This document shows, in pieces, positions 1-64,000 of a stretch of 64,000 nt of DNA; the stretch's first letter is position 1, and each line of letters begins with the position of its first letter. The stretch is from NCBI RefSeq assembly GCF_001424645.1, contig NZ_LMQR01000002.1, positions 124,179-188,178 of the forward strand, given 5' to 3'. Below the pieces are notes generated by a model, which worked only from the letters and a program-made list of their open reading frames with translations, was not told the DNA's origin and did no database searches. The DNA is from Frigoribacterium sp. Leaf415 (GTDB taxonomy: Bacteria; Actinomycetota; Actinomycetes; Actinomycetales; Microbacteriaceae). Position numbers and translations under genes: made by a program.

Positions 1-1416
1 GCCGAGCTCCGCGCGGCCGACCCGGTCGCGGGCGGGGAGCAGTCGACCGGCGGCGACGCCGGGACCGACACCGCGCCTCCTGCACGCAGCGAGATGACCG
101 ACGAGGTCCTCGCGGTGTTCCGCACGATCGCCGACCTGCAGAAGCGCTACGGCGTGCGGGCCGCGTCGCGCTACATCGTGTCGTTCACGCAGTCGTCGGC
201 CGACCTCGCCAACGTGTACGAACTCGCCGAGCGCGCGATGGGCGACGAGCCCGCGCCCGTGCTCGACGTGATCCCGCTGTTCGAGACGTTCGCCGACCTC
301 GAGGCCAGCACGCGCATCCTCGACGAGGCCCTGCAGACCGAGGCGGTGCAGAAGCGCCTCGCGGCGACCGGCCGCCGCCTCGAGGTCATGCTGGGCTACT
401 CGGACTCGTCGAAGGACGTCGGGCCCGTCTCGGCCACCTTCGCGCTCTACGCCGCCCAGGCCCGCATCGCCGACTGGGCCGCCGAGAACGACATCGAGCT
501 GACGCTGTTCCACGGTCGCGGCGGCGCCCTCGGCCGCGGTGGCGGACCGGCCAACGAAGCCGTGCTGGCCCAGCCGCCGGCCTCGGTCGACGGCCGCTTC
601 AAGATCACGGAGCAGGGCGAGGTCATCTTCGCCCAGTACGGCAACAAGACCATCGCCGCCCGTCACGTCGAGCAGATGGCGGCGGCCACGCTGCTGGCGT
701 CGAGCCCGTCGAACGAGGAGGCCAACGCGACCGCCGCCACCCGGTTCGCCGAGGTCGCCTCGACGATGGACGTCGCCTCGCGTGAGGCGTTCTTCGGCCT
801 GGTCAAGGCCGACGGCTTCGCGTCGTGGTTCGCCGCCGTCACCCCGATGGAAGAGGTCGGGCTGCTCGCGCTCGGGTCACGTCCCGCCCGTCGGGGGCTC
901 TCGGTCGAGTCCCTCGAAGACCTCCGGGCGATCCCGTGGGTCTTCGCCTGGACCCAGGCCCGCATCAACCTCGCCGGCTGGTACGGCCTCGGCTCGGCCC
1001 TCGAGGCCGTGGGCGACCTCGACCTGCTGCGTGAGGCCTACGCGACCTGGCCGCTCTTCTCGGCGATGATCAAGAACGTCGAGATGTCGCTCGCCAAGAC
1101 CGACGAGCACATCGCCCGCGAGTACCTGGCGCTGGCCGACCGCGACGACCTCGCCGGACGCGTGCTCGACGAGATGACCCGCACGCGGAAGTGGGTGCTC
1201 GCGGTCAGCGGCCACGGCGAGGTGCTCGACGGACGCCCGGTGCTGAGCCGCGCGGTGCGGCTCCGCTCGCCCTACGTCGACGCACTCTCGCTGCTGCAGC
1301 TGCGCGCCCTGCGGGCGATCCGCGTCGCGGGCGGTGGTGACCCGGCGGACGCCGACCACCGCCTCCTGCTGCTCAGCGTCAACGGGATCGCCGCCGGGCT
1401 GCAGAACACCGGCTGA
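1..1416 (+). CDS. ppc: Phosphoenolpyruvate carboxylase, C-terminal half (5' truncated by window)
   Basis: The reading frame is open from base 1, so the start lies outside the window; 471 residues are visible against roughly 880-930 in the family. The enzyme carboxylates phosphoenolpyruvate with bicarbonate to oxaloacetate, refilling the TCA cycle in the cytoplasm. Diagnostic motifs are present in order: SRYIVSFTQSSADL (about residue 54), the catalytic MLGYSDSSKD (about 127), the glycine-rich phosphate-binding FHGRGGALGRGGGP (about 170), QARINLAGWYG, and the invariant C-terminal QNTG, which in this family reaches into the active site. A strong hairpin follows 17 bp after the stop. The visible region contains one copy of the CCGCGCCTCC word (71-80). 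Identification is by family motifs and is secure; allosteric regulation cannot be judged. Confidence 0.97.
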   Translation, partial: AELRAADPVAGGEQSTGGDAGTDTAPPARSEMTDEVLAVFRTIADLQKRYGVRAASRYIVSFTQSSADLANVYELAERAMGDEPAPVLDVIPLFETFADLEASTRILDEALQTEAVQKRLAATGRRLEVMLGYSDSSKDVGPVSATFALYAAQARIADWAAENDIELTLFHGRGGALGRGGGPANEAVLAQPPASVDGRFKITEQGEVIFAQYGNKTIAARHVEQMAAATLLASSPSNEEANATAATRFAEVASTMDVASREAFFGLVKADGFASWFAAVTPMEEVGLLALGSRPARRGLSVESLEDLRAIPWVFAWTQARINLAGWYGLGSALEAVGDLDLLREAYATWPLFSAMIKNVEMSLAKTDEHIAREYLALADRDDLAGRVLDEMTRTRKWVLAVSGHGEVLDGRPVLSRAVRLRSPYVDALSLLQLRALRAIRVAGGGDPADADHRLLLLSVNGIAAGLQNTG

Positions 1417-1432
1417 GCCGCGGCGTCACATG

Positions 1433-1485
1433 GGACGCAGGAGGCGCGGGCTGGGTCGTCGACCCGGCCCGCGCCTCCTGCGTCC
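1433..1485. terminator. Hairpin between convergent ppc and SDR genes
   Basis: A 19-bp perfect stem (1433-1451 with 1467-1485) encloses a loop that is itself partly self-complementary. Each arm contains one copy of the GGAGGCGCGGG word, in inverted orientation. It lies between the convergent stops of ppc and the SDR gene, so it probably ends transcription from both sides. No T-tract follows, as is usual for such GC-rich hairpins in actinobacteria. Confidence 0.75.
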
Positions 1486-1493
1486 TCGGCCCG

Positions 1494-2480
1494 TCAGCCG
1501 ACCAGCTGCTCGCTGAGCGCCCAGAGGCGGTCCGACTGCTCGGGGTCGAGGGCGTAGTCCTTGACGCCGCGACCGCGGGCGTCCTCGCGGAACGGCTCGG
1601 CCTCGGCGACGTCCTCGAAGTAGCTGGCGCCGACGCCCTCGACGAGCGGGTGGACGGCCACGAAGACCGACGTCGCGGCGCCCTGCTGGGTCGACTTGAA
1701 GGCCGGGTTGGGGGTGCCGTCCTCGTCGATCCAGCCACGGTCGAGCATCTCCTGCTTGGGCAGGTGGCGCTGCAGCGGAGTGAGGATGCCGCCCGGGTGC
1801 ACGGCGTTCGCCAGCACGCCGTCGTCGGCCCAGCGCTGCGTGACGCCGACCGCGAAGAGCGAGTTCGCCGTCTTGGACTGGCCGTAGGCCGACCACGGGT
1901 CGTACTCGCGACGCTCGAACATCACGTCGTCGAACACGACGGGCGAGAAGTGGTGGCCGGTCGAGCTGAGCGACACGAGGCGCGACGGGGTGCCCGAGGC
2001 CTGTGCCCCCTCGACGAGGGCGCCGCGGAGCGCGTTGGCCAGGGCGAAGTGACCGAGGTGGTTGTTGCTGAACTGCAGCTCCCAGCCCTCGGGGGTGCGG
2101 GTCTCGGGCGTGGCCATGATGCCGGCGTTGTCGATCAGCACGTCGAGCGGGCCCTGCCACGCGTCGGCGAAGGCCTGCAGGGTGTCGCGCTTCTCGAGGT
2201 CGAGGATCGCGGCACGGACGGTGCCGGCGCCGTCGCTGCTGCCGCCGGACGTGCCCGCGCCCGTGCTGGCGCGGATGTCGGCGACGGCCTGCTCGCCCTG
2301 CTCGGGGCGGCGCACGGCGAGGGTCACGTCGGCCCCGGCGGCGACGAGGGAGCGGGCGGTCTCGATGCCGATGCCGGACGCGGCGCCGGTCACGACGATG
2401 CGTCGGCCGGACAGGTCGAGGCCCTCGACGACCTCGTTCGCGGTGGTGGCGGCACTGAAGGGGGTGGTGATGCGAGTCAT
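1494..2480 (-). CDS. Short-chain dehydrogenase/reductase (retinol dehydrogenase/WWOX-like)
   Basis: A 328-residue NAD(P)-dependent SDR. The cofactor-binding TGAASGIG sits at residues 31-38, NAG at about 118-120, and the catalytic YGQSK (Tyr199, Lys203) follows a Ser-rich strand SLSS at about 170-173. The long spacing and the NNHLGHF segment resemble the retinol-dehydrogenase/WWOX-like subgroup, but the substrate cannot be read from sequence. There is a low-complexity Gly/Ser insert at residues 72-86. I chose the ATG at 2480 because a -10-like TAGCGT stands 7 nt before it, a pattern repeated at many genes here; longer upstream frames run into repeat DNA. It is monocistronic and converges on ppc. 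Confidence 0.9.
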   Translation of the reverse strand: MTRITTPFSAATTANEVVEGLDLSGRRIVVTGAASGIGIETARSLVAAGADVTLAVRRPEQGEQAVADIRASTGAGTSGGSSDGAGTVRAAILDLEKRDTLQAFADAWQGPLDVLIDNAGIMATPETRTPEGWELQFSNNHLGHFALANALRGALVEGAQASGTPSRLVSLSSTGHHFSPVVFDDVMFERREYDPWSAYGQSKTANSLFAVGVTQRWADDGVLANAVHPGGILTPLQRHLPKQEMLDRGWIDEDGTPNPAFKSTQQGAATSVFVAVHPLVEGVGASYFEDVAEAEPFREDARGRGVKDYALDPEQSDRLWALSEQLVG

Positions 2481-2569
2481 GGGGTCGACGCTACGCCCGG
2501 AAGGGTGCACCTCTCTCGGCGCACCGGTGACGGCCGGGGACGTCGCGACCGACACCGCGGCTCCCGGGT

Positions 2570-2724
2570 GTGCCGATCCCGACCGGCGCCGCGCCTCCTT
2601 GCTGTGCCGTTCCCGACCGGCACTGCACCTCCCGGCGTGCCGAACCCGACAGAAGCCCGCCGACACACCGCTCACCGTGCCGCGGAACCGGGTTCGTCGG
2701 ACGCGGTGGTCGCGAAGTGCACAC
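2570..2724 (-). repeat. Composite element copy 1: 88-bp core plus 33-bp repeats
   Basis: Read on the minus strand, the core starts with GTGTGCACTTCGCGAC (2724 to 2709), carries GAGCGGTGTGTCGG, and ends with GTCGGGTTCGGCAC (2650 to 2637), which is an imperfect inverted copy of the start. The end unit is then repeated with a period of 33-34 bp (unit starts 2637, 2604, 2570). The core is 88 bp, the same as in the three other copies. It fills most of the 268-bp gap between the ferredoxin and SDR genes. Confidence 0.8.
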
Positions 2725-2748
2725 GGGGGAGGCGGGAGGGCGGATAGC

Positions 2749-3072
2749 TCACGGCAGGGGCAGGGGACGGAGGCGCAGCGCGGCCCTCGGACACAGGGCG
2801 ACGGCGTCCCGGGCGGCGTCGACGAGCTCGGGCGGGACGGTGACGTCCGAGCGCGAGGCGGGCGGCTGGCCCACGGCCACGGGGAAGCCCCATTCGTCGC
2901 GCTCGAGCAGTTCGGGCAGCAACTCGGTGCAGAGCCCCCGGCCGTCGCAGAGCGTCCAGTCGACGTGCACCGACCCCGCCGCACCGCGACCCGGCTCCGA
3001 CCGACCGGACTCGACGGCACCGGCCGGCCGCGGGACCGACGACGTGCCCCGGCCGAGGTTCACGGCGCTCAT
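2749..3072 (-). CDS. Small ferredoxin, probably [3Fe-4S]
   Basis: A 107-residue protein with three cysteines at positions 42, 48 and 94, in the arrangement CDGRGLC ... ALCPRAAL. This C-x5-C ... CP pattern is that of single-cluster actinobacterial [3Fe-4S] ferredoxins. Residues 1-33 are a low-complexity Gly/Ser/Arg leader. The ATG overlaps the stop of the NuoF-like gene by the ATGA tetranucleotide, so the two are translationally coupled; it is the last gene of a five-gene operon. It probably passes electrons to or from the NuoF-like subunit. The electron direction and donor are inference. Confidence 0.85.
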   Translation of the reverse strand: MSAVNLGRGTSSVPRPAGAVESGRSEPGRGAAGSVHVDWTLCDGRGLCTELLPELLERDEWGFPVAVGQPPASRSDVTVPPELVDAARDAVALCPRAALRLRPLPLP

Positions 3073-4475
3073 CGCCGTCCCTCCCATCCGGTCGGCGTCG
3101 TCGGTGGGACGGGGGCCGAGGGAACACCGGTCGACGTGACTCCGGTCGATCGGACACCGGTCGACCGGACCCCGACGAGGCATCGACCCTCGAGGTGGCG
3201 CTGCACGTCGTCCGCGAAGACCTGCAGGGTGCTGAACACGAGCCGCGCCGTACCGTCGGGGTGGTGGCACGATCCGCGGCCGGTGACGAGCCCGGCCAAC
3301 CGGGTCACCTCGCCCGGCAACCAGGCCGCGCGGTCGCCCCGGGCGAGCCGCCCGAGCACGTCGGCCAGCCGCGGCAGACCGTTGAGGCACGGCCCGCACT
3401 GCCGCGCCGACTGGCCCGCCAGGTAGGTCGTGACCTCGGCCGCCGCGGCGAGCCCGCACCGGTCGGCGGACAGTGCCCAGACGATGCCGGCTCCCGGGGA
3501 GGCACCCCAGGGCTGCAGTGCCTCCCGCGTGAAGGGCAGGTCGAGTGCCTCGACCGGCAGCCAGACCCCGTGGAACCCGCCCACGAGCACCGCGCGCAGC
3601 CGCGACGTGTCGATGCCGGCGGCCTCGACGATGCGGCGCAGGCTCATGGTGCCGGTGACCTCGAGGACCCGACCCGCGCCTCCCGGGCTGCCGGCGGTCG
3701 CGAGGGGCGACCGTCCGTCCCCACCGCCGACGGTGACCAGGCGCGTGCCGGGCTCGGCGGGGGCGCCGACCGAGCGGAACCAGTCGACGCCGAAGCGTGC
3801 CAGCAAGGCGAGCTGGGCGAGGGTCTCGACGTTCTGGACCAGCGTCGGCCGGCCGTCGACCCCGCTCGAGGTCAGGCGCACGACCCGGTCGGAGGGCACC
3901 GCGGGCCGCCCCTCGATCGCGGCCACCGCGGCGCTCGCCTCCCCCGACAGGAAGGTCTCGGGCGCCTCGACCAGCGTCACGCCCGAGGCGTCGCCCCGCT
4001 CGCGGAGCGCGGCCTCGACCCCCGGCAGGAGGCGCGAGGTCGTGTACAGGACGGCCCTCGACGCCCCCACGGTCGCCGCCGCCAGCAGCAGTCCGTCGAT
4101 CACGAGGTGCGGTGCGTGCGCGAGCAGGGTCGCGTCCTTGCGGCTGAGCGGTTCGCCCTCGGCGCCGTTCGCGATGACCACGGCACGGTGGCGCCCTCGC
4201 GAGGCCGGGCCGCGACGGCCCTGCTGTTCGGCGCGGGCGGCCCCGAGCTTGCGCCAGGTGGCGAAATGGGCTCCGCCGCGGCCGTCGAGTCCGGCGTGCT
4301 GCAGGTCGGCGACGAGGTCGGGGCCGGCGTGCTCGAGCGGCAGAGGGCCGAACGTGTCGAGGTGGGTCGCGAACGACGCGTCGCGGGCGGCGAAGAGACG
4401 GCGGATGCCACTCGGGGCCGTGAGGCGCGGGCCTCCCGCCGGGGACGGGACGGGCGGTGGGGCGAGCGTGCTCAT
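3069..4475 (-). CDS. NuoF-like NADH dehydrogenase 51 kDa-family protein
   Basis: A 468-residue relative of the complex I flavoprotein NuoF. Visible family signatures are GLDGRGGAHFATWRKL (the Gly-rich NADH/FMN loop, about residues 60-75), VIANGAEGEPLSRKD, and NVETLAQLALL. The C-terminal iron-sulfur region reads GQSARQCGPC and later GRGSCHH, whereas NuoF has ESCGxCTPC plus a distant Cys; the first of the four cluster ligands is therefore Ala here, and the cluster may be absent or altered. The protein stands outside any nuo operon, between a ferredoxin and a haem-b membrane protein, joined to both by ATGA overlaps. It probably links NAD(P)H or ferredoxin to the membrane partner. The physiological reaction is not known to me. 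Confidence 0.85.
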   Translation of the reverse strand: MSTLAPPPVPSPAGGPRLTAPSGIRRLFAARDASFATHLDTFGPLPLEHAGPDLVADLQHAGLDGRGGAHFATWRKLGAARAEQQGRRGPASRGRHRAVVIANGAEGEPLSRKDATLLAHAPHLVIDGLLLAAATVGASRAVLYTTSRLLPGVEAALRERGDASGVTLVEAPETFLSGEASAAVAAIEGRPAVPSDRVVRLTSSGVDGRPTLVQNVETLAQLALLARFGVDWFRSVGAPAEPGTRLVTVGGGDGRSPLATAGSPGGAGRVLEVTGTMSLRRIVEAAGIDTSRLRAVLVGGFHGVWLPVEALDLPFTREALQPWGASPGAGIVWALSADRCGLAAAAEVTTYLAGQSARQCGPCLNGLPRLADVLGRLARGDRAAWLPGEVTRLAGLVTGRGSCHHPDGTARLVFSTLQVFADDVQRHLEGRCLVGVRSTGVRSTGVTSTGVPSAPVPPTTPTGWEGRR

Positions 4476-5095
4476 CGGGGCAGCCTCTCGAGGGGGCGGG
4501 ACGGGGCGGCGACGGGGGTGACGGAGCCGAGGTCGTGCGGCGTCGCCCGGGGCAGCCGCTGCGCGTCCAGCTCGACGAAGCGCGTGCTCAGCCGCCAGAC
4601 GACGGCGGCCACGACACTCGCGGTGCACAGCCCGGCGAGGGCGAGGAACCAGGCGTCGGTGCCGTTCGTGCCGTTGCCGATCGCGTGGGCCAGGGCGACG
4701 GGCCAGAGCAGGTACGTGCCCCAGTGCACGGCACGGAACAGGCGGCGACCGACGTGGCGGCGCAGCACACCGGTCAGCGCGATCGCGATCGTCAGGTCGA
4801 ATGCGAGGGTGCCGAGGCCCTGCCAGAACGGCTCGTAGTCACCGAAGAAGGGCACGACCGTGTCGAGCAGGGTCAGCTGCGCGTAGGGGTCGAAGAGCAG
4901 CGCGACGATGTGCACGACCAGGAAGGCCGTCGCGAACAGCGACACGTCGCGGTGCACGAGCGTCACCGAGAAGCGGGGCAGCCCGGGCAGCGGGCGGCCC
5001 GAGCGGGTGACGACGCCCAGCACGACGGCGGCGGTGAACAGTACGAGGGCGGCGACGCCCATTCCTCGGCCCAGGGCCCAGAGCGCTTCGGTCAT
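4472..5095 (-). CDS. Ferric-reductase-like transmembrane haem b protein
   Basis: A 207-residue protein with about five to six hydrophobic segments. Four histidines are paired 13-14 residues apart (His48/His62 in LVHRD...VVHIVA and His124/His137 in AVHWGTY...LAHAIGN), as in ferric-reductase-like membrane domains that bind two b haems and carry electrons across the membrane. There is no FAD/NAD-binding cytoplasmic domain fused to it; the NuoF-like neighbour could supply that function. ATGA overlaps join it to the genes on both sides. The C-terminal 40 residues are hydrophilic and Pro/Arg-rich. Role in transmembrane electron transfer is inferred from family and context. Confidence 0.82.
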   Translation of the reverse strand: MTEALWALGRGMGVAALVLFTAAVVLGVVTRSGRPLPGLPRFSVTLVHRDVSLFATAFLVVHIVALLFDPYAQLTLLDTVVPFFGDYEPFWQGLGTLAFDLTIAIALTGVLRRHVGRRLFRAVHWGTYLLWPVALAHAIGNGTNGTDAWFLALAGLCTASVVAAVVWRLSTRFVELDAQRLPRATPHDLGSVTPVAAPSRPLERLPR

Positions 5096-6147
5096 GAGCG
5101 GGTGCTCCCGCCGGTCTCGTCGGGCCGGTCGGTCTCGGCGGGCCGAGCGATCTCGGCGGACCGGTCGGTCTCGAGGGGCCAGCCGCCGGTCACGACGACC
5201 CGGCCCCGCGCGTCGACCAGGCGAGCCGGGGCACCGAGGGCCTCGAGCCAGGCGACGGCGCGCAGCCCCCGCACGACGGCGGCGGTGCTGAGCGTGTTCG
5301 CCCGCAGGCAGGCCGGCGCGGCGACGGTGACGCTGCGCCAGACCGGCGCGGCCGGCACGCCCCAACGCGGGTCGAGGATGTGGTGCACCGGCCGCCCGCC
5401 CGAGGTCCACCGCCGCTTCTGCGTGCTCGACGTGGCGAGGGCGTACCCGGCCGCGAGCTCGATCGTCGTGGCGGGATCGGTCGGCAGGTCCTGCACGACG
5501 ACGCCCCAGCTCGTCCGTCCGTCGGGGGCGGGCCCCGCCGTGGCGATGTCTCCGCCCAGCGAGACCAGCACGCCGACGCCGAGCTCGTCGGCGATCCGTC
5601 GGGCCGCGAGGTCGGCGGCGACGGCCTTGGCCGTGGCGCCGAGGTCGAGGCGGACGCCGGAGGGGACGGTGAGGACGCGACCCTCGAGGCGGACACGCGG
5701 CCAGACCGGCGCCCGACGCGGGCCGAGGGCGAGGGTGACCCCCTCCGCAACCGTGAGCGGCGCCGGGGTCGTCATCGCGCCTCCTGCGGGGGTGTCGGTG
5801 GAGGCCGTGCCCGTCGGGACGCCGCGGTCGTAGCCCAGCGCGACGAGATCGGCGCCGAGGGTCGGGTCGACGTCTCCGTCGGTGTCACGGGCGGCGGTCA
5901 GGGCGGCGTCGACGAGCCCGGCGAGCATCGCGCTCACCTCGACCCCGCCGACGAGGGCCGGACCGAGCAGGCTCAGCTCGGAGTCGTCGCGGAACCGGCT
6001 GCAGGCCCGCTCGACCTCGTCGGTCACGTCGCCGACGACGGCCGCGGCCTCGGTGAGGAGGCGCGGGTCGGCGACCACGAGACGGGCGGCGGTCGTCCAC
6101 AGGGTCCAGTCACGGACGCCGGGCAGGGTGGTGATCGTCGTCGACAT
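5092..6147 (-). CDS. apbE: FAD:protein FMN transferase (ApbE family)
   Basis: A 351-residue ApbE-family protein. It would hydrolyse FAD and attach FMN covalently to a Ser/Thr of a target protein. Family motifs seen: ERACSRFRDDSELSLL (about 46-61), DGDVDPTLGADLVALGYDRG (about 88-107), LDLGATAKAVAADLAARRI, VLVSLGGDIATAG, and the C-terminal HHILDPRWG and ANTLSTAAVV that hold the metal and FAD. No clear signal peptide is visible, unlike many exported ApbE proteins. ATGA overlap with the membrane protein downstream; only 2 bp separate it from the S/T/G-rich gene upstream. No protein with an obvious FMN_bind domain is encoded in the operon, so the flavinylation target is unknown. Confidence 0.92.
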   Translation of the reverse strand: MSTTITTLPGVRDWTLWTTAARLVVADPRLLTEAAAVVGDVTDEVERACSRFRDDSELSLLGPALVGGVEVSAMLAGLVDAALTAARDTDGDVDPTLGADLVALGYDRGVPTGTASTDTPAGGAMTTPAPLTVAEGVTLALGPRRAPVWPRVRLEGRVLTVPSGVRLDLGATAKAVAADLAARRIADELGVGVLVSLGGDIATAGPAPDGRTSWGVVVQDLPTDPATTIELAAGYALATSSTQKRRWTSGGRPVHHILDPRWGVPAAPVWRSVTVAAPACLRANTLSTAAVVRGLRAVAWLEALGAPARLVDARGRVVVTGGWPLETDRSAEIARPAETDRPDETGGSTRS

Positions 6148-6149
6148 GA

Positions 6150-6554
6150 TCAGGACCCCGAGCTCTGGGCCTGCGAGCCCTGGCCGGTGCTCGGCTGGAC
6201 CGGGGTCGTCACGGCACCCGAGCTACCGGAGTCCGAGGTGCCCGCATCCGTGCTCGTGCCGGAGTCGGTGGTGCCGCCCGACTCGGCGCTCGTGCCGGAG
6301 CCGGTGGTGCCGCCCGACTCGGTGCTCGTGCCGGAGCCGGTGCTCGTGCCGGCGCTGCCCGAGTCGGTGCTCGTCCCCGACTCGGCGCTCGTCGTGCCGC
6401 CGGTCGACGCGGCGGAAGCGTCGACGGTGCCGGCGACGTACACGCCGACCGAGGTGGCCCCGGCGATCGCCAGAGCAGACAGCCCGACCGCGGCCGTGAC
6501 GGTTCGTGCGCGACGGCGTCCGGTGTCGCGGGTGGTGCCGGGTGTGCGGTCCAT
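6150..6554 (-). CDS. Small exported Ser/Thr/Gly-rich protein, first gene of the redox operon
   Basis: A 134-residue protein that I do not recognise. It has an Arg-rich N-terminus (residues 1-19), one hydrophobic segment (about 20-42, signal anchor or signal peptide), then a tail from about 48 onwards made almost only of Ser, Thr, Gly, Glu and Asp in imperfect repeats such as SGTSTESGGTT. The start has a good ribosome site (GAGGAGGCCACC before ATG). It lies 2 bp before apbE and so may be its partner or substrate, but it lacks an FMN_bind domain. It may alternatively be a wall-spanning stalk. The function is open. Confidence 0.7.
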   Translation of the reverse strand: MDRTPGTTRDTGRRRARTVTAAVGLSALAIAGATSVGVYVAGTVDASAASTGGTTSAESGTSTDSGSAGTSTGSGTSTESGGTTGSGTSAESGGTTDSGTSTDAGTSDSGSSGAVTTPVQPSTGQGSQAQSSGS

Positions 6555-6694
6555 GGTGGCCTCCTCGGGATGATGGGCTCAACCATCGCTCCTGAGGCTT
6601 GCTCGTTCCCATGCGCTTCCCCTGAGGGGGCTTTGCGTCCTGGGCCGGCCCTGCTCCGCTCGTCGGTGCGCCGACCGGCACCGCGCCTCCTCAC

Positions 6695-6947
6695 GTGCCG
6701 AATCCGACCGGCACCGCACCTCCCCGCGTACCGAACCCGACCGGCACCGCACCTCCCCGCGTACCGAACCCGACCGGCACCGCACCTCCCCGCGTACCTA
6801 ACCCGACCGGCACCGCACCTCCCCGCGTACCCAACCCGACCGGCACCGCACCTCCCCGCGTACCTAACCCGACAACCGCCGGTCGACACGCCGCTCAGTT
6901 CAGGGGGAAATCGTTCTCCCCGACCTCGGTTGTCGCGAATTGCACAC
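6695..6947 (-). repeat. Composite element copy 2: 88-bp core plus about six 33-bp repeats
   Basis: On the minus strand the core runs from GTGTGCAATTCGCGAC (6947 to 6932) through GAGCGGCGTGTCGACC to GTCGGGTTAGGTAC at 6860, 88 bp in all; an inner inverted pair, GACAACCG with CGGTTGTC, could close a hairpin. The terminal unit is then repeated at 6860, 6827, 6794, 6761, 6728 and 6695, exactly 33 bp apart, with near-identical sequence. Further degenerate material reaches about 6660. The array occupies most of the 425-bp space between the redox operon and the phosphatidyltransferase gene. An open frame through it (PNPTGTAPPRV units) is a by-product of the period being divisible by three. Confidence 0.88.
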
Positions 6948-6979
6948 CAGGGCAGGGCGAGGGCGGGCGGGGGCGCGGG

Positions 6980-7606
6980 TCAGGCGGGGCGGCGGGCGCG
7001 GCGCGTGCGGACGAGCGCCGCGGCGTAGAGGGCGGCCGCGACCCAGTGGCCGGCGAGGCCGACCCAGAGCACCACGAGGCCGATCGTACGAGCGACGGCA
7101 CCGGCGTCGGCGAGCGGGGCCGATGCCGTGCCTCCGGACCCGCCGAACTGGTCCACGACCGCCGCCGCGACCAGCACGAGCAGCAGCCCGACGAAGATCA
7201 GCGCCGTGCGGATCTTGCCGACCCACGTCACCGGGAACGACGCCCCGGCCAGCACGAACAACGCGTAGGCGCTCAGCAGCAGGTCGGGCACCAGCAGCAG
7301 CGGCAGCACGGGCCAGGGCACGAGCCCTCCGGCGACGAACGCGATGACGACGACGATCACCGTGATGCGGTCGGCGACCGGATCGAGCCATTTGCCGAGC
7401 TCGGACGTCGTGTTCGTGCGGCGGGCGATGAACCCGTCGAGGAAGTCCGTCACGAAGACGACCGCGATGACGACCATGGCCGACCAGTAGTGCTGCCCCA
7501 CGATCAACACGAGGAACACCGGCAGCAGCAGCAGCCTCGCCGCCGAGATCGCGTTGGGCACGGTGCGCCACTCGTCCTGACGGAACAGCTTGTCGACGAG
7601 CGTCAC
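6980..7606 (-). CDS. CDP-alcohol phosphatidyltransferase family (PgsA-like)
   Basis: A 208-residue integral membrane enzyme. The complete family signature D-x2-D-G-x2-A-R-x8-G-x3-D-x3-D is present at residues 54-79 (DFLDGFIARR ... GKWLDPVAD); these residues bind the metal and CDP moiety. The family condenses CDP-diacylglycerol with an alcohol such as glycerol-3-phosphate, inositol phosphate or a phospholipid headgroup. The close NAIS.ARL N-terminal motif resembles PgsA and cardiolipin synthase of actinobacteria, so the acceptor is not certain. Five to six hydrophobic segments are visible. I chose the GTG at 7606 because GAGGGGG stands just upstream; a GTG at 7651 would add 15 Arg-rich residues. 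Confidence 0.88.
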   Translation of the reverse strand: MTLVDKLFRQDEWRTVPNAISAARLLLLPVFLVLIVGQHYWSAMVVIAVVFVTDFLDGFIARRTNTTSELGKWLDPVADRITVIVVVIAFVAGGLVPWPVLPLLLVPDLLLSAYALFVLAGASFPVTWVGKIRTALIFVGLLLVLVAAAVVDQFGGSGGTASAPLADAGAVARTIGLVVLWVGLAGHWVAAALYAAALVRTRRARRPA

Positions 7607-7756
7607 GAGGCCCCCTCTGCGCGATCGCGCGGACTGTCGGTGCGGTCGCACCGGTCACACCCGAGGAGGCGCGGGTCGCGCCCCCGAGATCGCTCCGAGT
7701 CTACGGGTGCCCCGCCCCCGGCACCGGCCCGGGGCACGACCCGGTCGACGACGCGG

Positions 7757-8191
7757 TCAGGCTGTGCCGTAGAGCGCGTCGGGCAACTCGCGTGTGAAGA
7801 TCTCGGCGGTCTTCGGGCCGACGCCCTTGAGGTCGGTGAGGCGGCGGGTCAGCTCGGCCCTGTCCGCCGACGACCGCACGAGGTGGTTCACCGACCCCCA
7901 GTCGGAGTCGACACGGCCCATCACCTCATGCAGCTCGTCGCTCATCACGTGGTCGATGCGGGCGTAGCCGGCCTCGTCGAGCAGGCGGCGCAACCCCTCG
8001 TGGTCGTGCTCGGCGAACCGGGCCGGGCTGGTCAGCCCGTGGTCGATCAGCACCTGGTACGTGTCGGCGGCGACGCTCTGCTGCACGGGTCGGCCGAACA
8101 GAACGCTCGCGAGCAGCCAGCGGTACAGCTGCTGCGGCGAGCCCTCGCTCACGTCGATCCCGAGGTCGGACGGGTGCTTCACGTCGCTCAT
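7757..8191 (-). CDS. Small helix-hairpin-helix protein, endonuclease III-like fold
   Basis: A 144-residue protein with a C-terminal helix-hairpin-helix, LTDLKGVGPKTAEIF (about residues 118-132), typical of non-specific DNA binding in HhH-GPD glycosylases. The first part, with PQQLYRWLLASVLFGRPVQ and ARFAEHDHEGLRRLLDEAGY, resembles a shortened endonuclease III helical domain, but I see no catalytic Lys/Asp pair and no iron-sulfur cysteines. A DNA-binding role is likely; glycosylase activity is doubtful. The ATG at 8191 follows a -10-like TAGACA by 7 nt, suggesting a leaderless mRNA. Confidence 0.75.
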   Translation of the reverse strand: MSDVKHPSDLGIDVSEGSPQQLYRWLLASVLFGRPVQQSVAADTYQVLIDHGLTSPARFAEHDHEGLRRLLDEAGYARIDHVMSDELHEVMGRVDSDWGSVNHLVRSSADRAELTRRLTDLKGVGPKTAEIFTRELPDALYGTA

Positions 8192-8312
8192 GCCGTCCTG
8201 TCTACGCCCGGTGCGCGGCGCGGGTGACGCGACCCGCGCCTCCTCGGCCCGCCCCGGGCGGCGGATGCCGCGCGGACGGCGCGCGGACCGCGCGGACGGG
8301 CCTCACGACGAC

Positions 8313-8372
8313 GAACCCCGTTCCGTGCGATGAACCACGAAGGAACGTGGTTCGTCGCACGGAACGGGGTTC
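8313..8372. terminator. 60-bp palindrome (family B) after the old yellow enzyme gene
   Basis: An 18-bp perfect outer stem (8313-8330 with 8355-8372) and a nearly perfect inner stem GAACCAC/GTGGTTC make a long hairpin. It lies 18 bp after the stop of the minus-strand oxidoreductase gene. A close relative, sharing the outer GAACCCCGTTCCG arms, lies at 53315-53373 after the helicase gene. Confidence 0.72.
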
Positions 8373-8389
8373 GCGGTGCAGGCGATCGA

Positions 8390-9475
8390 CTAGCGGTCGG
8401 CGTGCTGCAGCGTCGGGTAGTCGGTGTAGCCCTCGGCGCCGTCCGCGTAGAACGTCGCGGGGTTCGGCTCGTTGACCTCGTGGTCGCCCTGCCAACGCTC
8501 GACCAGGTCGGGATTGGCGATGGCGAAGCGGCCCACGGCGACGGCGTCGGCCTGGCCGTCCGCTACCTCGGCGATGGCCTCGTCGCGCGTGGTGATCTGG
8601 CCGAAGCCGCTGTTGGCGATGAAGGCGCCGCCGAAGCGGGTCCGCAGGTCCTGCACGAGCTCGCCGCGCAGGTCGGCCTGCAGCACGCTGAGGTAGGCGA
8701 GGCCGAGCGGGGCGAGGCCCTCGACGACCGCGCGGTAGACGGCGGTCACGTCGGCGACGTCGGTCTCGACGACGTCCTGGATGTTGTGCATGGGAGACAG
8801 GCGGATGCCGACGCGGCCGGCGCCGATCGCGTCGGCCACGGCGGTCGCGGTCTCGATCGCGAGGCGGGCACGGTTCTCAGGGGTTCCGCCGTACTCGTCG
8901 GTGCGGACGTTCGAGACGGGCGAGAGGAACTCGTGCAGCAGGTAGCCGTTGGCGCTGTGGATCTCGACGCCGTCGAGTCCGGCCTCGAGCACGGCGCGCT
9001 TCGACGCGGCGACGATGTCGGCCGTGACCTGGTGCACCTCATCGGTGGTGAGGGCGTGCGGCACGGGGAAGTCGACCTTGCCGGCCGAGGTGTGCACCTG
9101 ACCGTCGATGGCGATCGCGCTGGGGCCGACGATGCGGTCGGTGCGGGTGATGTCGGTGTGCGAGACGCGGCCGCCGTGCATGACCTGCATGACGATCTGG
9201 CCGCCCTCGGCGTGGACGGCGTCGGCGACGCGCTTCCAGCCGGCGACCTGCTCGTCGGTGACGATGCCGGGCTGGCCGTCGTAGGCCTTGGACTCCTGCG
9301 AGGGGTAGGTGCCCTCCGTCGTGATCAGACCGAAGGAGGCGCGCTGCCGGTAGTGCTCCACCACGACGTCGCCGGGAACGCCGTCGTCGCCGGAGCGCAG
9401 ACGGGTGAGGGGCGCCATGACGACGCGGTTGCGCAGCTCGAGCTGGCCGAAGGTGGCGGGAGAGAAGAGGTCCAA
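8390..9475 (-). CDS. Old yellow enzyme family alkene reductase
   Basis: A 361-residue FMN-dependent NAD(P)H oxidoreductase that reduces activated C=C bonds. The N-terminus DLFSPATFGQLELRNRVVMA, the HGGRVSH segment, and the active-site EIHSANGYLLHEFLSP are seen; the His, Asn (+3) and Tyr (+5) of HSANGY match the substrate-anchoring and proton-donor residues of the family. NxRxDxYGG appears as NVRTDEYGG. The C-terminal VGRFAIANPDLVER binds the FMN phosphate. The homologous N-terminus fits a TTG start at 9475 with GGAAGG upstream; the longer frame has a poor, Arg-rich leader. Monocistronic, with a palindrome on each side. Confidence 0.93.
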   Translation of the reverse strand: MDLFSPATFGQLELRNRVVMAPLTRLRSGDDGVPGDVVVEHYRQRASFGLITTEGTYPSQESKAYDGQPGIVTDEQVAGWKRVADAVHAEGGQIVMQVMHGGRVSHTDITRTDRIVGPSAIAIDGQVHTSAGKVDFPVPHALTTDEVHQVTADIVAASKRAVLEAGLDGVEIHSANGYLLHEFLSPVSNVRTDEYGGTPENRARLAIETATAVADAIGAGRVGIRLSPMHNIQDVVETDVADVTAVYRAVVEGLAPLGLAYLSVLQADLRGELVQDLRTRFGGAFIANSGFGQITTRDEAIAEVADGQADAVAVGRFAIANPDLVERWQGDHEVNEPNPATFYADGAEGYTDYPTLQHADR

Positions 9476-9567
9476 GGGTGGTCCTTCCGAACGGTGACGC
9501 GCCCTCGGGCGGGGGCGCTCGTGAGGCAACCCGGCGGTTGCACGCTGCATTCCCCGCCGGGTGCGCC

Positions 9568-9633
9568 GACACCCCGGGAAGTCATCGAGACCCCTGCGCG
9601 CGGGCTGGGGTGTCGGCGACTTCCCGGGGTCTC
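9568..9633. repeat. Palindrome family A, copy 1, overlapping the 3' end of the MFS gene
   Basis: A 66-bp imperfect palindrome of the type GACCCC-AGGAAGTC-..-GAGACCCC-loop-GGGGTCTC-..-GACTTCCTGGGGTC. The MFS stop codon (9582-9584) lies inside it, so the last 16 codons of that gene are made of this repeat. Five other copies occur in the window. Confidence 0.8.
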
Positions 9634-10844
9634 AGGCGGCCGAGGCCCGGGAGGGCGGCGAGGAGGGCGGCGAGCGCGGCCAGGACGAACGCCGTGCCGT
9701 AGCCGGCGGTTCCGACGAGCGCGCCCAGGACGACGGCCCCCACGGCCTGGCCCAGAACGAGCAGCACGAAGAGCAGCGCCGTCCCGCTCGCAGCCCGCTC
9801 GGCGTCGATCTCGGCGGTCCAGGCGATCAGCGCACCCGTCGCCGCCGTGTAGGCCCAGCCGAACGCCGCGCAGGCCGCGAACGACACGGGCACGACTCCG
9901 GGCAGGGCCGCCGCCCCGGCCGTGCCCGCCGCCATCACGGCCAGCGTGAGCGTCCAGACCGTCCCGGGGGCCAGGCGCGCCAGCGGTCGGGCGGTGACGA
10001 TGACGGCCGTGCCTCCGGCACCGAGGCAGACCCAGGCCCCGACCGACAGCTCGGCCGCCACCCCGGCGTCCACCAGCAGGGTGCGTCCGTAGTTCCAGAC
10101 CGCGGCCGAGGCGGCACCGGCGAGCAGGGCCGCGAGCAGCACCCACCGGTGGGCGACGAACCACGACCGCGGCGGCAGGAGGCCGCGGGGACCGGTCGGG
10201 CCGAGGCCCGTGGCGCCGCTCGGGCGGGCGGTGTCGGCGCGTGCGACACCGGTGGTGCCATCCGCGACGAGGGATCGAGCGGAGGAGGCGCGGCGGTCGA
10301 GCACGAGGACGGCCCCCGCCGCCGCGACGGCTCCCCCGGCGGCCACCAGCCAGGCGAGCCGCCAGTCGGGCAGCAACGCGAACGCCAGGAGGCCCGCCGC
10401 CACCAGCCCCGGCCCGGTGCCCGCGTTGACGACCGTCTGGGCGCCCGCCTGCCGCCCGTCGTCGAGACCGCGCTGCAGCACGCGCACGAGCGCGGGCGAG
10501 GCGAGCCCGGCACCGGCCGAGCCCAGCACGGCCGCGAAAGCGAACGGGACCACGTCGGGGGCGAGGGCCAGGCCCGCGGCCCCGACCCCGGCCGTGGCGC
10601 CGGCCGCGACGACGAGGGCCCGGGAGTGGCGACCGGCCGCGGCGAACCCCGCCACCGCACCGGCCACGTAGGCCAGCGAGCCTCCGGACGAGACCGTTCC
10701 CGCGACACCCGCGTCGAACCCGAGGTCGGCCTGCATCTCGGGCAGGTACAGCCCGAAGGCGAGGCGGACCAGGCCGTAGGTCACGGCGATCAGGGCCGTG
10801 CCGGCGGCGACGAGCCCGACGCCATTCGAAAACGTACGTTTCAT
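9582..10844 (-). CDS. MFS transporter, CynX/YbfB-like
   Basis: A 420-residue protein with about twelve hydrophobic segments and a single-domain MFS layout. The start GLVRLAFGLYLPEMQADLGF resembles YbfB/CynX-type carriers (uniform first helix followed by a short loop before helix 2). Substrate unknown; efflux is plausible because a TetR regulator is divergent 22 bp away. I chose ATG 10844, which follows TAGGCT by 6 nt on the minus strand; a GTG two codons upstream is possible. A 12-bp perfect palindrome AAACGTACGTTT forms codons 2-5 and may be the TetR operator. The C-terminal tail is encoded by a family A palindrome and is probably non-essential. Confidence 0.88.
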   Translation of the reverse strand: MKRTFSNGVGLVAAGTALIAVTYGLVRLAFGLYLPEMQADLGFDAGVAGTVSSGGSLAYVAGAVAGFAAAGRHSRALVVAAGATAGVGAAGLALAPDVVPFAFAAVLGSAGAGLASPALVRVLQRGLDDGRQAGAQTVVNAGTGPGLVAAGLLAFALLPDWRLAWLVAAGGAVAAAGAVLVLDRRASSARSLVADGTTGVARADTARPSGATGLGPTGPRGLLPPRSWFVAHRWVLLAALLAGAASAAVWNYGRTLLVDAGVAAELSVGAWVCLGAGGTAVIVTARPLARLAPGTVWTLTLAVMAAGTAGAAALPGVVPVSFAACAAFGWAYTAATGALIAWTAEIDAERAASGTALLFVLLVLGQAVGAVVLGALVGTAGYGTAFVLAALAALLAALPGLGRLRPREVADTPARAQGSR

Positions 10845-10860
10845 TTTCACAGCCTAAGCT
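10830..10860. promoter_or_regulatory. Bidirectional leaderless promoter and probable TetR operator
   Basis: The sequence AGCCTAAGCT (10851-10860) holds two overlapping -10-like hexamers: TAAGCT for the plus-strand TetR gene and TAGGCT for the minus-strand MFS gene. Each is followed by exactly 6 nt and then an ATG. No ribosome site exists for either gene, so both mRNAs are probably leaderless. The perfect palindrome AAACGTACGTTT (10830-10841) just inside the MFS gene is the best candidate operator. Confidence 0.65.
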
Positions 10861-10866
10861 GTCCGC

Positions 10867-11442
10867 ATGCCCCTGCGCCCGGCCAGCGAGAAGAAGATCC
10901 TCGACGCCGCCGACGAGCTGTTCTTCACGAACGGCATCGCGGCGACGCCCGTCGACGCCGTCCTCGCCCGCGCGGGCGTCTCGGCGGCGACGATGTACCG
11001 CGGCTACCGCAGCAAGGAGGCGCTGGTCGCCGCAGCGCTGACCCGTCGCCACCACGACTGGCTCGCCACCTGGGACACCGCCGTCGCCCGGTACGACGAG
11101 GCCGGCCCGCGCCTCCTCGCGGTCTTCGATGCGTTGGACGACTTCCGGTCCCGCCCGACGGGGGCACGCTGGTGCGCGTTCCTCGCCTCGGCGGCCGAGT
11201 ACGTCGAGCCGCCCGCCGACGTCGCCGAGGCCGTGCGGCTCGACACCGAGACGCTGCGCACGCGACTCACCGACCTCGCCCGCCCGCTCGTCGGCGGGCA
11301 GGCCGAGGCGCTGGCCGAACACCTGTTGCTGGTCGTCACGGGCGACCTCGCCATGCATCTGCGCGAACCCGACCGTGACACCACGACCGCCCGCGCCGTC
11401 GCAACCGCGCTCGTGGCCGCAGCGAGCGGTCAGGGACGCTGA
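10867..11442 (+). CDS. TetR family transcriptional regulator
   Basis: A 191-residue TetR-type repressor. The helix-turn-helix lies at about residues 25-52 (TPVDAVLARAGVSAATMYRGYRSKEAL), with the usual start EKKILDAADELFF. The C-terminal half is an all-helical ligand domain without a recognisable specificity. It is divergent from the MFS gene and shares its promoter region, so it very probably represses that transporter and itself. The stop falls at the edge of a family A palindrome shared with the convergent dehydrogenase gene. Confidence 0.93.
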   Translation: MPLRPASEKKILDAADELFFTNGIAATPVDAVLARAGVSAATMYRGYRSKEALVAAALTRRHHDWLATWDTAVARYDEAGPRLLAVFDALDDFRSRPTGARWCAFLASAAEYVEPPADVAEAVRLDTETLRTRLTDLARPLVGGQAEALAEHLLLVVTGDLAMHLREPDRDTTTARAVATALVAAASGQGR

Positions 11443-11506
11443 CACCCCAGGAACGCGCCGAGACCCTTCCGCGCGCGCGAGGGTCTCGGCGGCTTCACGG
11501 GGTCTC
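11441..11506. terminator. Palindrome family A, copy 2, between convergent genes
   Basis: Imperfect palindrome with GAGACCC and GGGTCTC arms. It begins at the TetR stop and reaches 12 bp into the end of the convergent dehydrogenase gene, forming its last residues SAETP in part. Its position suggests a bidirectional terminator. Confidence 0.72.
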
Positions 11507-12370
11507 GGCGGAACCGTTCCGGTCGAAGCCGGTGCGGACCGCGGCGATGTCGTCGTCGCCGTGGCCCTGCTCGGCGGCCGAGGCGTAGACGCCGGACAGC
11601 GCCTCGAGCAGGCCGGTGTCGAAGCGCGTGCCCTGGGCGGCCTCGCGCATCAAGCCGAGGTCCTTGCGGATGCCGTCGAGCGCGAACTGGGCCGGGTACT
11701 CGCCGGCGATCATCGTCGCGCCCTTGAGGTGCGCGTACGGGGTGTCGGACTGGCCGCCGTCGATCGCGTCGAGGAAGAGCTGCGGATCGAGGCCGAGAGC
11801 CTCCGTCAGCGCGAGCGACTGGGCCGTGGCGGCGGTGATGGTGGCGATCCAGGCGTTGGCGGCGAGCTTCAACGCCGTCCCCTGCCCGACCGTGTCGCCC
11901 GCGACGATCGTCTTCGAGCCCATGGCGTCGAGCACTGGACGCACGGCCTCGAGCAGGGCGCCGTCGCCGGCGGCCAGCATGACGAGCTTTCCCGTCGCGG
12001 CCGGCTTCTTCGTGCCGAGCATCATGGCCTCGACCAGCCGGAGCCCGTGCCCGTCGGCCGTCCGGACGACGCGGGCCGTGTCGGCCTCGCCGATGGTGCT
12101 GGCCTGCACCCAGACGGCGTCGGGACGGCTCGCGTCGGCCGCCTCGTCGAGGACCTCGAGCACGGCGTCGCCGTCGAACAGCACGGTGACGATCACGTCG
12201 ACGCCCTCGACCGCCTGACGCGCCGTGTCGGCGACCACGGCGCCGTCGGCGGCCAGCGGCTCGGCCTTCGACCTCGTGCGGTTCCAGACCGTGACGTCGA
12301 ACCCCTCGCGCAGCAGTGTCCCCGCCACGCCCTGACCCATGATGCCCGTCCCGAGCACTGCGACCTTCAT
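11495..12370 (-). CDS. NAD(P)-dependent beta-hydroxyacid dehydrogenase (6PGDH/3HIBADH family)
   Basis: A 291-residue member of the 3-hydroxyisobutyrate/tartronate semialdehyde/6-phosphogluconate dehydrogenase family. The N-terminal Rossmann motif VAVLGTGIMGQGVA (residues 3-16) is followed by VWNRTRSKAEPL, whose Arg favours NADP. The catalytic Lys is in GTALKLAANAW (about residue 168). Family members oxidise short beta-hydroxyacids or reduce imines; the substrate is not clear. The ATG follows a -10-like TAGCGT by 7 nt, suggesting a leaderless mRNA. The extreme C-terminus is encoded by a palindromic repeat. Confidence 0.9.
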   Translation of the reverse strand: MKVAVLGTGIMGQGVAGTLLREGFDVTVWNRTRSKAEPLAADGAVVADTARQAVEGVDVIVTVLFDGDAVLEVLDEAADASRPDAVWVQASTIGEADTARVVRTADGHGLRLVEAMMLGTKKPAATGKLVMLAAGDGALLEAVRPVLDAMGSKTIVAGDTVGQGTALKLAANAWIATITAATAQSLALTEALGLDPQLFLDAIDGGQSDTPYAHLKGATMIAGEYPAQFALDGIRKDLGLMREAAQGTRFDTGLLEALSGVYASAAEQGHGDDDIAAVRTGFDRNGSAETP

Positions 12371-12409
12371 GGCTCCGACGCTACGCCCGGCGCGGGCGAG
12401 CAGCGCGGC

Positions 12410-13159
12410 TCAGTCGAGCGGATCGGGACCCACGGGGTCGGGCCGCATCGCGCGGCGCACCCGCGCGACGACCGACGGGGCGGGCGGATCGTTGTACGAA
12501 CCCGCCTCGACCTGCCCGCTGAGCCGCTGAATCGCCGCCATCACCTCGTCGGTCGCGTGCCGACGAGCCCGACCCGACTTCGCCTCACCGTGGCGCGAGA
12601 GGTCGAGGGGCTCGCCGAACTCGACGGTGACCTTCCGGAGGCGCGGGAGGCGCGCGCCCGCCGGTTGCAGTTCCTGGGTCCCCGTCAGGGCGACCGGCAC
12701 GACCGGCGCCCCGCTCGTCAGCGCGAGCCAGGCGACGCCCGTCCGGCCGCGGTACAGCCGCCCGTCGAGGGAGCGCGTCCCCTCGGGGTAGATCGCGAAC
12801 GCGTCGCCGTCCGTCAGCTTGCCGAGACCCAGGTCGAGGGCGTGCTGGGCGGCGGACCCGGCCCCTCGCTCGACACCGATGGCGCCGATGCCCGTGAAGA
12901 ACGCGCGCGACGCACGACCCCTGAGACCCGTGCCGGTGAAGTAGGCGTTCTTCGCGAGGAACGAGACCTGACGGGGTGCCATGAGGGTGATCACGACGCT
13001 GTCCATGAACGAGAGATGGTTGCTGGCGAGGATGACGGCACCGCGCCGCGGGACGTTGCGGCGCCCGATCACCCGGGGACGCCAGACCACGCGCACGAGG
13101 GGTGACAGGACCGAACGGCTGAGGGTTGTGAGCACGCTCCACTGTGCCGGACACCACAT
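12410..13159 (-). CDS. 1-acyl-sn-glycerol-3-phosphate acyltransferase (PlsC family)
   Basis: A 249-residue acyltransferase. The catalytic HX4D is NHLSFMD (about residues 47-53), and YPEGTRS (about 122-128) binds the glycerol phosphate. It would acylate lysophosphatidic acid in phospholipid synthesis at the membrane. GAIGVERG precedes the glycerolipid-binding region as is typical. The start is uncertain: ATG 13159 gives a normal length, while GTG 13135 is near a GGAG but with very short spacing. The C-terminal 40 residues are Pro/Arg-rich and variable in the family. Confidence 0.9.
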   Translation of the reverse strand: MWCPAQWSVLTTLSRSVLSPLVRVVWRPRVIGRRNVPRRGAVILASNHLSFMDSVVITLMAPRQVSFLAKNAYFTGTGLRGRASRAFFTGIGAIGVERGAGSAAQHALDLGLGKLTDGDAFAIYPEGTRSLDGRLYRGRTGVAWLALTSGAPVVPVALTGTQELQPAGARLPRLRKVTVEFGEPLDLSRHGEAKSGRARRHATDEVMAAIQRLSGQVEAGSYNDPPAPSVVARVRRAMRPDPVGPDPLD

Positions 13160-13536
13160 TCCCCGAGGGGCATGGCTCGCCCCTGCGCCTCACCCGGGGC
13201 CCGTCGACACCCACCCGCACCACCCGATTCGGGGAACAACGGGTGTCCCCCTCAGGGAGGATTGCCGCCGACGGACCCGCGCCCTATCGTCGGAGGTCGA
13301 TCGAAACAGGACACTCGTCCGGTTCACGACACCTCGAGCGAGTCCTCGTCGGGGGATCGACCCGAGACCCGGAACGGGCGCCGCGACTCACCGCCGAACC
13401 CCGTGGGCGGTGGCCCCGCCGTGCGAGCGGACGGTCCTGCGCATCGCAGACTCCGACGGTCGTGGACGCCCCAGGACGGCCCGGGGCGCCCGACACCATC
13501 TCCCGACGACAGCCCCGACGACCCGAGAGGACCGCC
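13160..13536. other. 377-bp divergent intergenic region
   Basis: This holds the 5' regions of the acyltransferase (minus) and a membrane protein gene (plus). An inverted pair, TTCCCCGA near 13159-13166 and TCGGGGAA near 13229-13236, and a -10-like TATCGT at 13285-13290 are visible. The membrane protein would then have a leader of about 240 nt. I see no coding gene in it. Confidence 0.5.
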
Positions 13537-13970
13537 ATGGACGACGAGACCGTGACCACCCGCCCCTCGCGCCTGCCGTTCGTCTTCGGTGCCACCGCGC
13601 TGATCTACACCTACTTCGCCGTCACCAGCATCGTCGGTGCGGCCACCTCGGTCGGCGTCGGTCTCACCGCGACGGTCGTGGCGACCGGCCTGTACGTGCT
13701 GTCGGCGATCGTCTGGCTCGCGCTCGTCGTCGTGGCGGTCTCGTCGGTCCGGCGGACGCGACGAAGCGCTGACCTCGACCAGACGAGCATGCGCTTCATC
13801 GGACTGGCACCCCCGGCGGGCGGCGCCCTGCTGCTCGCCGCGGCCTACGTCGCCCGCATGAACGGACAGCCCTTCCTCGGCGGGTTCGAGGCCATGGTGA
13901 TCACGACGGTCGCACTGGTCGTCCTGTCGCAGGCGTTCCCGCTGCTCGGCTTCGGCCCGTCGGCCCCGGG

Positions 13971-16091
<2,121 letters not shown>

Positions 16092-16122
16092 GCGACGAGT
16101 CTACGAGCGGCCACCGACGCGG

Positions 16123-17085
16123 TCAGCCGACCCGCGCCTCCTGGGGACGGTCGTCGGCGGGAGGCGCGCTGGGGACGAGAGGAGCGCTGCGGACCGTCAC
16201 GAGACCGGTGCGTCGAGCCGCCCTGAGCACGAGCCACACGTAGAGCGGCGTCGAGACCACCGTCACGGCGAGGGCGAGGGGGCTGCCGTCGCTCGACTCG
16301 ACGCCCGCGAACGGTGCCGACAGCAGGAACAGCACGGTGTTGTTGAGCACGTGCGCGACGATCGCCGCCTCGAGTCCGCCGGTGCGCCAGGTCAGGTAGG
16401 CCGCGGCCACCCCGAACACGGCGACGTCGAGCATGCCCCAGGCGTTGTAGTCGTGCGCGAACGCGAAGGCGACCGTCGGCAGCACGACGGCCACGACCGG
16501 GAACGCGCCCCACGACCCCAGGGTCTGCATGGCCAGGCCGCGGAAGGCGTACTCCTCGGCGGTCGCCTGGAACGGCGTCACGACGAGGATCACCACGACG
16601 GCCCAGGCGAGCGTCTCGCCCGGCGTCGTGACCGGCCCCGTCCCGAGCGGCTCGCCGGCGACGAGCGGCGCCACGACGTAGCTCAGCCCGACGGTGACCG
16701 CCATGAAGGCGAGCCCGGGCACGACGCACCGCGCGAGCCACCGCCACCGCAGCCGCCCGGCGACGCTCCAGAGCCCGCCGACCGCCCCCGGCCCGACGAT
16801 CAGGGCGCCCAGCATGATCGCCGGCAGCATGACCGCGATCGAGGCGAGCGTCGTGAAGAGCACGAGCGGGTCGGCCGCGGCCAGGGCGTCGCCCTCGATG
16901 CCGGCCTGCAGTCGTTCGCCGGCCGCCGTCCCGCCGACGGCCGTGGTCACCCCGAGGACGCCCACGTAGACCACGACCGAGGCGAGCAGGTAGGTGACGA
17001 CCGCCACGACGGCCGCGAGCAGCGGTCGCCACCACCGGTACGAGGGCAGCGACCGGAACAGGCGGTGGTAGGCGAACGTCGTCAC
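16123..17085 (-). CDS. CPBP family intramembrane metalloprotease
   Basis: A 320-residue polytopic membrane protein of the CAAX protease/bacteriocin-processing (CPBP) family. The three motifs are TAEEYAFRG (Glu-Glu-x3-Arg, about residue 178), FAFAHD (His), and HVLNN (His-x3-Asn), which together form the metal-binding intramembrane active site. About eight hydrophobic segments are visible. I chose the GTG at 17085 because it follows TACGCT by 6 nt. Substrate unknown; members process prenylated or secreted peptides or act in surface protein modification. It lies 31 bp upstream (in minus-strand sense, downstream of its stop) of the recQ start. Confidence 0.88.
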   Translation of the reverse strand: MTTFAYHRLFRSLPSYRWWRPLLAAVVAVVTYLLASVVVYVGVLGVTTAVGGTAAGERLQAGIEGDALAAADPLVLFTTLASIAVMLPAIMLGALIVGPGAVGGLWSVAGRLRWRWLARCVVPGLAFMAVTVGLSYVVAPLVAGEPLGTGPVTTPGETLAWAVVVILVVTPFQATAEEYAFRGLAMQTLGSWGAFPVVAVVLPTVAFAFAHDYNAWGMLDVAVFGVAAAYLTWRTGGLEAAIVAHVLNNTVLFLLSAPFAGVESSDGSPLALAVTVVSTPLYVWLVLRAARRTGLVTVRSAPLVPSAPPADDRPQEARVG

Positions 17086-17184
17086 GCGACGAGCGTACGG
17101 GAGGCGCGGTGCCGGCCCCCGGGAACACCACGAGGAGGCGCGGTGCCGGTCGGTCGCGCCGCCGCCGTCACCACCGCGCGAGGC

Positions 17185-17248
17185 TCGCACCACGAACTGA
17201 ACGTCGCACCGCCGGTTTCAGCGGTGCGACGTTCGGTCGGTGGTGCGA
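17185..17248. terminator. Palindrome family D, copy 1, after the 5'-nucleotidase gene
   Basis: Outer arms TCGCACCAC/GTGGTGCGA and an inner perfect 14-bp stem GAACGTCGCACCGC/GCGGTGCGACGTTC. It lies 12 bp after the stop of the minus-strand nucleotidase gene. Related hairpins with GTCGCACC or GTCGAACC arms occur at 42447-42476, 43281-43348 and 51080-51113. Confidence 0.72.
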
Positions 17249-17260
17249 TGCCGGGTGGCG

Positions 17261-19549
17261 TCAGCCCTCGGTGGGCGTCACCGCCGTGCGGAGGCGGCGT
17301 CGGCGGGCGACGACCAGCGCCGAGCCGCCGGCCAGCATCAGGGAGAGCGCGGCGAGGGCCGCGAGCCCCAGGCCGTCCTGGCCGGTGAAGGCCAGCGAGC
17401 CGTCGGCGTTGCGGACCGTGCCGGCGGGCGTGGTGCTCGAGCCCGTGCCCGTGCCCGCGCCGGGAACCGTGCCACCGGGGGTCGTGACCGGGGGCGTGGT
17501 GCCCGGGTCGGTCGGCGGGACGACCACGGGAGCGGCCGCTGCGGCGAAGACGAGCGGGACGGACGCCGTCGTGCCGGTCCCGTCGACCGTGAGCACGAGC
17601 GATCGGGTGACGGGCCCGGCCGCGGGAGCGGTGATGCCCTCGGGGACGACGAAGCGGAGGGTGGCGCGACCCTGTTCATCCGAGTTGTCGAGGATCGTCT
17701 CGTCGATCGGCGCCGAGGCGAGCTCGACACCGTCGAGGGTCGCGGTCACGGTGCCCGACGCGTCCGCGGCGGCCTGCTGCAGGACGAGCGACGACAGGGT
17801 CATCGACACCGTGTCACCGGCGACGAACCCGCCGACGGGTGCGGCGGTCAGCCCTGAGACACCGACCGAACGCGACGCGAAGTCGGGGTCGGAGGGGTCA
17901 CCGGCCTGGGCGTCGAAGTACTCGAGCTGGCTCTGCAGGTCGACCTTGCCGCTGTCGGCGTGGGCGCGACCGTTCGCGAAGGCGGTGAAGCCGTCGCCAC
18001 CCGAGGCGAGGAACGAGTTGACGGTCACCTTGTAGATGGTCGCGTCGTCCATCGCCGCACCGTCGAGCGAGACGGCGGCGATGCGCGAACCCGCTGCCGC
18101 AGCGGGGTCGTAGGTGTAGGTCAGGCCCTCGGACGTGCCGAGCTTCAGGGTGCTGGTGCGTGCGGCGGTCGGCCACTGCTGCTCGAGCACCTGGCGGATC
18201 TCGGCGCCGGTCATGTCGACGACGACCAGCGTGTTGGCGAAGGGCTGCACGGCCGCGGCGGCCTTGTAGGTCACGTCACCGTTCGGCGCCACGAAGGGCA
18301 GGTCGTCCCGCAGGCCGCCGGGGTTCATGAAGGCGAGCTGGGCACCGCTCGCGGTGGTCGACGACAGCTGGATGTCGGCGACGAAGTTGCCCAGGGTCGA
18401 CTCACCCGCACGGTTCGACACGGGCAACCCGTTGGCGTCGGGGTTGGCGTTGTAGGCCCGGTTGAAGGAGTCGCTGATCGAGCCGATCACCTCGGCCCCC
18501 CGCTCGGCGGCGACGCCGACGGCCGCGGTGACGATGGCCTCGACGGTGGGGTCGGGCGTGAAGGCGCCGTAGAGCGGCACCAGGCGGTGCGAGGCGATCG
18601 TCACCCGGTCGCGGAAGGCGGTGGCAGCGGGGTCGACCGTCATGGTCACCCGGGCCAGGTTCGTCCCGTAGCTGCCCGTCTGCACGACGGCGCGCTGCGG
18701 GCCGCCGTCGGAGGGCGTCACGAGGTAGTCGTACCCCTGATGCGTGTGTCCGGAGAAGATCGCGGAGACGTCGCCCGAGACGCCCCGGGCGATCTCGCCG
18801 AACGCGTTGTCGCCCGTGACGGAGTCCAGGCTGCCGGTCTCGGCGCCTTCGTGCAGCAGCAGGACGATGGCGTCGGCGGCGTCGGTCTCGACGATGTCGT
18901 CCGCGACCGCGTTGACCGAGTCGACGACGGGCGCGAAGGTGAGCCCCTCGATGCCGGCCGGGCTGACGAGCGTCGGCATGGTCTCGGTCAGGGCGCCGAT
19001 GAAGGCGACGCGGACGCCCCCGATCTCCTCGACGACGTACGGACGGTACGCGGGGGTCCCGTCGCTCTTCAGGATGTTCGCGTTGACGTAGGGGAAGTCG
19101 CTGTTCGTCTGGACGCGACCGTTGAAGTCGTCCTGGCCCTTGTCGAACTCGTGGTTGCCCGGCGTGCTGACGTCGAGGCCCATGGCGTTCAGGGCGTCGA
19201 GGGTCGGCTCGTCGTCCTGGATGAACGACGTGAACGTCGAGGCGCCGATGTTGTCACCCGCCGAGACGAAGAGCGTGTTCGGGTTCTCGTTCTCGACCGA
19301 CTTGACGGCACCGGCGAGGACGGCCGCACCGGCGATGGACGCGCGAGCACCCGGGGCGTCGGCCTCGAGCCGGCCGTGGAAGTCGTTGATGCCGACGAGG
19401 TCGATCGTGACCGGCACGGCCTGGGCGGGTGCGGCGGCGACGAGGCCGAGCAGCAGGGTTCCGGCGGCGACGGACGCGAGGGCGGCACCGCGGACGCGCC
19501 GCCGGCCTCCCGTCGGGGTGGACTCGGATGACGGGGGGCTGATGCGCAT
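17261..19549 (-). CDS. Wall-anchored bifunctional UDP-sugar hydrolase/5'-nucleotidase
   Basis: A 762-residue exported metallophosphatase. A signal peptide with Ala-x-Ala (about residues 18-44) precedes the metallophosphoesterase domain, with GINDFHG (53-59), SAGDNIGAS, TPGNHEFDKG and GHTHQGYD as metal ligands, and then a 5'-nucleotidase C-terminal domain (AFMNPGGLRDDL, LVVVDMTGAEI). After an Ig-like stretch and a Pro/Thr/Gly linker comes LAFTG (719-723), a hydrophobic helix and an Arg-rich end: a LAXTG sorting signal, the type used by class E sortases. It would hydrolyse extracellular nucleotides at the wall for phosphate and nucleosides. AGGAGC lies 11 nt before the ATG. No sortase gene is in the window. 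Confidence 0.93.
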   Translation of the reverse strand: MRISPPSSESTPTGGRRRVRGAALASVAAGTLLLGLVAAAPAQAVPVTIDLVGINDFHGRLEADAPGARASIAGAAVLAGAVKSVENENPNTLFVSAGDNIGASTFTSFIQDDEPTLDALNAMGLDVSTPGNHEFDKGQDDFNGRVQTNSDFPYVNANILKSDGTPAYRPYVVEEIGGVRVAFIGALTETMPTLVSPAGIEGLTFAPVVDSVNAVADDIVETDAADAIVLLLHEGAETGSLDSVTGDNAFGEIARGVSGDVSAIFSGHTHQGYDYLVTPSDGGPQRAVVQTGSYGTNLARVTMTVDPAATAFRDRVTIASHRLVPLYGAFTPDPTVEAIVTAAVGVAAERGAEVIGSISDSFNRAYNANPDANGLPVSNRAGESTLGNFVADIQLSSTTASGAQLAFMNPGGLRDDLPFVAPNGDVTYKAAAAVQPFANTLVVVDMTGAEIRQVLEQQWPTAARTSTLKLGTSEGLTYTYDPAAAAGSRIAAVSLDGAAMDDATIYKVTVNSFLASGGDGFTAFANGRAHADSGKVDLQSQLEYFDAQAGDPSDPDFASRSVGVSGLTAAPVGGFVAGDTVSMTLSSLVLQQAAADASGTVTATLDGVELASAPIDETILDNSDEQGRATLRFVVPEGITAPAAGPVTRSLVLTVDGTGTTASVPLVFAAAAAPVVVPPTDPGTTPPVTTPGGTVPGAGTGTGSSTTPAGTVRNADGSLAFTGQDGLGLAALAALSLMLAGGSALVVARRRRLRTAVTPTEG

Positions 19550-19747
19550 GGGCGTCGGTGCTCCTGGAGAAGACGGTTCGGGTGGGACGGCACCCCCCGA
19601 CAGGGGGCACAGCACACGACCATAAGTTCTCGCTGGGTGACCGACAAGAGTCGGCCGAAGATCGTCACATGTTGTTCATCCGGCGCGTGGCGGTCGACCG
19701 ACGAGCCGGCCGGTGGGCGCCCGCCCAGAGAGACCGCCCGCTCCGCC

Positions 19748-20167
19748 TCAGTCGGCGATCAGCCGCTTCCCCATGCTGAAGGCGTCGTCGACCGAGTACC
19801 CGAGGTGCTCGTAGAACGCCCGAACCCGCTCGTTGCCGGTGCGCACCTGGAAGTTCGCCTTCGGGCACCCCATCGCCTCGAGCGACCGCTCCACCTCGGC
19901 CATGAGCTGTCGACCGAATCCCTCCCCCTGGCGATCGGGCTCGACCGCGACGTAGTAGACCCAGCCGCGATGGCCGTCGTAACCGGCCATGGCCGTCGCA
20001 ACCAGCGCCTCCTCGTGATCGACGCCGACCAGGAACAGCTCGCGCTGCACCGTCAGCTTGCGTTCGATGTCGCGTCGTGGGTCGTTCCACGGGCGGGTCA
20101 GCCCGCAGCGCTCCCAGAGCGCCACGACGGTCTCGGTGTCGGCCTCGTCGAAGGGTCGGATCTGCAT
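19748..20167 (-). CDS. ypeA: GNAT acetyltransferase YpeA
   Basis: A 139-residue single-domain GNAT protein. It matches the YpeA pattern closely: IRPFDEADTETVVALWERCGL, RPWNDPRRDIERKL, GYDGHRGWVYYVAVEPDRQG, GCPKANFQVRTGN and a final SMGKRLI. The acetyl-CoA pyrophosphate loop is RQGEGFGRQL (about residues 78-87). The substrate of YpeA is not established. Its ATG follows a weak -10-like CAGGGT by 6 nt. It is divergent from aroE across 129 bp containing a GGAGGCGCGGTGCC word. Confidence 0.9.
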   Translation of the reverse strand: MQIRPFDEADTETVVALWERCGLTRPWNDPRRDIERKLTVQRELFLVGVDHEEALVATAMAGYDGHRGWVYYVAVEPDRQGEGFGRQLMAEVERSLEAMGCPKANFQVRTGNERVRAFYEHLGYSVDDAFSMGKRLIAD

Positions 20168-20296
20168 GCCCCGACCCTGCCAGAGCCGACGAACCGAGGA
20201 GGCGCGGTGCCGGTCACCGCGACCCCGCGCCCCCTCAGGGCCCTCGCGTTAGGGTGGGTCGTCGTCCGAGCCGCGGGCGCAGGGAGGGGCCCACCC

Positions 20297-21172
20297 GTGA
20301 CCGATGCTCGCCGACGTCTCGCCGTCCTGGGGTCGCCGATCGAGCACTCGCTGTCACCGGTGCTGCACCGCACGGCGTACGAGCACCTCGGGTTGCCCTT
20401 CGACTACGACCGGGTCGAGGTGGCTTCTGGCGGTCTCGCCGACTTCGTCGGGGGCCTCGACGCGAGCTGGCGCGGGCTGAGCCTGACGATGCCGCTCAAG
20501 CGCGAGGTGCTGCCCCTGCTCGACACGGTCTCGCCTCTCGCCCGGCGCCTCGGTGTCGCGAACACCGTGGTCCTCGACGACGACGGCCGACGCCACGGGC
20601 ACAACACCGACGTCGACGGCATCGTCCGCAGCATCGAGGGGTTCCACGACGCACGGCCCGCCGCGGCCACCATCCTCGGCGGCGGCGCGACCGCCCTGTC
20701 CGCCATGGCCGCCGCCTGGGACCTCGGCGCCCGGTCGTTCTCGATCCACCTGCGCAACCCGATGCGGGCCGGCGAGCTGACGTCGCTGGCCGCCGAGCTG
20801 GGTGCCGACGTCATGGTCGCCCCGCTCACCGAGCTGCCCTCGCTCGGCCCGTTGGACTTCGTCATCAGCACGCTGCCCGGCGGGGCCGCGGACGACCTGC
20901 ACCTGCGTCCGACCAGCAGCTCGTCGGTCCTGTTCGACGTCGCGTACGAGCCCTGGCCGACCCGCCTCGCGTCTCGCTGGTCCGCTGACGGCGGCATCGT
21001 CTTCAACGGTCTCGACATGCTCGTCGAGCAGGCGCTCGGTCAGGTGCGGCTCTTCTCCGGGCGGGCACAGGACGAGCCGGTGCCCGACGAGGGCGTCCTG
21101 CGCGAGGCGATGCGCGCCTCCGTGGGTTCACCGATCCGCGGCCGGTCGACGACCGACAGCGTGGTGGGCTGA
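20297..21172 (+). CDS. aroE: Shikimate dehydrogenase
   Basis: A 291-residue NADP-dependent enzyme that reduces 3-dehydroshikimate to shikimate. The substrate loop GSPIEHSLSPVLH (residues 12-24, two Ser), the catalytic Lys68 in LTMPLKREV and Asp105 in NTDVDGI are intact. The cofactor loop reads ILGGGATALSA rather than the commoner GAGGA, so cofactor preference could vary. GTG start with GGGAGGGG 7 nt upstream. It is followed after 2 bp by aroD, and the pair catalyses consecutive steps of the shikimate pathway. No quinate-catabolic genes are nearby. Confidence 0.93.
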   Translation: MTDARRRLAVLGSPIEHSLSPVLHRTAYEHLGLPFDYDRVEVASGGLADFVGGLDASWRGLSLTMPLKREVLPLLDTVSPLARRLGVANTVVLDDDGRRHGHNTDVDGIVRSIEGFHDARPAAATILGGGATALSAMAAAWDLGARSFSIHLRNPMRAGELTSLAAELGADVMVAPLTELPSLGPLDFVISTLPGGAADDLHLRPTSSSSVLFDVAYEPWPTRLASRWSADGGIVFNGLDMLVEQALGQVRLFSGRAQDEPVPDEGVLREAMRASVGSPIRGRSTTDSVVG

Positions 21173-21174
21173 CG

Positions 21175-22014
21175 ATGGCGACTCCTCTGCCGGTCTCGAT
21201 CGGCCGGGTCGCGCTCGGCACCGGGCGGCCCGCAGTCTGCGTCCCGCTCGTGGCCCGCACCGCCGACGCACTGGTCGACGCCGCCTCGGCGCTCGACACC
21301 CGGACGGCCGAACTGGTCGAACTGCGCATCGACTTCGTCGACGCCGCCTTCGCCGCGGCACCGGACCCCGACGGGCCCGTGCGCGCCGGTGCCCCGGCGA
21401 CGGGCCCGGCCGACCTCGACCTGGTGGCCGACGTCGTCCGACGGGTCCGCGGCGCGCTCGACGCGGACCTGCCGCTGCTCTTCACCCTGCGCACCGAACC
21501 CGAGGGGGGCGAGCGTGACGTCGCCCCGGCGACCTACGCCGCCGTGCTGCGCTCGGCGATGGCCACCGGCCTGCTGGACGCCGTCGACGTCGAGATGTAC
21601 ACCGACCCCGACCTCCTCGGCGGACTCGTCGACGCCGCGCACGACGCCGGTCTCGTCGTCGTGATGTCGTCGCACGACTTCAGCGGCACCCCCACGCAGG
21701 GCGAGATCGTGTCGCGCCTGCTCGAACAACAGGAGAACGGCGCCGACGTGGCGAAGTTCGCCGCCATGCCGTCCAGCACGGACGACGTGCTGACGCTGAT
21801 GCGGGCCACGGCCGAGTTCCGGGCGGGGGCCGGCATCGTGCCCGCGATCACCATGTCGATGGGGCCGCTCGGCGTCGTGTCCCGACTCGCGGGCGAGACG
21901 TTCGGCTCGTGCGTCACGTTCGGGTCGGCGGGGGCGTCGAGCGCACCGGGCCAGGTGCCGGCGGTCGGGCTGCGGGCGGCGCTCGAGCTGGTGCACGCGG
22001 CACAACAGGGCTGA
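21175..22014 (+). CDS. aroD: Type I 3-dehydroquinate dehydratase
   Basis: A 279-residue type I (Schiff-base) enzyme converting 3-dehydroquinate to 3-dehydroshikimate. The catalytic His167 in VMSSHDF and Schiff-base Lys194 in VAKFAAMPSS are present, as is ELRIDF near residue 49 and FTLRTEPEGG. A Pro/Ala-rich insert (about residues 59-80) is not usual in the family. It starts 2 bp after aroE and is probably translated by coupling. Many actinobacteria use the type II enzyme for biosynthesis, so this type I copy with aroE may be a second set; that is inference. Confidence 0.93.
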   Translation: MATPLPVSIGRVALGTGRPAVCVPLVARTADALVDAASALDTRTAELVELRIDFVDAAFAAAPDPDGPVRAGAPATGPADLDLVADVVRRVRGALDADLPLLFTLRTEPEGGERDVAPATYAAVLRSAMATGLLDAVDVEMYTDPDLLGGLVDAAHDAGLVVVMSSHDFSGTPTQGEIVSRLLEQQENGADVAKFAAMPSSTDDVLTLMRATAEFRAGAGIVPAITMSMGPLGVVSRLAGETFGSCVTFGSAGASSAPGQVPAVGLRAALELVHAAQQG

Positions 22015-22233
22015 CGGCGCCGGACGGGCGTCGCTCGGGGCCTCGCACGGGGCCTCGAGCGTCAGGGCTCCGGCGACCCGACCCTCGCAGCGTCCACCAC
22101 CGGGAAACGAGCGACGGACGTCGCTCAACAGGACCACCGCGGCGGTCGGGTCCACCGGAGTGCGAACAGGTTAGCGGTCGGCGGCGCGGCGCCGGAACCC
22201 CCTCGTGAACAGCCGGCGGGCCTACCCTCAGGC

Positions 22234-22632
22234 ATGGACGAAGCAGAGATCGACGACCACGCCCACCGATTCGTCACGGCCTTCGCGCTGCCGAGCAAGG
22301 TCGGACGCCTGAACAGCCTGCGCTCGACCGACGAGAAGCGGGCGAAGTTCCGGGCGGGTCTCGGCCTGATGCCGTTCCGATCGGACCGCACCACCCGGCT
22401 CAGCCACGCCGACTCGTCACCGGCCGCCGTGCTGACACGATTGCGCGACCTCGGCGCGGGCGAACGCTGCGTCGTGTTCGAAGAGAGCAAGGAGTGGGCG
22501 GGCACCCTCGACGACGCGGTCGCCGCCGTGGTCGGGCAGGGCTACGGCGCCGTGATCTCGTGCCTGCCCGGCCGTCTCGGCTACGCCGAGTCCGAGTCGG
22601 GCGAGCGACTCGTCCTGTCCCTCGACGAGTGA
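22234..22632 (+). CDS. Hypothetical protein, 132 residues
   Basis: I do not recognise a named family. The protein is soluble, with an Arg-rich start (AHRFVTAFALPSKVGRLNSL) and a C-terminal half that looks like an alpha/beta fold (AGERCVVFEESKEW, AVISCLPGRLGYAESESGERLVL). It lies alone between aroD and the convergent DUF805 gene. The ATG comes 5 nt after TACCCT, so the mRNA may be leaderless. Codon use (third-position GC) matches its neighbours. Confidence 0.72.
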   Translation: MDEAEIDDHAHRFVTAFALPSKVGRLNSLRSTDEKRAKFRAGLGLMPFRSDRTTRLSHADSSPAAVLTRLRDLGAGERCVVFEESKEWAGTLDDAVAAVVGQGYGAVISCLPGRLGYAESESGERLVLSLDE

Positions 22633-22653
22633 CGCGGAGGCCCGAGCGTCCGA

Positions 22654-23124
22654 TCAGGCGGGCCCCGGGTACTGCCGCTCGCCGCCGGTGTCGAACCGCT
22701 CGCCCGAGGCGCGCGAGGGCAGCAGCGACATGACCAGCAGCGTCAGCCAGCCGAGCACGGGCAGCAGGTAGAAGAGCACGTACCAGGCGGTGAAGCCCCC
22801 GTCGTGCAGGCGCCGCGACTGCAGCGCGACGGTCGGCAGGAAGCTCACGGCGGCCCAGAGGATCAGCACGACGCCCTGGTGGTCGATGTAGCCCAGGTCC
22901 GTGCTGTCGCCACCGGCCCAGATCGACGTACCGCCCGTCCCGGTCGCCCACGCCTGCAGCGCTCCCTGGAACGCGAACGCGATGACGAACCACCACCAGT
23001 ACTCGCTGCGGCTCGCGCGCCCGTGGAAGGTGGCGTACTTCCGCCAGAACCGGACGACCGCGACCTTCGGCGAGGCACGGTGGTACGGCTGGTCGAGGGG
23101 CACGGGGCCGGCGGCTCCGGTCAT
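22654..23124 (-). CDS. DUF805 membrane protein
   Basis: A 156-residue protein of the DUF805 family, with the characteristic FHGRASRSEYWWWF (about residues 33-46) before the first transmembrane segment, then QSRRLHDGGFTAW between helices, and about four hydrophobic segments. The function of the family is not established. AGGAG lies 7 nt before the ATG. It is divergent from the DUF6458 gene. Confidence 0.88.
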   Translation of the reverse strand: MTGAAGPVPLDQPYHRASPKVAVVRFWRKYATFHGRASRSEYWWWFVIAFAFQGALQAWATGTGGTSIWAGGDSTDLGYIDHQGVVLILWAAVSFLPTVALQSRRLHDGGFTAWYVLFYLLPVLGWLTLLVMSLLPSRASGERFDTGGERQYPGPA

Positions 23125-23281
23125 GGGATCTCCTGCGGTGTCGGGTGACGGGCTGCCCCATCCTCTCAGCGCCGTCGCCGCGTCGTGGCCGCTCGACGCG
23201 GCCCGTCGGTACTGTGGGGCCCGCCGACCCTCGCGTCGGCGCCGTCGCCCACCCGGGGCGGCGCCAGACGAAGGAGACCCC

Positions 23282-23536
23282 ATGAGCATCGGCGGCGGAA
23301 TCGCCTTGATCGTGATCGGCGCGGTCCTCGCGTTCGCTCTCGACTTCCAGGTCGCGGGCATCGACATCAAGCTGATCGGCTACATCCTCATCGCGGCCGG
23401 CGTGGTCGTGACCATCATCGGCATCGCCTTCGCGTCGCGCCGACGCTCGACGGTCTCCACGACCCGCAGCGCGGTCGACCCGGCCACGGGCGAGCGCGTC
23501 GAGCGTCGCTCGACGGACAGCGACCCGCTGGTCTGA
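23282..23536 (+). CDS. DUF6458 small membrane protein
   Basis: An 84-residue protein with two hydrophobic helices (about 5-25 and 30-50) and a short Arg-rich cytoplasmic tail. The start MSIGGGIALIVIGAVLAFAL is the mark of the actinobacterial DUF6458 family, of unknown function. GAAGGAGA lies at good distance from the ATG. A perfect hairpin follows 30 bp after the stop. Confidence 0.85.
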   Translation: MSIGGGIALIVIGAVLAFALDFQVAGIDIKLIGYILIAAGVVVTIIGIAFASRRRSTVSTTRSAVDPATGERVERRSTDSDPLV

Positions 23537-23566
23537 CCCGAGGGTCCGACGCGACCCGAGAACGCA

Positions 23567-23598
23567 GGAGGCGCGGTGCCGGCTGGCACCGCGCCTCC
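23567..23598. terminator. Perfect hairpin built from an inverted GGAGGCGCGG pair
   Basis: The arms GGAGGCGCGGTGCC (23567-23580) and GGCACCGCGCCTCC (23585-23598) form a 14-bp perfect stem with a 4-nt loop. It sits between the convergent DUF6458 and alkaline phosphatase genes, so it probably terminates both. The stem is exactly an inverted pair of the abundant word of this chromosome. Confidence 0.8.
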
Positions 23599-23620
23599 CG
23601 TGTGTCGGGGCCGGGGGTGG

Positions 23621-25555
23621 CTAGAGCTGCACGCCGTCCTGCACGGACGCGGCGCGGTGGCGACGGCGCAGCACGAGGGCGGCACCGGTGCCGGCGAGCA
23701 TCAGCGCGAGCAGCAGGGCGGGCAGCGCGTCGGAGCCGGTGAACGCCAGGGGTCCGCTTCCGTTGCCGGCCGTACCCGCGCCTCCTGCGCTCGTGCCGTC
23801 ACCGGGTACCGCCGCGGGCGGGGTCGTCGGCGCCGGGGTGACGGCCCCTTCGACGACCGCGACCGTCGCGGCCAGCGTCGTGCCGCTCTGCGTGCCGGTC
23901 AGCGTGATCGTGTAGCTGCCGGGATCGGTGGGGGCGGTGACCGTGTAGGTCGCGACGCCGTCGATCACGTCGGCGATGCCGAGGTCGGTCACCGTGCCGT
24001 CGACGTCGAGCGTGCCCGTGACCTGGCGGTCACCCGCGAGGCCGGCGGTGCTGACCGGGAAGTCGGCGCGGGGGGCGACCTCGGTCGGAGCCGAGATCGT
24101 CGCGGCGGCGCTGAGGCCGTCGAGGTCGCGGTCGAGCTGCAACGCGTTCACGATGGTGAAGAAGTTGTCGGTCTGGTCGATCAGGCCGACGACGTTCGCG
24201 GCGCCCGGGCCGTAGCCCGCGACGCGCAGCTGCGTGCCGGTGTGCTGTTGCGATCCACCGGCCGCGGCCGTGCCGTAGGCGATCTTCATCGTGGTGCCGT
24301 CGACGGTCGTCAGCGCGGTGCTGAGCGTGGCGGGCGGCGTCGAGTCGACGATCTGGCTGGTGTGGGCGTGGTCCGCCGTGACGATGACCATCGTGTTCCC
24401 GTCGGCCTTCGCGAAGGCGAGGGCGGACTGGACGGCCTCGTCGAGGTCGAGCACCTCACCGATCTGACCGCAGGCGTCGGCGCTGTGGTCGCGCTTGTCG
24501 ATCGAGGCACCCTCGACCTGCAGGAAGAAGCCCTGGTCACCCGTGTCGAGCAGGTCGATCGACTTCTCGGTCAGCGACTGCAACGAGAGGTCGGTGCCCA
24601 GGCGGGCCGGGTTCGGCTGGCAGGTCTGCGGGGCCAGGTCGGCTCCGCCGACGGTCGCCGTGGTGGCGGCGTACCGGGTCGGGAAGTTGCCGTCGGTGAA
24701 GGTGCCGAGCACGGGCTGCGCCTGGTCGGCGGTCGTCAGCGCGTCGAGGCCTGCCGCGTCACGCACGACCTGGTAGCCGCGGTCCTGCGCCTGGGCGAAC
24801 AGGGTGTCGCCCTGCCACTGACCGGCGCGGGCCGACTGACCGAACGAGGTCGCGCCTCCTCCGAGGGTGACGTCGGCGCGGGTGCCGATGATCTGCTCGC
24901 TGATCGAACCGAGGCCGCCCTGGTCGAGGGCGTCGGCACCGCACTGGGTGACGGAGTCGGGGCCGTAGCAGCTGCGCGCGGCGACGTGCGCGGCCTGGAC
25001 GGCCGGGGTGGCGTCCTGCAGCTCGGCGGTCGAGACGTTGCCGGTCTTCTTGCCGTTGGCCTTGGCGATCTCGAGCAGGGTGTCCTGCGGGACGCCGTCG
25101 ACGTCGACCGAGATGGCGTTGTCGTAGGTCTTGGTGCCGGTGGCCCAGGCGGAGCCGGTCGCGGCGGAGTCGGGCACGTAGTCGGGCTTGCCCTTGTTCG
25201 CGCCGTCCTTGTAGACCGAGTACGTCGTGTACTGGCCGGTCAGGGGCAGGGCGTCGATGCCGGGCAGCGTTCCGCCGGCGCCGTAGGCGTAGTTGCGCGC
25301 CGAGGTGATCTCGCTGTCGCCCATGCCGTCGCCGATGAGCAGGATGACGTTCTTGGCGGGCCCGGCCTTCACCGAGTCGAGCAGCAGCTGCGTGCTGTCG
25401 TCGATGCTGCGCGCGGCGCCGCCGTTCTGGGCGACGTTCGCGGGGGTGGCCGCGAAGGCGGCGACGGGGCTGAGGGCGAGGGCGGCGACGGCGGCCGTCG
25501 CGACGACCCCCGTCGTCAGGGCCGCACGCCGGCGGTTCGGGGTGTTCTTCGACAC
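23621..25555 (-). CDS. phoA: Wall-anchored alkaline phosphatase (PhoA family)
   Basis: A 644-residue exported phosphomonoesterase. Signal peptide about residues 8-37; metal site [12 protein letters not shown] (71-83); catalytic Ser130 in [19 protein letters not shown]; further metal ligands in [26 protein letters not shown] and QQHTG. After the catalytic domain comes an Ig-like region (about 480-575), a Pro/Thr/Ala linker, and LAFTG (603-607) with hydrophobic helix and RRRHR end, a LAXTG class E sorting signal. It would release phosphate from organic esters at the cell wall. GTG start with CAGGAGC upstream. A PHO-box-like repeat lies about 95-120 bp before the start, consistent with phosphate-starvation control. 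Confidence 0.95.
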
Positions 25556-25645
25556 GGTTCTGCTCCTGTGATCGTGATCGTGATCCGGTCGCCACGCGAC
25601 GGAGTCGTCACGGGGCGGGGATCAGCAGACTCCTGCCGGGTGGCC

Positions 25646-25678
25646 GCCACGTGAACGAGGCCGTGCGCGCAGGTGAAC
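25646..25678 (-). promoter_or_regulatory. PHO-box-like direct repeat upstream of phoA
   Basis: On the minus strand the sequence reads GTTCACCTGCG, a degenerate 11-mer, then GTTCACGTGGC: two GTTCAC cores exactly 22 bp apart, that is, two 11-bp units. Actinobacterial PhoP boxes are 11-bp direct repeats with a GTTCACC-like core. Position upstream of a phosphatase gene fits. PhoP binding is inferred. Confidence 0.65.
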
Positions 25679-25777
25679 ACCCTCGGATGAGGGCCACCGC
25701 CGGCCGCCGAGATCGGGCGAACCGTCGGGGTCAACTGCGCCGCGCGGACCCCCGCGCCGCGCGGACCGCCACCGACC

Positions 25778-28700
25778 TCAGCCGACCGTCGAGCGGAGCA
25801 CCGACGACCCGTCGGGCCGGCGTCGCACCTCGACCCGGTCGGCGATGCGCTGCTTGAGCTCGTCGACGTGGCTGACGATGCCGATCACCCGCCCCGAGGC
25901 ACTCAGGCGACCGAGCTCGCTCATGACGGCGTCGAGGGTGTCGGGGTCGAGCGAGCCGAACCCCTCGTCGACGAACAGGGTGCCGAGCTCGAGCCCGCCG
26001 GCCTCGGCCTGCACGACGTCGGCGAGGCCGAGGGCGAGGCTGAGCGAGGCGTAGAAGGTCTCGCCGCCCGAGAAGCTGCCGGGGTCGCGGGTGGTGTCGG
26101 TGGTCGCGTCGCGGATGACGAGCGAGAGCCCGGTCTTGCGCGAGCGCGACCCGACCTCGCGCTCGTCGGACGAGGCGAGCTCGTACCGCCCGCTCGACAT
26201 GACCGACAAGCGCACGTTCGCCGCCGCCACGACCTCGTCGAACCGGCGCAGCAGCACGTAGGTGCCGAGCGTCACGCCCTTCACGTTCTCGCCGGTCGAG
26301 GCGCTGGCGAGGTTGGCCATGCGCACCACCGCCCGGGCGTGCTCGACTGCGTCGTCGGCAGCGGCCGTCACGGCCTCGAGGGCGGCCAGGGCCTGCCTCG
26401 TCCGCTCGGCCCGGTCGCCGGCCCGCGTCGCCCGGTCGGTGACCTCGTCGAGCTCGGACTCGACCCGATCGAGGGCCTCGACGGCCGACTCGACGTCCGC
26501 CGTCTCGTCGCCGGCCAGCACGGCGACCTCGGGCTCGGCCAGCCCGGCCGCGACGATCGCCCGTTCGCGCTCGTGGGCCGACACCCGCGTCTCGAGGGCG
26601 GCCAGGTCACCTGCCTCGAGGGCGGCGTCGGCGACCTGGTCGACGTCGTCGAACCCGCTGCGCTCGAGGGCGGCGGCGAGCTCGGCACGTCGGACGGCCG
26701 CCGCGGCGGACGCCACGTCGGCGGCGTCGAGGAGGGTCAGGAGGCGCGTGTCGCGTTCGACGCCGTCACCGACCGAGGCGGTGAGCTCGGCGATGGTCGG
26801 GGCCCGACCGTCGAGCAGTCGCGCGATCTCGGCCTCGTCGTCGAGCAGGGCGCGTCGGTCGGCGGCGACGCGCTCCCGGCCGGTGGCGGCCCGCTCGCGG
26901 AGGTCGTCGAGCTCGGCCCGCAGCCGGTCGACCTCGCGGTCGTGGGCCACGAGGGCCGCGTCGGCCGCCGCGAGGGCGGTGCGGGCCCGGGTGGCCTCGG
27001 ACACGCGCAGGGCCAGCCGGGCCAGCTCGGACTCGACGTCGTCGCGGGTCAGGTCGCCCAGGGCGCGGCGGGCCTCGGCGACCCGCCCCTCGGCGGTCGC
27101 GTGCCGGGCGGCGGACTCGCGCTGACGCACCTCGGCCGCGCGTGCCGTCAGCGACGCGGCCTCGACCTGCTCGTCGGTGGGGTGCTCGGCGCCGGGAGAC
27201 GCGGGGGCCGGATGCTCTCGCGAGCCGCACACGGGGCACGGGTCGCCCACGACCAGGCTCGCGGCCAGGTGGCCCGCCATGCCCTCGATCTGCCGACGGC
27301 GGAGGCCGGCCTCGTCGTCGAGGGCCCTCAGGGCCGCCGCCGAGTCGTCGGCCAGTCGTCCGGACGCCGCGTCGACGGCCCGACCGAGGGCGTCGAGGTC
27401 GTCGAGGTCGCGCAGGCGGACCCGCGCCTCGGCCGTCGCCTGCTCGGCGGCGGAGAGGTCGGTCGACGTGTCGGCCAGGGCCTCTCGCTCGACGACGAGC
27501 GAGGACCGGACGACGGGGGCCGCGACGAGGCGGTCGTCCAGCTCTCGGCGCCGCTCGTCGGCGTCGACGAGGGACTGCTCGGCTGCCTCGAGGGCTGCAC
27601 GCCGCCCGGGCAGGGCTCTCTCGGTGCGGGCCGCCTCGGCCAGGAGGGCGAGTTCGGAGAGCCGGGCGTCGCGACGCGCGGCGACGTCGGCTCGGACCGG
27701 GGCCCCGTCGGCTGCAGCGGACCCGGTGCCCTCGCCGTCCGTGACGCCCCGGGTGGCCTCGGCCAGACGGGACGCCGCGTCACGCTCGGCCTCGTCCGCT
27801 CGCGTGACCGCGGCGAGGGCGTCGGTCACGGTCGCGGCTCGGGTCGCCGCGGCGACGCGCAGTCGGACCGTGGCGATCTCGGCGGCACCCTCGTCGAGAC
27901 GCGTCTGCCGGTTGCTCAGGTCGGCCCGCCGGTCGAGTGCAGCCTTCAGCGCTCGCACGCGATCGAGCGACCGTCGCGCCGCGTCTCGTGTCTCGACCAC
28001 TCGTGACCGCCGGGCCGCCGTGTCGGAGGCCTCGCTCTCGAGGGCCCCGAGCGCGGCAGCCGCACCGTCGGCGGCCAGAGCCTCGTCGAGGACGTCGGCG
28101 TCGAACCCGCTCGCCTCGAGCAGTCTCGCTCGGGCCAGCTCGATGTCTCGGTCGGCGGCGGCCACGGCGGCGTTGGCGACCTTGCGCCGTTCGACGAGCT
28201 CGGCCGTGGTCCGCTCGTAGATCTCGGTGCCGAAGAGGGACTGCAGGACCTCTTTGCGTTTCTCGCCGGTCGAACGGAGGAAGGCGGCGAACTCGCCCTG
28301 GGGCAGGACGACGGTCTGCACGAACTGCTGGCGCGTGAGTCCGAGGATGCGCGAGACCTCGGCGCCGGCCTCTTGGGCGCTGATCGAGACGATCTCGCCG
28401 TCGACGGCGTCGGGCGACGAGAGGCGCCACAGCTTCGCGGTCGCGTTCGCCGGCGTCGTGCCCGTGCCCCGCGCCTTCGGACGGCGGTACGCGGGAGTCC
28501 GGCGGATGCGGTGGACGCCCGCACCGTTCTCGAAGACGAGCTCGACGAAGGGTTCGACGTCGGGTGCGGCGTGGTGGCTGCGCAGGCGGTCGGGCGTCGA
28601 GGCCGACCCGGCGAGCCCGCCGTAGAGGGCGAAGACGATCGCGTCGATGATGGTCGACTTGCCCGACCCCGTGGGGCCCTCGAGCAGGAAGGTGCCCGAG

Positions 28701-28780
28701 GCGCCGAGCGCGGCGAAGTCGATGCTGTGCTCACCCGCGTAGGGCCCGATGGCCCGCAGCGTCAGCCGGTGGAGGTTCAT
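25778..28780 (-). CDS. sbcC: Exonuclease SbcC (Rad50-like ATPase)
   Basis: A 1000-residue SMC-like ATPase that works with SbcD to cut hairpins and protein-blocked DNA ends. Walker A is LLEGPTGSGKSTIIDA (about residues 32-47); long coiled coils surround the zinc hook DPCPVCGSREH (about residue 513-520); the C-terminal head has FSGGETFYASLSLALGLAD and Walker B TLFVDEGFGSLD followed by the His switch GIVSHV. The ATG overlaps the sbcD stop by ATGA. One GGAGGCGCG word lies in the coding sequence. Confidence 0.97.
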   Translation of the reverse strand: MNLHRLTLRAIGPYAGEHSIDFAALGASGTFLLEGPTGSGKSTIIDAIVFALYGGLAGSASTPDRLRSHHAAPDVEPFVELVFENGAGVHRIRRTPAYRRPKARGTGTTPANATAKLWRLSSPDAVDGEIVSISAQEAGAEVSRILGLTRQQFVQTVVLPQGEFAAFLRSTGEKRKEVLQSLFGTEIYERTTAELVERRKVANAAVAAADRDIELARARLLEASGFDADVLDEALAADGAAAALGALESEASDTAARRSRVVETRDAARRSLDRVRALKAALDRRADLSNRQTRLDEGAAEIATVRLRVAAATRAATVTDALAAVTRADEAERDAASRLAEATRGVTDGEGTGSAAADGAPVRADVAARRDARLSELALLAEAARTERALPGRRAALEAAEQSLVDADERRRELDDRLVAAPVVRSSLVVEREALADTSTDLSAAEQATAEARVRLRDLDDLDALGRAVDAASGRLADDSAAALRALDDEAGLRRRQIEGMAGHLAASLVVGDPCPVCGSREHPAPASPGAEHPTDEQVEAASLTARAAEVRQRESAARHATAEGRVAEARRALGDLTRDDVESELARLALRVSEATRARTALAAADAALVAHDREVDRLRAELDDLRERAATGRERVAADRRALLDDEAEIARLLDGRAPTIAELTASVGDGVERDTRLLTLLDAADVASAAAAVRRAELAAALERSGFDDVDQVADAALEAGDLAALETRVSAHERERAIVAAGLAEPEVAVLAGDETADVESAVEALDRVESELDEVTDRATRAGDRAERTRQALAALEAVTAAADDAVEHARAVVRMANLASASTGENVKGVTLGTYVLLRRFDEVVAAANVRLSVMSSGRYELASSDEREVGSRSRKTGLSLVIRDATTDTTRDPGSFSGGETFYASLSLALGLADVVQAEAGGLELGTLFVDEGFGSLDPDTLDAVMSELGRLSASGRVIGIVSHVDELKQRIADRVEVRRRPDGSSVLRSTVG

Positions 28781-30006
28781 TCGCTCGCCTCGCTCGCCCG
28801 CGCGGCCTCGTAGGCGCCGCGCACCACGGCCAGCTCGGTCTCGCTCGCGGCCCCGCCCGAGGCGAAGGCGACGAAGTCGGCCGCGACCTCGATCGGGTCG
28901 GACTCGGACGTCACGGCGGCGAGCGCCGGGGCCTCGACCGCTCCGACGGGCGTGTGGTGGATCGCGAGGGCGTGCGGGAAGTGCTCGGCCACGCGCGTGT
29001 AGAGCCGCTCGGGGTGCACGGGATCGGTGACGAAGACCCGCAGCCAGGCGTCGCGCAGGTCGTCGTGCCGCCCGTCGAGCAGGGCGTCGAGGGTGTCCGT
29101 CACCTCGGCGAGTCGACGCGGCACGGGGGCCGGGACGAGGTCGACCGAGACCGAGCCGTCGGCGGCCAGCTCGACGATCGTGGACGACTTGACCTGGTTT
29201 CGCTCGCCGAACGAGAACGCCAGCGGCGAACCCGAGTAGCGCAGGCGACCGGACGGGCCGACGCGTTGGGCACCGTGCAGGTGACCGAGGGCGACGTAGT
29301 CGACGCCGTCGAACACGGTCGACGGGACCGAGTCGACGCCGCCCACCCGGATGTCGCGCTCGCTCTCGCTGCGCTCGGGTGCGGTCCCGACCTCGACGTC
29401 GACGCCGCCACCCCCGACGGCGGCCTCGGCCTCGCGGTCGGCTGCGGGCCCGGCCACGACGAACGCGTGCGCCACCACGACCGACCGGGTGCCGGGCCGC
29501 CTTGCGAGGTCAGCGCGCACCCGCTGCATCGCCGCGCCCATGACGGCCGCGTGCGACCGGGCCAGCGGCTCGTCGACGCCCGCCGTCGCCAGTGACCGCC
29601 GGACGCTGTCGGGGTCGAGGTAGGGCAGTCCGTAGAAGGCGACCGGCCCGTCCGGGTCGTCGACGACCACGGGCTCGTCGAGCAGGTCGACCGACGCCCG
29701 AAGGTGCAGCCCGGGTCGCATCAGCTCGGCCGCGAACCCCAGTCGCACCGCGGAGTCGTGGTTGCCCGGCGTGACGATCACGGTGGCGTGCTCGGTCAGC
29801 CGCGCGAGGGCCCGGCCGAGGAGGCGCACGCTGGGCACCGCGGGGACGGCCCGGTCGTACACGTCGCCCGCGACCACGACGACGTCGATCGACCGGTCGG
29901 CCACGAGCCCCACCAGGTGGTCGACGAAGGCCTGCTGGTGATCGTGCAGGTCGACCCCGTGCAGCGTGCGCCCCAGGTGCCAGTCGCTGGTGTGCAGGAT
30001 GCGCAC
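28777..30006 (-). CDS. sbcD: Exonuclease SbcD (Mre11-like nuclease)
   Basis: A 409-residue metallophosphoesterase nuclease, partner of SbcC. Metal ligands appear in order: HTSDWHLG (residues 5-12), VVAGDVYDRA, TPGNHDSA, VVAHAFV and ALGHLHGAQ. A Gly/Val/Asp-rich insert (about 200-225, GGGGVDVEVGTAPE) is longer than usual. The homologous N-terminus MRILHTSDWH fits the GTG at 30006, which has GAGAGGGG upstream; the frame continues further but with no homology. First gene of the sbcDC operon. Confidence 0.96.
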   Translation of the reverse strand: MRILHTSDWHLGRTLHGVDLHDHQQAFVDHLVGLVADRSIDVVVVAGDVYDRAVPAVPSVRLLGRALARLTEHATVIVTPGNHDSAVRLGFAAELMRPGLHLRASVDLLDEPVVVDDPDGPVAFYGLPYLDPDSVRRSLATAGVDEPLARSHAAVMGAAMQRVRADLARRPGTRSVVVAHAFVVAGPAADREAEAAVGGGGVDVEVGTAPERSESERDIRVGGVDSVPSTVFDGVDYVALGHLHGAQRVGPSGRLRYSGSPLAFSFGERNQVKSSTIVELAADGSVSVDLVPAPVPRRLAEVTDTLDALLDGRHDDLRDAWLRVFVTDPVHPERLYTRVAEHFPHALAIHHTPVGAVEAPALAAVTSESDPIEVAADFVAFASGGAASETELAVVRGAYEAARASEASE

Positions 30007-30098
30007 GGCGCCCCTCTCGTGGATGTCGCGGTCGGTGCGGCAACGGGTGCCGGAGTCGGTGCCCCCGACTGTATCGGGGGCCTCCGACAGAGCCGGGC

Positions 30099-30150
30099 GC
30101 GCCTCCTCGGGTCCGGCACCGCGCCTCCTCGGGTCCGGCACCGCGCCTCC
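30099..30150. repeat. 21-bp tandem repeat, about 2.5 copies, upstream of sbcD
   Basis: The unit CGCGCCTCCTCGGGTCCGGCA-type sequence recurs at a period near 21 bp. Each unit carries one copy of the CGCGCCTCC word in the same orientation. It lies between the sbcD 5' end and the divergent M20 peptidase gene and could influence either promoter. Confidence 0.7.
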
Positions 30151-30190
30151 CGGCCGGTCGCCGTCCCGCCCACGGGAGTGAGATGGTCAG

Positions 30191-31402
30191 ATGCCCGCAC
30201 ACCACGGCGGGCCCGACGAGAGCGAGACCGTGAGCCACGACCCCCTGCAGCCCGACCAGGTCACCGCCCTGCGCCGCGAGGTCGAGGCACGCCTCGACGC
30301 GATGGTGGCCGACCTGACGACCTACGCGAGCCTCGAGACGCCGTCCGACGACGTCGACCTGCTCGAGGCGGGGCTCCGCTGGATCGAGACCTGGCTCGGC
30401 GAGACCGTCGGTCCGCCGGCCGACCGCAGGGTGCACGTCGTCGAGGGCTACGGCGACACGGTGACGCTCGACTACCCGTCGCCGTCGGGGTCGACCGAGT
30501 GGGTGTCGGCCCTGTGCCACTACGACACGGTGTGGTCCGAGGGCACGCTGGCCGGGTGGCCGGTGACGGTCGAGGGCGACCGCATGACCGGCCCCGGGGT
30601 CTTCGACATGAAGTCCGGGCTGATCCAGCTCGGCAACGCCCTCGCGATCGGCGACCGCCTGGGGCTGCCCCGCCCGAACGTGCGTCTGCTGCTCAACGGC
30701 GACGAGGAGGTCGGCAGCATCGCCTCGCGCGAGGCGATCGAGCGCGAGGTCGGACGAGGAGGCGCGGTGTTCGTCTTCGAGTCCGCCGCCGACGGCGCCG
30801 TCAAGACCGCCCGCAAGGGCGTCGGCATCTTCGAGGTCGAGGCCTTCGGGGTCGAGGTCCACGCCGGCCTGCACCCGCGGTCGGGTGCGAGCGCCGTCGA
30901 CGAGATCGCCCGCGTCGTCCTGACGCTGCACGCGGCCGCCGACGTCGAGGCGGGCACCTCGCTCAACGTGGGAGTGCTGCAGGGCGGCACCCGCACCAAC
31001 GTCAAGGCCGGCTACGCCCGGGCGATGGTGGACGTCCGCGTCACCTCGTCGACCGAGGCCGAGCGCATCGAGCGGGTCTTCGCGGGGCTCGCGGCGAACG
31101 ATCCGGCCGCGACGCTGAAGGTCACCGGCGGCTGGAACCGTCCGCCGATGGAGCGCTCGGCCGCGACCGGCGCCCTGTACGAACGCGCCGCCCGGGTCGC
31201 CGCCTCGCTCGGCTTCGAGTTGCGCGAGGTGTCGGTCGGCGGGGCCAGCGACGGCAACTTCGCCGCCGCGCTCGGCCTGGCCGTGCTCGACGGGGTCGGC
31301 GGCGTCGGCGGCGGAGCCCACGCCCGCCACGAGTGGATCAGCGTGCACGGCATGGTCGAGCGCACCGAGTTCGTCAGCGCCCTGCTCGCCGACCTCGCCT
31401 GA
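30191..31402 (+). CDS. M20 family metallopeptidase (carboxypeptidase G2-like)
   Basis: A 403-residue zinc peptidase. The ligands follow the M20 order: LCHYDTVW (His-x-Asp), GPGVFDMKSGL (bridging Asp), NGDEEVGS (catalytic Glu and metal Glu), VFESAADGA, and the C-terminal GGAHARHEWI (His). A dimerisation domain lies in between with the conserved HAGLHPRSGASAVDEIA. The layout matches glutamate carboxypeptidase/CPG2-like enzymes that remove C-terminal Glu from folate or dipeptides; substrate is not certain. Start ATG 30191; a GTG at 30230 is an alternative. Convergent with prpB across a family A palindrome. Confidence 0.92.
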   Translation: MPAHHGGPDESETVSHDPLQPDQVTALRREVEARLDAMVADLTTYASLETPSDDVDLLEAGLRWIETWLGETVGPPADRRVHVVEGYGDTVTLDYPSPSGSTEWVSALCHYDTVWSEGTLAGWPVTVEGDRMTGPGVFDMKSGLIQLGNALAIGDRLGLPRPNVRLLLNGDEEVGSIASREAIEREVGRGGAVFVFESAADGAVKTARKGVGIFEVEAFGVEVHAGLHPRSGASAVDEIARVVLTLHAAADVEAGTSLNVGVLQGGTRTNVKAGYARAMVDVRVTSSTEAERIERVFAGLAANDPAATLKVTGGWNRPPMERSAATGALYERAARVAASLGFELREVSVGGASDGNFAAALGLAVLDGVGGVGGGAHARHEWISVHGMVERTEFVSALLADLA

Positions 31403-31442
31403 CCGCCGCCCTCCCCGGCGACCGACGCCGCGCCTCCGCCCG

Positions 31443-31506
31443 GACCCCACGAAGTCGCCGAGACCCCGGTGTGCGCGCGGGGGTCTCGGCGACTTCCTGG
31501 GGTCTC
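31443..31506. terminator. Palindrome family A, copy 3, between convergent genes
   Basis: A near-perfect palindrome with arms GACCCCACGAAGTCGCCGAG and CTCGGCGACTTCCTGGGGTC and central GACCCC/GGGGTC. It lies between the M20 peptidase and prpB stops, ending 6 bp before the prpB stop. Confidence 0.78.
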
Positions 31507-31511
31507 GGGCC

Positions 31512-32411
31512 TCAGGCCTCGAGCGTGAAGTCGTAGACGCCGGCGTCGAAGCGCGCGTAGCCGGGGTAGTCGATCAGCTCGTACAGCTCGGCACGGGTCT
31601 GCATCGACGGCACCTGCGACTCGAGCGACCCCTCGGCCGTGAGCGCGTCGAGCGCCCGGGACGCCGCGCCCATCGCGGCGCGCATCAACGACACCGGGTG
31701 GATCACCATGCTGACGCCCACGTCGTGCAGCTGCTGCCGGGTGAAGAGGGCGCTCTTGCCGAACTCGGTCATGTTGGCGAGCACCGGCACGTCGAGCGCC
31801 GAGCAGATCGCCTCGAACTCGCCGAGGTCGGCCATCGCCTCGGCGAAGATCGCGTCGGCACCGGCGTCCACGAGCGCACGGGCCCGGTCGATCGTCGCCT
31901 CGAGGCCGTCGAGGGCCCGGACGTCGGTGCGGGCCATGATCACGAGCGCGGGGTCGCGTCGCGCGTCGACCGCGGCCCGGATGCGACCGGTCGCCGTCGC
32001 CGCGTCGACGACCTGCTTGCCGTCGAGGTGGCCGCAGCGCTTGGGGTTGACCTGGTCCTCGATGTGCAGGCCGGCCACGCCGGCGGCCTCGAGCGCCTGG
32101 ACGGTGCGGGCGACGTTCATCGGCTCGCCGAACCCGGTGTCGGCGTCGACGAGCACGGGCAGGTCGGTCATCGACGCGATCTGCCCCGCCCGCGTGGCGA
32201 CCTCGGTGAGCGTGGTGAGGCCGATGTCGGGCAGCCCGAGCTCGTTGGCCATCACGGCACCCGACACGTAGACGCCGTCGAAGCCCTTCTGCTCGATCAG
32301 GCGGGCGGTCAGCGGGGTGAACGCCCCCGGGAACGTCAGGGTGCGCTCGTCGGCCAGTCCGGCCCGGAACGCCGCACGCTTGTCGGCCGGCGACACCGTC
32401 GAGTACAGCAT
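31512..32411 (-). CDS. prpB: Methylisocitrate lyase
   Basis: A 299-residue isocitrate-lyase superfamily enzyme that splits 2-methylisocitrate to pyruvate and succinate. The active-site loop is EDQVNPKRCGHLDGKQVV, with the catalytic Cys in KRCGH; VDADTGFGEP and ARTDVRALDGL carry Mg- and carboxylate-binding residues. N-terminal FPGAFTPLTARLIEQKGFDGVYVSG is typical of PrpB. Its ATG shares one base with the prpD stop (TGATG), so it is coupled to prpD. Together they form the last steps of propionyl-CoA breakdown via the methylcitrate cycle; 2-methylcitrate synthase (prpC) is not in the window. Confidence 0.95.
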   Translation of the reverse strand: MLYSTVSPADKRAAFRAGLADERTLTFPGAFTPLTARLIEQKGFDGVYVSGAVMANELGLPDIGLTTLTEVATRAGQIASMTDLPVLVDADTGFGEPMNVARTVQALEAAGVAGLHIEDQVNPKRCGHLDGKQVVDAATATGRIRAAVDARRDPALVIMARTDVRALDGLEATIDRARALVDAGADAIFAEAMADLGEFEAICSALDVPVLANMTEFGKSALFTRQQLHDVGVSMVIHPVSLMRAAMGAASRALDALTAEGSLESQVPSMQTRAELYELIDYPGYARFDAGVYDFTLEA

Positions 32412-34069
32412 CAGAACAGCCCGCCCGGCTGGGCGACGGCACCGGCGAGCGCGTCGGGGGCGACGATGCCCAGCTGTCGCACCTCGGCCGCCGTCAACGA
32501 GGGGAGGCGCGTGGCCAGGTCGACGAACCGCTCGACCTCGGCGTCGGACAGCACGCCCTCGGCCAGGGTGCGGAACTTGCGCACGTAGTCCTCGCGTCCG
32601 AAGGGCCGTGCCCCCAGGGGGTGGGCGTCGGCGACGGCGATCTCGTCGACGAGGGTCGTGCCGTCGACGAACTCGACCTCGATGCGGCCGCCGAACGCCT
32701 TCTCGGCGGGGTCGGTCGAGTGGTAGCGGGCCGTCCAGGCGGGGTCCTCGGCCGTGGTGATGCGCTGCCACAGCTCGACCGTGTCCGGACGCTGTGCCCG
32801 GGTCGGGGCGTAGCTGCGCTCGTGGTGCCACTCGCCGTCCTGCAGGGCGACGGCCACGATGTAGGGGATGGAGTGGTCGAGCGTCTCGCGGCTGGCCGTG
32901 GGGTCGTACTTCTGCGGGTCGCCCGCCCCCGAGCCGATCACGACGTGCGTGTGGTGGCTGGTGTGCAGCACGATGCTCCGCACCTGCGCGGGGTCCCGCA
33001 GCGCCGGGTGCGAGCGGCCGAGCCGCCGGGCGAGGTCGATCCACGCCTGGGCCTGGTACTCGGCCGAGTGCTCCTTCGTGTAGGTGTCGAGGATGCCCCG
33101 CTTCGACGCCCCCGGCGCCGGCAGGGGCACGTCGTACGACGCCCCGGGCCCGTCGAGCAGCCAGGCGATCACGCCGTCCTCGCCCTCGTAGATGGGGGCG
33201 GGACTGCCCTGGCCCCGCATCGCCCGGTCGACGGCCTCGACCGCGGCCTTGCCGGCGTACGCCGGGGCGTAGGCCTTCCACGACGAGATCGCCCCCTTGC
33301 GCGACTGCCGCGTGGCCGTCGTCGTGTGCAGCGCCTGGCCGATCGCCTGGTGCACCACCTCGGTCGACAGCCCGAGCATCGTGCCGAGGCCCGCCGCGAC
33401 CGACGGGCCGAGGTGGGCGACGTGGTCGATCTTGTGGGCGTGCAGGCTGATCGCCCGGACGAGGTCGACCTGCACCTCGTAGCCGGTCACGATCCCGCGC
33501 AGCAGGGCCGCGCCGTCGAGTCCGCGGTGCTGTGCGACGGCGACCAGCGCCGGGATGTTGTCGCCGGGGTGCGAGTACTCCGCCGCGAGGAACGTGTCGT
33601 GGAAGTCGAGCTCGCGCACGGCGACCCCGTTCGACCAGGCGGCCCACTCGGGCGAGACGGGGTGCTCGGGCGCGACGCCCGTGACCTGCGAGCCCGCGCC
33701 TCCGGTGGTCGGCGGGTGCGCGAGCGCCTGGTCGCGGGCGACGGCGACCGGCGCACGCAGCAGCGACGCGGCCGAGACGGCGGCGTTGTCGATCAGGCGG
33801 TTGATCACCATCTCGGTCACGTCGTCGTCGACGGGCGCGTCGTCGGTGGCGAGTGCGGCGAGGCGCCAGGCGAGCTCGTCCTCGCGGGCCAGCGGCTCGT
33901 CGCTGCGGTGCACCCGCACCGTGTGCACGACGAGGTCGGCGGTCGGAGCGGCCGGCCCGCCCGTGACCCGGGACGAGGAGGCGCGGCTCGCGTCTCCCCC
34001 GCCGCTTGCGTCGGTCGTCGCCCCGGCGTCGTGTGCGTGCTCGGACGCCTGCTCGTGCTGCGTGCCCAT
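32411..34069 (-). CDS. prpD: 2-methylcitrate dehydratase
   Basis: A 552-residue MmgE/PrpD-family protein, somewhat longer than usual because of an N-terminal His/Ala/Ser-rich leader of about 45 residues. The family core is seen from [21 protein letters not shown] onwards, with [52 protein letters not shown], and [20 protein letters not shown]. It dehydrates 2-methylcitrate toward methylaconitate. ATG 34069 has GAGAGGGT at proper spacing. First gene of prpDB. No propionate regulator (PrpR) adjoins it; the gene upstream is divergent and unrelated. Confidence 0.95.
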
Positions 34070-34220
34070 CGGCCACCCTCTCTGGTGGGGCGGGCGTCGT
34101 CGCGGCCCGCCGTGCGCCGTCGTCGGTGACGGCCGTGTCGTTGCCGTCCAGTCTCGCACCCCGGGCCCCAGCCCCGTTCGGGGGCGGACGCACCGGTCGG
34201 TCCCATGGCAGGCTCGAGGA

Positions 34221-34973
34221 ATGACCACCGAGAGCCCGCTGGGGGGCGGCTCCGACGAGCGACGCCCCTCCACCGATCAACCGACCACGTCCTACCCCGC
34301 GACGGGGACGTCGACCCCGCCACCGCGCCCGGGTCACCCCCGCGGCCTCGCCCTGGCGGCCCTGATCGTCGGCATCGTCGCCTTCCTGCTCGGCCTGGTG
34401 CCGGTGGTCGGCACGATCGTCGGCCTCGCCGCCGTGGTGCTCGGCGTCATCGCCCTGGTGCGACGGCAGCCGAAGGTGCTGGCGTGGATCGGCCTCGGGC
34501 TGGGAGCCGTCGCCACCATCGTGTCGATCGTCGTCGCCGTCGGCCTCGGTGCGGCGATCGACAGCGTGCAGCAGGACGACCCCGCCGTGACCGCGACCTC
34601 CGAGCCCGCCCCCGCCCCCACGTCGTCGACCACCGCCCCCACCCCGTCGGCCACGCCGACGTCGGCGGCCGCCGACGTGCCGGCCGACTACGCCCAGGCC
34701 CTCGAGGACGCCGAGCCCTTCGCGATCAGCCTCGGCAGCAGCAAGGCCTACACGTTCTCGAAGCTCGTGGCCGGTGGCGCGTCCGAGGCCGCGGCGCAGT
34801 ACGCCGTCGACACGGTCGGCGCCGACTGGCAGGCCAACGCCGTCCGCAAGGCCAAGGCCTATGCGCGGGACGGCATGACCGGCGACGTGCTGCGCAACCA
34901 GCTCGTGAGCGAGTACGGCGAGTGGTTCACGGCCGAGGAGGCCGACTACGCCCTGGCGCACCTCGACGACTGA
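34221..34973 (+). CDS. DUF4190 membrane protein with C-terminal Ltp (PF07553-type) domain
   Basis: A 250-residue protein. After a Ser/Thr/Pro N-terminus come two transmembrane helices (about 42-68 and 74-110) in DUF4190 style, then a Pro/Thr/Ser linker (about 120-150), and a C-terminal domain with two helical repeats: [12 protein letters not shown]...SFKL-like [19 protein letters not shown] and [16 protein letters not shown]...LRNQL...[13 protein letters not shown]. This W..NA..KA..Y and F...EA.YA pattern is that of Ltp, host cell-surface-exposed lipoprotein. In a Streptococcus thermophilus prophage, Ltp blocks phage DNA entry. Ltp domains are also common in actinobacterial chromosomes with no known role, so function here is open. 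Confidence 0.85.
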
Positions 34974-35104
34974 CGCCCCGTGACGCGATCGTGACCCGGG
35001 CCGGCCCGACGTCATCCTGCGGGACGACTGCACGGGTCGGACCGGTCGGTAGCGTCGAGATCGGCGAACGGGTGGGACGGCCCGACGACCAGGAAGGCAC
35101 GACC

Positions 35105-35788
35105 ATGAGGAGCACGACCATCAGGGGCACGACCGCGAAGCGGAGGGCGACGATCACGGGGGCGACGGCCTGCCTGGTGCTGGCCCTGACGGCGGGCTGC
35201 GCGAGCGGTCCCGGCGAGGCGACGCCCGATCCTTCGAGCCCCGGCTCGTCGGCGCCGTCCTCGCCCGCGCCGTCGGACACCTCCACGCCCACTCCGACCG
35301 AGGCCCCCGGGCCGATCGCCCTGCCCACCGACTGCACCGACGTCGTCGACCAGGCGACCTACGCCGCGACCTTCGGCGACATCCCGCTCAACCCCGTCGA
35401 GTTCGGCGGCTCGGGCACCACGTCGGGCGTGGTCACGCCGACCGAACCGCCCACGGGGGCCGGCGCGATCGAGATCGTCGGGGCCGCGAACGAACTGAGC
35501 TGCCTGTGGCGTGACCCCCGAGGCGACGTCTCGGGCATCTCGGTGACCATGGCGCACCTCGACCCCGCGGCCTCGGGCCCGGCCTTCGACGGGCTCGCCT
35601 CGGCCGGCTTCACGTGCACGACCGTCCACGAGGGCCGCAGCTGCCAGCTCGTGACGTCCGATCCGCAGTACCCGGTCGACCGCACGCAGACCTACTGGGC
35701 CCGGGACGACGTCGTCGTCACGGTCGATCAGACGAACGTGCCGACGGACGACCTGATCGGCTCGATCGCGACGCGCCTCTGGGGCTGA
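35105..35788 (+). CDS. Lipoprotein, unknown function
   Basis: A 227-residue exported protein with a lipobox: a hydrophobic segment at about residues 17-32 ends in LTAGCAS, where the Cys (about residue 36) would be lipidated. A Ser/Pro/Thr linker (about 42-70) leads to a globular domain with four cysteines (in PTDCTDVV, LSCLWRD, FTCTTV, RSCQLV) that could form two disulfides. I do not recognise the family. AGGAAGG lies 8 nt before the ATG. It follows the Ltp gene by 131 bp. Confidence 0.8.
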   Translation: MRSTTIRGTTAKRRATITGATACLVLALTAGCASGPGEATPDPSSPGSSAPSSPAPSDTSTPTPTEAPGPIALPTDCTDVVDQATYAATFGDIPLNPVEFGGSGTTSGVVTPTEPPTGAGAIEIVGAANELSCLWRDPRGDVSGISVTMAHLDPAASGPAFDGLASAGFTCTTVHEGRSCQLVTSDPQYPVDRTQTYWARDDVVVTVDQTNVPTDDLIGSIATRLWG

Positions 35789-35811
35789 ATGCGCGCCTCC
35801 TGCCGTCGTCA

Positions 35812-35875
35812 GACCCCAGGAAACGGCCGAGACCCCCGTGCGCGCACGGGGGTCTCGGTGACTTCCTGGGGTCTC
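35812..35875. terminator. Palindrome family A, copy 4, between convergent genes
   Basis: A long near-perfect palindrome with GACCCC outer arms and the central arms GAGACCCCCGTGCG and CGCACGGGGGTCTC. It lies between the stops of the lipoprotein gene and the convergent acetamidase gene. Confidence 0.78.
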
Positions 35876-35879
35876 GCGC

Positions 35880-36902
35880 TCAGAGCACGCTCTTCGGCAC
35901 GCGGTGCAGCGTGACCGCGCCGACGGCGTCGAACGGGTGCAGCGGGTCGGGGGCGACCGAGCCGGTCGGGCCGCCGAGCCGCGAGTGCCCCACGGCACTG
36001 AGCACCGCGTAGGCGTCACCGCGCGACCAGCCGTGGTCGTCGACGAGGAACGAGAACGCGTCCTCGTAGCCGCGGCGGATGCTCTCCTGCACCGGGTCGC
36101 CGAGGCCGACGAAGATCCAGTCGTCGGTGGTCTCGATGCGCGGCGCCCGCAAGCCGAGGCCCGGCACCAGGTCGACCGAGACGACCGCCGTGCCCTCGGC
36201 CTCGATCGCCACGAACGACGACTCGCCCTCGGCCATGATCGCGTGCACGTCGCCGATCGACAGGTACGCGCCCTCGACCATGACCGGCAGGTAGACCGTC
36301 GAGCCGACCGTGTTCTCGGTGACGTCCATGTTGCCGCCCTGGGCGTACGCGGGCATGATCGTCGAGTTCTCGCCCTCGGCGGGCGCCGTGCCCATGCAGC
36401 CGATCATCGGCCGCGCCTCGAACACGTGCCGATCCGTGACGTGCACCCCGTCGGAGTCGATCGGCACGCGGCGGGTGAACATCTCGTCGCCCATCACGTG
36501 CTGCAGGGCTCCGGACCCGGGCAGGCTGACCGACCAGCCGTGCTCGATCAGTCGGATCTCGTGCACCGTCACGGCGAGCGCGTCGCCCGGCTTGGCACCC
36601 TCGACGTACACCGGCCCGGTGACGGGGTTGATCGGCACGGACAGCTTCGCCAGGTCGTGGTGCCGGTGCAGCTCGGCGTAGACGGCGTCGCTCGTCTCGA
36701 ATCCGATGCGTTCACCCGTGCCGGGTTCGATGCGCAGGGCCGGCTCCACCGTGGCAGTGAAGCCGGGGCGACCGTGCTCCTTGCCGAGGAAGTGGTCGAT
36801 CCCGTCGTGCCGTGGCCCCGAGGAGGCGCGGGTCGGCTCCCCGACGGAGGCGCCGGCCCCCGGGCCGGTCCCGTCGGCGCCGGCAGCGTCCCCGGAACTC
36901 AT
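35880..36902 (-). CDS. Acetamidase/formamidase family protein
   Basis: A 340-residue member of the FmdA/AmdA family of amide hydrolases, which release ammonia from small amides. Characteristic parts are the early GDALAVTVHEIRL, MIGCMGTAPAEGE, GGNMDVTENTVGSTVYLPV and GDVHAIMAEGES (with the metal-binding Asp/His/Glu). N-terminal 30 residues are Gly/Ala/Ser-rich and carry one reverse GGAGGCGCGG word. Its ATG overlaps the stop of the upstream permease gene by ATGA, so permease and amidase act together; a likely pathway is uptake and hydrolysis of an amide or amide-bearing amino acid derivative. Confidence 0.92.
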   Translation of the reverse strand: MSSGDAAGADGTGPGAGASVGEPTRASSGPRHDGIDHFLGKEHGRPGFTATVEPALRIEPGTGERIGFETSDAVYAELHRHHDLAKLSVPINPVTGPVYVEGAKPGDALAVTVHEIRLIEHGWSVSLPGSGALQHVMGDEMFTRRVPIDSDGVHVTDRHVFEARPMIGCMGTAPAEGENSTIMPAYAQGGNMDVTENTVGSTVYLPVMVEGAYLSIGDVHAIMAEGESSFVAIEAEGTAVVSVDLVPGLGLRAPRIETTDDWIFVGLGDPVQESIRRGYEDAFSFLVDDHGWSRGDAYAVLSAVGHSRLGGPTGSVAPDPLHPFDAVGAVTLHRVPKSVL

Positions 36903-38353
36903 GCGTCGTGCCGTTCGGAGTCGGTGGCGGGGGTGGACGCGACCGCGGAGTCGTCCGCGCCCTGCCCGAGGGTCGGCGCCGCGCCTCCTCGGCTGCGGTA
37001 GTAGAGGAACACGCCCGCACCGAGGACCAGCCAGATCACGCCGCCGATCTTGGCCTCGGGCGCGGCGTTGACCAGCACGTAGCCGATGATCAGGAACCCG
37101 ACCACGGGCACGACGAGGTGCAGCAGCCAGTTGCGCGACTTCTTCTTCACGACGTAGTGCACGACGACCGACACGTGCAGCAGCATGAAGCCGAAGAGGG
37201 CCCCGAAGTTGACCAGCGAGGCGATCACGTTGATCTGTCCGACGAAGAACAGCACGAGCACGGCCGAGAGCGCCGACACGACGAGGATCGCGGCCTGCGG
37301 CACCTGACGCGTGTTGATCTTCGACAGGAACGCCGGCAGCTGCTTGTCGCGGCTCATCGAGAAGAGCAGGCGCGAGGTCGCGGCCTGGGCGGCCATCGCG
37401 TTGGCGATGCCGACGGCGAGCACGTTGACGACGAAGAACGCCGTCGCCCACCCGCTGTTCGACGCCTCGCGCACGAGGTCGAAGAAGGCGTTGCCGGCCT
37501 CGCCCTCGGGGAACGACTCGCGGCCGCCGGCGAGCGCGCTGGCCAGCCAGGTCTGCAGGATGAAGCAGAACGCCACGATGAACAGGGCGATGATCATCGC
37601 CTTGCCCGCTCCACCACGCTTGCCGGTGCTCTCCTCGGACAGCGTCGAGATGCCGTCGAAGCCGAGGAAGCTGAGCACGGCGATCGACAGCGCCGAGGCG
37701 ATCAGGGGTGCGGTGACCTTGCTCGAGTCCCAGATCGGGTCGGTGGTGAACTCGGCGCCGGGGATCGTGCCGCCGTTGAGCGCGGTCACGGCGATGATGA
37801 CGAAGATCACGATGAAGACGACCTCGATCGCGAGGAACACCCGGTTCATCAGCTTGATCGAGCTGATGCCGAGCAGGTTCACCGCGGTGTTGATCGCGAC
37901 GAAGATCAACGCCCACATCCAGCGGGCGGTGCCGGGGAAGATGCCGATCATCGACTCGGCGGCGAAGACGTAGAGCAGCGTCGGCACGAGCAGGTAGTCG
38001 AGCAGGATGGCCCAGCCGGCGAAGAACCCGGCCACGGGGTGGATGCCCCGCCCGACGTACGAGAACACCGACCCGGCGAGCGGGATCGACTTCGCCATCT
38101 GCGCGTAGGCGAGGGCGGTGAAGATCATCGCGACGAGGCCGACGAGGTAGACCAGCGGCACCATGCCCGACGAGGCGTTGTAGACGGTGCCGAAGATCGC
38201 CCAGGGCGCGATCGGCACCATGAAGATCAGGCCGTAGATCAACAGGTCGACGGTCGAGACCGACCGCTTGAGTTCTTGCTTGTAGCCGTACTGCTCGAGC
38301 TGCTGCTGGTTGCTCAGCTCACCGCCGGAGGCGGCCTTCGTGGGCAGGGACAT
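36899..38353 (-). CDS. APC family amino acid/amine permease
   Basis: A 484-residue transporter with about twelve hydrophobic segments. The consensus APC start is KRSVSTVDLLIYGLIFMVPIAPWAIFGTV, with the unwound helix-1 region, GFDGISTLSEES in helix 6, and ATSRLLFSMSRDKQLP between helices 8 and 9. It belongs with the putrescine/amino acid branch. GAGAGAG lies 7 nt before the ATG. It is the first gene of a two-gene operon with the acetamidase. Upstream is a very G-rich stretch of the plus strand (38375-38445). Confidence 0.9.
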   Translation of the reverse strand: MSLPTKAASGGELSNQQQLEQYGYKQELKRSVSTVDLLIYGLIFMVPIAPWAIFGTVYNASSGMVPLVYLVGLVAMIFTALAYAQMAKSIPLAGSVFSYVGRGIHPVAGFFAGWAILLDYLLVPTLLYVFAAESMIGIFPGTARWMWALIFVAINTAVNLLGISSIKLMNRVFLAIEVVFIVIFVIIAVTALNGGTIPGAEFTTDPIWDSSKVTAPLIASALSIAVLSFLGFDGISTLSEESTGKRGGAGKAMIIALFIVAFCFILQTWLASALAGGRESFPEGEAGNAFFDLVREASNSGWATAFFVVNVLAVGIANAMAAQAATSRLLFSMSRDKQLPAFLSKINTRQVPQAAILVVSALSAVLVLFFVGQINVIASLVNFGALFGFMLLHVSVVVHYVVKKKSRNWLLHLVVPVVGFLIIGYVLVNAAPEAKIGGVIWLVLGAGVFLYYRSRGGAAPTLGQGADDSAVASTPATDSERHDA

Positions 38354-38374
38354 GGTGTGCTCTCTCGCTCGGGT

Positions 38375-38445
38375 GGGGATCGGGTCGGTGCGGTGGGGTG
38401 TGCGGTGGGGGTGCGGCGGGGTGGGGATCGGGAGGCGCGGGTCGC
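38375..38445 (+). other. G-run-rich stretch upstream of the APC permease
   Basis: The plus strand has at least five runs of four or five G separated by short spacers in about 60 bp, an arrangement able to form a G-quadruplex. On the coding side of the permease gene this is a C-rich template region just upstream of the start. Two GGAGGCGCGG words follow at 38432 and 38456. Confidence 0.5.
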
Positions 38446-38474
38446 GCCGGTTCAGGAGGCGCGGCCCGCGCCGG

Positions 38475-39401
38475 TCAGGAGGCTCGCGCGACGTCGCGCC
38501 GCTCGTCGTGCGCCGTCAGGAAGGGTGCGACGACGGCCCGGAACTCCTCGGGCTGCTCGAGGTGCGAGCAGTGGCTGGCGCCGGCGAACACGTGCGAGCG
38601 GACGTCGGCGATGCCGTCGACGAACGGCTGCCAGGTGGCGGGCGTCGCCTCGTCGAACTCGCCGGCGACGACGAGGGTCGGCGCGACGATCGACGGCAGG
38701 CGGTCGACGATCGTCCAGTCGCGCATCGTGCCGATGACGTGGAACTCGTTCGGCCCGTTCATCGTGTGGTAGACGGTCGGCTCGGCCTCCATCTGCTCCT
38801 CGCTGTCGACGAAGTCCTGCGGCATGGGCACCACGCGGCAGACGTGACGCTCGTAGAACACCTGGGTGGCGGCGAGGTACTCGGGGTCGGTGGTCGTGCC
38901 GTCCGCCTCGTGCCGGGCCAGCGCCTCCTGGGTGTCGGTCGGCAGCTGGTCGCGCAGCTCGCCGGCGCCCTCGACCCAGAGCTGCATGGAGGCGGGCGAG
39001 TTGCAGATCGCCAGGCTCGCGAGCCCGTCCGGCGCCGTCACGGCGATCTCGGCGCCGAGCATGCCGCCCCACGACTGGCCGAGCAGGTGGTACCGCTCGA
39101 GGCCGAGGTGCGCGACGAGGGCCTCGAACTCGGCGACGAACAGGCTCGGCTGCCAGAAGTCGACCGGGGCGTCGGGCAGGTGGGTGCTGCGACCGCAGCC
39201 GAGCTGGTCGTAGTGCACGACCGTGCGACCGGTCTCGTCGGCCAGGGCACCGAGGTTGCGCAGGTAGTCGTGGGCCATCCCCGGGCCGCCGTGCACCACG
39301 ACGAGGGGCAGCGCACCCTCGCGCGGCTCGTCGGGCGTGGTGACCCGGTACCAGGTCTCGGCGTCGTGGAAGGGGGCGGTGCCGGTGGTGATCGTGGACA
39401 T
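38475..39401 (-). CDS. Proline iminopeptidase-family alpha/beta hydrolase
   Basis: A 308-residue S33-type alpha/beta hydrolase. The oxyanion motif HGGPG (residues 37-41), the nucleophile Ser110 in GQSWGG, the acid in GEFDEATP, and the His in GASHCSHLEQ complete the triad. Family members remove N-terminal proline or hydrolyse amino acid amides. ATG 39401 gives the homologous start; ATG 39413, four codons upstream, is possible. It is divergent from a GntR regulator and shares a palindromic site with it. The neighbouring permease and amidase, on the same strand, suggest one amide-using pathway. Confidence 0.9.
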   Translation of the reverse strand: MSTITTGTAPFHDAETWYRVTTPDEPREGALPLVVVHGGPGMAHDYLRNLGALADETGRTVVHYDQLGCGRSTHLPDAPVDFWQPSLFVAEFEALVAHLGLERYHLLGQSWGGMLGAEIAVTAPDGLASLAICNSPASMQLWVEGAGELRDQLPTDTQEALARHEADGTTTDPEYLAATQVFYERHVCRVVPMPQDFVDSEEQMEAEPTVYHTMNGPNEFHVIGTMRDWTIVDRLPSIVAPTLVVAGEFDEATPATWQPFVDGIADVRSHVFAGASHCSHLEQPEEFRAVVAPFLTAHDERRDVARAS

Positions 39402-39423
39402 GCGGGTGAGCATGCACCCGGCT

Positions 39424-39444
39424 AAGGTCTCGCGACAAGACCTT
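39424..39444. promoter_or_regulatory. 21-bp palindrome, probable GntR operator
   Basis: The arms AAGGTCT and AGACCTT are perfect inverted repeats around a 7-bp spacer. The site lies in the divergent region between the hydrolase (minus) and GntR (plus) genes, close to the hydrolase start. FCD-type GntR proteins bind such short palindromes, so autoregulation and control of the hydrolase are likely. Confidence 0.6.
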
Positions 39445-39528
39445 TCGCGATGCCTTAATCTGCTCGTAACACGACGAGACCTCGAGTGCTCCGCGCACGA
39501 CGGGTCGGCGAACCGGAACGGGGACGCG

Positions 39529-40335
39529 ATGGGCCAGGACGAGAGCCGAGGAGGCGCGGGCGGCGCACGCTCGGACGTCGCGGTCGACGGCGCCCTCGGT
39601 GGTGCCCTCGGGGCCCCTCTCGCCCCGACGACCCGGGTCGACGACCTCACCGACCGCCTCGTCACCGCCATCACGATCGGCGAGTACCTGCCCGGCTCGC
39701 GCCTCCCCCCGGAGCGCGACCTCGCCGCCTCGCTGCGGGTCGGCCGCATGACCGTGCGGGCCGCCCTGGCCCGGCTCGTCGAGCAGGGCTTGATCGTGAC
39801 GCAACGCGGGCGCGGCGGCGGCTCGTTCGTCCAGGCGCCGGCACCGGGGTCGGGCACCGACGTCGTGCGCCGCACGCTCGCCGCACGCTGGTCCGACCTG
39901 CGCGACACGAGCGAGGCGATCAGCCGTCTGCACGGCGTCGTCGCCGAAGCGGCAGCCGAGAACCGCACCGCGACCGACGTCGACCGGTTGCACGACCGAC
40001 TCGAGGGCTACCGCGACGCCGCGTCGGGGCTCGCGTCGCAGAAAGCCGACGAGGCCCTGCACGTCGCGATCGCCGAGGCCGCCGGCAACGCGACGCTGCG
40101 CGGCGTGCTGTTCGACCTCGAGGCCCGGGTGAGCATCTCGGCACCGGCGCACCTCTGGGGCGGGCCGGACGGCATGCGCGAGATGGAGCTGCGCGCCCTC
40201 GCCGACCACGAGGCGCTCGTCGCCGCGATCTGTGACGGGCGCGCGGCGGACGCCGCGGCCATCGCGCGCGAGCACGTCAAGATCGACCTCGAGCTGCTCG
40301 AGCGCGAACTCGGCCGCACCGACGCGACCGGCTGA
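39529..40335 (+). CDS. GntR family regulator, FCD type
   Basis: A 268-residue regulator. An Ala/Gly-rich leader (residues 1-30) precedes the winged helix (about 38-105, with GEYLPGSRLPPERDLAASLRVG and TVRAALARLVEQGLI), and an FCD ligand domain follows, with metal-binding residues expected in DEALHVAIAEAAGN and ADHEALVAAI. FCD regulators sense organic acids, amino acids or related ligands. It is divergent from the iminopeptidase-like hydrolase. Start ATG 39529 has GGAACGGGG upstream. One GGAGGCGCGG word falls in the leader. Confidence 0.92.
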   Translation: MGQDESRGGAGGARSDVAVDGALGGALGAPLAPTTRVDDLTDRLVTAITIGEYLPGSRLPPERDLAASLRVGRMTVRAALARLVEQGLIVTQRGRGGGSFVQAPAPGSGTDVVRRTLAARWSDLRDTSEAISRLHGVVAEAAAENRTATDVDRLHDRLEGYRDAASGLASQKADEALHVAIAEAAGNATLRGVLFDLEARVSISAPAHLWGGPDGMREMELRALADHEALVAAICDGRAADAAAIAREHVKIDLELLERELGRTDATG

Positions 40336-40375
40336 AGCCTGCCCTGGCGGCCGACCCGCGCCTCCTGAGCCCTCG

Positions 40376-40439
40376 GACCCCAGGAACTCGCCGAGACCCC
40401 CTCGCGCGCACGGGGGTCTCGGCGAGTTCCCGGGGTCTC
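40376..40439. terminator. Palindrome family A, copy 5, after the GntR gene
   Basis: Near-perfect palindrome with arms GACCCCAGGAACTCGCCGAG and CTCGGCGAGTTCCCGGGGTC. It lies 41 bp after the GntR stop and 44 bp before the glucosidase start, the only family A copy between two plus-strand genes. Confidence 0.76.
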
Positions 40440-40482
40440 GGCGTGACGGCGCGGCCGAGGCCGGCCGTGACAGGCTGGGCGG

Positions 40483-42213
40483 GTGAGCGACTCGACGACG
40501 AACGACACCGGCCCCACGACCGCCCCGCCCGCCTGGTGGACGACCGCGACGGTCTACCAGATCTACCCGCGCAGCTTCGCGGACTCGAACGGCGACGGGG
40601 TGGGCGACCTCGGCGGCATCCGGCGGCGACTCGGTCACCTGCACGATCTCGGGGTCGACGTGATCTGGCTGTCGCCGATCTACCGGTCTCCGCAGGCCGA
40701 CAACGGCTACGACATCAGCGACTACGACGACGTCGACCCGCTGTTCGGCACGCTCGAGGAGTTCGACGCCCTGACGGACGAGGTGCACGCGCTCGGCATG
40801 AAGCTGGTCATGGACCTCGTCGTCAACCACACGAGCGACGAGCACCCGTGGTTCGTCGAGGCCCGGTCGTCGCGCGACGCCCCGAAGCGCGACTGGTACC
40901 TCTGGCGCGACCCGCTGCCGTCCGGCGAGGGGACGGACGCCGCGGGCACTCCCGGCGCCGGCACCCACCCGACCGCGTGGCGCAGCGCGTTCAGCGGCCC
41001 GGCCTGGACCCTCGACGAGCGCACCGGCCAGTACTACCTGCACATGTTCGCGTCGAAGCAGCCCGACCTCAACTGGGAGAACCCCGACCTGCGCCGGGCG
41101 GTGTTCGACATGATGAACCGCTGGCTCGACCGGGGCGTCGACGGCTTCCGCATGGACGTGATCAACCACATCGCCAAAGAGCCCTCGTCGCTGGCGCCCG
41201 GCGCGTCGCACTTCGTCATGGGCGGGCAGATCCACGACCATCTGCGCGAGATGCACCGCGAGGTCTTCGCGCACCGCACCGACCGCGAGCTGATCACGGT
41301 GGGCGAGATGCCGGGCGTGACGGTCGACGACGCCCGGCTGTTCACGGCCGCCGACCGGCACGAGCTCGACATGGTGTTCCAGTTCGAGCACGTCGGCCTC
41401 GACCACGGGCCGGACTCGAAGTTCGACAACCTCCCGTTCGACCTCGTGGCCCTCAAGCGCTCGCTGTCGCGCTGGCAGGACGGTCTCGCCGACCAGGGCT
41501 GGAACAGCCTCTACCTCGGCAACCACGACCAGCCGCGGTCGGTTTCGCGCTTCGGCGGCGACGACCGGTACCGGTTCGAGTCGGCGACGTTGCTCGCCAC
41601 CGTGCTGCACCTGCACCGGGGCACGCCGTACGTCTACCAGGGCGACGAGATCGGCATGACGAACGCCGGGTTCACCTCGATCGAGCAGTACCGCGACATC
41701 GAGTCGGTCAACTGGTTCGACGAGTCGGTCGCGGCGGGGGCCGACCGCGAGGCCCTGCTCGAGGCGTTGCGCTTCCGCAGTCGCGACAACGCGCGCACCC
41801 CGGTGCAGTGGTCGGGAGGCGCGGCGGCGGGCTTCAGCACCGGCACCCCGTGGATCGAAGTGGTCGCGAACCACGACACCGTGAACGTCGAGGCCGACCG
41901 AGCGGCGGGCGACCGCTCGGTGTTCGAGCACTACCGCCGCCTGATCGCGTTGCGGCACGAGTCGCCGGTCGTGGCGCTCGGGTCGTTCGAGCTGCTGGCA
42001 CCGGACGACGAGCGGCTGTACGCGTTCACCCGCACGCTCGGTGACGAGCAACTGCTCGTGCTGGCGAACTGGTCGGGCGAGGCGTACGAGCTCGACCCCG
42101 CCCTGCACCCGGCGCTGCGGCGTCGCTCGGTGCCGCAGGTCGTGATCGGCAACGTGCCCGGCGGGGCCGGGCTGACGCTCGCGCCCTGGGAGGTGCGCGT
42201 CCTGCGGTCCTGA
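40483..42213 (+). CDS. GH13 alpha-glucosidase / oligo-1,6-glucosidase
   Basis: A 576-residue retaining glycoside hydrolase of the GH13 alpha-glucosidase subgroup. Region I LVMDLVVNHTSDEH, nucleophile Asp225 in GVDGFRMDVINH, acid/base Glu275 in VGEMPG, and the transition-state Asp349 in LGNHDQPR are intact. QIYPRSFADSNGDGVGDLGGI is the usual start, with a calcium-loop-like DSNGDG. It hydrolyses terminal alpha-1,4 or 1,6 glucosyl bonds of maltose-type oligosaccharides, in the cytoplasm (no signal peptide). GTG start without a clear ribosome site. No sugar transporter adjoins it. Confidence 0.95.
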   Translation: MSDSTTNDTGPTTAPPAWWTTATVYQIYPRSFADSNGDGVGDLGGIRRRLGHLHDLGVDVIWLSPIYRSPQADNGYDISDYDDVDPLFGTLEEFDALTDEVHALGMKLVMDLVVNHTSDEHPWFVEARSSRDAPKRDWYLWRDPLPSGEGTDAAGTPGAGTHPTAWRSAFSGPAWTLDERTGQYYLHMFASKQPDLNWENPDLRRAVFDMMNRWLDRGVDGFRMDVINHIAKEPSSLAPGASHFVMGGQIHDHLREMHREVFAHRTDRELITVGEMPGVTVDDARLFTAADRHELDMVFQFEHVGLDHGPDSKFDNLPFDLVALKRSLSRWQDGLADQGWNSLYLGNHDQPRSVSRFGGDDRYRFESATLLATVLHLHRGTPYVYQGDEIGMTNAGFTSIEQYRDIESVNWFDESVAAGADREALLEALRFRSRDNARTPVQWSGGAAAGFSTGTPWIEVVANHDTVNVEADRAAGDRSVFEHYRRLIALRHESPVVALGSFELLAPDDERLYAFTRTLGDEQLLVLANWSGEAYELDPALHPALRRRSVPQVVIGNVPGGAGLTLAPWEVRVLRS

Positions 42214-42258
42214 CCCGCGCCTCCCCGCGCGCGCTCGCCCCGCCCCTCGCCCTCTCAC

Positions 42259-42431
42259 GTGTGCAAATCGCGACAGCGGAGGCGCGGCGCGCCGCTCAGG
42301 TCGGAAGATGAGCGGCGCGCCGCGCTCCCCTCGTCGGGTTCGGCGCGCTGCACGGGGCGCGAGCGGTCGGGTTCGGCACGCCGCACGGGGCGCGGGCGGT
42401 CGGGTTCGGCACGCCGCACGGGGCCCGAGCC
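42259..42431 (+). repeat. Composite element copy 3: 88-bp core plus three 33-bp repeats
   Basis: Plus-strand orientation. Core from GTGTGCAAATCGCGAC (42259) to GTCGGGTTCGGCGC (42333-42346), 88 bp, including a perfect 14-bp stem CGGCGCGCCGCTCA/TGAGCGGCGCGCCG. The terminal unit repeats at 42333, 42366 and 42399, exactly 33 bp apart. It lies in the 326-bp gap between the glucosidase and a membrane protein gene. Confidence 0.86.
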
Positions 42432-42446
42432 CCCGACGCGAGCACG

Positions 42447-42476
42447 CGTCGCACCGTCCATGTGCACGGTGCGACG
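42447..42476. repeat. Small palindrome, family D type
   Basis: Arms CGTCGCACCGT and ACGGTGCGACG form an 11-bp perfect stem with an 8-nt loop. It shares the GTCGCACCG core with the inner stem at 17199-17234. It lies upstream of the gene at 42540, so it is not an ordinary terminator of that gene. Confidence 0.65.
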
Positions 42477-42539
42477 TTCATCCGACGCTGCGACTCGTGC
42501 CCCGGACCTCACGCCCCGGACCCCGGTAGCGTCGCCGAA

Positions 42540-43232
42540 GTGAGCGATCCCGACGACGCGCCCGCGCCTCCTGAGAACTCGACCGAGCACGACCCGACCG
42601 GCCCGAGCGACCCCGACCCCGCACCCGCCGAGCTCCCGCACGGCTGGGTGCGCATCGGCGAGCGCCGCTGGTGGTCGACGTGGGTCGGGGCGACGACGTT
42701 CTTCGTCACCTTCTCGGCACTCCAGGGCGTCAACTTCGTCGCGGGCATCGCCGGGGCGACCGTCCGTTGGGACCTCGCGCTGCTCCTGGGAATCGCGGTC
42801 ACGGTCGGGATCTTCGCCATGATCACGCTGATCCGGAACGCCCTGTCCCCGCAGCCCTGGGTCGACCTCGACTCCGGGCAGCTGCGGGCCGGCACCCGCC
42901 GACCGATCCCTCTGGCCCAGGTCGACCGTGCCGTCCTGACGACGGCGCCCGTCGGCACCGGCGGCCGGGTGGTCGTGCTCCGGCTGACCGCCAAGGAGGC
43001 GCGGGTCGAGTTCATCCTGCGCGACCGGCAGGACGCGACCCTCGACCCGACCTCGACCGCCGTGTTGGCGGAGGCGCTGCGCCGCACCTCCGTCGCCATG
43101 CCGACGTCGATCCACGATCCGAGCGGCCGGTTCGCCCGCTACAACTTCCCCGGCCACATCGGCCGCGACGACGCCGTCGCCCTCGTCGAGCACCCGCCCG
43201 CCGCCGGCGAGCCGTTGCCAGCCGCGTGGTGA
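42540..43232 (+). CDS. Hypothetical membrane protein, 230 residues
   Basis: I do not recognise the family. A Pro/Asp-rich N-terminus (residues 1-36) is followed by WVRIGERRWWSTW, two hydrophobic helices (about 50-74 and 80-101), and a soluble beta-rich C-terminal domain (about 105-230) with DLDSGQLRAGTRRPIPLAQVDRAVL, somewhat like a PH-type domain in actinobacterial membrane proteins. The GTG at 42540 follows TAGCGT by 7 nt, suggesting a leaderless mRNA. Convergent with the SIP gene. Confidence 0.7.
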   Translation: MSDPDDAPAPPENSTEHDPTGPSDPDPAPAELPHGWVRIGERRWWSTWVGATTFFVTFSALQGVNFVAGIAGATVRWDLALLLGIAVTVGIFAMITLIRNALSPQPWVDLDSGQLRAGTRRPIPLAQVDRAVLTTAPVGTGGRVVVLRLTAKEARVEFILRDRQDATLDPTSTAVLAEALRRTSVAMPTSIHDPSGRFARYNFPGHIGRDDAVALVEHPPAAGEPLPAAW

Positions 43233-43280
43233 CCGCGGCCTGGTGACCGGTTCGCCCTCGATCACCCTCGTCCGCGACCA

Positions 43281-43348
43281 CGTCGCACCACCGTCGTGTC
43301 GTCGAACCACGCCGGACGGTGGTTCGACGACACGACCGTGGTGCGACC
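43281..43348. terminator. Palindrome family D, long copy, between convergent genes
   Basis: A very long stem: outer GTCGCACCAC/GTGGTGCGAC and inner TCGTGTCGTCGAACCAC/GTGGTTCGACGACACGA, nearly 28 bp in total. It lies between the membrane protein gene and the convergent SIP gene and probably ends both transcripts. Confidence 0.78.
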
Positions 43349-43367
43349 TCCGAGCAGGTGGCGGCCC

Positions 43368-44309
43368 TCAGCGCTTCCAGTACCCCGAGAACGTGATGCG
43401 GTTCTTCGGCAGGCCCGCCGCGTGCAGGTGCCGCCGTCCTCCGGTCGCCAGCGCGGACTCGCCCACGACGTAGGCGTAGGCCCGCGGGTCGGCCGCCGAC
43501 CGCGAGAGCAGTGCGGCGAGCGCCCCCTCCCCCGGCGCGGCACCCCCGGCGCCCCCGGCACCCCCGGCACCCCGACCGTCAGCGTCGCCGCCGTCGAGCG
43601 CCCGGGCGTCGAGCTCGTCCCGCACGACCCACGTCACCTCGACGCCGTCGGGCGCGTCGAGCGGACGCACGTCGCCCCGGGTCGGCACCTCCTGGATCAC
43701 CGATCCCACGGAGGCGCGGTGCAGCGACCGCACGATCCCTTCCGTTCCCGGCAGCCCGGTCTCGTCGGCGACCAGGTGGATCTCGGTCGCGTCGTCGGGG
43801 GCGTTGAACAGCACGCCCTGGTCGAGCAGGCCGAGGGCGTCGCCAGGGCGGGCGGCGCAGGCCCAGATCGCCGCGGCTCCTTCGAGTTCGCCGGACTCGC
43901 CGCGGTGCAGCACGAAGTCGATGTCGAGCTCGGCGCGCGACGCCCCGGCCGCACCCGCACCCGCACCGGCACCCGCGCCGGCCGCACCCGAGCCGGCACC
44001 CGCCGAACCCGCCGGCCGGAACTGGCGCACCGTGTAGTTCGCGCAGTGTGGCCGCTCGGCCTCGGGGATCGCCAGGTACTGAGCGTACCAGAGCGACGTC
44101 GTCGCCCGCGGCAGCCGCAACGAGTCGCTGCCGGGCAGCGGCAGGAACAGCCGGAACCACTGGTCGAAGCCCATGTCGCCGAACTCGTGCAGGTCGTCGC
44201 CGACGACGGTGACGCGCTGGAAGCTCGGCGAGACGCGCTCCGAGCGCAGCACCTCGAGACGGTGCACTCGGGGGTCGGCGGGCTTGACGGGCGGGCGGCG
44301 GGTCGACAT
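43368..44309 (-). CDS. Siderophore-interacting protein (SIP), flavin ferric-siderophore reductase
   Basis: A 313-residue FAD/NAD(P)H-dependent reductase of the ViuB/SIP family, which releases iron by reducing the ferric siderophore in the cytoplasm. The FAD-binding start RVHRLEVLRSERVSPSFQRVTV, the YTVRQFR flavin motif, DFVLHRGESG, the Rossmann part WACAARPGDALGLLDQG and AYVVGESAL, and the terminal SGYWKR are all characteristic. A Gly/Ala dipeptide tract (about residues 99-122, coded by GCX/GGX repeats) and a second Gly/Ala tract near 245-258 are unusual inserts. The ATG directly abuts the DtxR box, so the mRNA is probably leaderless and iron-repressed. Divergent from desABCD. Confidence 0.93.
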   Translation of the reverse strand: MSTRRPPVKPADPRVHRLEVLRSERVSPSFQRVTVVGDDLHEFGDMGFDQWFRLFLPLPGSDSLRLPRATTSLWYAQYLAIPEAERPHCANYTVRQFRPAGSAGAGSGAAGAGAGAGAGAAGASRAELDIDFVLHRGESGELEGAAAIWACAARPGDALGLLDQGVLFNAPDDATEIHLVADETGLPGTEGIVRSLHRASVGSVIQEVPTRGDVRPLDAPDGVEVTWVVRDELDARALDGGDADGRGAGGAGGAGGAAPGEGALAALLSRSAADPRAYAYVVGESALATGGRRHLHAAGLPKNRITFSGYWKR

Positions 44310-44327
44310 AAGGTAAGGCTAACCTAA
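44309..44327. promoter_or_regulatory. DtxR/IdeR/DmdR iron box
   Basis: The minus strand reads TTAGGTTAGCCTTACCTTA, which differs from the perfect 19-bp DtxR-family palindrome (TTAGGTTAGCCTAACCTAA) at only two bases. It overlaps the first base of the SIP start codon and a -10-like TAGCCT located 6 nt before that ATG. Iron-loaded repressor bound here would block SIP; the divergent desA promoter may also be covered. Confidence 0.9.
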
Positions 44328-44403
44328 CGAACTGCGGGCCGCATCCGGCGTCGACGACCACGCCTCCGACGGGCACGCCGACGCCGAGCCACCCGCCCGA
44401 CCT

Positions 44404-44442
44404 GCACGACCCGCACGACCCGCACGACCCGCACGACCCGCG
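44404..44442. repeat. 9-bp tandem repeat in the desA leader
   Basis: The unit GACCCGCAC recurs about four times between the iron box and the desA start. It is upstream of the ribosome site GAAGGAGA and belongs to the probable untranslated leader. Confidence 0.75.
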
Positions 44443-44488
44443 AATCCGCGCCATGCCCCACCGCTCCACCACGATCCGAAGGAGACCC

Positions 44489-46051
44489 GTGTCCGAACGC
44501 CACGCGTCCGCACTGCTCACCACCGCGACCGCCGACGAGTACGAGCGCCTCACCGGCGCCGCCGTCGCCCGCGTCGCCGACCGCTTCCGCATCACACGCC
44601 AACCCTTCTCGGGCGAGAGCCGTGCGCACCTGCAGCACCTCGTCGACGCCGTCGACCTCGACGCACCGGGCACGGGAGTCGACGACGCCCTGCGCGAGGT
44701 CGACGAGCTCTTCACGGCGAACGCCGTCTGGTTCCACGACCCCGCCTACCAGTCGCACCTCAACTGCCCCGTCGCCCTGCCCGCGGTCGCCGCCGAGGCC
44801 GTGCTGGCCGCGGTCAACCCGTCGGTGGACACGTACGACCAGTCGGCCGTCGGCACCCTGATCGAGCGTCGCCTCGTCGACTGGACGGCCGAGCGCATCG
44901 GCTTCGACCCGGCCACCCGTGACGGGATCTTCACCTCGGGCGGCACGCAGTCGAACCTGCACGCCCTGCTGCTCGCCCGCGAGCACGCCACGGCCCGCGC
45001 CCGCGCCGACGCCGAGGACGAGGAGGCGCGGCTGCGGAACACGGCCGCCCCCGGTCACCGTCACGTCCCGCGCGCCACGGCGCTGCACGACCTGCTCGGC
45101 CGCATGGTCGTGGTCGCCACCGCCGAGAGCCACTTCAGCGTGCAGAAGTCGGCCCGGCTGCTCGGGCTCGGCGAGGACGCCGTCGTGACCATCCCCACCG
45201 ACGACGCCGGCCGGATGCTGCCCGAGGCCCTCGCCGTCACCCTGGACGCACTCGTGCAGGCGGGTCACCTGCCGGTCGCCGTGGTGGCGACCGCCGGCAC
45301 GACCGACCGCGGCTGCCTCGACCCGCTCGCCGCGATCGCCGAGGTCTGCGACCGCACCGGCGTCTGGCTGCACGTCGACGCGGCCTACGGCGGCGGCCTG
45401 CTCGTCTCGCCGACGCGTCGGCACCTGCTCGACGGCATCGAGCACGCCCGGTCGGTCACGGTCGACTTCCACAAGACGTTCTTCCAGCCGGTGTCGTCGA
45501 GCGCGTTGATCGTGCGCGACGGGCACGACCTCGACCCGGTCGCCTGGCACGCGGACTACCTCAACCCGCTGTCCGACCCCGAACCGAACCAGGTGTCGAA
45601 GTCGCTGCAGACCACCCGCCGGTTCGACGCTCTCAAGCTCTGGGCGACGCTGCGCGCCCTCGGCCCCGACGGCGTGGGCGAGCTGGTCGACCGGGTGGTC
45701 GACCTCGCGGCCGAGGCACACGACCTGCTGCGGGGCGACGACGAGTTCGTCCTGCTCGCCGAGACGCAGCTCAGCACGGCGCTGTTCCGCTGGCAGCCGG
45801 CCGGCGTCGACGACGCCACCGCCGACCGGCTCGTCCCGCTCGTCCGACGCGTGCTCTTCGAGTCCGGCAGGGCGATCGTCGCGAAGACCGTGGTCGACGG
45901 GCGCCCCTGCCTCAAGCTGACGCTGCTCAATCCCGACGCGGGTCTCGACGACGTGAGGGGCGTGCTCGAGCTGGTCCGCGCCTCCTCGTGGGCCCTGCTC
46001 GAGAGCGACGCCCCCGCGCTCGTCGCCGCCGGGACGGAGGCCGCCCGATGA
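44489..46051 (+). CDS. desA: PLP-dependent lysine decarboxylase (DesA-like)
   Basis: A 520-residue group II PLP decarboxylase. The Schiff-base Lys329 is in SVTVDFHKTFFQP; HVDAAYGGG carries the PLP-pairing Asp, and TSGGTQSNLHALL binds the phosphate. In the desferrioxamine pathway DesA turns lysine into cadaverine; close relatives act on 2,4-diaminobutyrate, so the order of the following genes supports the lysine assignment. GTG start with GAAGGAGA 4 nt upstream. An insert ARADAEDEEARLR (about 169-181) contains a GGAGGCGCGG word. It overlaps desB by ATGA. Confidence 0.92.
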   Translation: MSERHASALLTTATADEYERLTGAAVARVADRFRITRQPFSGESRAHLQHLVDAVDLDAPGTGVDDALREVDELFTANAVWFHDPAYQSHLNCPVALPAVAAEAVLAAVNPSVDTYDQSAVGTLIERRLVDWTAERIGFDPATRDGIFTSGGTQSNLHALLLAREHATARARADAEDEEARLRNTAAPGHRHVPRATALHDLLGRMVVVATAESHFSVQKSARLLGLGEDAVVTIPTDDAGRMLPEALAVTLDALVQAGHLPVAVVATAGTTDRGCLDPLAAIAEVCDRTGVWLHVDAAYGGGLLVSPTRRHLLDGIEHARSVTVDFHKTFFQPVSSSALIVRDGHDLDPVAWHADYLNPLSDPEPNQVSKSLQTTRRFDALKLWATLRALGPDGVGELVDRVVDLAAEAHDLLRGDDEFVLLAETQLSTALFRWQPAGVDDATADRLVPLVRRVLFESGRAIVAKTVVDGRPCLKLTLLNPDAGLDDVRGVLELVRASSWALLESDAPALVAAGTEAAR

Positions 46052-47685
46052 CCGCCGCCACCGCAGCAGCAGCCGCCACCACCACCGCGGCAGCCGCCAC
46101 CACCGCGCCCCGCACCGCACCGCACCTCCACGACCTCGTCGGCATCGGCCTCGGCCCGTTCAACCTCGGCCTGGCCGCCCTGACCGACCCGCTCGACGAC
46201 GTCGACGCGGTGTTCCTCGACGAGAACGACGGCTTCGCCTGGCACCCGGGCATGATGATCGAGGGCGCGACGATCCAGGTGCCGTTCCTGGCCGACCTCG
46301 TGACGATGGCCGACCCGACCTCGCGCTTCGGCTTCCTGAACTGGCTGAAGGCGACCGGGCGGCTCTACCCGTTCTACATCCGCGAGGACTTCTCCCCGCT
46401 CCGCGCGGAGTACGACGCCTACTGCCGCTGGGTCGCGGACCAGCTCGACACCCTGCGGTGGGGCCGCCGCGTCACGAGCGTCGACGAGCAGCCCGACGGG
46501 ACGTACGTCGTGACCTCGCGACGCGGTGCCGACGGGGCCGTCGAGACCTGGCACGCCCGTCACGTCGTGCTGGGGGTGGGTACAGAGCCGCGCCTCCCCG
46601 AGCCGCTGCAGCAGCTCGCCGGCCCGGGCGACGCCCGGGGTCCGGTCGTGCACAGCGCCGACTACCTGGCGGCCCGCGCCCGCCTGCGCGCCGCCGACTC
46701 GGTGACGATCGTCGGCAGCGGGCAGTCGGCCGCCGAGATCTACCGCGACCTGCTCGACACGACCCGCGTCGGTGACCGCCCCGGGCACCGGCTCGACTGG
46801 GTCACCCGCTCGCCTCGGTTCTTCCCGATGGAGTACACGAAGCTCACGCTCGAGCTCACGAGCCCCGAGTACACCGACCACTTCCACTCGCTGCCGCGCG
46901 AGACCCGCGACCGGCTGGGCCGCGAGCAGCGCAGCCTCTACAAGGGCATCAGCGGCGACCTCGTCGACGACGTGTACGACACGCTCTACCGGCTGAGCGT
47001 CGACGGGCCGGTCGACTCGACCCTGCTGACCGAGACCGAGCTCGTCGACGCCCGGTGGGTCGACGCCGACGGGCAGATCGAGCTGACGGTGCGGCACGCG
47101 CAGCTCGGGACCACGGCCACCCGCCGCACGGACGCGCTCGTCGTCGCGACGGGCTACGTCGCCCGGGTGCCGTCCTTCCTCGACGCGCTCGGCGACCGCG
47201 TCGACCGTGACGACCTCGGCCGCCTGGCCGTGGCGCGGGACTACTCGATCGACGGCGGCCGGGGGCGGCTGTTCGTCCAGAACGCCGAGGAGCACACCCA
47301 CGGCCTCACCGCCCCCGACCTCGGCTTCGGCGCCTGGCGGAACTCGAGCATCATCGCCTCGATCACCGGCCGCGAGCCCTACCCGCTCGAGCGCCGCATC
47401 GCCTTCCAGACCTTCGGCCAGCCGACGCCTGCCCCCGCCCCGACGCCGACCTCCGTCCCGGCCTCCGCCCCCGCCCCCGCCCCCGGCTGTGCAATTCGCG
47501 ACGAGTCCGGCGCGCAGGACTCCTCCGGAGCGGAAGTGAGCGGCGTGTCGCCCCGCGACGGTCGGGATTTGCACGCCCCGGACCGGGACGGCGGTCGGGT
47601 TCGGCCCGGCAGCCGCCCGCCCGAACCGAGACCGGCACCGGCACCGACACCGACACCGACCGAGGAGGCGCGGGTCACCCGATGA
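46048..47685 (+). CDS. desB: Lysine/cadaverine N-hydroxylase (DesB-like) with repeat-derived C-terminal tail
   Basis: A 545-residue flavin-dependent N-monooxygenase of the IucD/SidA family; DesB hydroxylates cadaverine. FAD motif GIGLGPFNLG (residues 32-41), NADPH motif VGSGQSAAE (about 222), substrate motif DALVVATGY and the C-terminal QNAEEHTHGLTAPDLGFGAWRNS are intact. Homology ends near residue 456 (AFQTFG). The last about 90 residues are Pro/Ala-rich and then encoded by composite element copy 4 (47487-47626), so the element has become the coding end of this gene. The N-terminal Ala/Thr tract (1-25) is also non-homologous. ATGA overlaps on both sides couple it to desA and desCD. Confidence 0.92.
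   Translation: MTAATAAAAATTTAAAATTAPRTAPHLHDLVGIGLGPFNLGLAALTDPLDDVDAVFLDENDGFAWHPGMMIEGATIQVPFLADLVTMADPTSRFGFLNWLKATGRLYPFYIREDFSPLRAEYDAYCRWVADQLDTLRWGRRVTSVDEQPDGTYVVTSRRGADGAVETWHARHVVLGVGTEPRLPEPLQQLAGPGDARGPVVHSADYLAARARLRAADSVTIVGSGQSAAEIYRDLLDTTRVGDRPGHRLDWVTRSPRFFPMEYTKLTLELTSPEYTDHFHSLPRETRDRLGREQRSLYKGISGDLVDDVYDTLYRLSVDGPVDSTLLTETELVDARWVDADGQIELTVRHAQLGTTATRRTDALVVATGYVARVPSFLDALGDRVDRDDLGRLAVARDYSIDGGRGRLFVQNAEEHTHGLTAPDLGFGAWRNSSIIASITGREPYPLERRIAFQTFGQPTPAPAPTPTSVPASAPAPAPGCAIRDESGAQDSSGAEVSGVSPRDGRDLHAPDRDGGRVRPGSRPPEPRPAPAPTPTPTEEARVTR
47487..47626 (+). repeat. Composite element copy 4 inside the desB coding end
   Basis: Core from CTGTGCAATTCGCGAC (47487) through GTGAGCGGCGTGTCG to GTCGGGATTTGCAC (47561-47574), 88 bp; here the two ends are inverted repeats matching at 12 of 14 positions. 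A second GTCGGGTTCGG unit starts at 47594, again 33 bp on. The frame of desB is kept open through the whole element. Confidence 0.85.
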
Positions 47686-50105
47686 GCACCACCCACGACC
47701 CCGAGGCGCTCGCGCCCGCAGCAGAGCCCGCAGCCCCGCCCGCCCCCGGCCACCCCGGCCACCCTGACAAAGCGACGGACGTGGCGTTCTCGCGCCGCGC
47801 CTCCTGCGGTCTCGTCACGATCGAGCCGTTCGCCGCCGACCCCTACGCCGTCTGCCTGCGTCGATGGCTGGCGCACCCGGCGTCGGCCGCCTGGCAGATG
47901 GCGGGCCTGAGCACCGACGAGGTGCGCGCGTACCTGGCCGCGATCGACGCCGACCCGCACCAGCAGGCCTGGCTCGGGCGGGTCGACGGCGAGCCGACGT
48001 TCTTCGTCGAGACCTACGACCCGGCCGAGATGCTGCTCACCGAGGTGCACGACGCCGAGCCGGGCGACGTGGGCATGCACCTGCTCGTCGCCCCGCCGCG
48101 GGGGCAGCGGGTGCACGGGCTGACCAGCGCGGTCATGGCGAGCGTCGTCGACTTCGTCTTCGAGATCGAGCAGGCCCGGCGGATCGTCGTCGAGCCCGAC
48201 GTGGCCAACGACCGCATCGCGGCGAAGAACGACGAGGTGGGGTTCCGGGCGCTCGGCGAGGTCGAGCTGCCCGACAAGACGGCTCGACTCTCGGTGCTGA
48301 CGCGACACGACCGGGCCGCGTCGCACCTCGCCCCCGGCCCGATGGTGTGGGCGCATCACCACCTCGTGGCCAAGGCGCTGAGCGAGTTCGCCCACGAGCG
48401 GCTGATCGCCCCGGTGGCCGACGGCACCGCCCCCGACCACGCCGCCGCTGACGACGAGACCGCCGCGACCGACGCCCCCTGGCGGGTCGAGCTCGACCAC
48501 GACGGCCACCGGGTCGACTACCGCTTCGTCGCGCGCCGACAGGCCCTCGAGCACTGGGCGATCGACGAGACGACGGTCACGCGCACGGTCGACGGCAATC
48601 CCGAGCCCCTCGACGCCCTCGCGCTGATCGTCGAGCTCGACGACCTGCTCGGCATCCCCGAGTCGCTCCTCGCCACCTACCTCGAGGAGGTCTCGTCGAC
48701 CCTGGCGAGCGCCGCCTACAAGCGTCACCGGGGCGGTCCGACCGCCGAGCAGTTGACCACCGCGGACTTCCAGACCGTCGAGGCCGCGATGACCGAGGGG
48801 CACCCGGGCTTCGTCGCGAACAACGGGCGCATCGGTCTCGGACTCGACGAGTTCCACGCCTTCGCCCCCGAGGCCGCGGCACCCGTGCGACTGGTCTGGC
48901 TCGCCGCCCGGCGGTCGGCGACCCACCTGGCGCTCGGCGCGGGACTCGACGAGCGATCGCTGTGGCAGGCCGAGCTGGGCCCCGAGACCGTCGCCCGGTT
49001 CGACGCGACCCTCGCAGCGAAGGGCCTCGACCCGGCCGGGTTCCACTACCTGCCGGTCCACCCGTGGCAGTGGCAGCACCGCGTCGCGATCTCGTTCGCT
49101 CCGGACGTCGCCCGGCGCGACCTCGTGCTGCTCGGCGAGGGCGACGACACGTACCAGGCGCAGCAGTCGATCCGCACCTTCGCGAACCGCAGCCGGCCCG
49201 ACCGGCACTACGTCAAGACGGCGCTGGCGATCCAGAACATGGGCTTCGTCCGCGGTCTGTCGCCGGCCTACATGAGGCCGACGACCGCGATCAACGACTG
49301 GGTGCACGACCTCGTGCGCACCGACGCGACCCTGCAGGAGGCGCGGTTCCGGGTCCTGAGGGAGCGCGCCTCCGTCGGCTACACCGGTGACGTCTACCAC
49401 CGGACGACGACCTCGTCGCCGCACCGCAAGATGATCGCGGCGCTCTGGCGCGAGAGCCCGGTGCCGCTGGTCGGACCGGGCGAGCGGCTCGCCACCATGG
49501 CGGCGCTGCTGCACCGCGACGGTGCCGGCGACGCCCTCGCCTCGGCCCTCGTGAAGGCCTCCGGGGCATCGGCCGAGGCCTGGCTGCGGTCGTACCTGCA
49601 CGCGTACCTGCGCCCGGTCGTGCACTGCCTGCGGGCGCACGACCTGGCGTTCATGCCGCACGGCGAGAACGTCATCCTCGTGCTCGAGGGCTGCGTGCCG
49701 GCGGCGGCGTTCATGAAGGACATCGGCGAGGAGATCGTCGTCGTCGCCCCGCGCGAGGTGCCCGAGGCCGTCCGGCGGACCGTGCACCCGGTCGACGACC
49801 GCGAGAAGGCGTTGGCGGTGTTCACCGACGTGTTCGACGGGGTGTTCCGCCATCTGGCCGCCATCCTCGACGGCGACGGCGTGCTGCCCGCGGCCCGGTT
49901 CTGGGCGCTCGTGGCCGAGTGCGTCGACCGGCACGCCGACGAACACCCGGACCTGCCGGGGGCGGTCGACCTGCGGGCGGCGCGCTTCGACCACTCGTGC
50001 CTCAACCGACTGCAGCTTCGGGACACCCGGCAGATGGTCGACCTCGCGGCGCAGTCGTCGTCGCTGATCTACGCCGGGACGCTGGCGAACCCGATCGCAC
50101 GATAG
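47682..50105 (+). CDS. Fused acyltransferase-NIS synthetase for hydroxamate siderophore (DesC-DesD)
   Basis: An 807-residue two-domain enzyme. Residues about 36-210 are a GNAT domain of the siderophore acyltransferase type (DesC/RhbD/AlcB: WQMAGLSTDEVRAYL, GEPTFFVETYDPAEM, MHLLVAPPRG, VVEPDVANDRIAAKNDEVGF). Residues about 225-807 are an IucA/IucC synthetase (DesD), with EGHPGFVANNGRIG, HPWQWQH, TSPAYMRPTTAIN-like SPAYMRPTTAIN, HLRPVVHCL-like YLRPVVHCL, and MPHGENVILVLEG. In Streptomyces these are separate desC and desD genes. It would acylate N-hydroxycadaverine and then join and cyclise the units with ATP. The ribosome site GAGGAGG is supplied by a GGAGGCGCGGG word. ATGA overlap with desB. 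Confidence 0.94.
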   Translation: MSTTHDPEALAPAAEPAAPPAPGHPGHPDKATDVAFSRRASCGLVTIEPFAADPYAVCLRRWLAHPASAAWQMAGLSTDEVRAYLAAIDADPHQQAWLGRVDGEPTFFVETYDPAEMLLTEVHDAEPGDVGMHLLVAPPRGQRVHGLTSAVMASVVDFVFEIEQARRIVVEPDVANDRIAAKNDEVGFRALGEVELPDKTARLSVLTRHDRAASHLAPGPMVWAHHHLVAKALSEFAHERLIAPVADGTAPDHAAADDETAATDAPWRVELDHDGHRVDYRFVARRQALEHWAIDETTVTRTVDGNPEPLDALALIVELDDLLGIPESLLATYLEEVSSTLASAAYKRHRGGPTAEQLTTADFQTVEAAMTEGHPGFVANNGRIGLGLDEFHAFAPEAAAPVRLVWLAARRSATHLALGAGLDERSLWQAELGPETVARFDATLAAKGLDPAGFHYLPVHPWQWQHRVAISFAPDVARRDLVLLGEGDDTYQAQQSIRTFANRSRPDRHYVKTALAIQNMGFVRGLSPAYMRPTTAINDWVHDLVRTDATLQEARFRVLRERASVGYTGDVYHRTTTSSPHRKMIAALWRESPVPLVGPGERLATMAALLHRDGAGDALASALVKASGASAEAWLRSYLHAYLRPVVHCLRAHDLAFMPHGENVILVLEGCVPAAAFMKDIGEEIVVVAPREVPEAVRRTVHPVDDREKALAVFTDVFDGVFRHLAAILDGDGVLPAARFWALVAECVDRHADEHPDLPGAVDLRAARFDHSCLNRLQLRDTRQMVDLAAQSSSLIYAGTLANPIAR

Positions 50106-50120
50106 CGCGGCGGCGTCCCC

Positions 50121-50191
50121 GGGGCGGAAGCGGTCGGGCCGCCTCCGCCCCTGGGAGGGGGTGGTGGCCGTTTCACGGTCGGCCACCACCC
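50121..50191. terminator. Two hairpins in tandem after the siderophore operon
   Basis: First stem: GGGGCGGA-A-GCGG with CCGC-C-TCCGCCCC (50121-50151). Second stem: GGGTGGTGGCC (50159-50169) with GGCCACCACCC (50181-50191), perfect over 11 bp. They begin 16 bp after the desCD stop and probably end the operon transcript. Confidence 0.75.
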
Positions 50192-50353
50192 GAGGCCGCG
50201 TCGAGCCACGGGCCGCGCGGGGCCGCCGCCGGTCACAGGGGGGAACCACCGGCAGCGGGTCGAGCCGCTCGACCGACGGTACCGCCGTCGAGTTGCTCTG
50301 ATGTCAAGATACTCGTCGAGCAAGGGGATGGCAACGAGAACTGGCTGGGCATT

Positions 50354-50400
50354 CGCTGCGCATCACCGGGTGATGCTGTCGCTGCGCATCACCGGGTGAT
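50354..50400. promoter_or_regulatory. Two identical palindromic sites upstream of the MarR gene
   Basis: A 21-bp direct repeat (50354-50374 and 50380-50400, centres 26 bp apart) contains ATCACCGGGTGAT, a perfect palindrome with a one-base centre. The two sites lie 117-155 bp before the MarR start. MarR proteins bind such short palindromes, so this is the likely autoregulatory operator pair. The 90 bp before it (from about 50295) are the least GC-rich bases nearby and include TTGACATC on the minus strand, a possible -35. Confidence 0.65.
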
Positions 50401-50516
50401 TCGAACCTCGTACAACTCACTCGGCGAGGTATCCTGGACGTCCGCGGCGTCCTCCGCCGCGCCTCCTCGTCTTCGCTCCGTCCTCGCGTCGCCGTCCCGC
50501 CAGCAGAGAGCCCGCC

Positions 50517-51017
50517 ATGTCCGACGTCTCGCCCCAGCCGCCCGCCGGTTCCCCTCCGCCCCTCGACGACGAGGGCCAGCTCGACGTGACCCTCGTGCTC
50601 ACGGCCTACGCGTCGCTGCAACGACAGGGCGAGCGCGTGCAGAAGGTCGTCGCCGACCACTTCGGCATGGGCACCACCGACCTCCGCTGCCTGACCTTCA
50701 TCGCGACCGACCACGACACGACCCCCAAGCGCGCCGCCGAGTTCCTCGAGCTGTCGACCGGGGCGACCACGAGCCTGGTCGACCGTCTCGAGAGCGGCGG
50801 GTACATCACGCGCCAGCCGCACCCCTCCGACCGACGGAGCGTGCTGCTCGAACTGGCCCCGGCCGGCCGTGAGGCGATCGACCAGATCCACGACTTCTAC
50901 CGCCGCGCGTTCCGCGACGCGGTCGACCCGAACCACCTCGACTTCCTCGCCGCGGCGATGCGGGCGATCGGCGACTCGCTGACGCGCGCCGCGGCCGGCG
51001 ACGACGTCGTCGCCTGA
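50517..51017 (+). CDS. MarR family transcriptional regulator
   Basis: A 166-residue winged-helix regulator. After a Pro/Asp-rich start, the wHTH lies at about residues 50-115: FGMGTTDLRCLTFIATDHDTT, RAAEFLELSTGATTSLVDRLESGGYI, and the wing RQPHPSDRRSVLLEL. C-terminal helices form the dimer interface. No transporter or enzyme gene is divergent from it, so the target is unknown; two identical palindromes in its own upstream region suggest autoregulation. It follows the siderophore operon but is separated by terminators and 325 bp. Confidence 0.92.
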   Translation: MSDVSPQPPAGSPPPLDDEGQLDVTLVLTAYASLQRQGERVQKVVADHFGMGTTDLRCLTFIATDHDTTPKRAAEFLELSTGATTSLVDRLESGGYITRQPHPSDRRSVLLELAPAGREAIDQIHDFYRRAFRDAVDPNHLDFLAAAMRAIGDSLTRAAAGDDVVA

Positions 51018-51079
51018 GCGACCACCACCGGGGCGGACCAGCACCGGGTCGAACCACCGCCAGATCGAACCACCGATGG

Positions 51080-51113
51080 GGCGTCGAACCACGCATGTCG
51101 GTGGTTCGACGCC
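51080..51113. terminator. Palindrome family D, after the MarR gene
   Basis: Perfect 13-bp stem GGCGTCGAACCAC/GTGGTTCGACGCC with an 8-nt loop, 62 bp after the MarR stop. The flanks repeat fragments of the same motif (TCGAACCACCG at 51053 and 51065, GGTGGTTCGGCG at 51119), as if the hairpin had decayed neighbours. Confidence 0.7.
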
Positions 51114-51189
51114 ACTTCGGTGGTTCGGCGCCGCTTGGATGATCCGCGCGACCCGCACAGGCGCCAGCGGCCGGTCGTAGGGTGGGCCG

Positions 51190-51696
51190 ATGACCCCCTC
51201 GGACGTCCTCGTCGAAGCCTTCTCGCGCCTCCCCGCCATCGCTGTCCGGGCGGTGGCTGACCTCTCGGTCGACGACCTCGCCTGGCGCCCCGACGACGAG
51301 GCGAACACGATCGCCTGGCTCGTCTGGCACACCGCCCGCGGGCAGGACGTCCAGATCGCCGACCTCGCCGCCTCCGACCAGGTCTGGACGGCCGACGGCT
51401 GGGCCGAGTCGTTCGCGCTGCCGTTCTCGCCTGCCGAGATGGGCTACGGCATGTCGCCGGCCGACGTGGCCGCGGTGCGGGTCGACGCCGAGCTGTTGAT
51501 CGGCTACCTCGAGGCCGTCACGCTGCGGACGCGCGGCTATCTGGACGACCTCGACGGGGCCTCGTACGACGACGTGGTCGACGAGGCGTGGGACCCTCCC
51601 GTCACGGCCGGAGCCCGCCTCGTCAGCATCCTGAACGACTGCGTGCAGCACCTCGGCCAGGCCTCCTACGTGCGCGGCCTGCTCGACCGCCGCTGA
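51190..51696 (+). CDS. DinB/DUF664 family protein (mycothiol-dependent enzyme-like)
   Basis: A 168-residue four-helix-bundle protein. AFSRLPAIAVRAVADLSVDDLAWRP, IAWLVWHTARGQD (His) and the C-terminal NDCVQHLGQASYVRGLL (His) place the metal-binding histidines of the DinB/DUF664 fold. Actinobacterial members include mycothiol-dependent transferases and isomerases; the specific reaction cannot be told. ATG 51190 follows TAGGGT by 6 nt, suggesting a leaderless mRNA. Convergent with the next gene across a family A palindrome. Confidence 0.85.
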   Translation: MTPSDVLVEAFSRLPAIAVRAVADLSVDDLAWRPDDEANTIAWLVWHTARGQDVQIADLAASDQVWTADGWAESFALPFSPAEMGYGMSPADVAAVRVDAELLIGYLEAVTLRTRGYLDDLDGASYDDVVDEAWDPPVTAGARLVSILNDCVQHLGQASYVRGLLDRR

Positions 51697-51725
51697 CCTC
51701 GCCTGCTGCTGCCGCCCGCCGCGCC

Positions 51726-51791
51726 GAAACCCCAGGAACTCGCCCAGACCCCCGTGCGCGCATGGGTGTCTCGGCGACTTCCTGGGGTCTC
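51726..51791. terminator. Palindrome family A, copy 6, between convergent genes
   Basis: Imperfect palindrome with outer ACCCCAGGAACTCG/CGACTTCCTGGGGT and inner GACCCCCGTGCG/CGCATGGGTGTC arms. It lies between the DinB-like gene and a convergent membrane protein gene. Confidence 0.74.
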
Positions 51792-51812
51792 ACGAGCGCA
51801 GGAGGCGCGGGT

Positions 51813-52463
51813 TCAGTCCTCGAGGGACGGCGGCAAGTCGGCCGGCACCGCGAAACCGAGCCGCGCGGCCAGCTCGTCGAGTTCGGCCCGGCGGGCCTCG
51901 TACTCGGCGGCGAAGATCGGGCCGACGACGGCGTTCGCGTGTGCCCAGCTGCCGTCGGACGTCGCCTCGCTCGACAACTCGATCGACGTGAGCGCGGATC
52001 GCGTCGCCACGCAGGCTCTGGCGAGGTCCACGACGTCCGCCACGGGGGCCTGCCCGGCTCGCGCCCACCGCCGCACCTCGCTGGGTACGTACTCGAGGGC
52101 GCCGCGAGCCGAGGCTCGCGAGAGGCGACCGGCTCGGATCTTCCCTCGACGCCCGCGCCCTCCGATCCACCGGACGAGCACACGGATGCCCGCGTACGCC
52201 GCCGAACCCGCCGCCGCGCCACCGAGTGCCGGCGCGACGAAGGACGGGGGCTCCCGCCAGCCCACCACGCTCCAGGAGAGCCACACCGCGACGTTGGCCG
52301 CGAGCGCGACGGCGAGCCCGAGGGCTGCACGCCGGCCCGTCGACCGGTCCGAGACGAATGCCCGGCGACGCACGATCTCGGCGGCGACGTCAGCGGGGAT
52401 CATGGGGTCGACGATGAGGTAGTGACTCTCCTGTGCCCCTCGGACGACGCTCACGAACTCCAT
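51813..52463 (-). CDS. Hypothetical membrane protein, 216 residues
   Basis: I do not recognise the family. Two hydrophobic helices (about 45-65 and 72-92) follow a soluble N-terminus MEFVSVVRGAQESHYLIVDP; the C-terminal half is helical and soluble, with SRASARGALEYVPSEVRRWARAG and a Glu/Arg/Leu-rich end. The start overlaps the preceding stop: either ATG 52463 (TGATG) or GTG 52466 (GTGA). It forms a two-gene operon with the next, similarly built gene. Confidence 0.7.
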   Translation of the reverse strand: MEFVSVVRGAQESHYLIVDPMIPADVAAEIVRRRAFVSDRSTGRRAALGLAVALAANVAVWLSWSVVGWREPPSFVAPALGGAAAGSAAYAGIRVLVRWIGGRGRRGKIRAGRLSRASARGALEYVPSEVRRWARAGQAPVADVVDLARACVATRSALTSIELSSEATSDGSWAHANAVVGPIFAAEYEARRAELDELAARLGFAVPADLPPSLED

Positions 52464-53188
52464 CACGCCGTGACCACCCTCTCGAGCACGGAATCGGGGT
52501 CGAAGCCGAGAGGATCGGCGACGACCCGGAGGGCGTCGACGGCCTCGCGCATAGCCTCGTCGAGTGCGACGAGGGCGCGGCCGTCCCCCCGTCGATCGAG
52601 TGGCAGATCACGCATCGGATCGGCCTCTCCGCGATGTTGCAACTCGCCGTCGAGGTCGACCCACCCCTCGAGGAGGTCCTCGACGGTCCACGAGGCCGTC
52701 AACAGCTCGACGTACAGAGACACCGCCTCGTTCAACCGCCACACATCGTCGACAGGCGTATCGTCGGTCGCCCAGGTCAGCACGGCGGCGTCCACCTCGA
52801 CGACGCCGACGGTCGTGACCGACACCGGCAGGTCGGGGGTCGTCACCGTCCCGACACCCCAGGCCGCGAACCCCGCGACGACGAGCAGGGCGACCCCACC
52901 GACGACGAAGACGGTCCCTTCCGCCAACGGCTCGGTCAGCCCGGCCGCCTCGAGGACGACGACGAGCCCCCCTGTCCCCGCCAGGACCACGAACACGAAC
53001 GCGAACAGCGGCGCGTACCGGACCACCCTTCGCACCGGCCCCACGTTCGTCCCCGCGTTCCGCCGCCGCAGCTCGGCCACCGCCGCGTCGGCCGCCGCCG
53101 CGTCGAGCGACGGGTCGACCACGTGCCACCGCCACCGGTTCTCCAGGCGCACGCGCATCAAGCCGGGGCGGTCACGGGTCGGGGGCAC
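52463..53188 (-). CDS. Hypothetical membrane protein, 241 residues
   Basis: No family recognised. A basic N-terminus (LMRVRLENRWRWHVVDPSLD, and a helical AAAADAAVAELRRR) leads to two hydrophobic helices (about 58-82 and 90-112), then a soluble domain rich in Asp/Glu/Val (SVTTVGVVEVDAAVLTW, SLYVELLTASWTVEDLLEGWVDLDGEL). GTG 53188 follows TAGTCT by 6 nt, so the mRNA may be leaderless. It shares topology with its downstream partner and the two overlap, so they probably act together. Confidence 0.7.
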   Translation of the reverse strand: MPPTRDRPGLMRVRLENRWRWHVVDPSLDAAAADAAVAELRRRNAGTNVGPVRRVVRYAPLFAFVFVVLAGTGGLVVVLEAAGLTEPLAEGTVFVVGGVALLVVAGFAAWGVGTVTTPDLPVSVTTVGVVEVDAAVLTWATDDTPVDDVWRLNEAVSLYVELLTASWTVEDLLEGWVDLDGELQHRGEADPMRDLPLDRRGDGRALVALDEAMREAVDALRVVADPLGFDPDSVLERVVTA

Positions 53189-53314
53189 ATCGAGAGACTA
53201 GGGGGCGCGAGGCCTACAAGCCGCCTCCCCGTCCACGCGACGTCCGCGGCCGGCCGGCACCGCGCCTCCTCGCCTCGCCTGCCTGCCTGCCTGGCACGGC
53301 GGCCGCACGACGAA

Positions 53315-53373
53315 GAACCCCGTTCCGAACGATGAACCCAGAGTTGCGGGGTTCTTCGTTCGGAACGGGGTTC
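53315..53373. terminator. Palindrome family B, copy 2, after the DEAD-box helicase gene
   Basis: Perfect 18-bp outer stem GAACCCCGTTCCGAACGA/TCGTTCGGAACGGGGTTC and a partly paired inner GAACCC/GGGTTC. It lies 40 bp after the helicase stop. Outer arms match those at 8313-8372. Confidence 0.72.
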
Positions 53374-53412
53374 GAGACCAGGAGGCGCGGTGCGCGCCCC
53401 GGGGAGCGCTCG

Positions 53413-55578
53413 CTACGCCTGCACGCCCGCGAGCTCGTCGATCAGGCGGTCGCCCGAGCGGGCCTCGATCATCTCGGCGTCGATCTCGGCGCGGTCGAGC
53501 AGCTCTTCCATGCGACGGCGGCGCTGGCGCGTGATGAGCGTGACGACGGTGCCCTCCTTGCCGGCGCGGCCGGTGCGGCCTGAGCGGTGCATGTAGGTCT
53601 TGTACTCGTCGGGCATGTCGGCCTGGACGACGAGCTCGATGTCGTCGACGTGGATGCCGCGGGCGGCGACGTCGGTGGCGACGAGCACGTTGACCTTGCC
53701 GCTGGTGAGCAGCTGCAGGTTGCGCGTGCGGCGGGCCTGGTTCAGGTCGCCGTGCAGGCTCGTCGAGCGGATGCCGGCGTCCTCGAGCTGGTCGGCGAGC
53801 TGCTCGGCGAAGGCGCGGGTGCGGGCGAAGACCAGGGTCTTGCCACCGCCCGAGGCGAGCTGCTCGATGACCGCGGTCTTGTCGCGCTGCTCGATCAGCA
53901 GCACGCGGTGGTCGATCGTGGCGCTGGCCTGGTCCTCGCCGGCGACCTCGTGCACGGCCGGGTCGACCAGGAACTCGTCGACGAGCTTCGCCACGCCCTT
54001 GTCGAGGGTCGCGCTGAAGAGCAGCTTCTGGGCGCGGGCGCCGTCCGGGCGGACCGTGGCGGTCTCGCGGATGATGCGCTGCACCGGCTCGAGGAACCCG
54101 AGGTCGCACATGTGGTCGGCCTCGTCGAGCACGGTCACGACGACCTCGCTGAGGTCGAGACGACCCTGGTCGATGAGGTCCTCGATGCGGCCGGGGGTGC
54201 CGATCACGATGTCGACGCCGCGGTTGAGCGCACCGACCTGACGCTGCTGGGGCACGCCGCCGTAGACCTGCGTGGTGAACAGGCCGACCGAACGGGCGAT
54301 GGGCTGCACGGTGCGGTCGATCTGCATCGCGAGCTCACGGGTCGGGGCGAGGATCAGCGCGCGGGGCTTGCGGCCCATCTTGCGGTTCTTCGCGCCGTTG
54401 TTCTCCATCAGCTTCTCGACCAGCGGGGCGCCGAAGGCGATCGTCTTGCCCGAGCCCGTGCGGCCACGGCCGAGCACGTCGCGACCGGCGAGCACGTCGG
54501 GGATCGTCGCCGCCTGGATCGCGAACGGAGCCGCGGCACCCATCGAGGCCAGCTGGCGCTCGATGTTGTCACCGAGGCCCAGGTCGCCGAAGCTCACGCC
54601 CTCGACGTCGGCCGCGGTGACGACCTCGGCCTTGAGCTTCTCGAGCTTGACGTCGTCCTCGGGCGAGTAGTGCGTCGCCGCGTCGCGCTTCGGGTAGAAG
54701 TCGCTCGACCGGTCGCCGACACGGGCCGGGCGGTCGCCGCGGTCGTTGCGGTCGAAGCTGCGCGGGGCGCGGTCGTCACGAGCGGGGCGGTCGCTGCGGT
54801 CGAAGCTGCGTGCCGGGCGGGCGTCGCGGTCGAAACCACCGGAGGCGCGGCCACCGCGCTCGGGACGGTCACCGTACGAGCGCTGGGGGCGGTCGTCACG
54901 CGAGCGGTCGTCACGGGCCGGACGGGCGTCGCGGTCGTACGAACGCGGGGCGCGGTCGTCGCGAGCCGGGCGGTCGCTGCGGTCGTAGCTGCGGGGAGCG
55001 CGGTCGTCGCGAGCCGGGCGGTCGGAGCGGTCGTACGAACGGGGAGCACGATCGTCACGGGCCGGACGGTCGGAGCGGTCGTAGCTGCGAGGGCCGCGGT
55101 CGTCGCTGCGGGGGGCGCGGTCGTCGCGGGCGGGGCGGTCCGAACGGTCCCACGAGCGGGGTCCGCGGTCGGAGCCACGGGCGGCGTCGCGGCCACCGTC
55201 ACGGCCGTATCCCCGGGCGGCCTCACGGCCACCGTCGCGGCCGAAACGGGGCGCCGCGTCGCGGCCACGCTCGCCGTTGCGGCTGTCGAAGTCGCGGTTG
55301 CCGAAGCGGTTGCCACCGGCCGGCTTCTCGCGGGGCTCCCAGTTGGGGCGACGGTCCTCGGAACGGGCGGCGCCGGGGGCACGGTTGCCACCGCCGTCGC
55401 GGGTGCCGAACTCGCGGCGTCCGCGGTCGGCACGCTCGCTGGCGTCCCAGCGCTTCTTGGCGGCCGGGGCTCCGACCTCGTCGGCGCGGTGGCCGCGGTG
55501 CTTGGGGCTCTTCGATCCGGCCTTGGGTGCACCACCGGTGCGGTCGGTGCGCGGGCGTGAGTTGTCGTAAGGAGACAT
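53413..55578 (-). CDS. DEAD-box RNA helicase with long disordered N-terminal region
   Basis: A 721-residue helicase. The RecA-like core begins near residue 326: Q-motif region GVSFGDLGLGDNI...FAIQAATIP, GRTGSGKT (Walker A), PTRELAMQI, TPGRIEDL, LDEADHM, SAT, VFARTRAFAEQL, ATDVAARGIHVDDI and HRSGRTGRAG. In most bacterial relatives (RhlE/CsdA) a basic tail follows the core; here the core is at the C-terminus and about 320 residues of Arg/Asp/Gly-rich repeats come first, with a 16-residue unit SYDRSDRPARDDRAPR repeated near residues 150-230. Such regions bind RNA and can drive phase separation. Start ATG 55578 with GGAAAG upstream; a structured leader precedes it. Confidence 0.94.
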   Translation of the reverse strand: MSPYDNSRPRTDRTGGAPKAGSKSPKHRGHRADEVGAPAAKKRWDASERADRGRREFGTRDGGGNRAPGAARSEDRRPNWEPREKPAGGNRFGNRDFDSRNGERGRDAAPRFGRDGGREAARGYGRDGGRDAARGSDRGPRSWDRSDRPARDDRAPRSDDRGPRSYDRSDRPARDDRAPRSYDRSDRPARDDRAPRSYDRSDRPARDDRAPRSYDRDARPARDDRSRDDRPQRSYGDRPERGGRASGGFDRDARPARSFDRSDRPARDDRAPRSFDRNDRGDRPARVGDRSSDFYPKRDAATHYSPEDDVKLEKLKAEVVTAADVEGVSFGDLGLGDNIERQLASMGAAAPFAIQAATIPDVLAGRDVLGRGRTGSGKTIAFGAPLVEKLMENNGAKNRKMGRKPRALILAPTRELAMQIDRTVQPIARSVGLFTTQVYGGVPQQRQVGALNRGVDIVIGTPGRIEDLIDQGRLDLSEVVVTVLDEADHMCDLGFLEPVQRIIRETATVRPDGARAQKLLFSATLDKGVAKLVDEFLVDPAVHEVAGEDQASATIDHRVLLIEQRDKTAVIEQLASGGGKTLVFARTRAFAEQLADQLEDAGIRSTSLHGDLNQARRTRNLQLLTSGKVNVLVATDVAARGIHVDDIELVVQADMPDEYKTYMHRSGRTGRAGKEGTVVTLITRQRRRRMEELLDRAEIDAEMIEARSGDRLIDELAGVQA

Positions 55579-55780
55579 GGAGGAGTTCTTTCCGGGCTTG
55601 TCAGAGATGACGCGAAGAAATACCCGGGCAGCCATTGACCAGGACCGTTCACAATCGTGAATTCATCCCGTCGTGACTCGACGGGAATCCGGCCCACAAG
55701 ACTTACAAACCCTCGTGCTGTTCAAAGCTGTGCACATCGGCACCCGCAGGTGCCGATGTGCTCGCGCCACAGGCGCGGTG
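55579..55780 (-). promoter_or_regulatory. Probable structured 5' leader and promoter of the helicase gene
   Basis: Two perfect hairpins lie upstream of the helicase start: CCCGTCG/CGACGGG (55667-55685) and a 12-bp stem CACATCGGCACC/GGTGCCGATGTG (55733-55760). Between them the DNA is less GC-rich and has promoter-like TTGAAC and TGTAAG elements on the minus strand. A leader of 90-150 nt with hairpins would fit post-transcriptional (for example cold) control of an RNA helicase; this is inference. Confidence 0.45.
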
Positions 55781-55903
55781 TCTTGAGCCGACCCACCCAC
55801 GATACCCGAGCCTCCCCCGAACCGGAAGCCCCGCCTCCTCGGGTCGATCGGTGACCGGAGCCCCGCCGCCCCGGCTCGATCGGTGAGCGAAGCCTGCGCT
55901 ACA

Positions 55904-55938
55904 CGGCAGCACGGCAGCACGGCAGCACGGCAGCACGG
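55904..55938. repeat. 8-bp tandem repeat (CGGCAGCA), over four copies
   Basis: The unit CGGCAGCA runs without interruption for about 35 bp. It is intergenic, between the helicase leader and the RND transporter terminator. Perfect short repeats of this kind can vary in copy number. Confidence 0.85.
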
Positions 55939-55992
55939 GCGAGTTCGTGCCGGACGGGCCGGCGCGTCGGCCCGTCGAGCACGGACTCGCCC
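55937..55992. terminator. Large hairpin after the RND transporter gene
   Basis: Outer arms GGGCGAGTTCGTGC and GCACGGACTCGCCC pair at 13 of 14 positions; inner GACGGGCCG/CGGCCCGTC adds 9 more. It lies 46 bp after the stop of the minus-strand RND gene. Confidence 0.7.
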
Positions 55993-56037
55993 GCCTTCCG
56001 ACACGTGTCGACGCCGAATCCGGCACGCGGGCCGTCG

Positions 56038-59000
56038 TCACACCCGGGTGGCAGCCTGCTCGGCAGCCTCCGCCGCCCGCCGGTCGGCCCGACGTTCGCC
56101 GATGCGCTCGAACAGGTAGTAGATGACCGGCAAGACCACGAGCGTCAGCAGGGTGGACGACACGAGCCCGCCGATGACGACGATGGCGAGTGGCTGCGAG
56201 ATGAAGCCGCCGTGCCCGGTCACGCCGAGCGCCATCGGGGTGAGCGCGAAGATCGTGGCCGCCGCCGTCATGAGGATCGGCCGCAACCGGCGCGACGCCC
56301 CCTCGAGCAGGGCCTCGCGCACCCTCAGCCCCTTCTCGCGGTACTGGTTGACCAGGTCGATCAGCACGATGGCGTTGGTCACGACGATGCCGACGAGCAT
56401 GAGCACGCCGATCAGCGACGCGACGCCGAGGGGCACGCCCGAGGCCAGCTGCAGCAGGATCGCCCCGGTCGCGGCGAACGGGATCGACACGAGCAGCAGC
56501 AACGGCTGGATCAGGCTGCGGAACGTCGCCACCATGACGATGTAGACGATCAGGATGGCGATCAGCACGGCGAGACCGAGCTGCGAGAACGCGTTGGCCT
56601 GGTCGGCCGTCGCCCCGCCGATCGTGGCGTCGGTGCCGTCGGGCAGCTCGACCGCGGCCACGGCGTCCGACACCTCGGTGCCCGCGGCCGAGAGGTCGTC
56701 GCCCGACGGCGTGATCGTCACGGTCGCCGAACGCACCGCGTCGGTCGTCGTGACCGAGGTCGGGCCGGTCGTCTGCTCGACCGTGGCGATGGAGTCGAGT
56801 CGCACGGGTCCGGTCGGGCTCGGCAGCTCGAGGGCCTTGAGCTCGTCGAGGGTCGCCGGCGGCGTCGGGTCGACCGTGTAGACGTCGACCGAGCTGTCGT
56901 CGATCTCGAGCGACCCCACCCGGAAGGGCTGGATCGCCTGCGACACGATGCCGCCCACGGCGACCTCGCTGTAGCCGAGCGCCGCGGCGGCGGCACGGTC
57001 GACCTGCACGCCGATGACCGGCTGGGCCGCCTGCAGGTTCGAGCTGGCCTCGGCGGTGCCGGGAAGTCCCTGCACCTTCTTCAGCACCGCATCCGTCGCG
57101 GTCTGCAGACTGTCGGGGTCGGGTGCCGTGACGTCGACGGTGATGTCGTTGCTCGTGCCGAACCCGCTCGACGCCGAGACCTCGATCTCGCCGGCATCGG
57201 TGACGTCGTCCAGCTGCGAGCGGACGTCGGCCTGCAGGGCGTCCTGGTCGGCGCTCTCGTCGGTCGTGATCGAGTAGGTGACCGTGCTGTCGCCCGAGCC
57301 GCCGAGGAAGCTCGCGATCGACGTGCCGCTCGAGCCGATGGTCAGCTGCACCGTCTCGATGCCGTCGACGCCCTCGAGCACCTGCTCGACCCGGTCGGCG
57401 GCGTCGGACTGCGTCTGCAGGCTCGACGCGGGCGGCAGGGTCTGCGTGACGGTGAACGTGTTCTGCCCGCTAGCCCCGAGGAAGTTCGTCTTCATGAAGG
57501 GGATGACGGCGCCCGTGCCCACCAGGATCAGCAGTGCCACGAGGATCGTCACGACCGGACGCTTCAGGGTGCCCCGCAGCACGGGGACGTAGGCGCGACG
57601 CAGGCGGTCGAGCGGCCGGGTGTCGGACGGGTCGGAGGCGCGGGTCGTCAACGACTCGGTCGTCGCCCCCTCGACGGCGGCGGCCTCGCCGCCCGGAGCG
57701 TGCTTGTGGGCCTTCGGCGCCCGGAGGAACCAGTAGGCCAGCACCGGCACGATCGTGAGCGCGACGAACAACGACGCGACGAGCGCGATGGTCACCGTCA
57801 GGGCGAACGGCCGGAACAGCTCGCCGGTGATGTTGCCGACGAACGCCAGCGGGAGGAACACCACGACGGTCGTGACCGTCGAGGCGGTGATGGCGCCCGC
57901 CACCTCGCGCACGCCGACCTTGATCGCCTCGAGCCGGTCGACGCCCGCGGTGAGGTGCCGCTTGATGTTCTCGATGACGACGATCGAGTCGTCGACCACG
58001 CGGCCGATGGCGATCGTCAACGCGCCCAGGGTCAGGATGTTGAGCGTGTAGTTCGCGGCCTGGAGCCCGATGAACGTGATCAGCACGCTCGTCGGGATGC
58101 TGATCGCCGTGACGATGGTCGACCGGATCGACAGCAGGAAGATCAGGATGACGATCACGGCGAACACGAGGCCGAGCAGCCCCTCTTCGGCGAGCGCGTC
58201 GATCGACTGCTGGATGAACGGCGCCTGGTCGAACACCACCGTGAGCTCCACGCCGTCACCCAGGTCGGAGGCGAGGCTCGGGATGGCGTCGCGGACGGTC
58301 TGCGAGACGTCGACGGTGTTGGCGTCGAGGGTCTTGGTGATGGCGACCGTCAGGGCGTCCTGCCCGTCGACCCGGCTGATCGAGGTGACAGGGGCACCGG
58401 TCAGCTGCACGTCGGCGACGTCGCCGATCGTGGCGGCCGAGGTGCCGCCGAGCAGCGGCAGGGCGCGGATCTCGTCGACGCTGGTGAGTCGTTGACCCGC
58501 CTGGATGGACAGGGTCTTGCCGTCCTGCGTGATGGTGCCGCCGGGGATGAGCGTGCCGTTGGCGTCGAGGGCGTCCTGGAAGGCGGCGGTCGTCAGCCCC
58601 GCGGCGGTGAGCGCCGTCTGGTCGGGCGAGATGGTGACGCGCTGGCCGGCGTCGCCGTAGATCGAGGCCTCGCGGACGCCGTCGAGCTTCTGCAGGTCGG
58701 GCACCGTGACGGTGGTCAGCCGGTCGACGAGGGCCTGCGAGTCCGCGGAGTCGTAGCCGGTGACGGCGATCTGGATGACCGGCAGGTCGTCGAGGCTGCC
58801 CGTGACGACCTGGGTGTCGACCGAGTCGGGCAGCGAGAGCCGGTTGATCGCCGACTGGATCTTCTGCTCGGCCGAGTCGAGGTCGGTGCCGTAGGTGAAC
58901 TCGGCCGAGACCGTGCTCTGCGAGGTGCTCGAGGTCGCCGAGGTGCCCTCGAGGCCGGGGATGATCTGGACGGCCTGCTCGATCGGGGTCGAGACGTCCT

Positions 59001-59184
59001 CGTTCACGACCTCGGGCGTGGCACCCGGGTACGAGCTGACGATCGCGATCTGCGGGAACTGCACGTTGGGCGCGAGCTCCTGCTTGAGCGAGGTGAGGGC
59101 GATGCCACCGAAGACGGCGACGACGATGGTGACGAGGGCGATCAGCGCGCGGTTGCGCAGGCTGAAGACGGACAGCAGATGCAC
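56038..59184 (-). CDS. RND efflux permease, HAE1/SwrC type
   Basis: A 1048-residue transporter with the duplicated RND layout: helix 1 (about 10-30), a large extracytoplasmic loop, helices 2-6, a cytoplasmic linker (about 500-540, His/Glu/Thr-rich), helix 7, a second large loop, and helices 8-12. Helix 4 carries TIAIGRVVDDSIVVIENI, the double Asp of proton relay, and helix 10-11 carries the matching basic/polar residues (IVVTNAIVLIDLVNQ). It resembles single-component Gram-positive proteins such as SwrC. No adaptor or outer-membrane gene is present, as expected. GTG start with GGAG 6 nt upstream. Substrate unknown. Confidence 0.94.
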   Translation of the reverse strand: MHLLSVFSLRNRALIALVTIVVAVFGGIALTSLKQELAPNVQFPQIAIVSSYPGATPEVVNEDVSTPIEQAVQIIPGLEGTSATSSTSQSTVSAEFTYGTDLDSAEQKIQSAINRLSLPDSVDTQVVTGSLDDLPVIQIAVTGYDSADSQALVDRLTTVTVPDLQKLDGVREASIYGDAGQRVTISPDQTALTAAGLTTAAFQDALDANGTLIPGGTITQDGKTLSIQAGQRLTSVDEIRALPLLGGTSAATIGDVADVQLTGAPVTSISRVDGQDALTVAITKTLDANTVDVSQTVRDAIPSLASDLGDGVELTVVFDQAPFIQQSIDALAEEGLLGLVFAVIVILIFLLSIRSTIVTAISIPTSVLITFIGLQAANYTLNILTLGALTIAIGRVVDDSIVVIENIKRHLTAGVDRLEAIKVGVREVAGAITASTVTTVVVFLPLAFVGNITGELFRPFALTVTIALVASLFVALTIVPVLAYWFLRAPKAHKHAPGGEAAAVEGATTESLTTRASDPSDTRPLDRLRRAYVPVLRGTLKRPVVTILVALLILVGTGAVIPFMKTNFLGASGQNTFTVTQTLPPASSLQTQSDAADRVEQVLEGVDGIETVQLTIGSSGTSIASFLGGSGDSTVTYSITTDESADQDALQADVRSQLDDVTDAGEIEVSASSGFGTSNDITVDVTAPDPDSLQTATDAVLKKVQGLPGTAEASSNLQAAQPVIGVQVDRAAAAALGYSEVAVGGIVSQAIQPFRVGSLEIDDSSVDVYTVDPTPPATLDELKALELPSPTGPVRLDSIATVEQTTGPTSVTTTDAVRSATVTITPSGDDLSAAGTEVSDAVAAVELPDGTDATIGGATADQANAFSQLGLAVLIAILIVYIVMVATFRSLIQPLLLLVSIPFAATGAILLQLASGVPLGVASLIGVLMLVGIVVTNAIVLIDLVNQYREKGLRVREALLEGASRRLRPILMTAAATIFALTPMALGVTGHGGFISQPLAIVVIGGLVSSTLLTLVVLPVIYYLFERIGERRADRRAAEAAEQAATRV

Positions 59185-59213
59185 GGTGCTCCGGTGGTGA
59201 GAGGGAGAGCGGA

Positions 59214-59246
59214 GGAGGCGCGGTGAACGACGTGCACCGCGCCTCC
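59214..59246. terminator. Hairpin from an inverted GGAGGCGCGGTG pair
   Basis: Arms GGAGGCGCGGTG (59214-59225) and CACCGCGCCTCC (59235-59246), a perfect 12-bp stem. It lies between the stop of the MocR gene and the start of the RND gene on the same strand, so it probably ends the MocR transcript. Third inverted pair of the abundant word in this window. Confidence 0.75.
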
Positions 59247-59343
59247 ATTGTCACCAGCCTCTCTGGGAACTGGCGGCGCTTTCTTACACGCTGTGCAGAA
59301 CCCCGGCCGGTCGCCGAGGTGTGGACGAGCCGCCGTTCTCCCC

Positions 59344-60798
59344 TCAGACCACCTCGGCCAGCAGCGGCGAGGCCGGCACCTGCACCCCGTCGACCCCGTC
59401 CCACGCCGCGCGCAGGGCCGCGAGCGCGCGGTCGGTGTCGCTGTCGGCGTACGAGAACGGCACGCGCAGGAACCGCTCGAACGCCCCGTCGATGCCGAAC
59501 ACCGGACCGGCGGCGAGCAGCAGCCCCTCGCGGCGGGCGGCGAGGGTGAGCTGCGAGCTGACCGGCGCTCCGAGTCCGACCCAGGTGGTGAGCCCGCCCG
59601 CCGGCGACGGCACCTGCCAGGACGGGAACGCCTCGCGCAGGCCGTGGACGACGCGGTCGCGACCTCGTCTCAGGTGGCCGGCCCGCGCCTCCAGCACGCG
59701 GTCGAAGTCGCCGAGCAACTCGGCGACCACCAGCTGCTCGAGTACGGGCGTGCCCAGGTCGCCCGCCGAGCGGGCGCGCACGAGCCGGTCGACGAGCGGG
59801 CGTTCGGCGCGGATCCACCCGATGCGCAGGCCGCCCCAGAGCGACTTGCCGACCGAGCCGATCGTGACGGCCCGTCCGTACGCGGCCATCGGCAGGGGCC
59901 GCTCGACGCGCGAGCCCGGACCCACCCCGTCGATCGCCATCTCGGCCATGGTCTCGTCGGCGATCACCACGGTGCCCTCGTCCGCTGCCGCCTCGAGCAC
60001 CCGCACCCGCTGGTCGGCGGGCATCGTCGCGCCCGTGGGGTTGTGGAAGTCGGGCATCAGGTAGGCCACCGGCGGGCTGGTGCGACGCAGGGTCTGCATC
60101 AGTGCCGCTTCGTCCCAGCCGTCGTCGACGGTCACGCTGACCGGCACGAGGCGGGCGCCGGCCCCGCGGAGGGCCTCGAAGGCGTGCGGGTAGCCGGGCG
60201 CCTCGACGACGGCCCGGTCACCGCGCGAGACCAGCACGCGGGCGAGCAGCGCGATCGCGTGCTGCGCCCCGAGGGTGACGACGATCTGCTCGGCGCTCGT
60301 CTCGAGTCCGCGCCGTCGATACCGTTCGGCGACGGCCTCGCGCAGCACGGGCCGCCCGACCGGGTCGTAGCCCGGGTCGTCGAGGTAGGCCCCGAGCCGA
60401 CCCGCCGCCCGCTGGGCCGCCTCGGCGATGCCGTCGACCGCGGGCAGGGCCGCCTTCGTCAGGTCGAGCAGCCCCTCGGTCGTCGTCGGGCGCGGCACCG
60501 AGGCACGGGCCGGCAGGCGCACGACGCTGCCACTGCCACGCACGCTGTCGACGTGCCCCGAGTCGCGGAGGGCGGCATAGGCCGCGGCCACGGTCGTCCG
60601 GCTGACCCCGAGGTGCGCGCAGAGGTCACGTTCGGACGGCAGGCGCGTGCCGACCGGCAGCCGCCCGTCGAGCACGAGCAGGCGGATGCGGTCGGCGAGC
60701 GCCAGGTAGCCGGGAGCCGAGGAGGCGCGCCACGAGTCGAGCAGCACCCCGAGCGCTCGCGACGAGACGGTGGTGGCACCGTGGTCGAGGTTGGTCAC
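59344..60798 (-). CDS. MocR family regulator (YczR-like), GntR head with aminotransferase domain
   Basis: A 484-residue MocR protein. The winged helix (about residues 28-96, YLALADRIRLLVLDGRLPVGTRLPSERDLCAHLGVSRTTV) is followed by a type I aminotransferase fold with the PLP lysine Lys318 in TIGSVGKSLWGG, YLMPDFHNPTGATM and VIADETMAEM. It is divergent from a YczE-type membrane protein, the known pairing that defines YczR regulators. Such proteins bind PLP and a ligand but are usually not catalysts. GTG start follows TAGGGT by 6 nt. GATTGG repeats lie between the two genes. Confidence 0.92.
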   Translation of the reverse strand: MTNLDHGATTVSSRALGVLLDSWRASSAPGYLALADRIRLLVLDGRLPVGTRLPSERDLCAHLGVSRTTVAAAYAALRDSGHVDSVRGSGSVVRLPARASVPRPTTTEGLLDLTKAALPAVDGIAEAAQRAAGRLGAYLDDPGYDPVGRPVLREAVAERYRRRGLETSAEQIVVTLGAQHAIALLARVLVSRGDRAVVEAPGYPHAFEALRGAGARLVPVSVTVDDGWDEAALMQTLRRTSPPVAYLMPDFHNPTGATMPADQRVRVLEAAADEGTVVIADETMAEMAIDGVGPGSRVERPLPMAAYGRAVTIGSVGKSLWGGLRIGWIRAERPLVDRLVRARSAGDLGTPVLEQLVVAELLGDFDRVLEARAGHLRRGRDRVVHGLREAFPSWQVPSPAGGLTTWVGLGAPVSSQLTLAARREGLLLAAGPVFGIDGAFERFLRVPFSYADSDTDRALAALRAAWDGVDGVQVPASPLLAEVV

Positions 60799-60813
60799 GC
60801 GGCCACCCTAGGC

Positions 60814-60852
60814 CGATTGGACCCTTGCCACCAGGCCAGTCGGGCGATTGGA
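60814..60852. promoter_or_regulatory. Probable YczR operator in the MocR-YczE divergent region
   Basis: CGATTGGACC (60814-60823) and CGATTGGATC (60845-60854) are direct repeats 31 bp apart; GGCCAGT (60834-60840) gives an inverted match to the first. MocR regulators usually bind a mix of direct and inverted half-sites over such a span, which places this between the two start codons as an autoregulatory and YczE-controlling site. Confidence 0.6.
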
Positions 60853-60860
60853 TCGACCTC

Positions 60861-61487
60861 ATGCTCCTCTCGCGTCGCCTGCTGCAGTTGTTCGTCGGCC
60901 TCACCGCCTACGGCTTCGCCATCGCCGTCATGATCCGCGCCGGCATCGGCGTCGCCCCCTGGGACGTGCTCTCGCAGGGGCTCGTCCGGCACACCGGGCT
61001 GACGTTCGGCACCGTCACGTTCGTCACGAGCTTGGTCGTGCTGCTGCTCTGGATACCCCTGCGCCAGCGCCCCCGCTTCGGCACGATCGCCAACACGCTG
61101 ATGATCGGCCCGGTCGCCGACCTCGGCCTGCGCGTGCTGCCGCAACAGACCGAGTGGTGGGCGCAGGGCCTGACCTTCGCGGGTGGTCTGCTGTTGCTCG
61201 CCGTCGCGAGCGGCCTCTACATCGGGGCCGACTTCGGGCCGGGCCCGCGTGACGGTCTCATGCTCGGCCTGCACGCCCGACTGGGTTGGCGGGTGGGCGT
61301 CGCCCGCACCGTCATCGAGCTCACGGTCCTGGCCGCGGGCTGGCTGCTCGGCGGCCAGGTCGGCATCGGCACGGCCGCCGAGGCTCTGCTGATCGGCCCG
61401 CTCGTGGCGATCACGTTGCCGCTCTTCGCCCGGCGCCGGGTGGCGACCTCCGTCGTGGTCCCGGCCCGCGCCTCCTCACCCGCCTGA
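60861..61487 (+). CDS. YczE family membrane protein
   Basis: A 208-residue membrane protein with about five to six hydrophobic segments. LLQLFVGLTAYGFAIAVMIRAGIGVAPWDVL, SGLYIGADFGPGPRDGLMLGL and GQVGIGTAAEALLIGPLV are the conserved YczE loops, with Gly/Pro-rich half-helices. The function of YczE/YitT-like proteins is not settled; transport of a small molecule linked to vitamin B6 or amino acids has been suggested by the MocR association. It is divergent from that regulator. The tail carries one reverse GGAGGCGCGG word. Confidence 0.87.
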   Translation: MLLSRRLLQLFVGLTAYGFAIAVMIRAGIGVAPWDVLSQGLVRHTGLTFGTVTFVTSLVVLLLWIPLRQRPRFGTIANTLMIGPVADLGLRVLPQQTEWWAQGLTFAGGLLLLAVASGLYIGADFGPGPRDGLMLGLHARLGWRVGVARTVIELTVLAAGWLLGGQVGIGTAAEALLIGPLVAITLPLFARRRVATSVVVPARASSPA

Positions 61488-61555
61488 CGCCGCGCCGGTA
61501 CGAATCAGTTCGGACGGACCCACGCTGACCGGGAATAAACCGCCCGCGAGCGAAG

Positions 61556-61583
61556 TTGACACGCCCTCGCACGGGAGTAGAGT
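61556..61583 (+). promoter_or_regulatory. Housekeeping promoter of the KimA-like gene
   Basis: A perfect -35 TTGACA (61556-61561), a 16-bp spacer, and -10 TAGAGT (61578-61583). The GTG start is at 61592, 8 nt later, so transcription probably begins at or within a base of the start codon. This is the best promoter match in the window. Confidence 0.8.
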
Positions 61584-61591
61584 CGCCGCTC

Positions 61592-63877
61592 GTGACCAAC
61601 GACACCCGGTCGCCGAAGCGTTGGCTGATCGGTGAACCCCTGCCCTCGGAGAAGCTCGAGGGGCAGCTGCTGCCGAAGCACCTCGCACTGCCGATCTTCG
61701 CCAGCGACCCGCTCAGCTCGGTGGCCTACGCGCCGCAAGAACTGCTGATGATCCTGCTGATCGGCGGCCTCGGGTTCCTCACGCTCGCGCCGTGGGTCGC
61801 CGTCGCGGTGGTCGTCCTGCTGCTGGTCGTGGTCGCCTCGTACCGCCAGTTGATCAAGGCGTACCCGTCGGGCGGCGGCGACTACGAGGTCGCCCACAAG
61901 AACCTCGGCGAGAAGGCCGGGCTCGTGGTCGCCTCGGCGCTGCTCGTCGACTACGTCATGACCGTGGCCGTGTCGGTCGCCTCGGGCGTCGACAACATCA
62001 TCTCGGCCGTGCCCGAACTGGCACCGGTGCGGGTCGAGCTCGCCGTCTTCTTCGTCGTCCTGCTGGCGGCCGTCAACCTGCGCGGCGTGCGCGAGTCGAG
62101 CAAGGCCTTCGCGATCCCCACCTACCTCTTCGTGTCGAGCGTCTTCGTCATGATCGTGATCGCCCTCGTGCGCACCGCTCTCGGCGACCCGCCCGTCGCC
62201 GAGAGCGCCGACTACACGGTGCAGGCCGACCAGCTCACGCAGGCGGCGTTCATCCTGCTGCTGCTGCGCGCGTTCTCGAGCGGGTGCTCGGCCCTGACCG
62301 GCGTCGAGGCCATCGCGAACGGCGTGCCCGCGTTCCGCCGCCCGAAGGTGCAGAACGCCCAGAAGACCCTCGTGCTGATGGGCAGCATCGCCATCGTCCT
62401 GTTCGCCGGCCTCGTCGCCGTCGCCCTGATCGCGAAGGTGCACTACGCCGAGAACGCCTGCGACCTGCAAGGGTTCGTCGACTGTGCCACCACGCCGCAG
62501 CGCAGCCTGATCGCGCAGATCGCGAGCGCGGTGTTCGGCGGGGCCCTGTTCGGCATCCCGTTCTACGTGATCCAGGCCTGCACGGCGGCGGTGCTACTGC
62601 TGGCGGCGAACACGGCGTTCAACGGGTTCCCGCTGCTCGGTTCGATCCTGGCCCGCGACCAGTACGCCCCCAAGGCCCTCAACACGCGCGGCGACCGACT
62701 GATCTACTCGAACGGCGTGATCGTGCTGGCGCTGGTGGCCTGCGCCATCCTGCTCGTGTACCAGGCCAGCGTCACGGGGCTCATCCAGCTGTACATCATC
62801 GGCGTCTTCGTGTCGTTCACGCTCGGTCAGACCGGCATGGTCGTGCACTGGACCCGCATGCTGCGCGAGGGCTGCGCCGACCGGGGTGCCGTGTACCGGG
62901 CTCGCGGCATCAACGCGTTCGGTGCCCTGCTGACCGCGTCGGTGCTCATCGTCGTGACGGTGACCAAGTTCACGCACGGCGCCTGGCTCGTGTTCGTCAT
63001 CATGCCGATCCTGTTCGTGCTGATGCTCGGCGTGAACCGCTACTACCGCGACGTGCTGGTCGAGATCGAACCCGATGCCACGACGCAGTTCGGCTCGCAC
63101 GGCGACCACGCCATCGTGCTGGTCGGCACGATGCAGAAGCCCGTGTTGAAGGCCCTCGACTACGCCATCGCCGCGCGGCACGAGTCGCTCGAGGCGATCC
63201 ACGTGGGCATCGACGACGAGGCCACTGCGCTGCTGCAACGCCAGTGGGCCGAGCAGGACATCGAGGTGCCGCTGCGCATCGTCGCCTCGCCGTACCGCGA
63301 CATCAGCATGCCGCTGATCAAGTACATCAAGGCCCACCGCGAAGAGCACGGCAGCGAGGTCGTGACGGTCTACACGCCGATCTACATCGTCGGCCACTGG
63401 TGGGAGGCCGCGCTGCACAACCACAAGAGCCGCCGCATCCGTCAGAAGCTCATGCTCGTGCACGGCGTGACGATCTCGCTCGTGCCGTGGCTGCTCGACT
63501 CGTCCGAGGTGCTCTACGGGCGTCGTTCGCGGCCGATCCCCGGCCAGGACCGCCGTGGCGAGCCCATCCGCCCCCGCCCGGTGCCGCGCCGCGTGCTCGA
63601 ACCCGCCGGTCGCCGATCCGGTGCCGCCGGAGGCGCTCTGGGCGCCGACGCGGGCCCCGACGGCCGCGCCGGAGCAGCTCTCGAAGGAGGCGCGATGCAA
63701 CGAGGCCTGGACGTCCAGCCCGCGCAGACCGGCTCGGCCGGCTCGAAGCCCGGACCGAAGCAGACCCCGCGCGCACCGGGTTCGGCCACGGGCAATCGCG
63801 GAGGTGGCGCCGCCGCCCGCAAGGCCCGCTCGGCCGCCCGCAACTCGACCGGCACCTCCCCCCGCAAGAAGAAGTAG
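61592..63877 (+). CDS. KimA-like APC family potassium transporter
   Basis: A 761-residue protein with about twelve hydrophobic segments (about 30-460) of the APC fold, followed by a cytoplasmic domain (about 475-640) with a nucleotide-binding-like ATP/UspA fold (DHAIVLVGTMQKPVLKALDYAIA) and a basic, Gly/Pro-rich tail (about 650-761, ending in SPRKKK). The start LLPKHLALPIFASDPLSSVAYAPQELL is typical of the KimA branch, which in Bacillus imports potassium with protons and is controlled by cyclic di-AMP. Whether the same ligand acts here is inference. GTG 61592 is chosen over the upstream TTG because that TTG is the -35 box. A ribosome site and in-frame ATG (63695) lie within the tail. Confidence 0.88.
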   Translation: MTNDTRSPKRWLIGEPLPSEKLEGQLLPKHLALPIFASDPLSSVAYAPQELLMILLIGGLGFLTLAPWVAVAVVVLLLVVVASYRQLIKAYPSGGGDYEVAHKNLGEKAGLVVASALLVDYVMTVAVSVASGVDNIISAVPELAPVRVELAVFFVVLLAAVNLRGVRESSKAFAIPTYLFVSSVFVMIVIALVRTALGDPPVAESADYTVQADQLTQAAFILLLLRAFSSGCSALTGVEAIANGVPAFRRPKVQNAQKTLVLMGSIAIVLFAGLVAVALIAKVHYAENACDLQGFVDCATTPQRSLIAQIASAVFGGALFGIPFYVIQACTAAVLLLAANTAFNGFPLLGSILARDQYAPKALNTRGDRLIYSNGVIVLALVACAILLVYQASVTGLIQLYIIGVFVSFTLGQTGMVVHWTRMLREGCADRGAVYRARGINAFGALLTASVLIVVTVTKFTHGAWLVFVIMPILFVLMLGVNRYYRDVLVEIEPDATTQFGSHGDHAIVLVGTMQKPVLKALDYAIAARHESLEAIHVGIDDEATALLQRQWAEQDIEVPLRIVASPYRDISMPLIKYIKAHREEHGSEVVTVYTPIYIVGHWWEAALHNHKSRRIRQKLMLVHGVTISLVPWLLDSSEVLYGRRSRPIPGQDRRGEPIRPRPVPRRVLEPAGRRSGAAGGALGADAGPDGRAGAALEGGAMQRGLDVQPAQTGSAGSKPGPKQTPRAPGSATGNRGGGAAARKARSAARNSTGTSPRKKK

Positions 63878-63894
63878 CCGCACCTCGGGGCGCC

Positions 63895-64000
63895 TCAGCG
63901 CCAGATCGTGTGCGGCCGTAGCAGGCGGTGCCGCGGCTCGCTGTCGTCGAGCAGCAGCGACAGCACGGCCCCCGCGACCTCGACGAGCGGCTGCTCGACG
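63895..64000 (-). CDS. C-terminus of a possible LacI-type regulator (truncated by window)
   Basis: On the minus strand a frame is open from the window edge to TGA at 63895-63897, giving 34 residues (VEQPLVEVAGAVLSLLLDD ... LRPHTIWR). The QPL.E...A...LL pattern followed by a short linker and a beta strand looks like the end of a LacI/GalR ligand-binding domain. The piece is short, so the assignment is tentative. Convergent with the KimA-like gene, 17 bp apart. Confidence 0.5.
   Translation of the reverse strand, partial: VEQPLVEVAGAVLSLLLDDSEPRHRLLRPHTIWR

Follow-up and report, generated by a model that had tools for sequence, protein, structure and literature searches.

The nine-base word GGAGGCGCG, which recurs on both strands of the window (the whole stretch of 64,000 nucleotides analysed here), is probably a DNA uptake sequence of the source genus, that is, a self-tag that would raise the uptake of DNA from like cells, and a probability of about 0.72 is assigned to this reading. 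The initial annotation had proposed the same from the density of the word, its presence in genes and its inverted pairs, and the sequence tests described below support the proposal and point to a role in uptake. On nearly every one of these tests the word resembles the uptake sequences of Neisseriaceae (DUS) and Pasteurellaceae (USS). To our knowledge, uptake sequences have so far been known from two Gram-negative families, and sequence-specific uptake from Gram-negative bacteria only. The open-access literature searched contained no uptake or transformation data for the group and, in agreement with the initial annotation, no description of uptake sequences in actinobacteria.

An exact search of the window revealed 69 copies of GGAGGCGCG, 35 on the plus and 34 on the minus strand; the excess originally noted is therefore real, although the figure of about 60 copies was too low, and most of the 24 example positions were correct, although some lay a few bases off (20206 corrected to 20198, and 43000 to 42995). 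Exact matches on the plus strand are located at positions 1440..1448, 4028..4036, 6057..6065, 7665..7673, 9335..9343, 10284..10292, 12637..12645, 12646..12654, 16160..16168, 17100..17108, 17134..17142, 20198..20206, 23567..23575, 26740..26748, 30758..30766, 32503..32511, 33977..33985, 36822..36830, 38431..38439, 38455..38463, 39550..39558, 41815..41823, 42278..42286, 42995..43003, 43710..43718, 45022..45030, 47664..47672, 49337..49345, 51801..51809, 53381..53389, 54841..54849, 57634..57642, 59214..59222, 60721..60729 and 63686..63694. Those on the minus strand are located at 72..80, 1470..1478, 2590..2598, 3675..3683, 5776..5784, 6682..6690, 8235..8243, 11108..11116, 16133..16141, 21113..21121, 23590..23598, 23777..23785, 24851..24859, 30098..30106, 30120..30128, 30142..30150, 31429..31437, 33695..33703, 35792..35800, 36980..36988, 39698..39706, 40357..40365, 42216..42224, 42563..42571, 45977..45985, 46589..46597, 47796..47804, 49365..49373, 50458..50466, 51224..51232, 53261..53269, 59238..59246, 59684..59692 and 61467..61475. 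The tenth base is present in 53 copies of the window, and GAGGAGGCGCGG accounts for 21. Independent bases predict 5.5 copies, matching the approximately five estimated earlier from base composition, and Markov models of orders 1-4 predict 2.4-6.9; under the order 3 model, no other 9-mer in the window is as strongly over-represented as GGAGGCGCG, and its extensions head the 10-mer ranking. The expectation rises to 8.9, 28 and 57 at orders 5, 6 and 7, which were rejected as null models because they hold pieces of GGAGGCGCG itself.

The same excess was found genome-wide. The source genome (3.42 Mb) contains 2,305 copies (1,157 plus and 1,148 minus), corresponding to a chromosomal density of approximately 0.7 per kb, versus 102 copies (53 and 49, respectively) of the reversed word, which served as the whole-genome control. 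Markov expectations beyond the window were derived from a 464-kb sample of this genome, which reaches 2.43 of the 3.14 Mb of contig 1 and in which two of the 20 stretches were picked on account of comEC and type IV pilus genes. The sample harbors 317 copies versus 16-18 expected at orders 2-4 (49, 121 and 240 at orders 5, 6 and 7, respectively), so the word exceeds both the reversed control and the low-order expectation by about 20-fold. Synonymous-codon shuffling of 386 genes (60 shuffles) yielded 36.9 copies (sd 5.9, maximum 49) versus 175 observed, which rules out a codon artefact as the source of the excess. All six frame and orientation classes lay above the shuffled maximum (RAS 57, GGA 37, xEAR 31 and the rest 50), consistent with the earlier observation that copies occupy several coding frames with no protein motif behind them. 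Spacing between sites is near random, with a coefficient of variation (CV) of 0.98 over 253 gaps.

The fuller form of the word is A-GGAGGCGCGG-[GT][GT]C-[GC]GG. Its core is strict: AGGAGGCGCGG occurred 168 times and single changes within the eight bases GGAGGCGC left 0-3 copies each, the outer bases being more tolerant of change. Flanking information lies chiefly 3' of the word, also for copies in genes, and the similarity of the flanks is lost within approximately 18 bp, so that GGAGGCGCG is not one repeat family, a possibility considered at the outset. The word is not its own complement, i.e. it is non-palindromic.

Gene calls, including start codons, are predictions of this analysis, and with them the density of GGAGGCGCG is approximately five times higher between genes (2.14 per kb) than in genes (0.44 per kb). 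Convergent gaps carry 4.12 sites per kb, tandem gaps 2.98 and divergent gaps 0.97, the sites thus being concentrated at the 3' ends of genes. Within genes, the reverse complement is more frequent than the forward word (102 vs 73, p 0.03), the choice of the strand called 'the word' being a convention. Among genes of 450 bases or more, the reverse word is skewed towards the 5' fifth, as reckoned from the predicted start codons (34 of 100, p 0.009), and the location bias of the forward word was not significant (p 0.63). One local observation counts against an uptake sequence: a 20-kb stretch with ruvABC, secDF and alaS (genes named by eye) has just two sites, whereas genome-maintenance genes are enriched in uptake sequences according to work cited in the available text of PMC2346458.

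Close pairs of sites are frequent, with 43 pairs less than 80 bp apart, 19 of them head-to-head. Seventeen head-to-head (+/-) neighbours lie within less than 60 bp, and the spacing is exactly 28 bp in nine of these. Five hand-picked pairs are predicted to fold with z values of -4.8 to -9.8, and these include the three inverted pairs originally singled out as hairpins, which lie at gene ends according to our own gene calls. The terminator-like predicted hairpin at 1433..1485 (sites 1440+ and 1470-; MFE -62 and z -9.8 when folded as 1430-1490) and that at 23560..23605 (23567+ and 23590-; MFE -39.1, z -6.4) are both situated between convergent genes. The third, at 59207..59255 (59214+ and 59238-; MFE -28.2, z -4.8), lies downstream of a tandemly arranged gene, 59344-60798 on the minus strand, at its 3' end.

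Comparison with related genomes, to which the initial annotation had pointed, revealed that the word is restricted to its genus. All 16 genomes of the source genus that were examined contain the 10-mer, in 513-1,570 copies, the highest number being that of the source genome. In a family sample of 85 genera, some genomes of which measure 0.9-1.8 Mb, the 11-mer was counted 383-1,239 times in seven of seven genus members and at most 78 times in the 292 other family genomes (in G092, with a control count of 27; the next highest value was 45). Within the genus, single sites turn over while site density is kept; G015 (helicase same as in G013) and G021 were set aside from this comparison, and G019 gave no aligned site. 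The RecQ-like helicase, so named from its sequence, showed 73% identity to Streptomyces and 71% to Clavibacter, which does not discriminate between families. Prophages are poor in the word, with 10 sites in 141 kb around five portal genes versus 62 expected at the source-genome genic rate, and a single site in 91.8 kb of prophage cores, whose borders were set by eye with the sites in view, versus 40 expected at that rate. Both expectations are somewhat too high because the prophage hosts hold 730-1,342 copies of the 10-mer, fewer than the source genome. All ten prophage proteins tested match phage families, and three of the five prophages have a lower GC content (0.59-0.63).

Other genera of the family possess related words, based on GGATGC and GGATCC, some of them weak; the search covered words occurring in at least three stretches per genome. 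In Microbacterium mitrae, CGGAACCACG has 829 copies versus 3. The candidate dialect words are AGGAGGCGCGG for the source genus, CGGAACCACGG for M. mitrae and CGGATGCCTCG for another genus, and similar words occur in Microbacterium and Agromyces loci. Fetched stretches from word-rich genomes carry sites on both strands. Two observations count against the uptake reading: the GGATGC word has little or no intergenic enrichment in the majority of the sister genera covered (ratios 0.2-2.8, with a relaxed training rule for gene calling in the lower-GC genomes), and at the hexamer level GGAGGC ranks only third among the sixteen GGANNC words of the source genome. The related words as a whole suggest, without settling it, that kindred 'dialects' of the frame GGANNC are in use among sister genera, recalling the situation in Neisseriaceae.

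Several other explanations of such a word were weighed. The copies could form a genome-wide mark that is read by an intracellular DNA-binding protein, either as a nucleoid organiser or as a self/non-self defence mark, and is selected with no role in uptake. The strict core, the restriction to one genus and the scarcity in prophages fit any self mark, and the distribution of the com genes does not follow that of the word; such a mark does not, however, predict the 28-bp hairpin pairing at gene ends, the intragenic orientation and 5' lean of known uptake sequences, or the run of related words across sister genera, and is considered unlikely. Chi, KOPS and HIP1 are likewise genome-wide short words of similar number, and the first two are replichore-polarised (approximately 75% for E. 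coli Chi, and higher for KOPS). A recombination hotspot resembling Chi, or a segregation signal resembling KOPS, would suit the copy number, the length and the G-rich core of GGAGGCGCG, but the sites cluster between genes, at 3' ends, and strand polarity is absent: 20 of 21 places, each with at least five sites (the remaining one had two), were within chance of 50:50 (chi2 14.2, 20 df, p 0.82). Confinement to one orientation, named earlier as a sign of such roles, was thus not borne out, and we regard them as very improbable. Even less credit is given to a HIP1-like, highly iterated word associated with a methyltransferase, or to a mutational or codon artefact. Either would be expected to give many copies in both orientations, inside genes as well as between them, but methyltransferase sites are usually shorter than a strict eight-base core with a flank on one side, and a 5- to 20-fold excess is left after codon shuffling and low-order Markov modelling; HIP1 itself is a palindrome (PMC4390886, in its available text), and GGAGGCGCG is not. 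Finally, a chiefly transcription-terminating element would agree with the close pairs, their predicted folds and the site-rich convergent gaps, but hardly with inverted pairs in only 15 of 261 gaps longer than 20 bp or with 175 of 317 copies lying inside genes, and is the least plausible explanation.

The uptake-sequence reading calls for a machinery, and comEA, comEC and pilus genes, among the genes to which the initial annotation had drawn attention, are indeed present. A comEC gene was found in all 16 genus members, and the source genome encodes a comEA-like protein, identified by Pfam, in a comEA-comEC pair. TadA-type ATPases were assigned by score class in 16 of 16 genus members, with Tad context observed in two; one was observed in the source genome. 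The Tad/Flp-type locus has the order tadA-tadB/C-flp-tadE-(tadF), its prepilin carries a G/XXXXEY site, and its fifth gene has no Pfam match. Since comEC and TadA-type genes also occur in family members without the GGAGGCGCG word, gene content alone fails to predict it. Of the 16 genus members, 13 encode a PilB-type ATPase (E 1e-138 or better). The other three (G002, G003 and G005) form one clade in a single-protein tree (98/98) and have kept 1,204-1,492 copies of AGGAGGCGCG. Outside the genus, this ATPase is also lacking in M. mitrae and G116, and is present in G090, G077, G117, G128 and M. jejuense, all with GGATGC words or CGGATGCCTC copies. Because three of the 16 word-bearing genus members have no PilB-type ATPase, the type IV pilus is disfavoured as the uptake machine, the Tad system is the likelier one, and type IV pilins are an unlikely receptor.

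The following sequence of events would account for these data. Copies of the word are distributed along the chromosome and are scarce in newly arrived DNA. A competence protein of the surface or envelope would bind the word on double-stranded DNA, the likeliest being ComEA or one of the minor pilins of the Tad/Flp pilus, and the pilus together with ComEA and ComEC, the genes for which were observed, would import the DNA, as in Micrococcus luteus. The favoured fragments would recombine and, together with drive or selection, this might then sustain the site density despite the observed turnover, and paired sites at gene ends may have been co-opted as terminators, as their predicted hairpins suggest. 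The broader proposal, that GGANNC dialects serve in uptake family-wide, are read by a Tad/Flp rather than a type IV pilus and mean that uptake sequences have originated independently a third time, is given even odds. If true, an actinobacterial uptake sequence would have arisen independently, a Tad-type pilus or ComEA would be able to read DNA sequence, and the choice of gene-exchange partners within the group would be explained in part. The old question of why uptake sequences evolve could also be put to the test in a third lineage, one that has several dialects.

The uptake sequences of Pasteurellaceae have a short strict core, a weaker flank and hairpin pairs. All these features are shared by GGAGGCGCG, which is, unlike them, GC-rich and of unrelated sequence. 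In most Pasteurellaceae studied, according to the available text of PMC2346458, the reverse uptake word is the commoner one in genes and leans to the 5' end, as does that of GGAGGCGCG, whereas the forward word leans to the 3' end, a lean for which GGAGGCGCG gave no significant signal; a type IV minor pilin has been proposed as the receptor (PMC12616744, available portion). The DUS of Neisseriaceae, as portrayed in the accessible part of PMC3630211, is a short non-palindromic word of high copy number, common between genes, with terminator-linked inverted pairs and dialects around a fixed CTG core. GGAGGCGCG is similarly short, non-palindromic, abundant, rich between genes and inverted in pairs, with related dialects suggested, and differs in its sequence, its actinobacterial host and its persistence in genus members devoid of a PilB-type ATPase; the receptor of the DUS is ComP. 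Finally, Micrococcus luteus, the transformation of which requires tad genes, shares with the source genome the order of the Tad locus, the comEA-comEC pair and the G/XXXXEY prepilin, and differs in needing two tad loci, versus the one TadA-type ATPase observed here, as well as in respect of the fifth gene, for which the source genome gave no match; the term 'uptake sequence' occurs 0 times in the available text describing that system (PMC4322843).

The 9-mer GGAGGCGCG is present in 69 exact copies in the window (35 on the forward and 34 on the reverse strand), where Markov models of orders 1-4 predict 2.4 to 6.9, and the word and its extensions top the list of over-represented 9-mers and 10-mers. 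The frequent recurrence described in the initial annotation is thus borne out, and it extends genome-wide: the 3,423,183 bases (4 contigs, with the window at C2:124179-188178) of Frigoribacterium sp. Leaf415 contain 1,157 and 1,148 copies on the two strands, compared with 53 and 49 for the word read backwards (the reversed control). The form of the word was analyzed in a pooled sample of 464 kb, in which the window was joined by twenty stretches of 20 kb each, all lying within the initial 2.43 Mb of contig 1. The 11-mer AGGAGGCGCGG occurs 168 times there. Single-base variants of the eight-base core GGAGGCGC number only 0 to 3 copies each at any position, whereas the outer positions of the 11-mer are more tolerant, with the first A replaced by C, G or T in 33, 27 and 7 copies, the tenth base present as T in 21, and the last base as A, C or T in 16, 17 and 9. 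In 106 unpaired intergenic sites, A is preferred at -1 (75%) and G at +9 (85%), followed by T or G at +11 and C at +12 (73%); positions +13 to +15 prefer G (53-64%), and +16 prefers T or C. This gives the extended consensus A-GGAGGCGCGG-[GT][GT]C-[GC]GG. The same preference, although weaker, is visible in 175 genic sites and is therefore not due to hairpins.

With gene borders taken from our own codon-usage predictions, 175 of the 317 pooled copies lie in genes (397.6 kb, 0.44/kb) and 142 outside them (66.4 kb, 2.14/kb), a contrast that is lowered because genes cut at stretch ends were counted as intergenic. Site density is 4.12/kb in convergent, 2.98/kb in tandem and 0.97/kb in divergent gaps; of the 261 gaps exceeding 20 bp in length, 91 contain at least one site, and an inverted pair is present in 15. 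Seventeen head-to-head (+/-) neighbours lie less than 60 bp apart, nine of them with a spacing of exactly 28 bp. Five hand-picked examples, including the three inverted pairs of the window that had been proposed as hairpins, gave fold z-scores of -4.8 to -9.8, in agreement with that proposal, with predicted stems of 19 pairs (28-bp example) and 18 pairs (27-bp example). The genic copies occupy all six frame/orientation classes, as the several frames noted earlier had indicated, and their excess persists against synonymous-codon shuffling within 386 genes (175 copies observed; 60 shuffles gave 36.9, sd 5.9, and never more than 49). A Chi- or KOPS-like role would predict a preference for one strand within every 20-kb place, a test for which the position of the replication origin is not required. 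In the 20 of 21 places with at least five sites, deviation from 50:50 was no more than chance (chi2 14.2, 20 df, p 0.82), and the orientation bias that the initial annotation had named as grounds for abandoning the uptake reading was not found. The lowest count among the sampled places, 2 sites in 20 kb, belongs to stretch L052 (G000:C1:1080001-1100000), whose genes resemble ruvABC, secDF and alaS; elsewhere, uptake sequences are reported to be rich in repair genes.

Comparison with related genomes, suggested at the outset, showed the word to be abundant throughout the genus and scarce in other relatives. The 10-mer form AGGAGGCGCG reaches 513 to 1,570 copies per genome in all 16 genus members, compared with 0 to 61 (in most cases close to the reversed count) in the 44 non-genus relatives (21 of the family Microbacteriaceae and 23 of the order) among the 60 searched; the largest excesses outside the genus were 52 versus 14 reversed (G023), 61 versus 30 (G055) and 34 versus 14 (G058). 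Likewise, among 299 family genomes, AGGAGGCGCGG has 383 to 1,239 copies in all seven genus members and at most 78 in the other 292 (G092, control 27), followed by 45 (G195, control 64). A tree of one helicase divides the genus into two clades that share the same word, which is absent from both outgroup stretches around the helicase gene. In a 24-kb part of the window with 23 sites, 72 of 81 aligned site comparisons with five members of the same clade were identical (other 9-mers, 38-64%), with 6 to 8 sites unaligned per genome. When nine genomes of the other clade were compared, identity fell to 16 of 59 (27%; other 9-mers, 18-22%), a figure based on few sites; 13 to 20 of the 23 did not align per genome. 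Nevertheless, the region surrounding that helicase gene carries 9 to 20 copies in the other clade, and 17 to 22 in the clade of Leaf415. Single sites are thus replaceable while density is conserved.

Foreign DNA is poor in the word. When the 16 genus genomes were searched for portal proteins, five portal genes were detected, spread over four genomes, and none in Leaf415 itself. In the 141 kb around these genes, all ten tested proteins have matches in phage families (head, terminase, tail, single-strand binding). The entire 141 kb contains 10 sites (reversed word, 3) and the 91.8-kb prophage core, whose borders were drawn by hand with site positions in view, only 1 (reversed word, 3), where the genic rate of Leaf415 predicts 62 and 40, respectively, expectations that are somewhat high given 10-mer counts of 730 to 1,342 in the prophage hosts versus 1,570. 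Composition is not the whole reason for this scarcity, since two prophages with a GC content of 0.68-0.70 also have 1 site in 42.1 kb.

A search for competence genes was likewise positive. The Leaf415 genome carries comEC behind a comEA-like gene whose product has SLBB and helix-hairpin-helix domains, and also a Tad/Flp-type locus and a type IV pilus cluster. The Tad/Flp-type locus consists of a T2SSE ATPase, a T2SSF protein, a DUF4244 prepilin with a G/XXXXEY site, a TadE-like protein and a fifth small gene with no Pfam match. The pilus cluster (L062:435-12289), with PilB- and PilT-type ATPases and several N-methyl pilins identified by Pfam and the rest by eye, adjoins rpoBC and topA (also named by eye). 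All 16 genus members possess comEC and, by score class, a TadA-type ATPase (locus context checked for Leaf415 and G002); both genes also occur in relatives lacking the word. A PilB-type ATPase was found in 13 of the 16; the three without it form one clade in a single-protein tree, with 10-mer counts of 1,204 to 1,492. Since this ATPase is missing from three word carriers, and since Micrococcus luteus, according to PMC4322843, needs for transformation its tad genes, whose order is shared by the Leaf415 locus, we favour a putative uptake machine composed of a Tad pilus with ComEA/ComEC. At L051:8617-12102, comEC and a DNA polymerase III delta C-terminal domain share one 1,161-codon ORF with no stop between them, either a fusion or a frame artefact.

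Related words were found elsewhere in the family. Ten other genera, chosen for contig size (two, G019 and G021, had been looked at beforehand), were sampled at 80 kb each, and in every one the top over-represented 8-mer includes GGANNC on one of its strands, as GGATGC in nine genera and as GGATCC in the tenth. Words based on GGATGC are top or near top in stretches of Microbacterium (L085, L086), Agromyces (L098) and genomes G016-G018, G021-G024, G086, G114 and G116, and may be weaker dialects of the same system. Named 22-kb loci of Microbacterium, M. mitrae and Agromyces contain such words and that of Leifsonia does not; the GGANNC pattern was not seen in five genomes from outside the family but within the order, in Streptomyces, in other actinobacteria or in Burkholderiales. 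One of 15 strand tests was weakly off (G018, p 0.02). Three words are strong: GGAGGCGCG, CGGATGCCTC and CGGAACCACG. CGGATGCCTC has 1,196 copies in G116 (2 reversed) and is raised in other genera (G090, 462; G094, 347; G077, 308; G089, 263). CGGAACCACG has 413 + 416 = 829 copies in Microbacterium mitrae (genome G331, locus L087; 1 + 2 reversed), no more than 33 in any of 120 family genomes and no more than 25 in 11 other named genomes. In 22 kb of M. mitrae, the 8-mer CGGAACCA occurs at 4.5/kb between genes (2.9 kb) and 0.85/kb within them, part of these copies forming one local cluster. CGGAACCACG, which by eye shares N-GGA-NNC-N-CGG with the window's word, is a second strong candidate uptake-like word, in a named organism. 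Confidence in a family-wide reading is lower than for the genus: GGATGC words show little or no enrichment between genes in most sampled genera, and the bare hexamer GGAGGC ranks third among GGANNC in Leaf415, at 1.44 times expectation. Separately, G045, from another family of the order (L227-L230), has 71 copies of GCATCGGC versus 16 expected in 80 kb, with no strand bias; this may be another genome-wide word.

Taken on sequence and gene content, the word probably works like an uptake sequence, at a probability of roughly 0.7. The claim that none is described in actinobacteria agrees with our search of the open-access literature (with few subscription journals or preprints), which found none for actinobacteria (judged by title), Actinomycetota or Microbacterium. 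In open-access searches, the matches listed for Curtobacterium, Microbacteriaceae and Clavibacter included no 'uptake sequence', nothing relevant was found on Curtobacterium natural transformation or competence, and those listed for GGAGGCGCG as a text string were unrelated by title. The listed features of uptake sequences that can be read from sequence and gene content were all found, apart from position bias in genes, for which the evidence is mixed. Within genes, the reverse complement outnumbers the forward word (102 versus 73, p 0.03) and prefers the first fifth (34/100, p 0.009), as in most Pasteurellaceae studied in PMC2346458; unlike the forward word there, which leans 3', GGAGGCGCG has no preference across gene fifths (19, 13, 13, 11, 15; p 0.63). 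The Tad/Flp-type locus resembles that of M. luteus in gene order, and the set of related words in Microbacteriaceae genera is reminiscent of the eight dialects of Neisseriaceae, which, according to PMC3630211, are built on a fixed CTG core.
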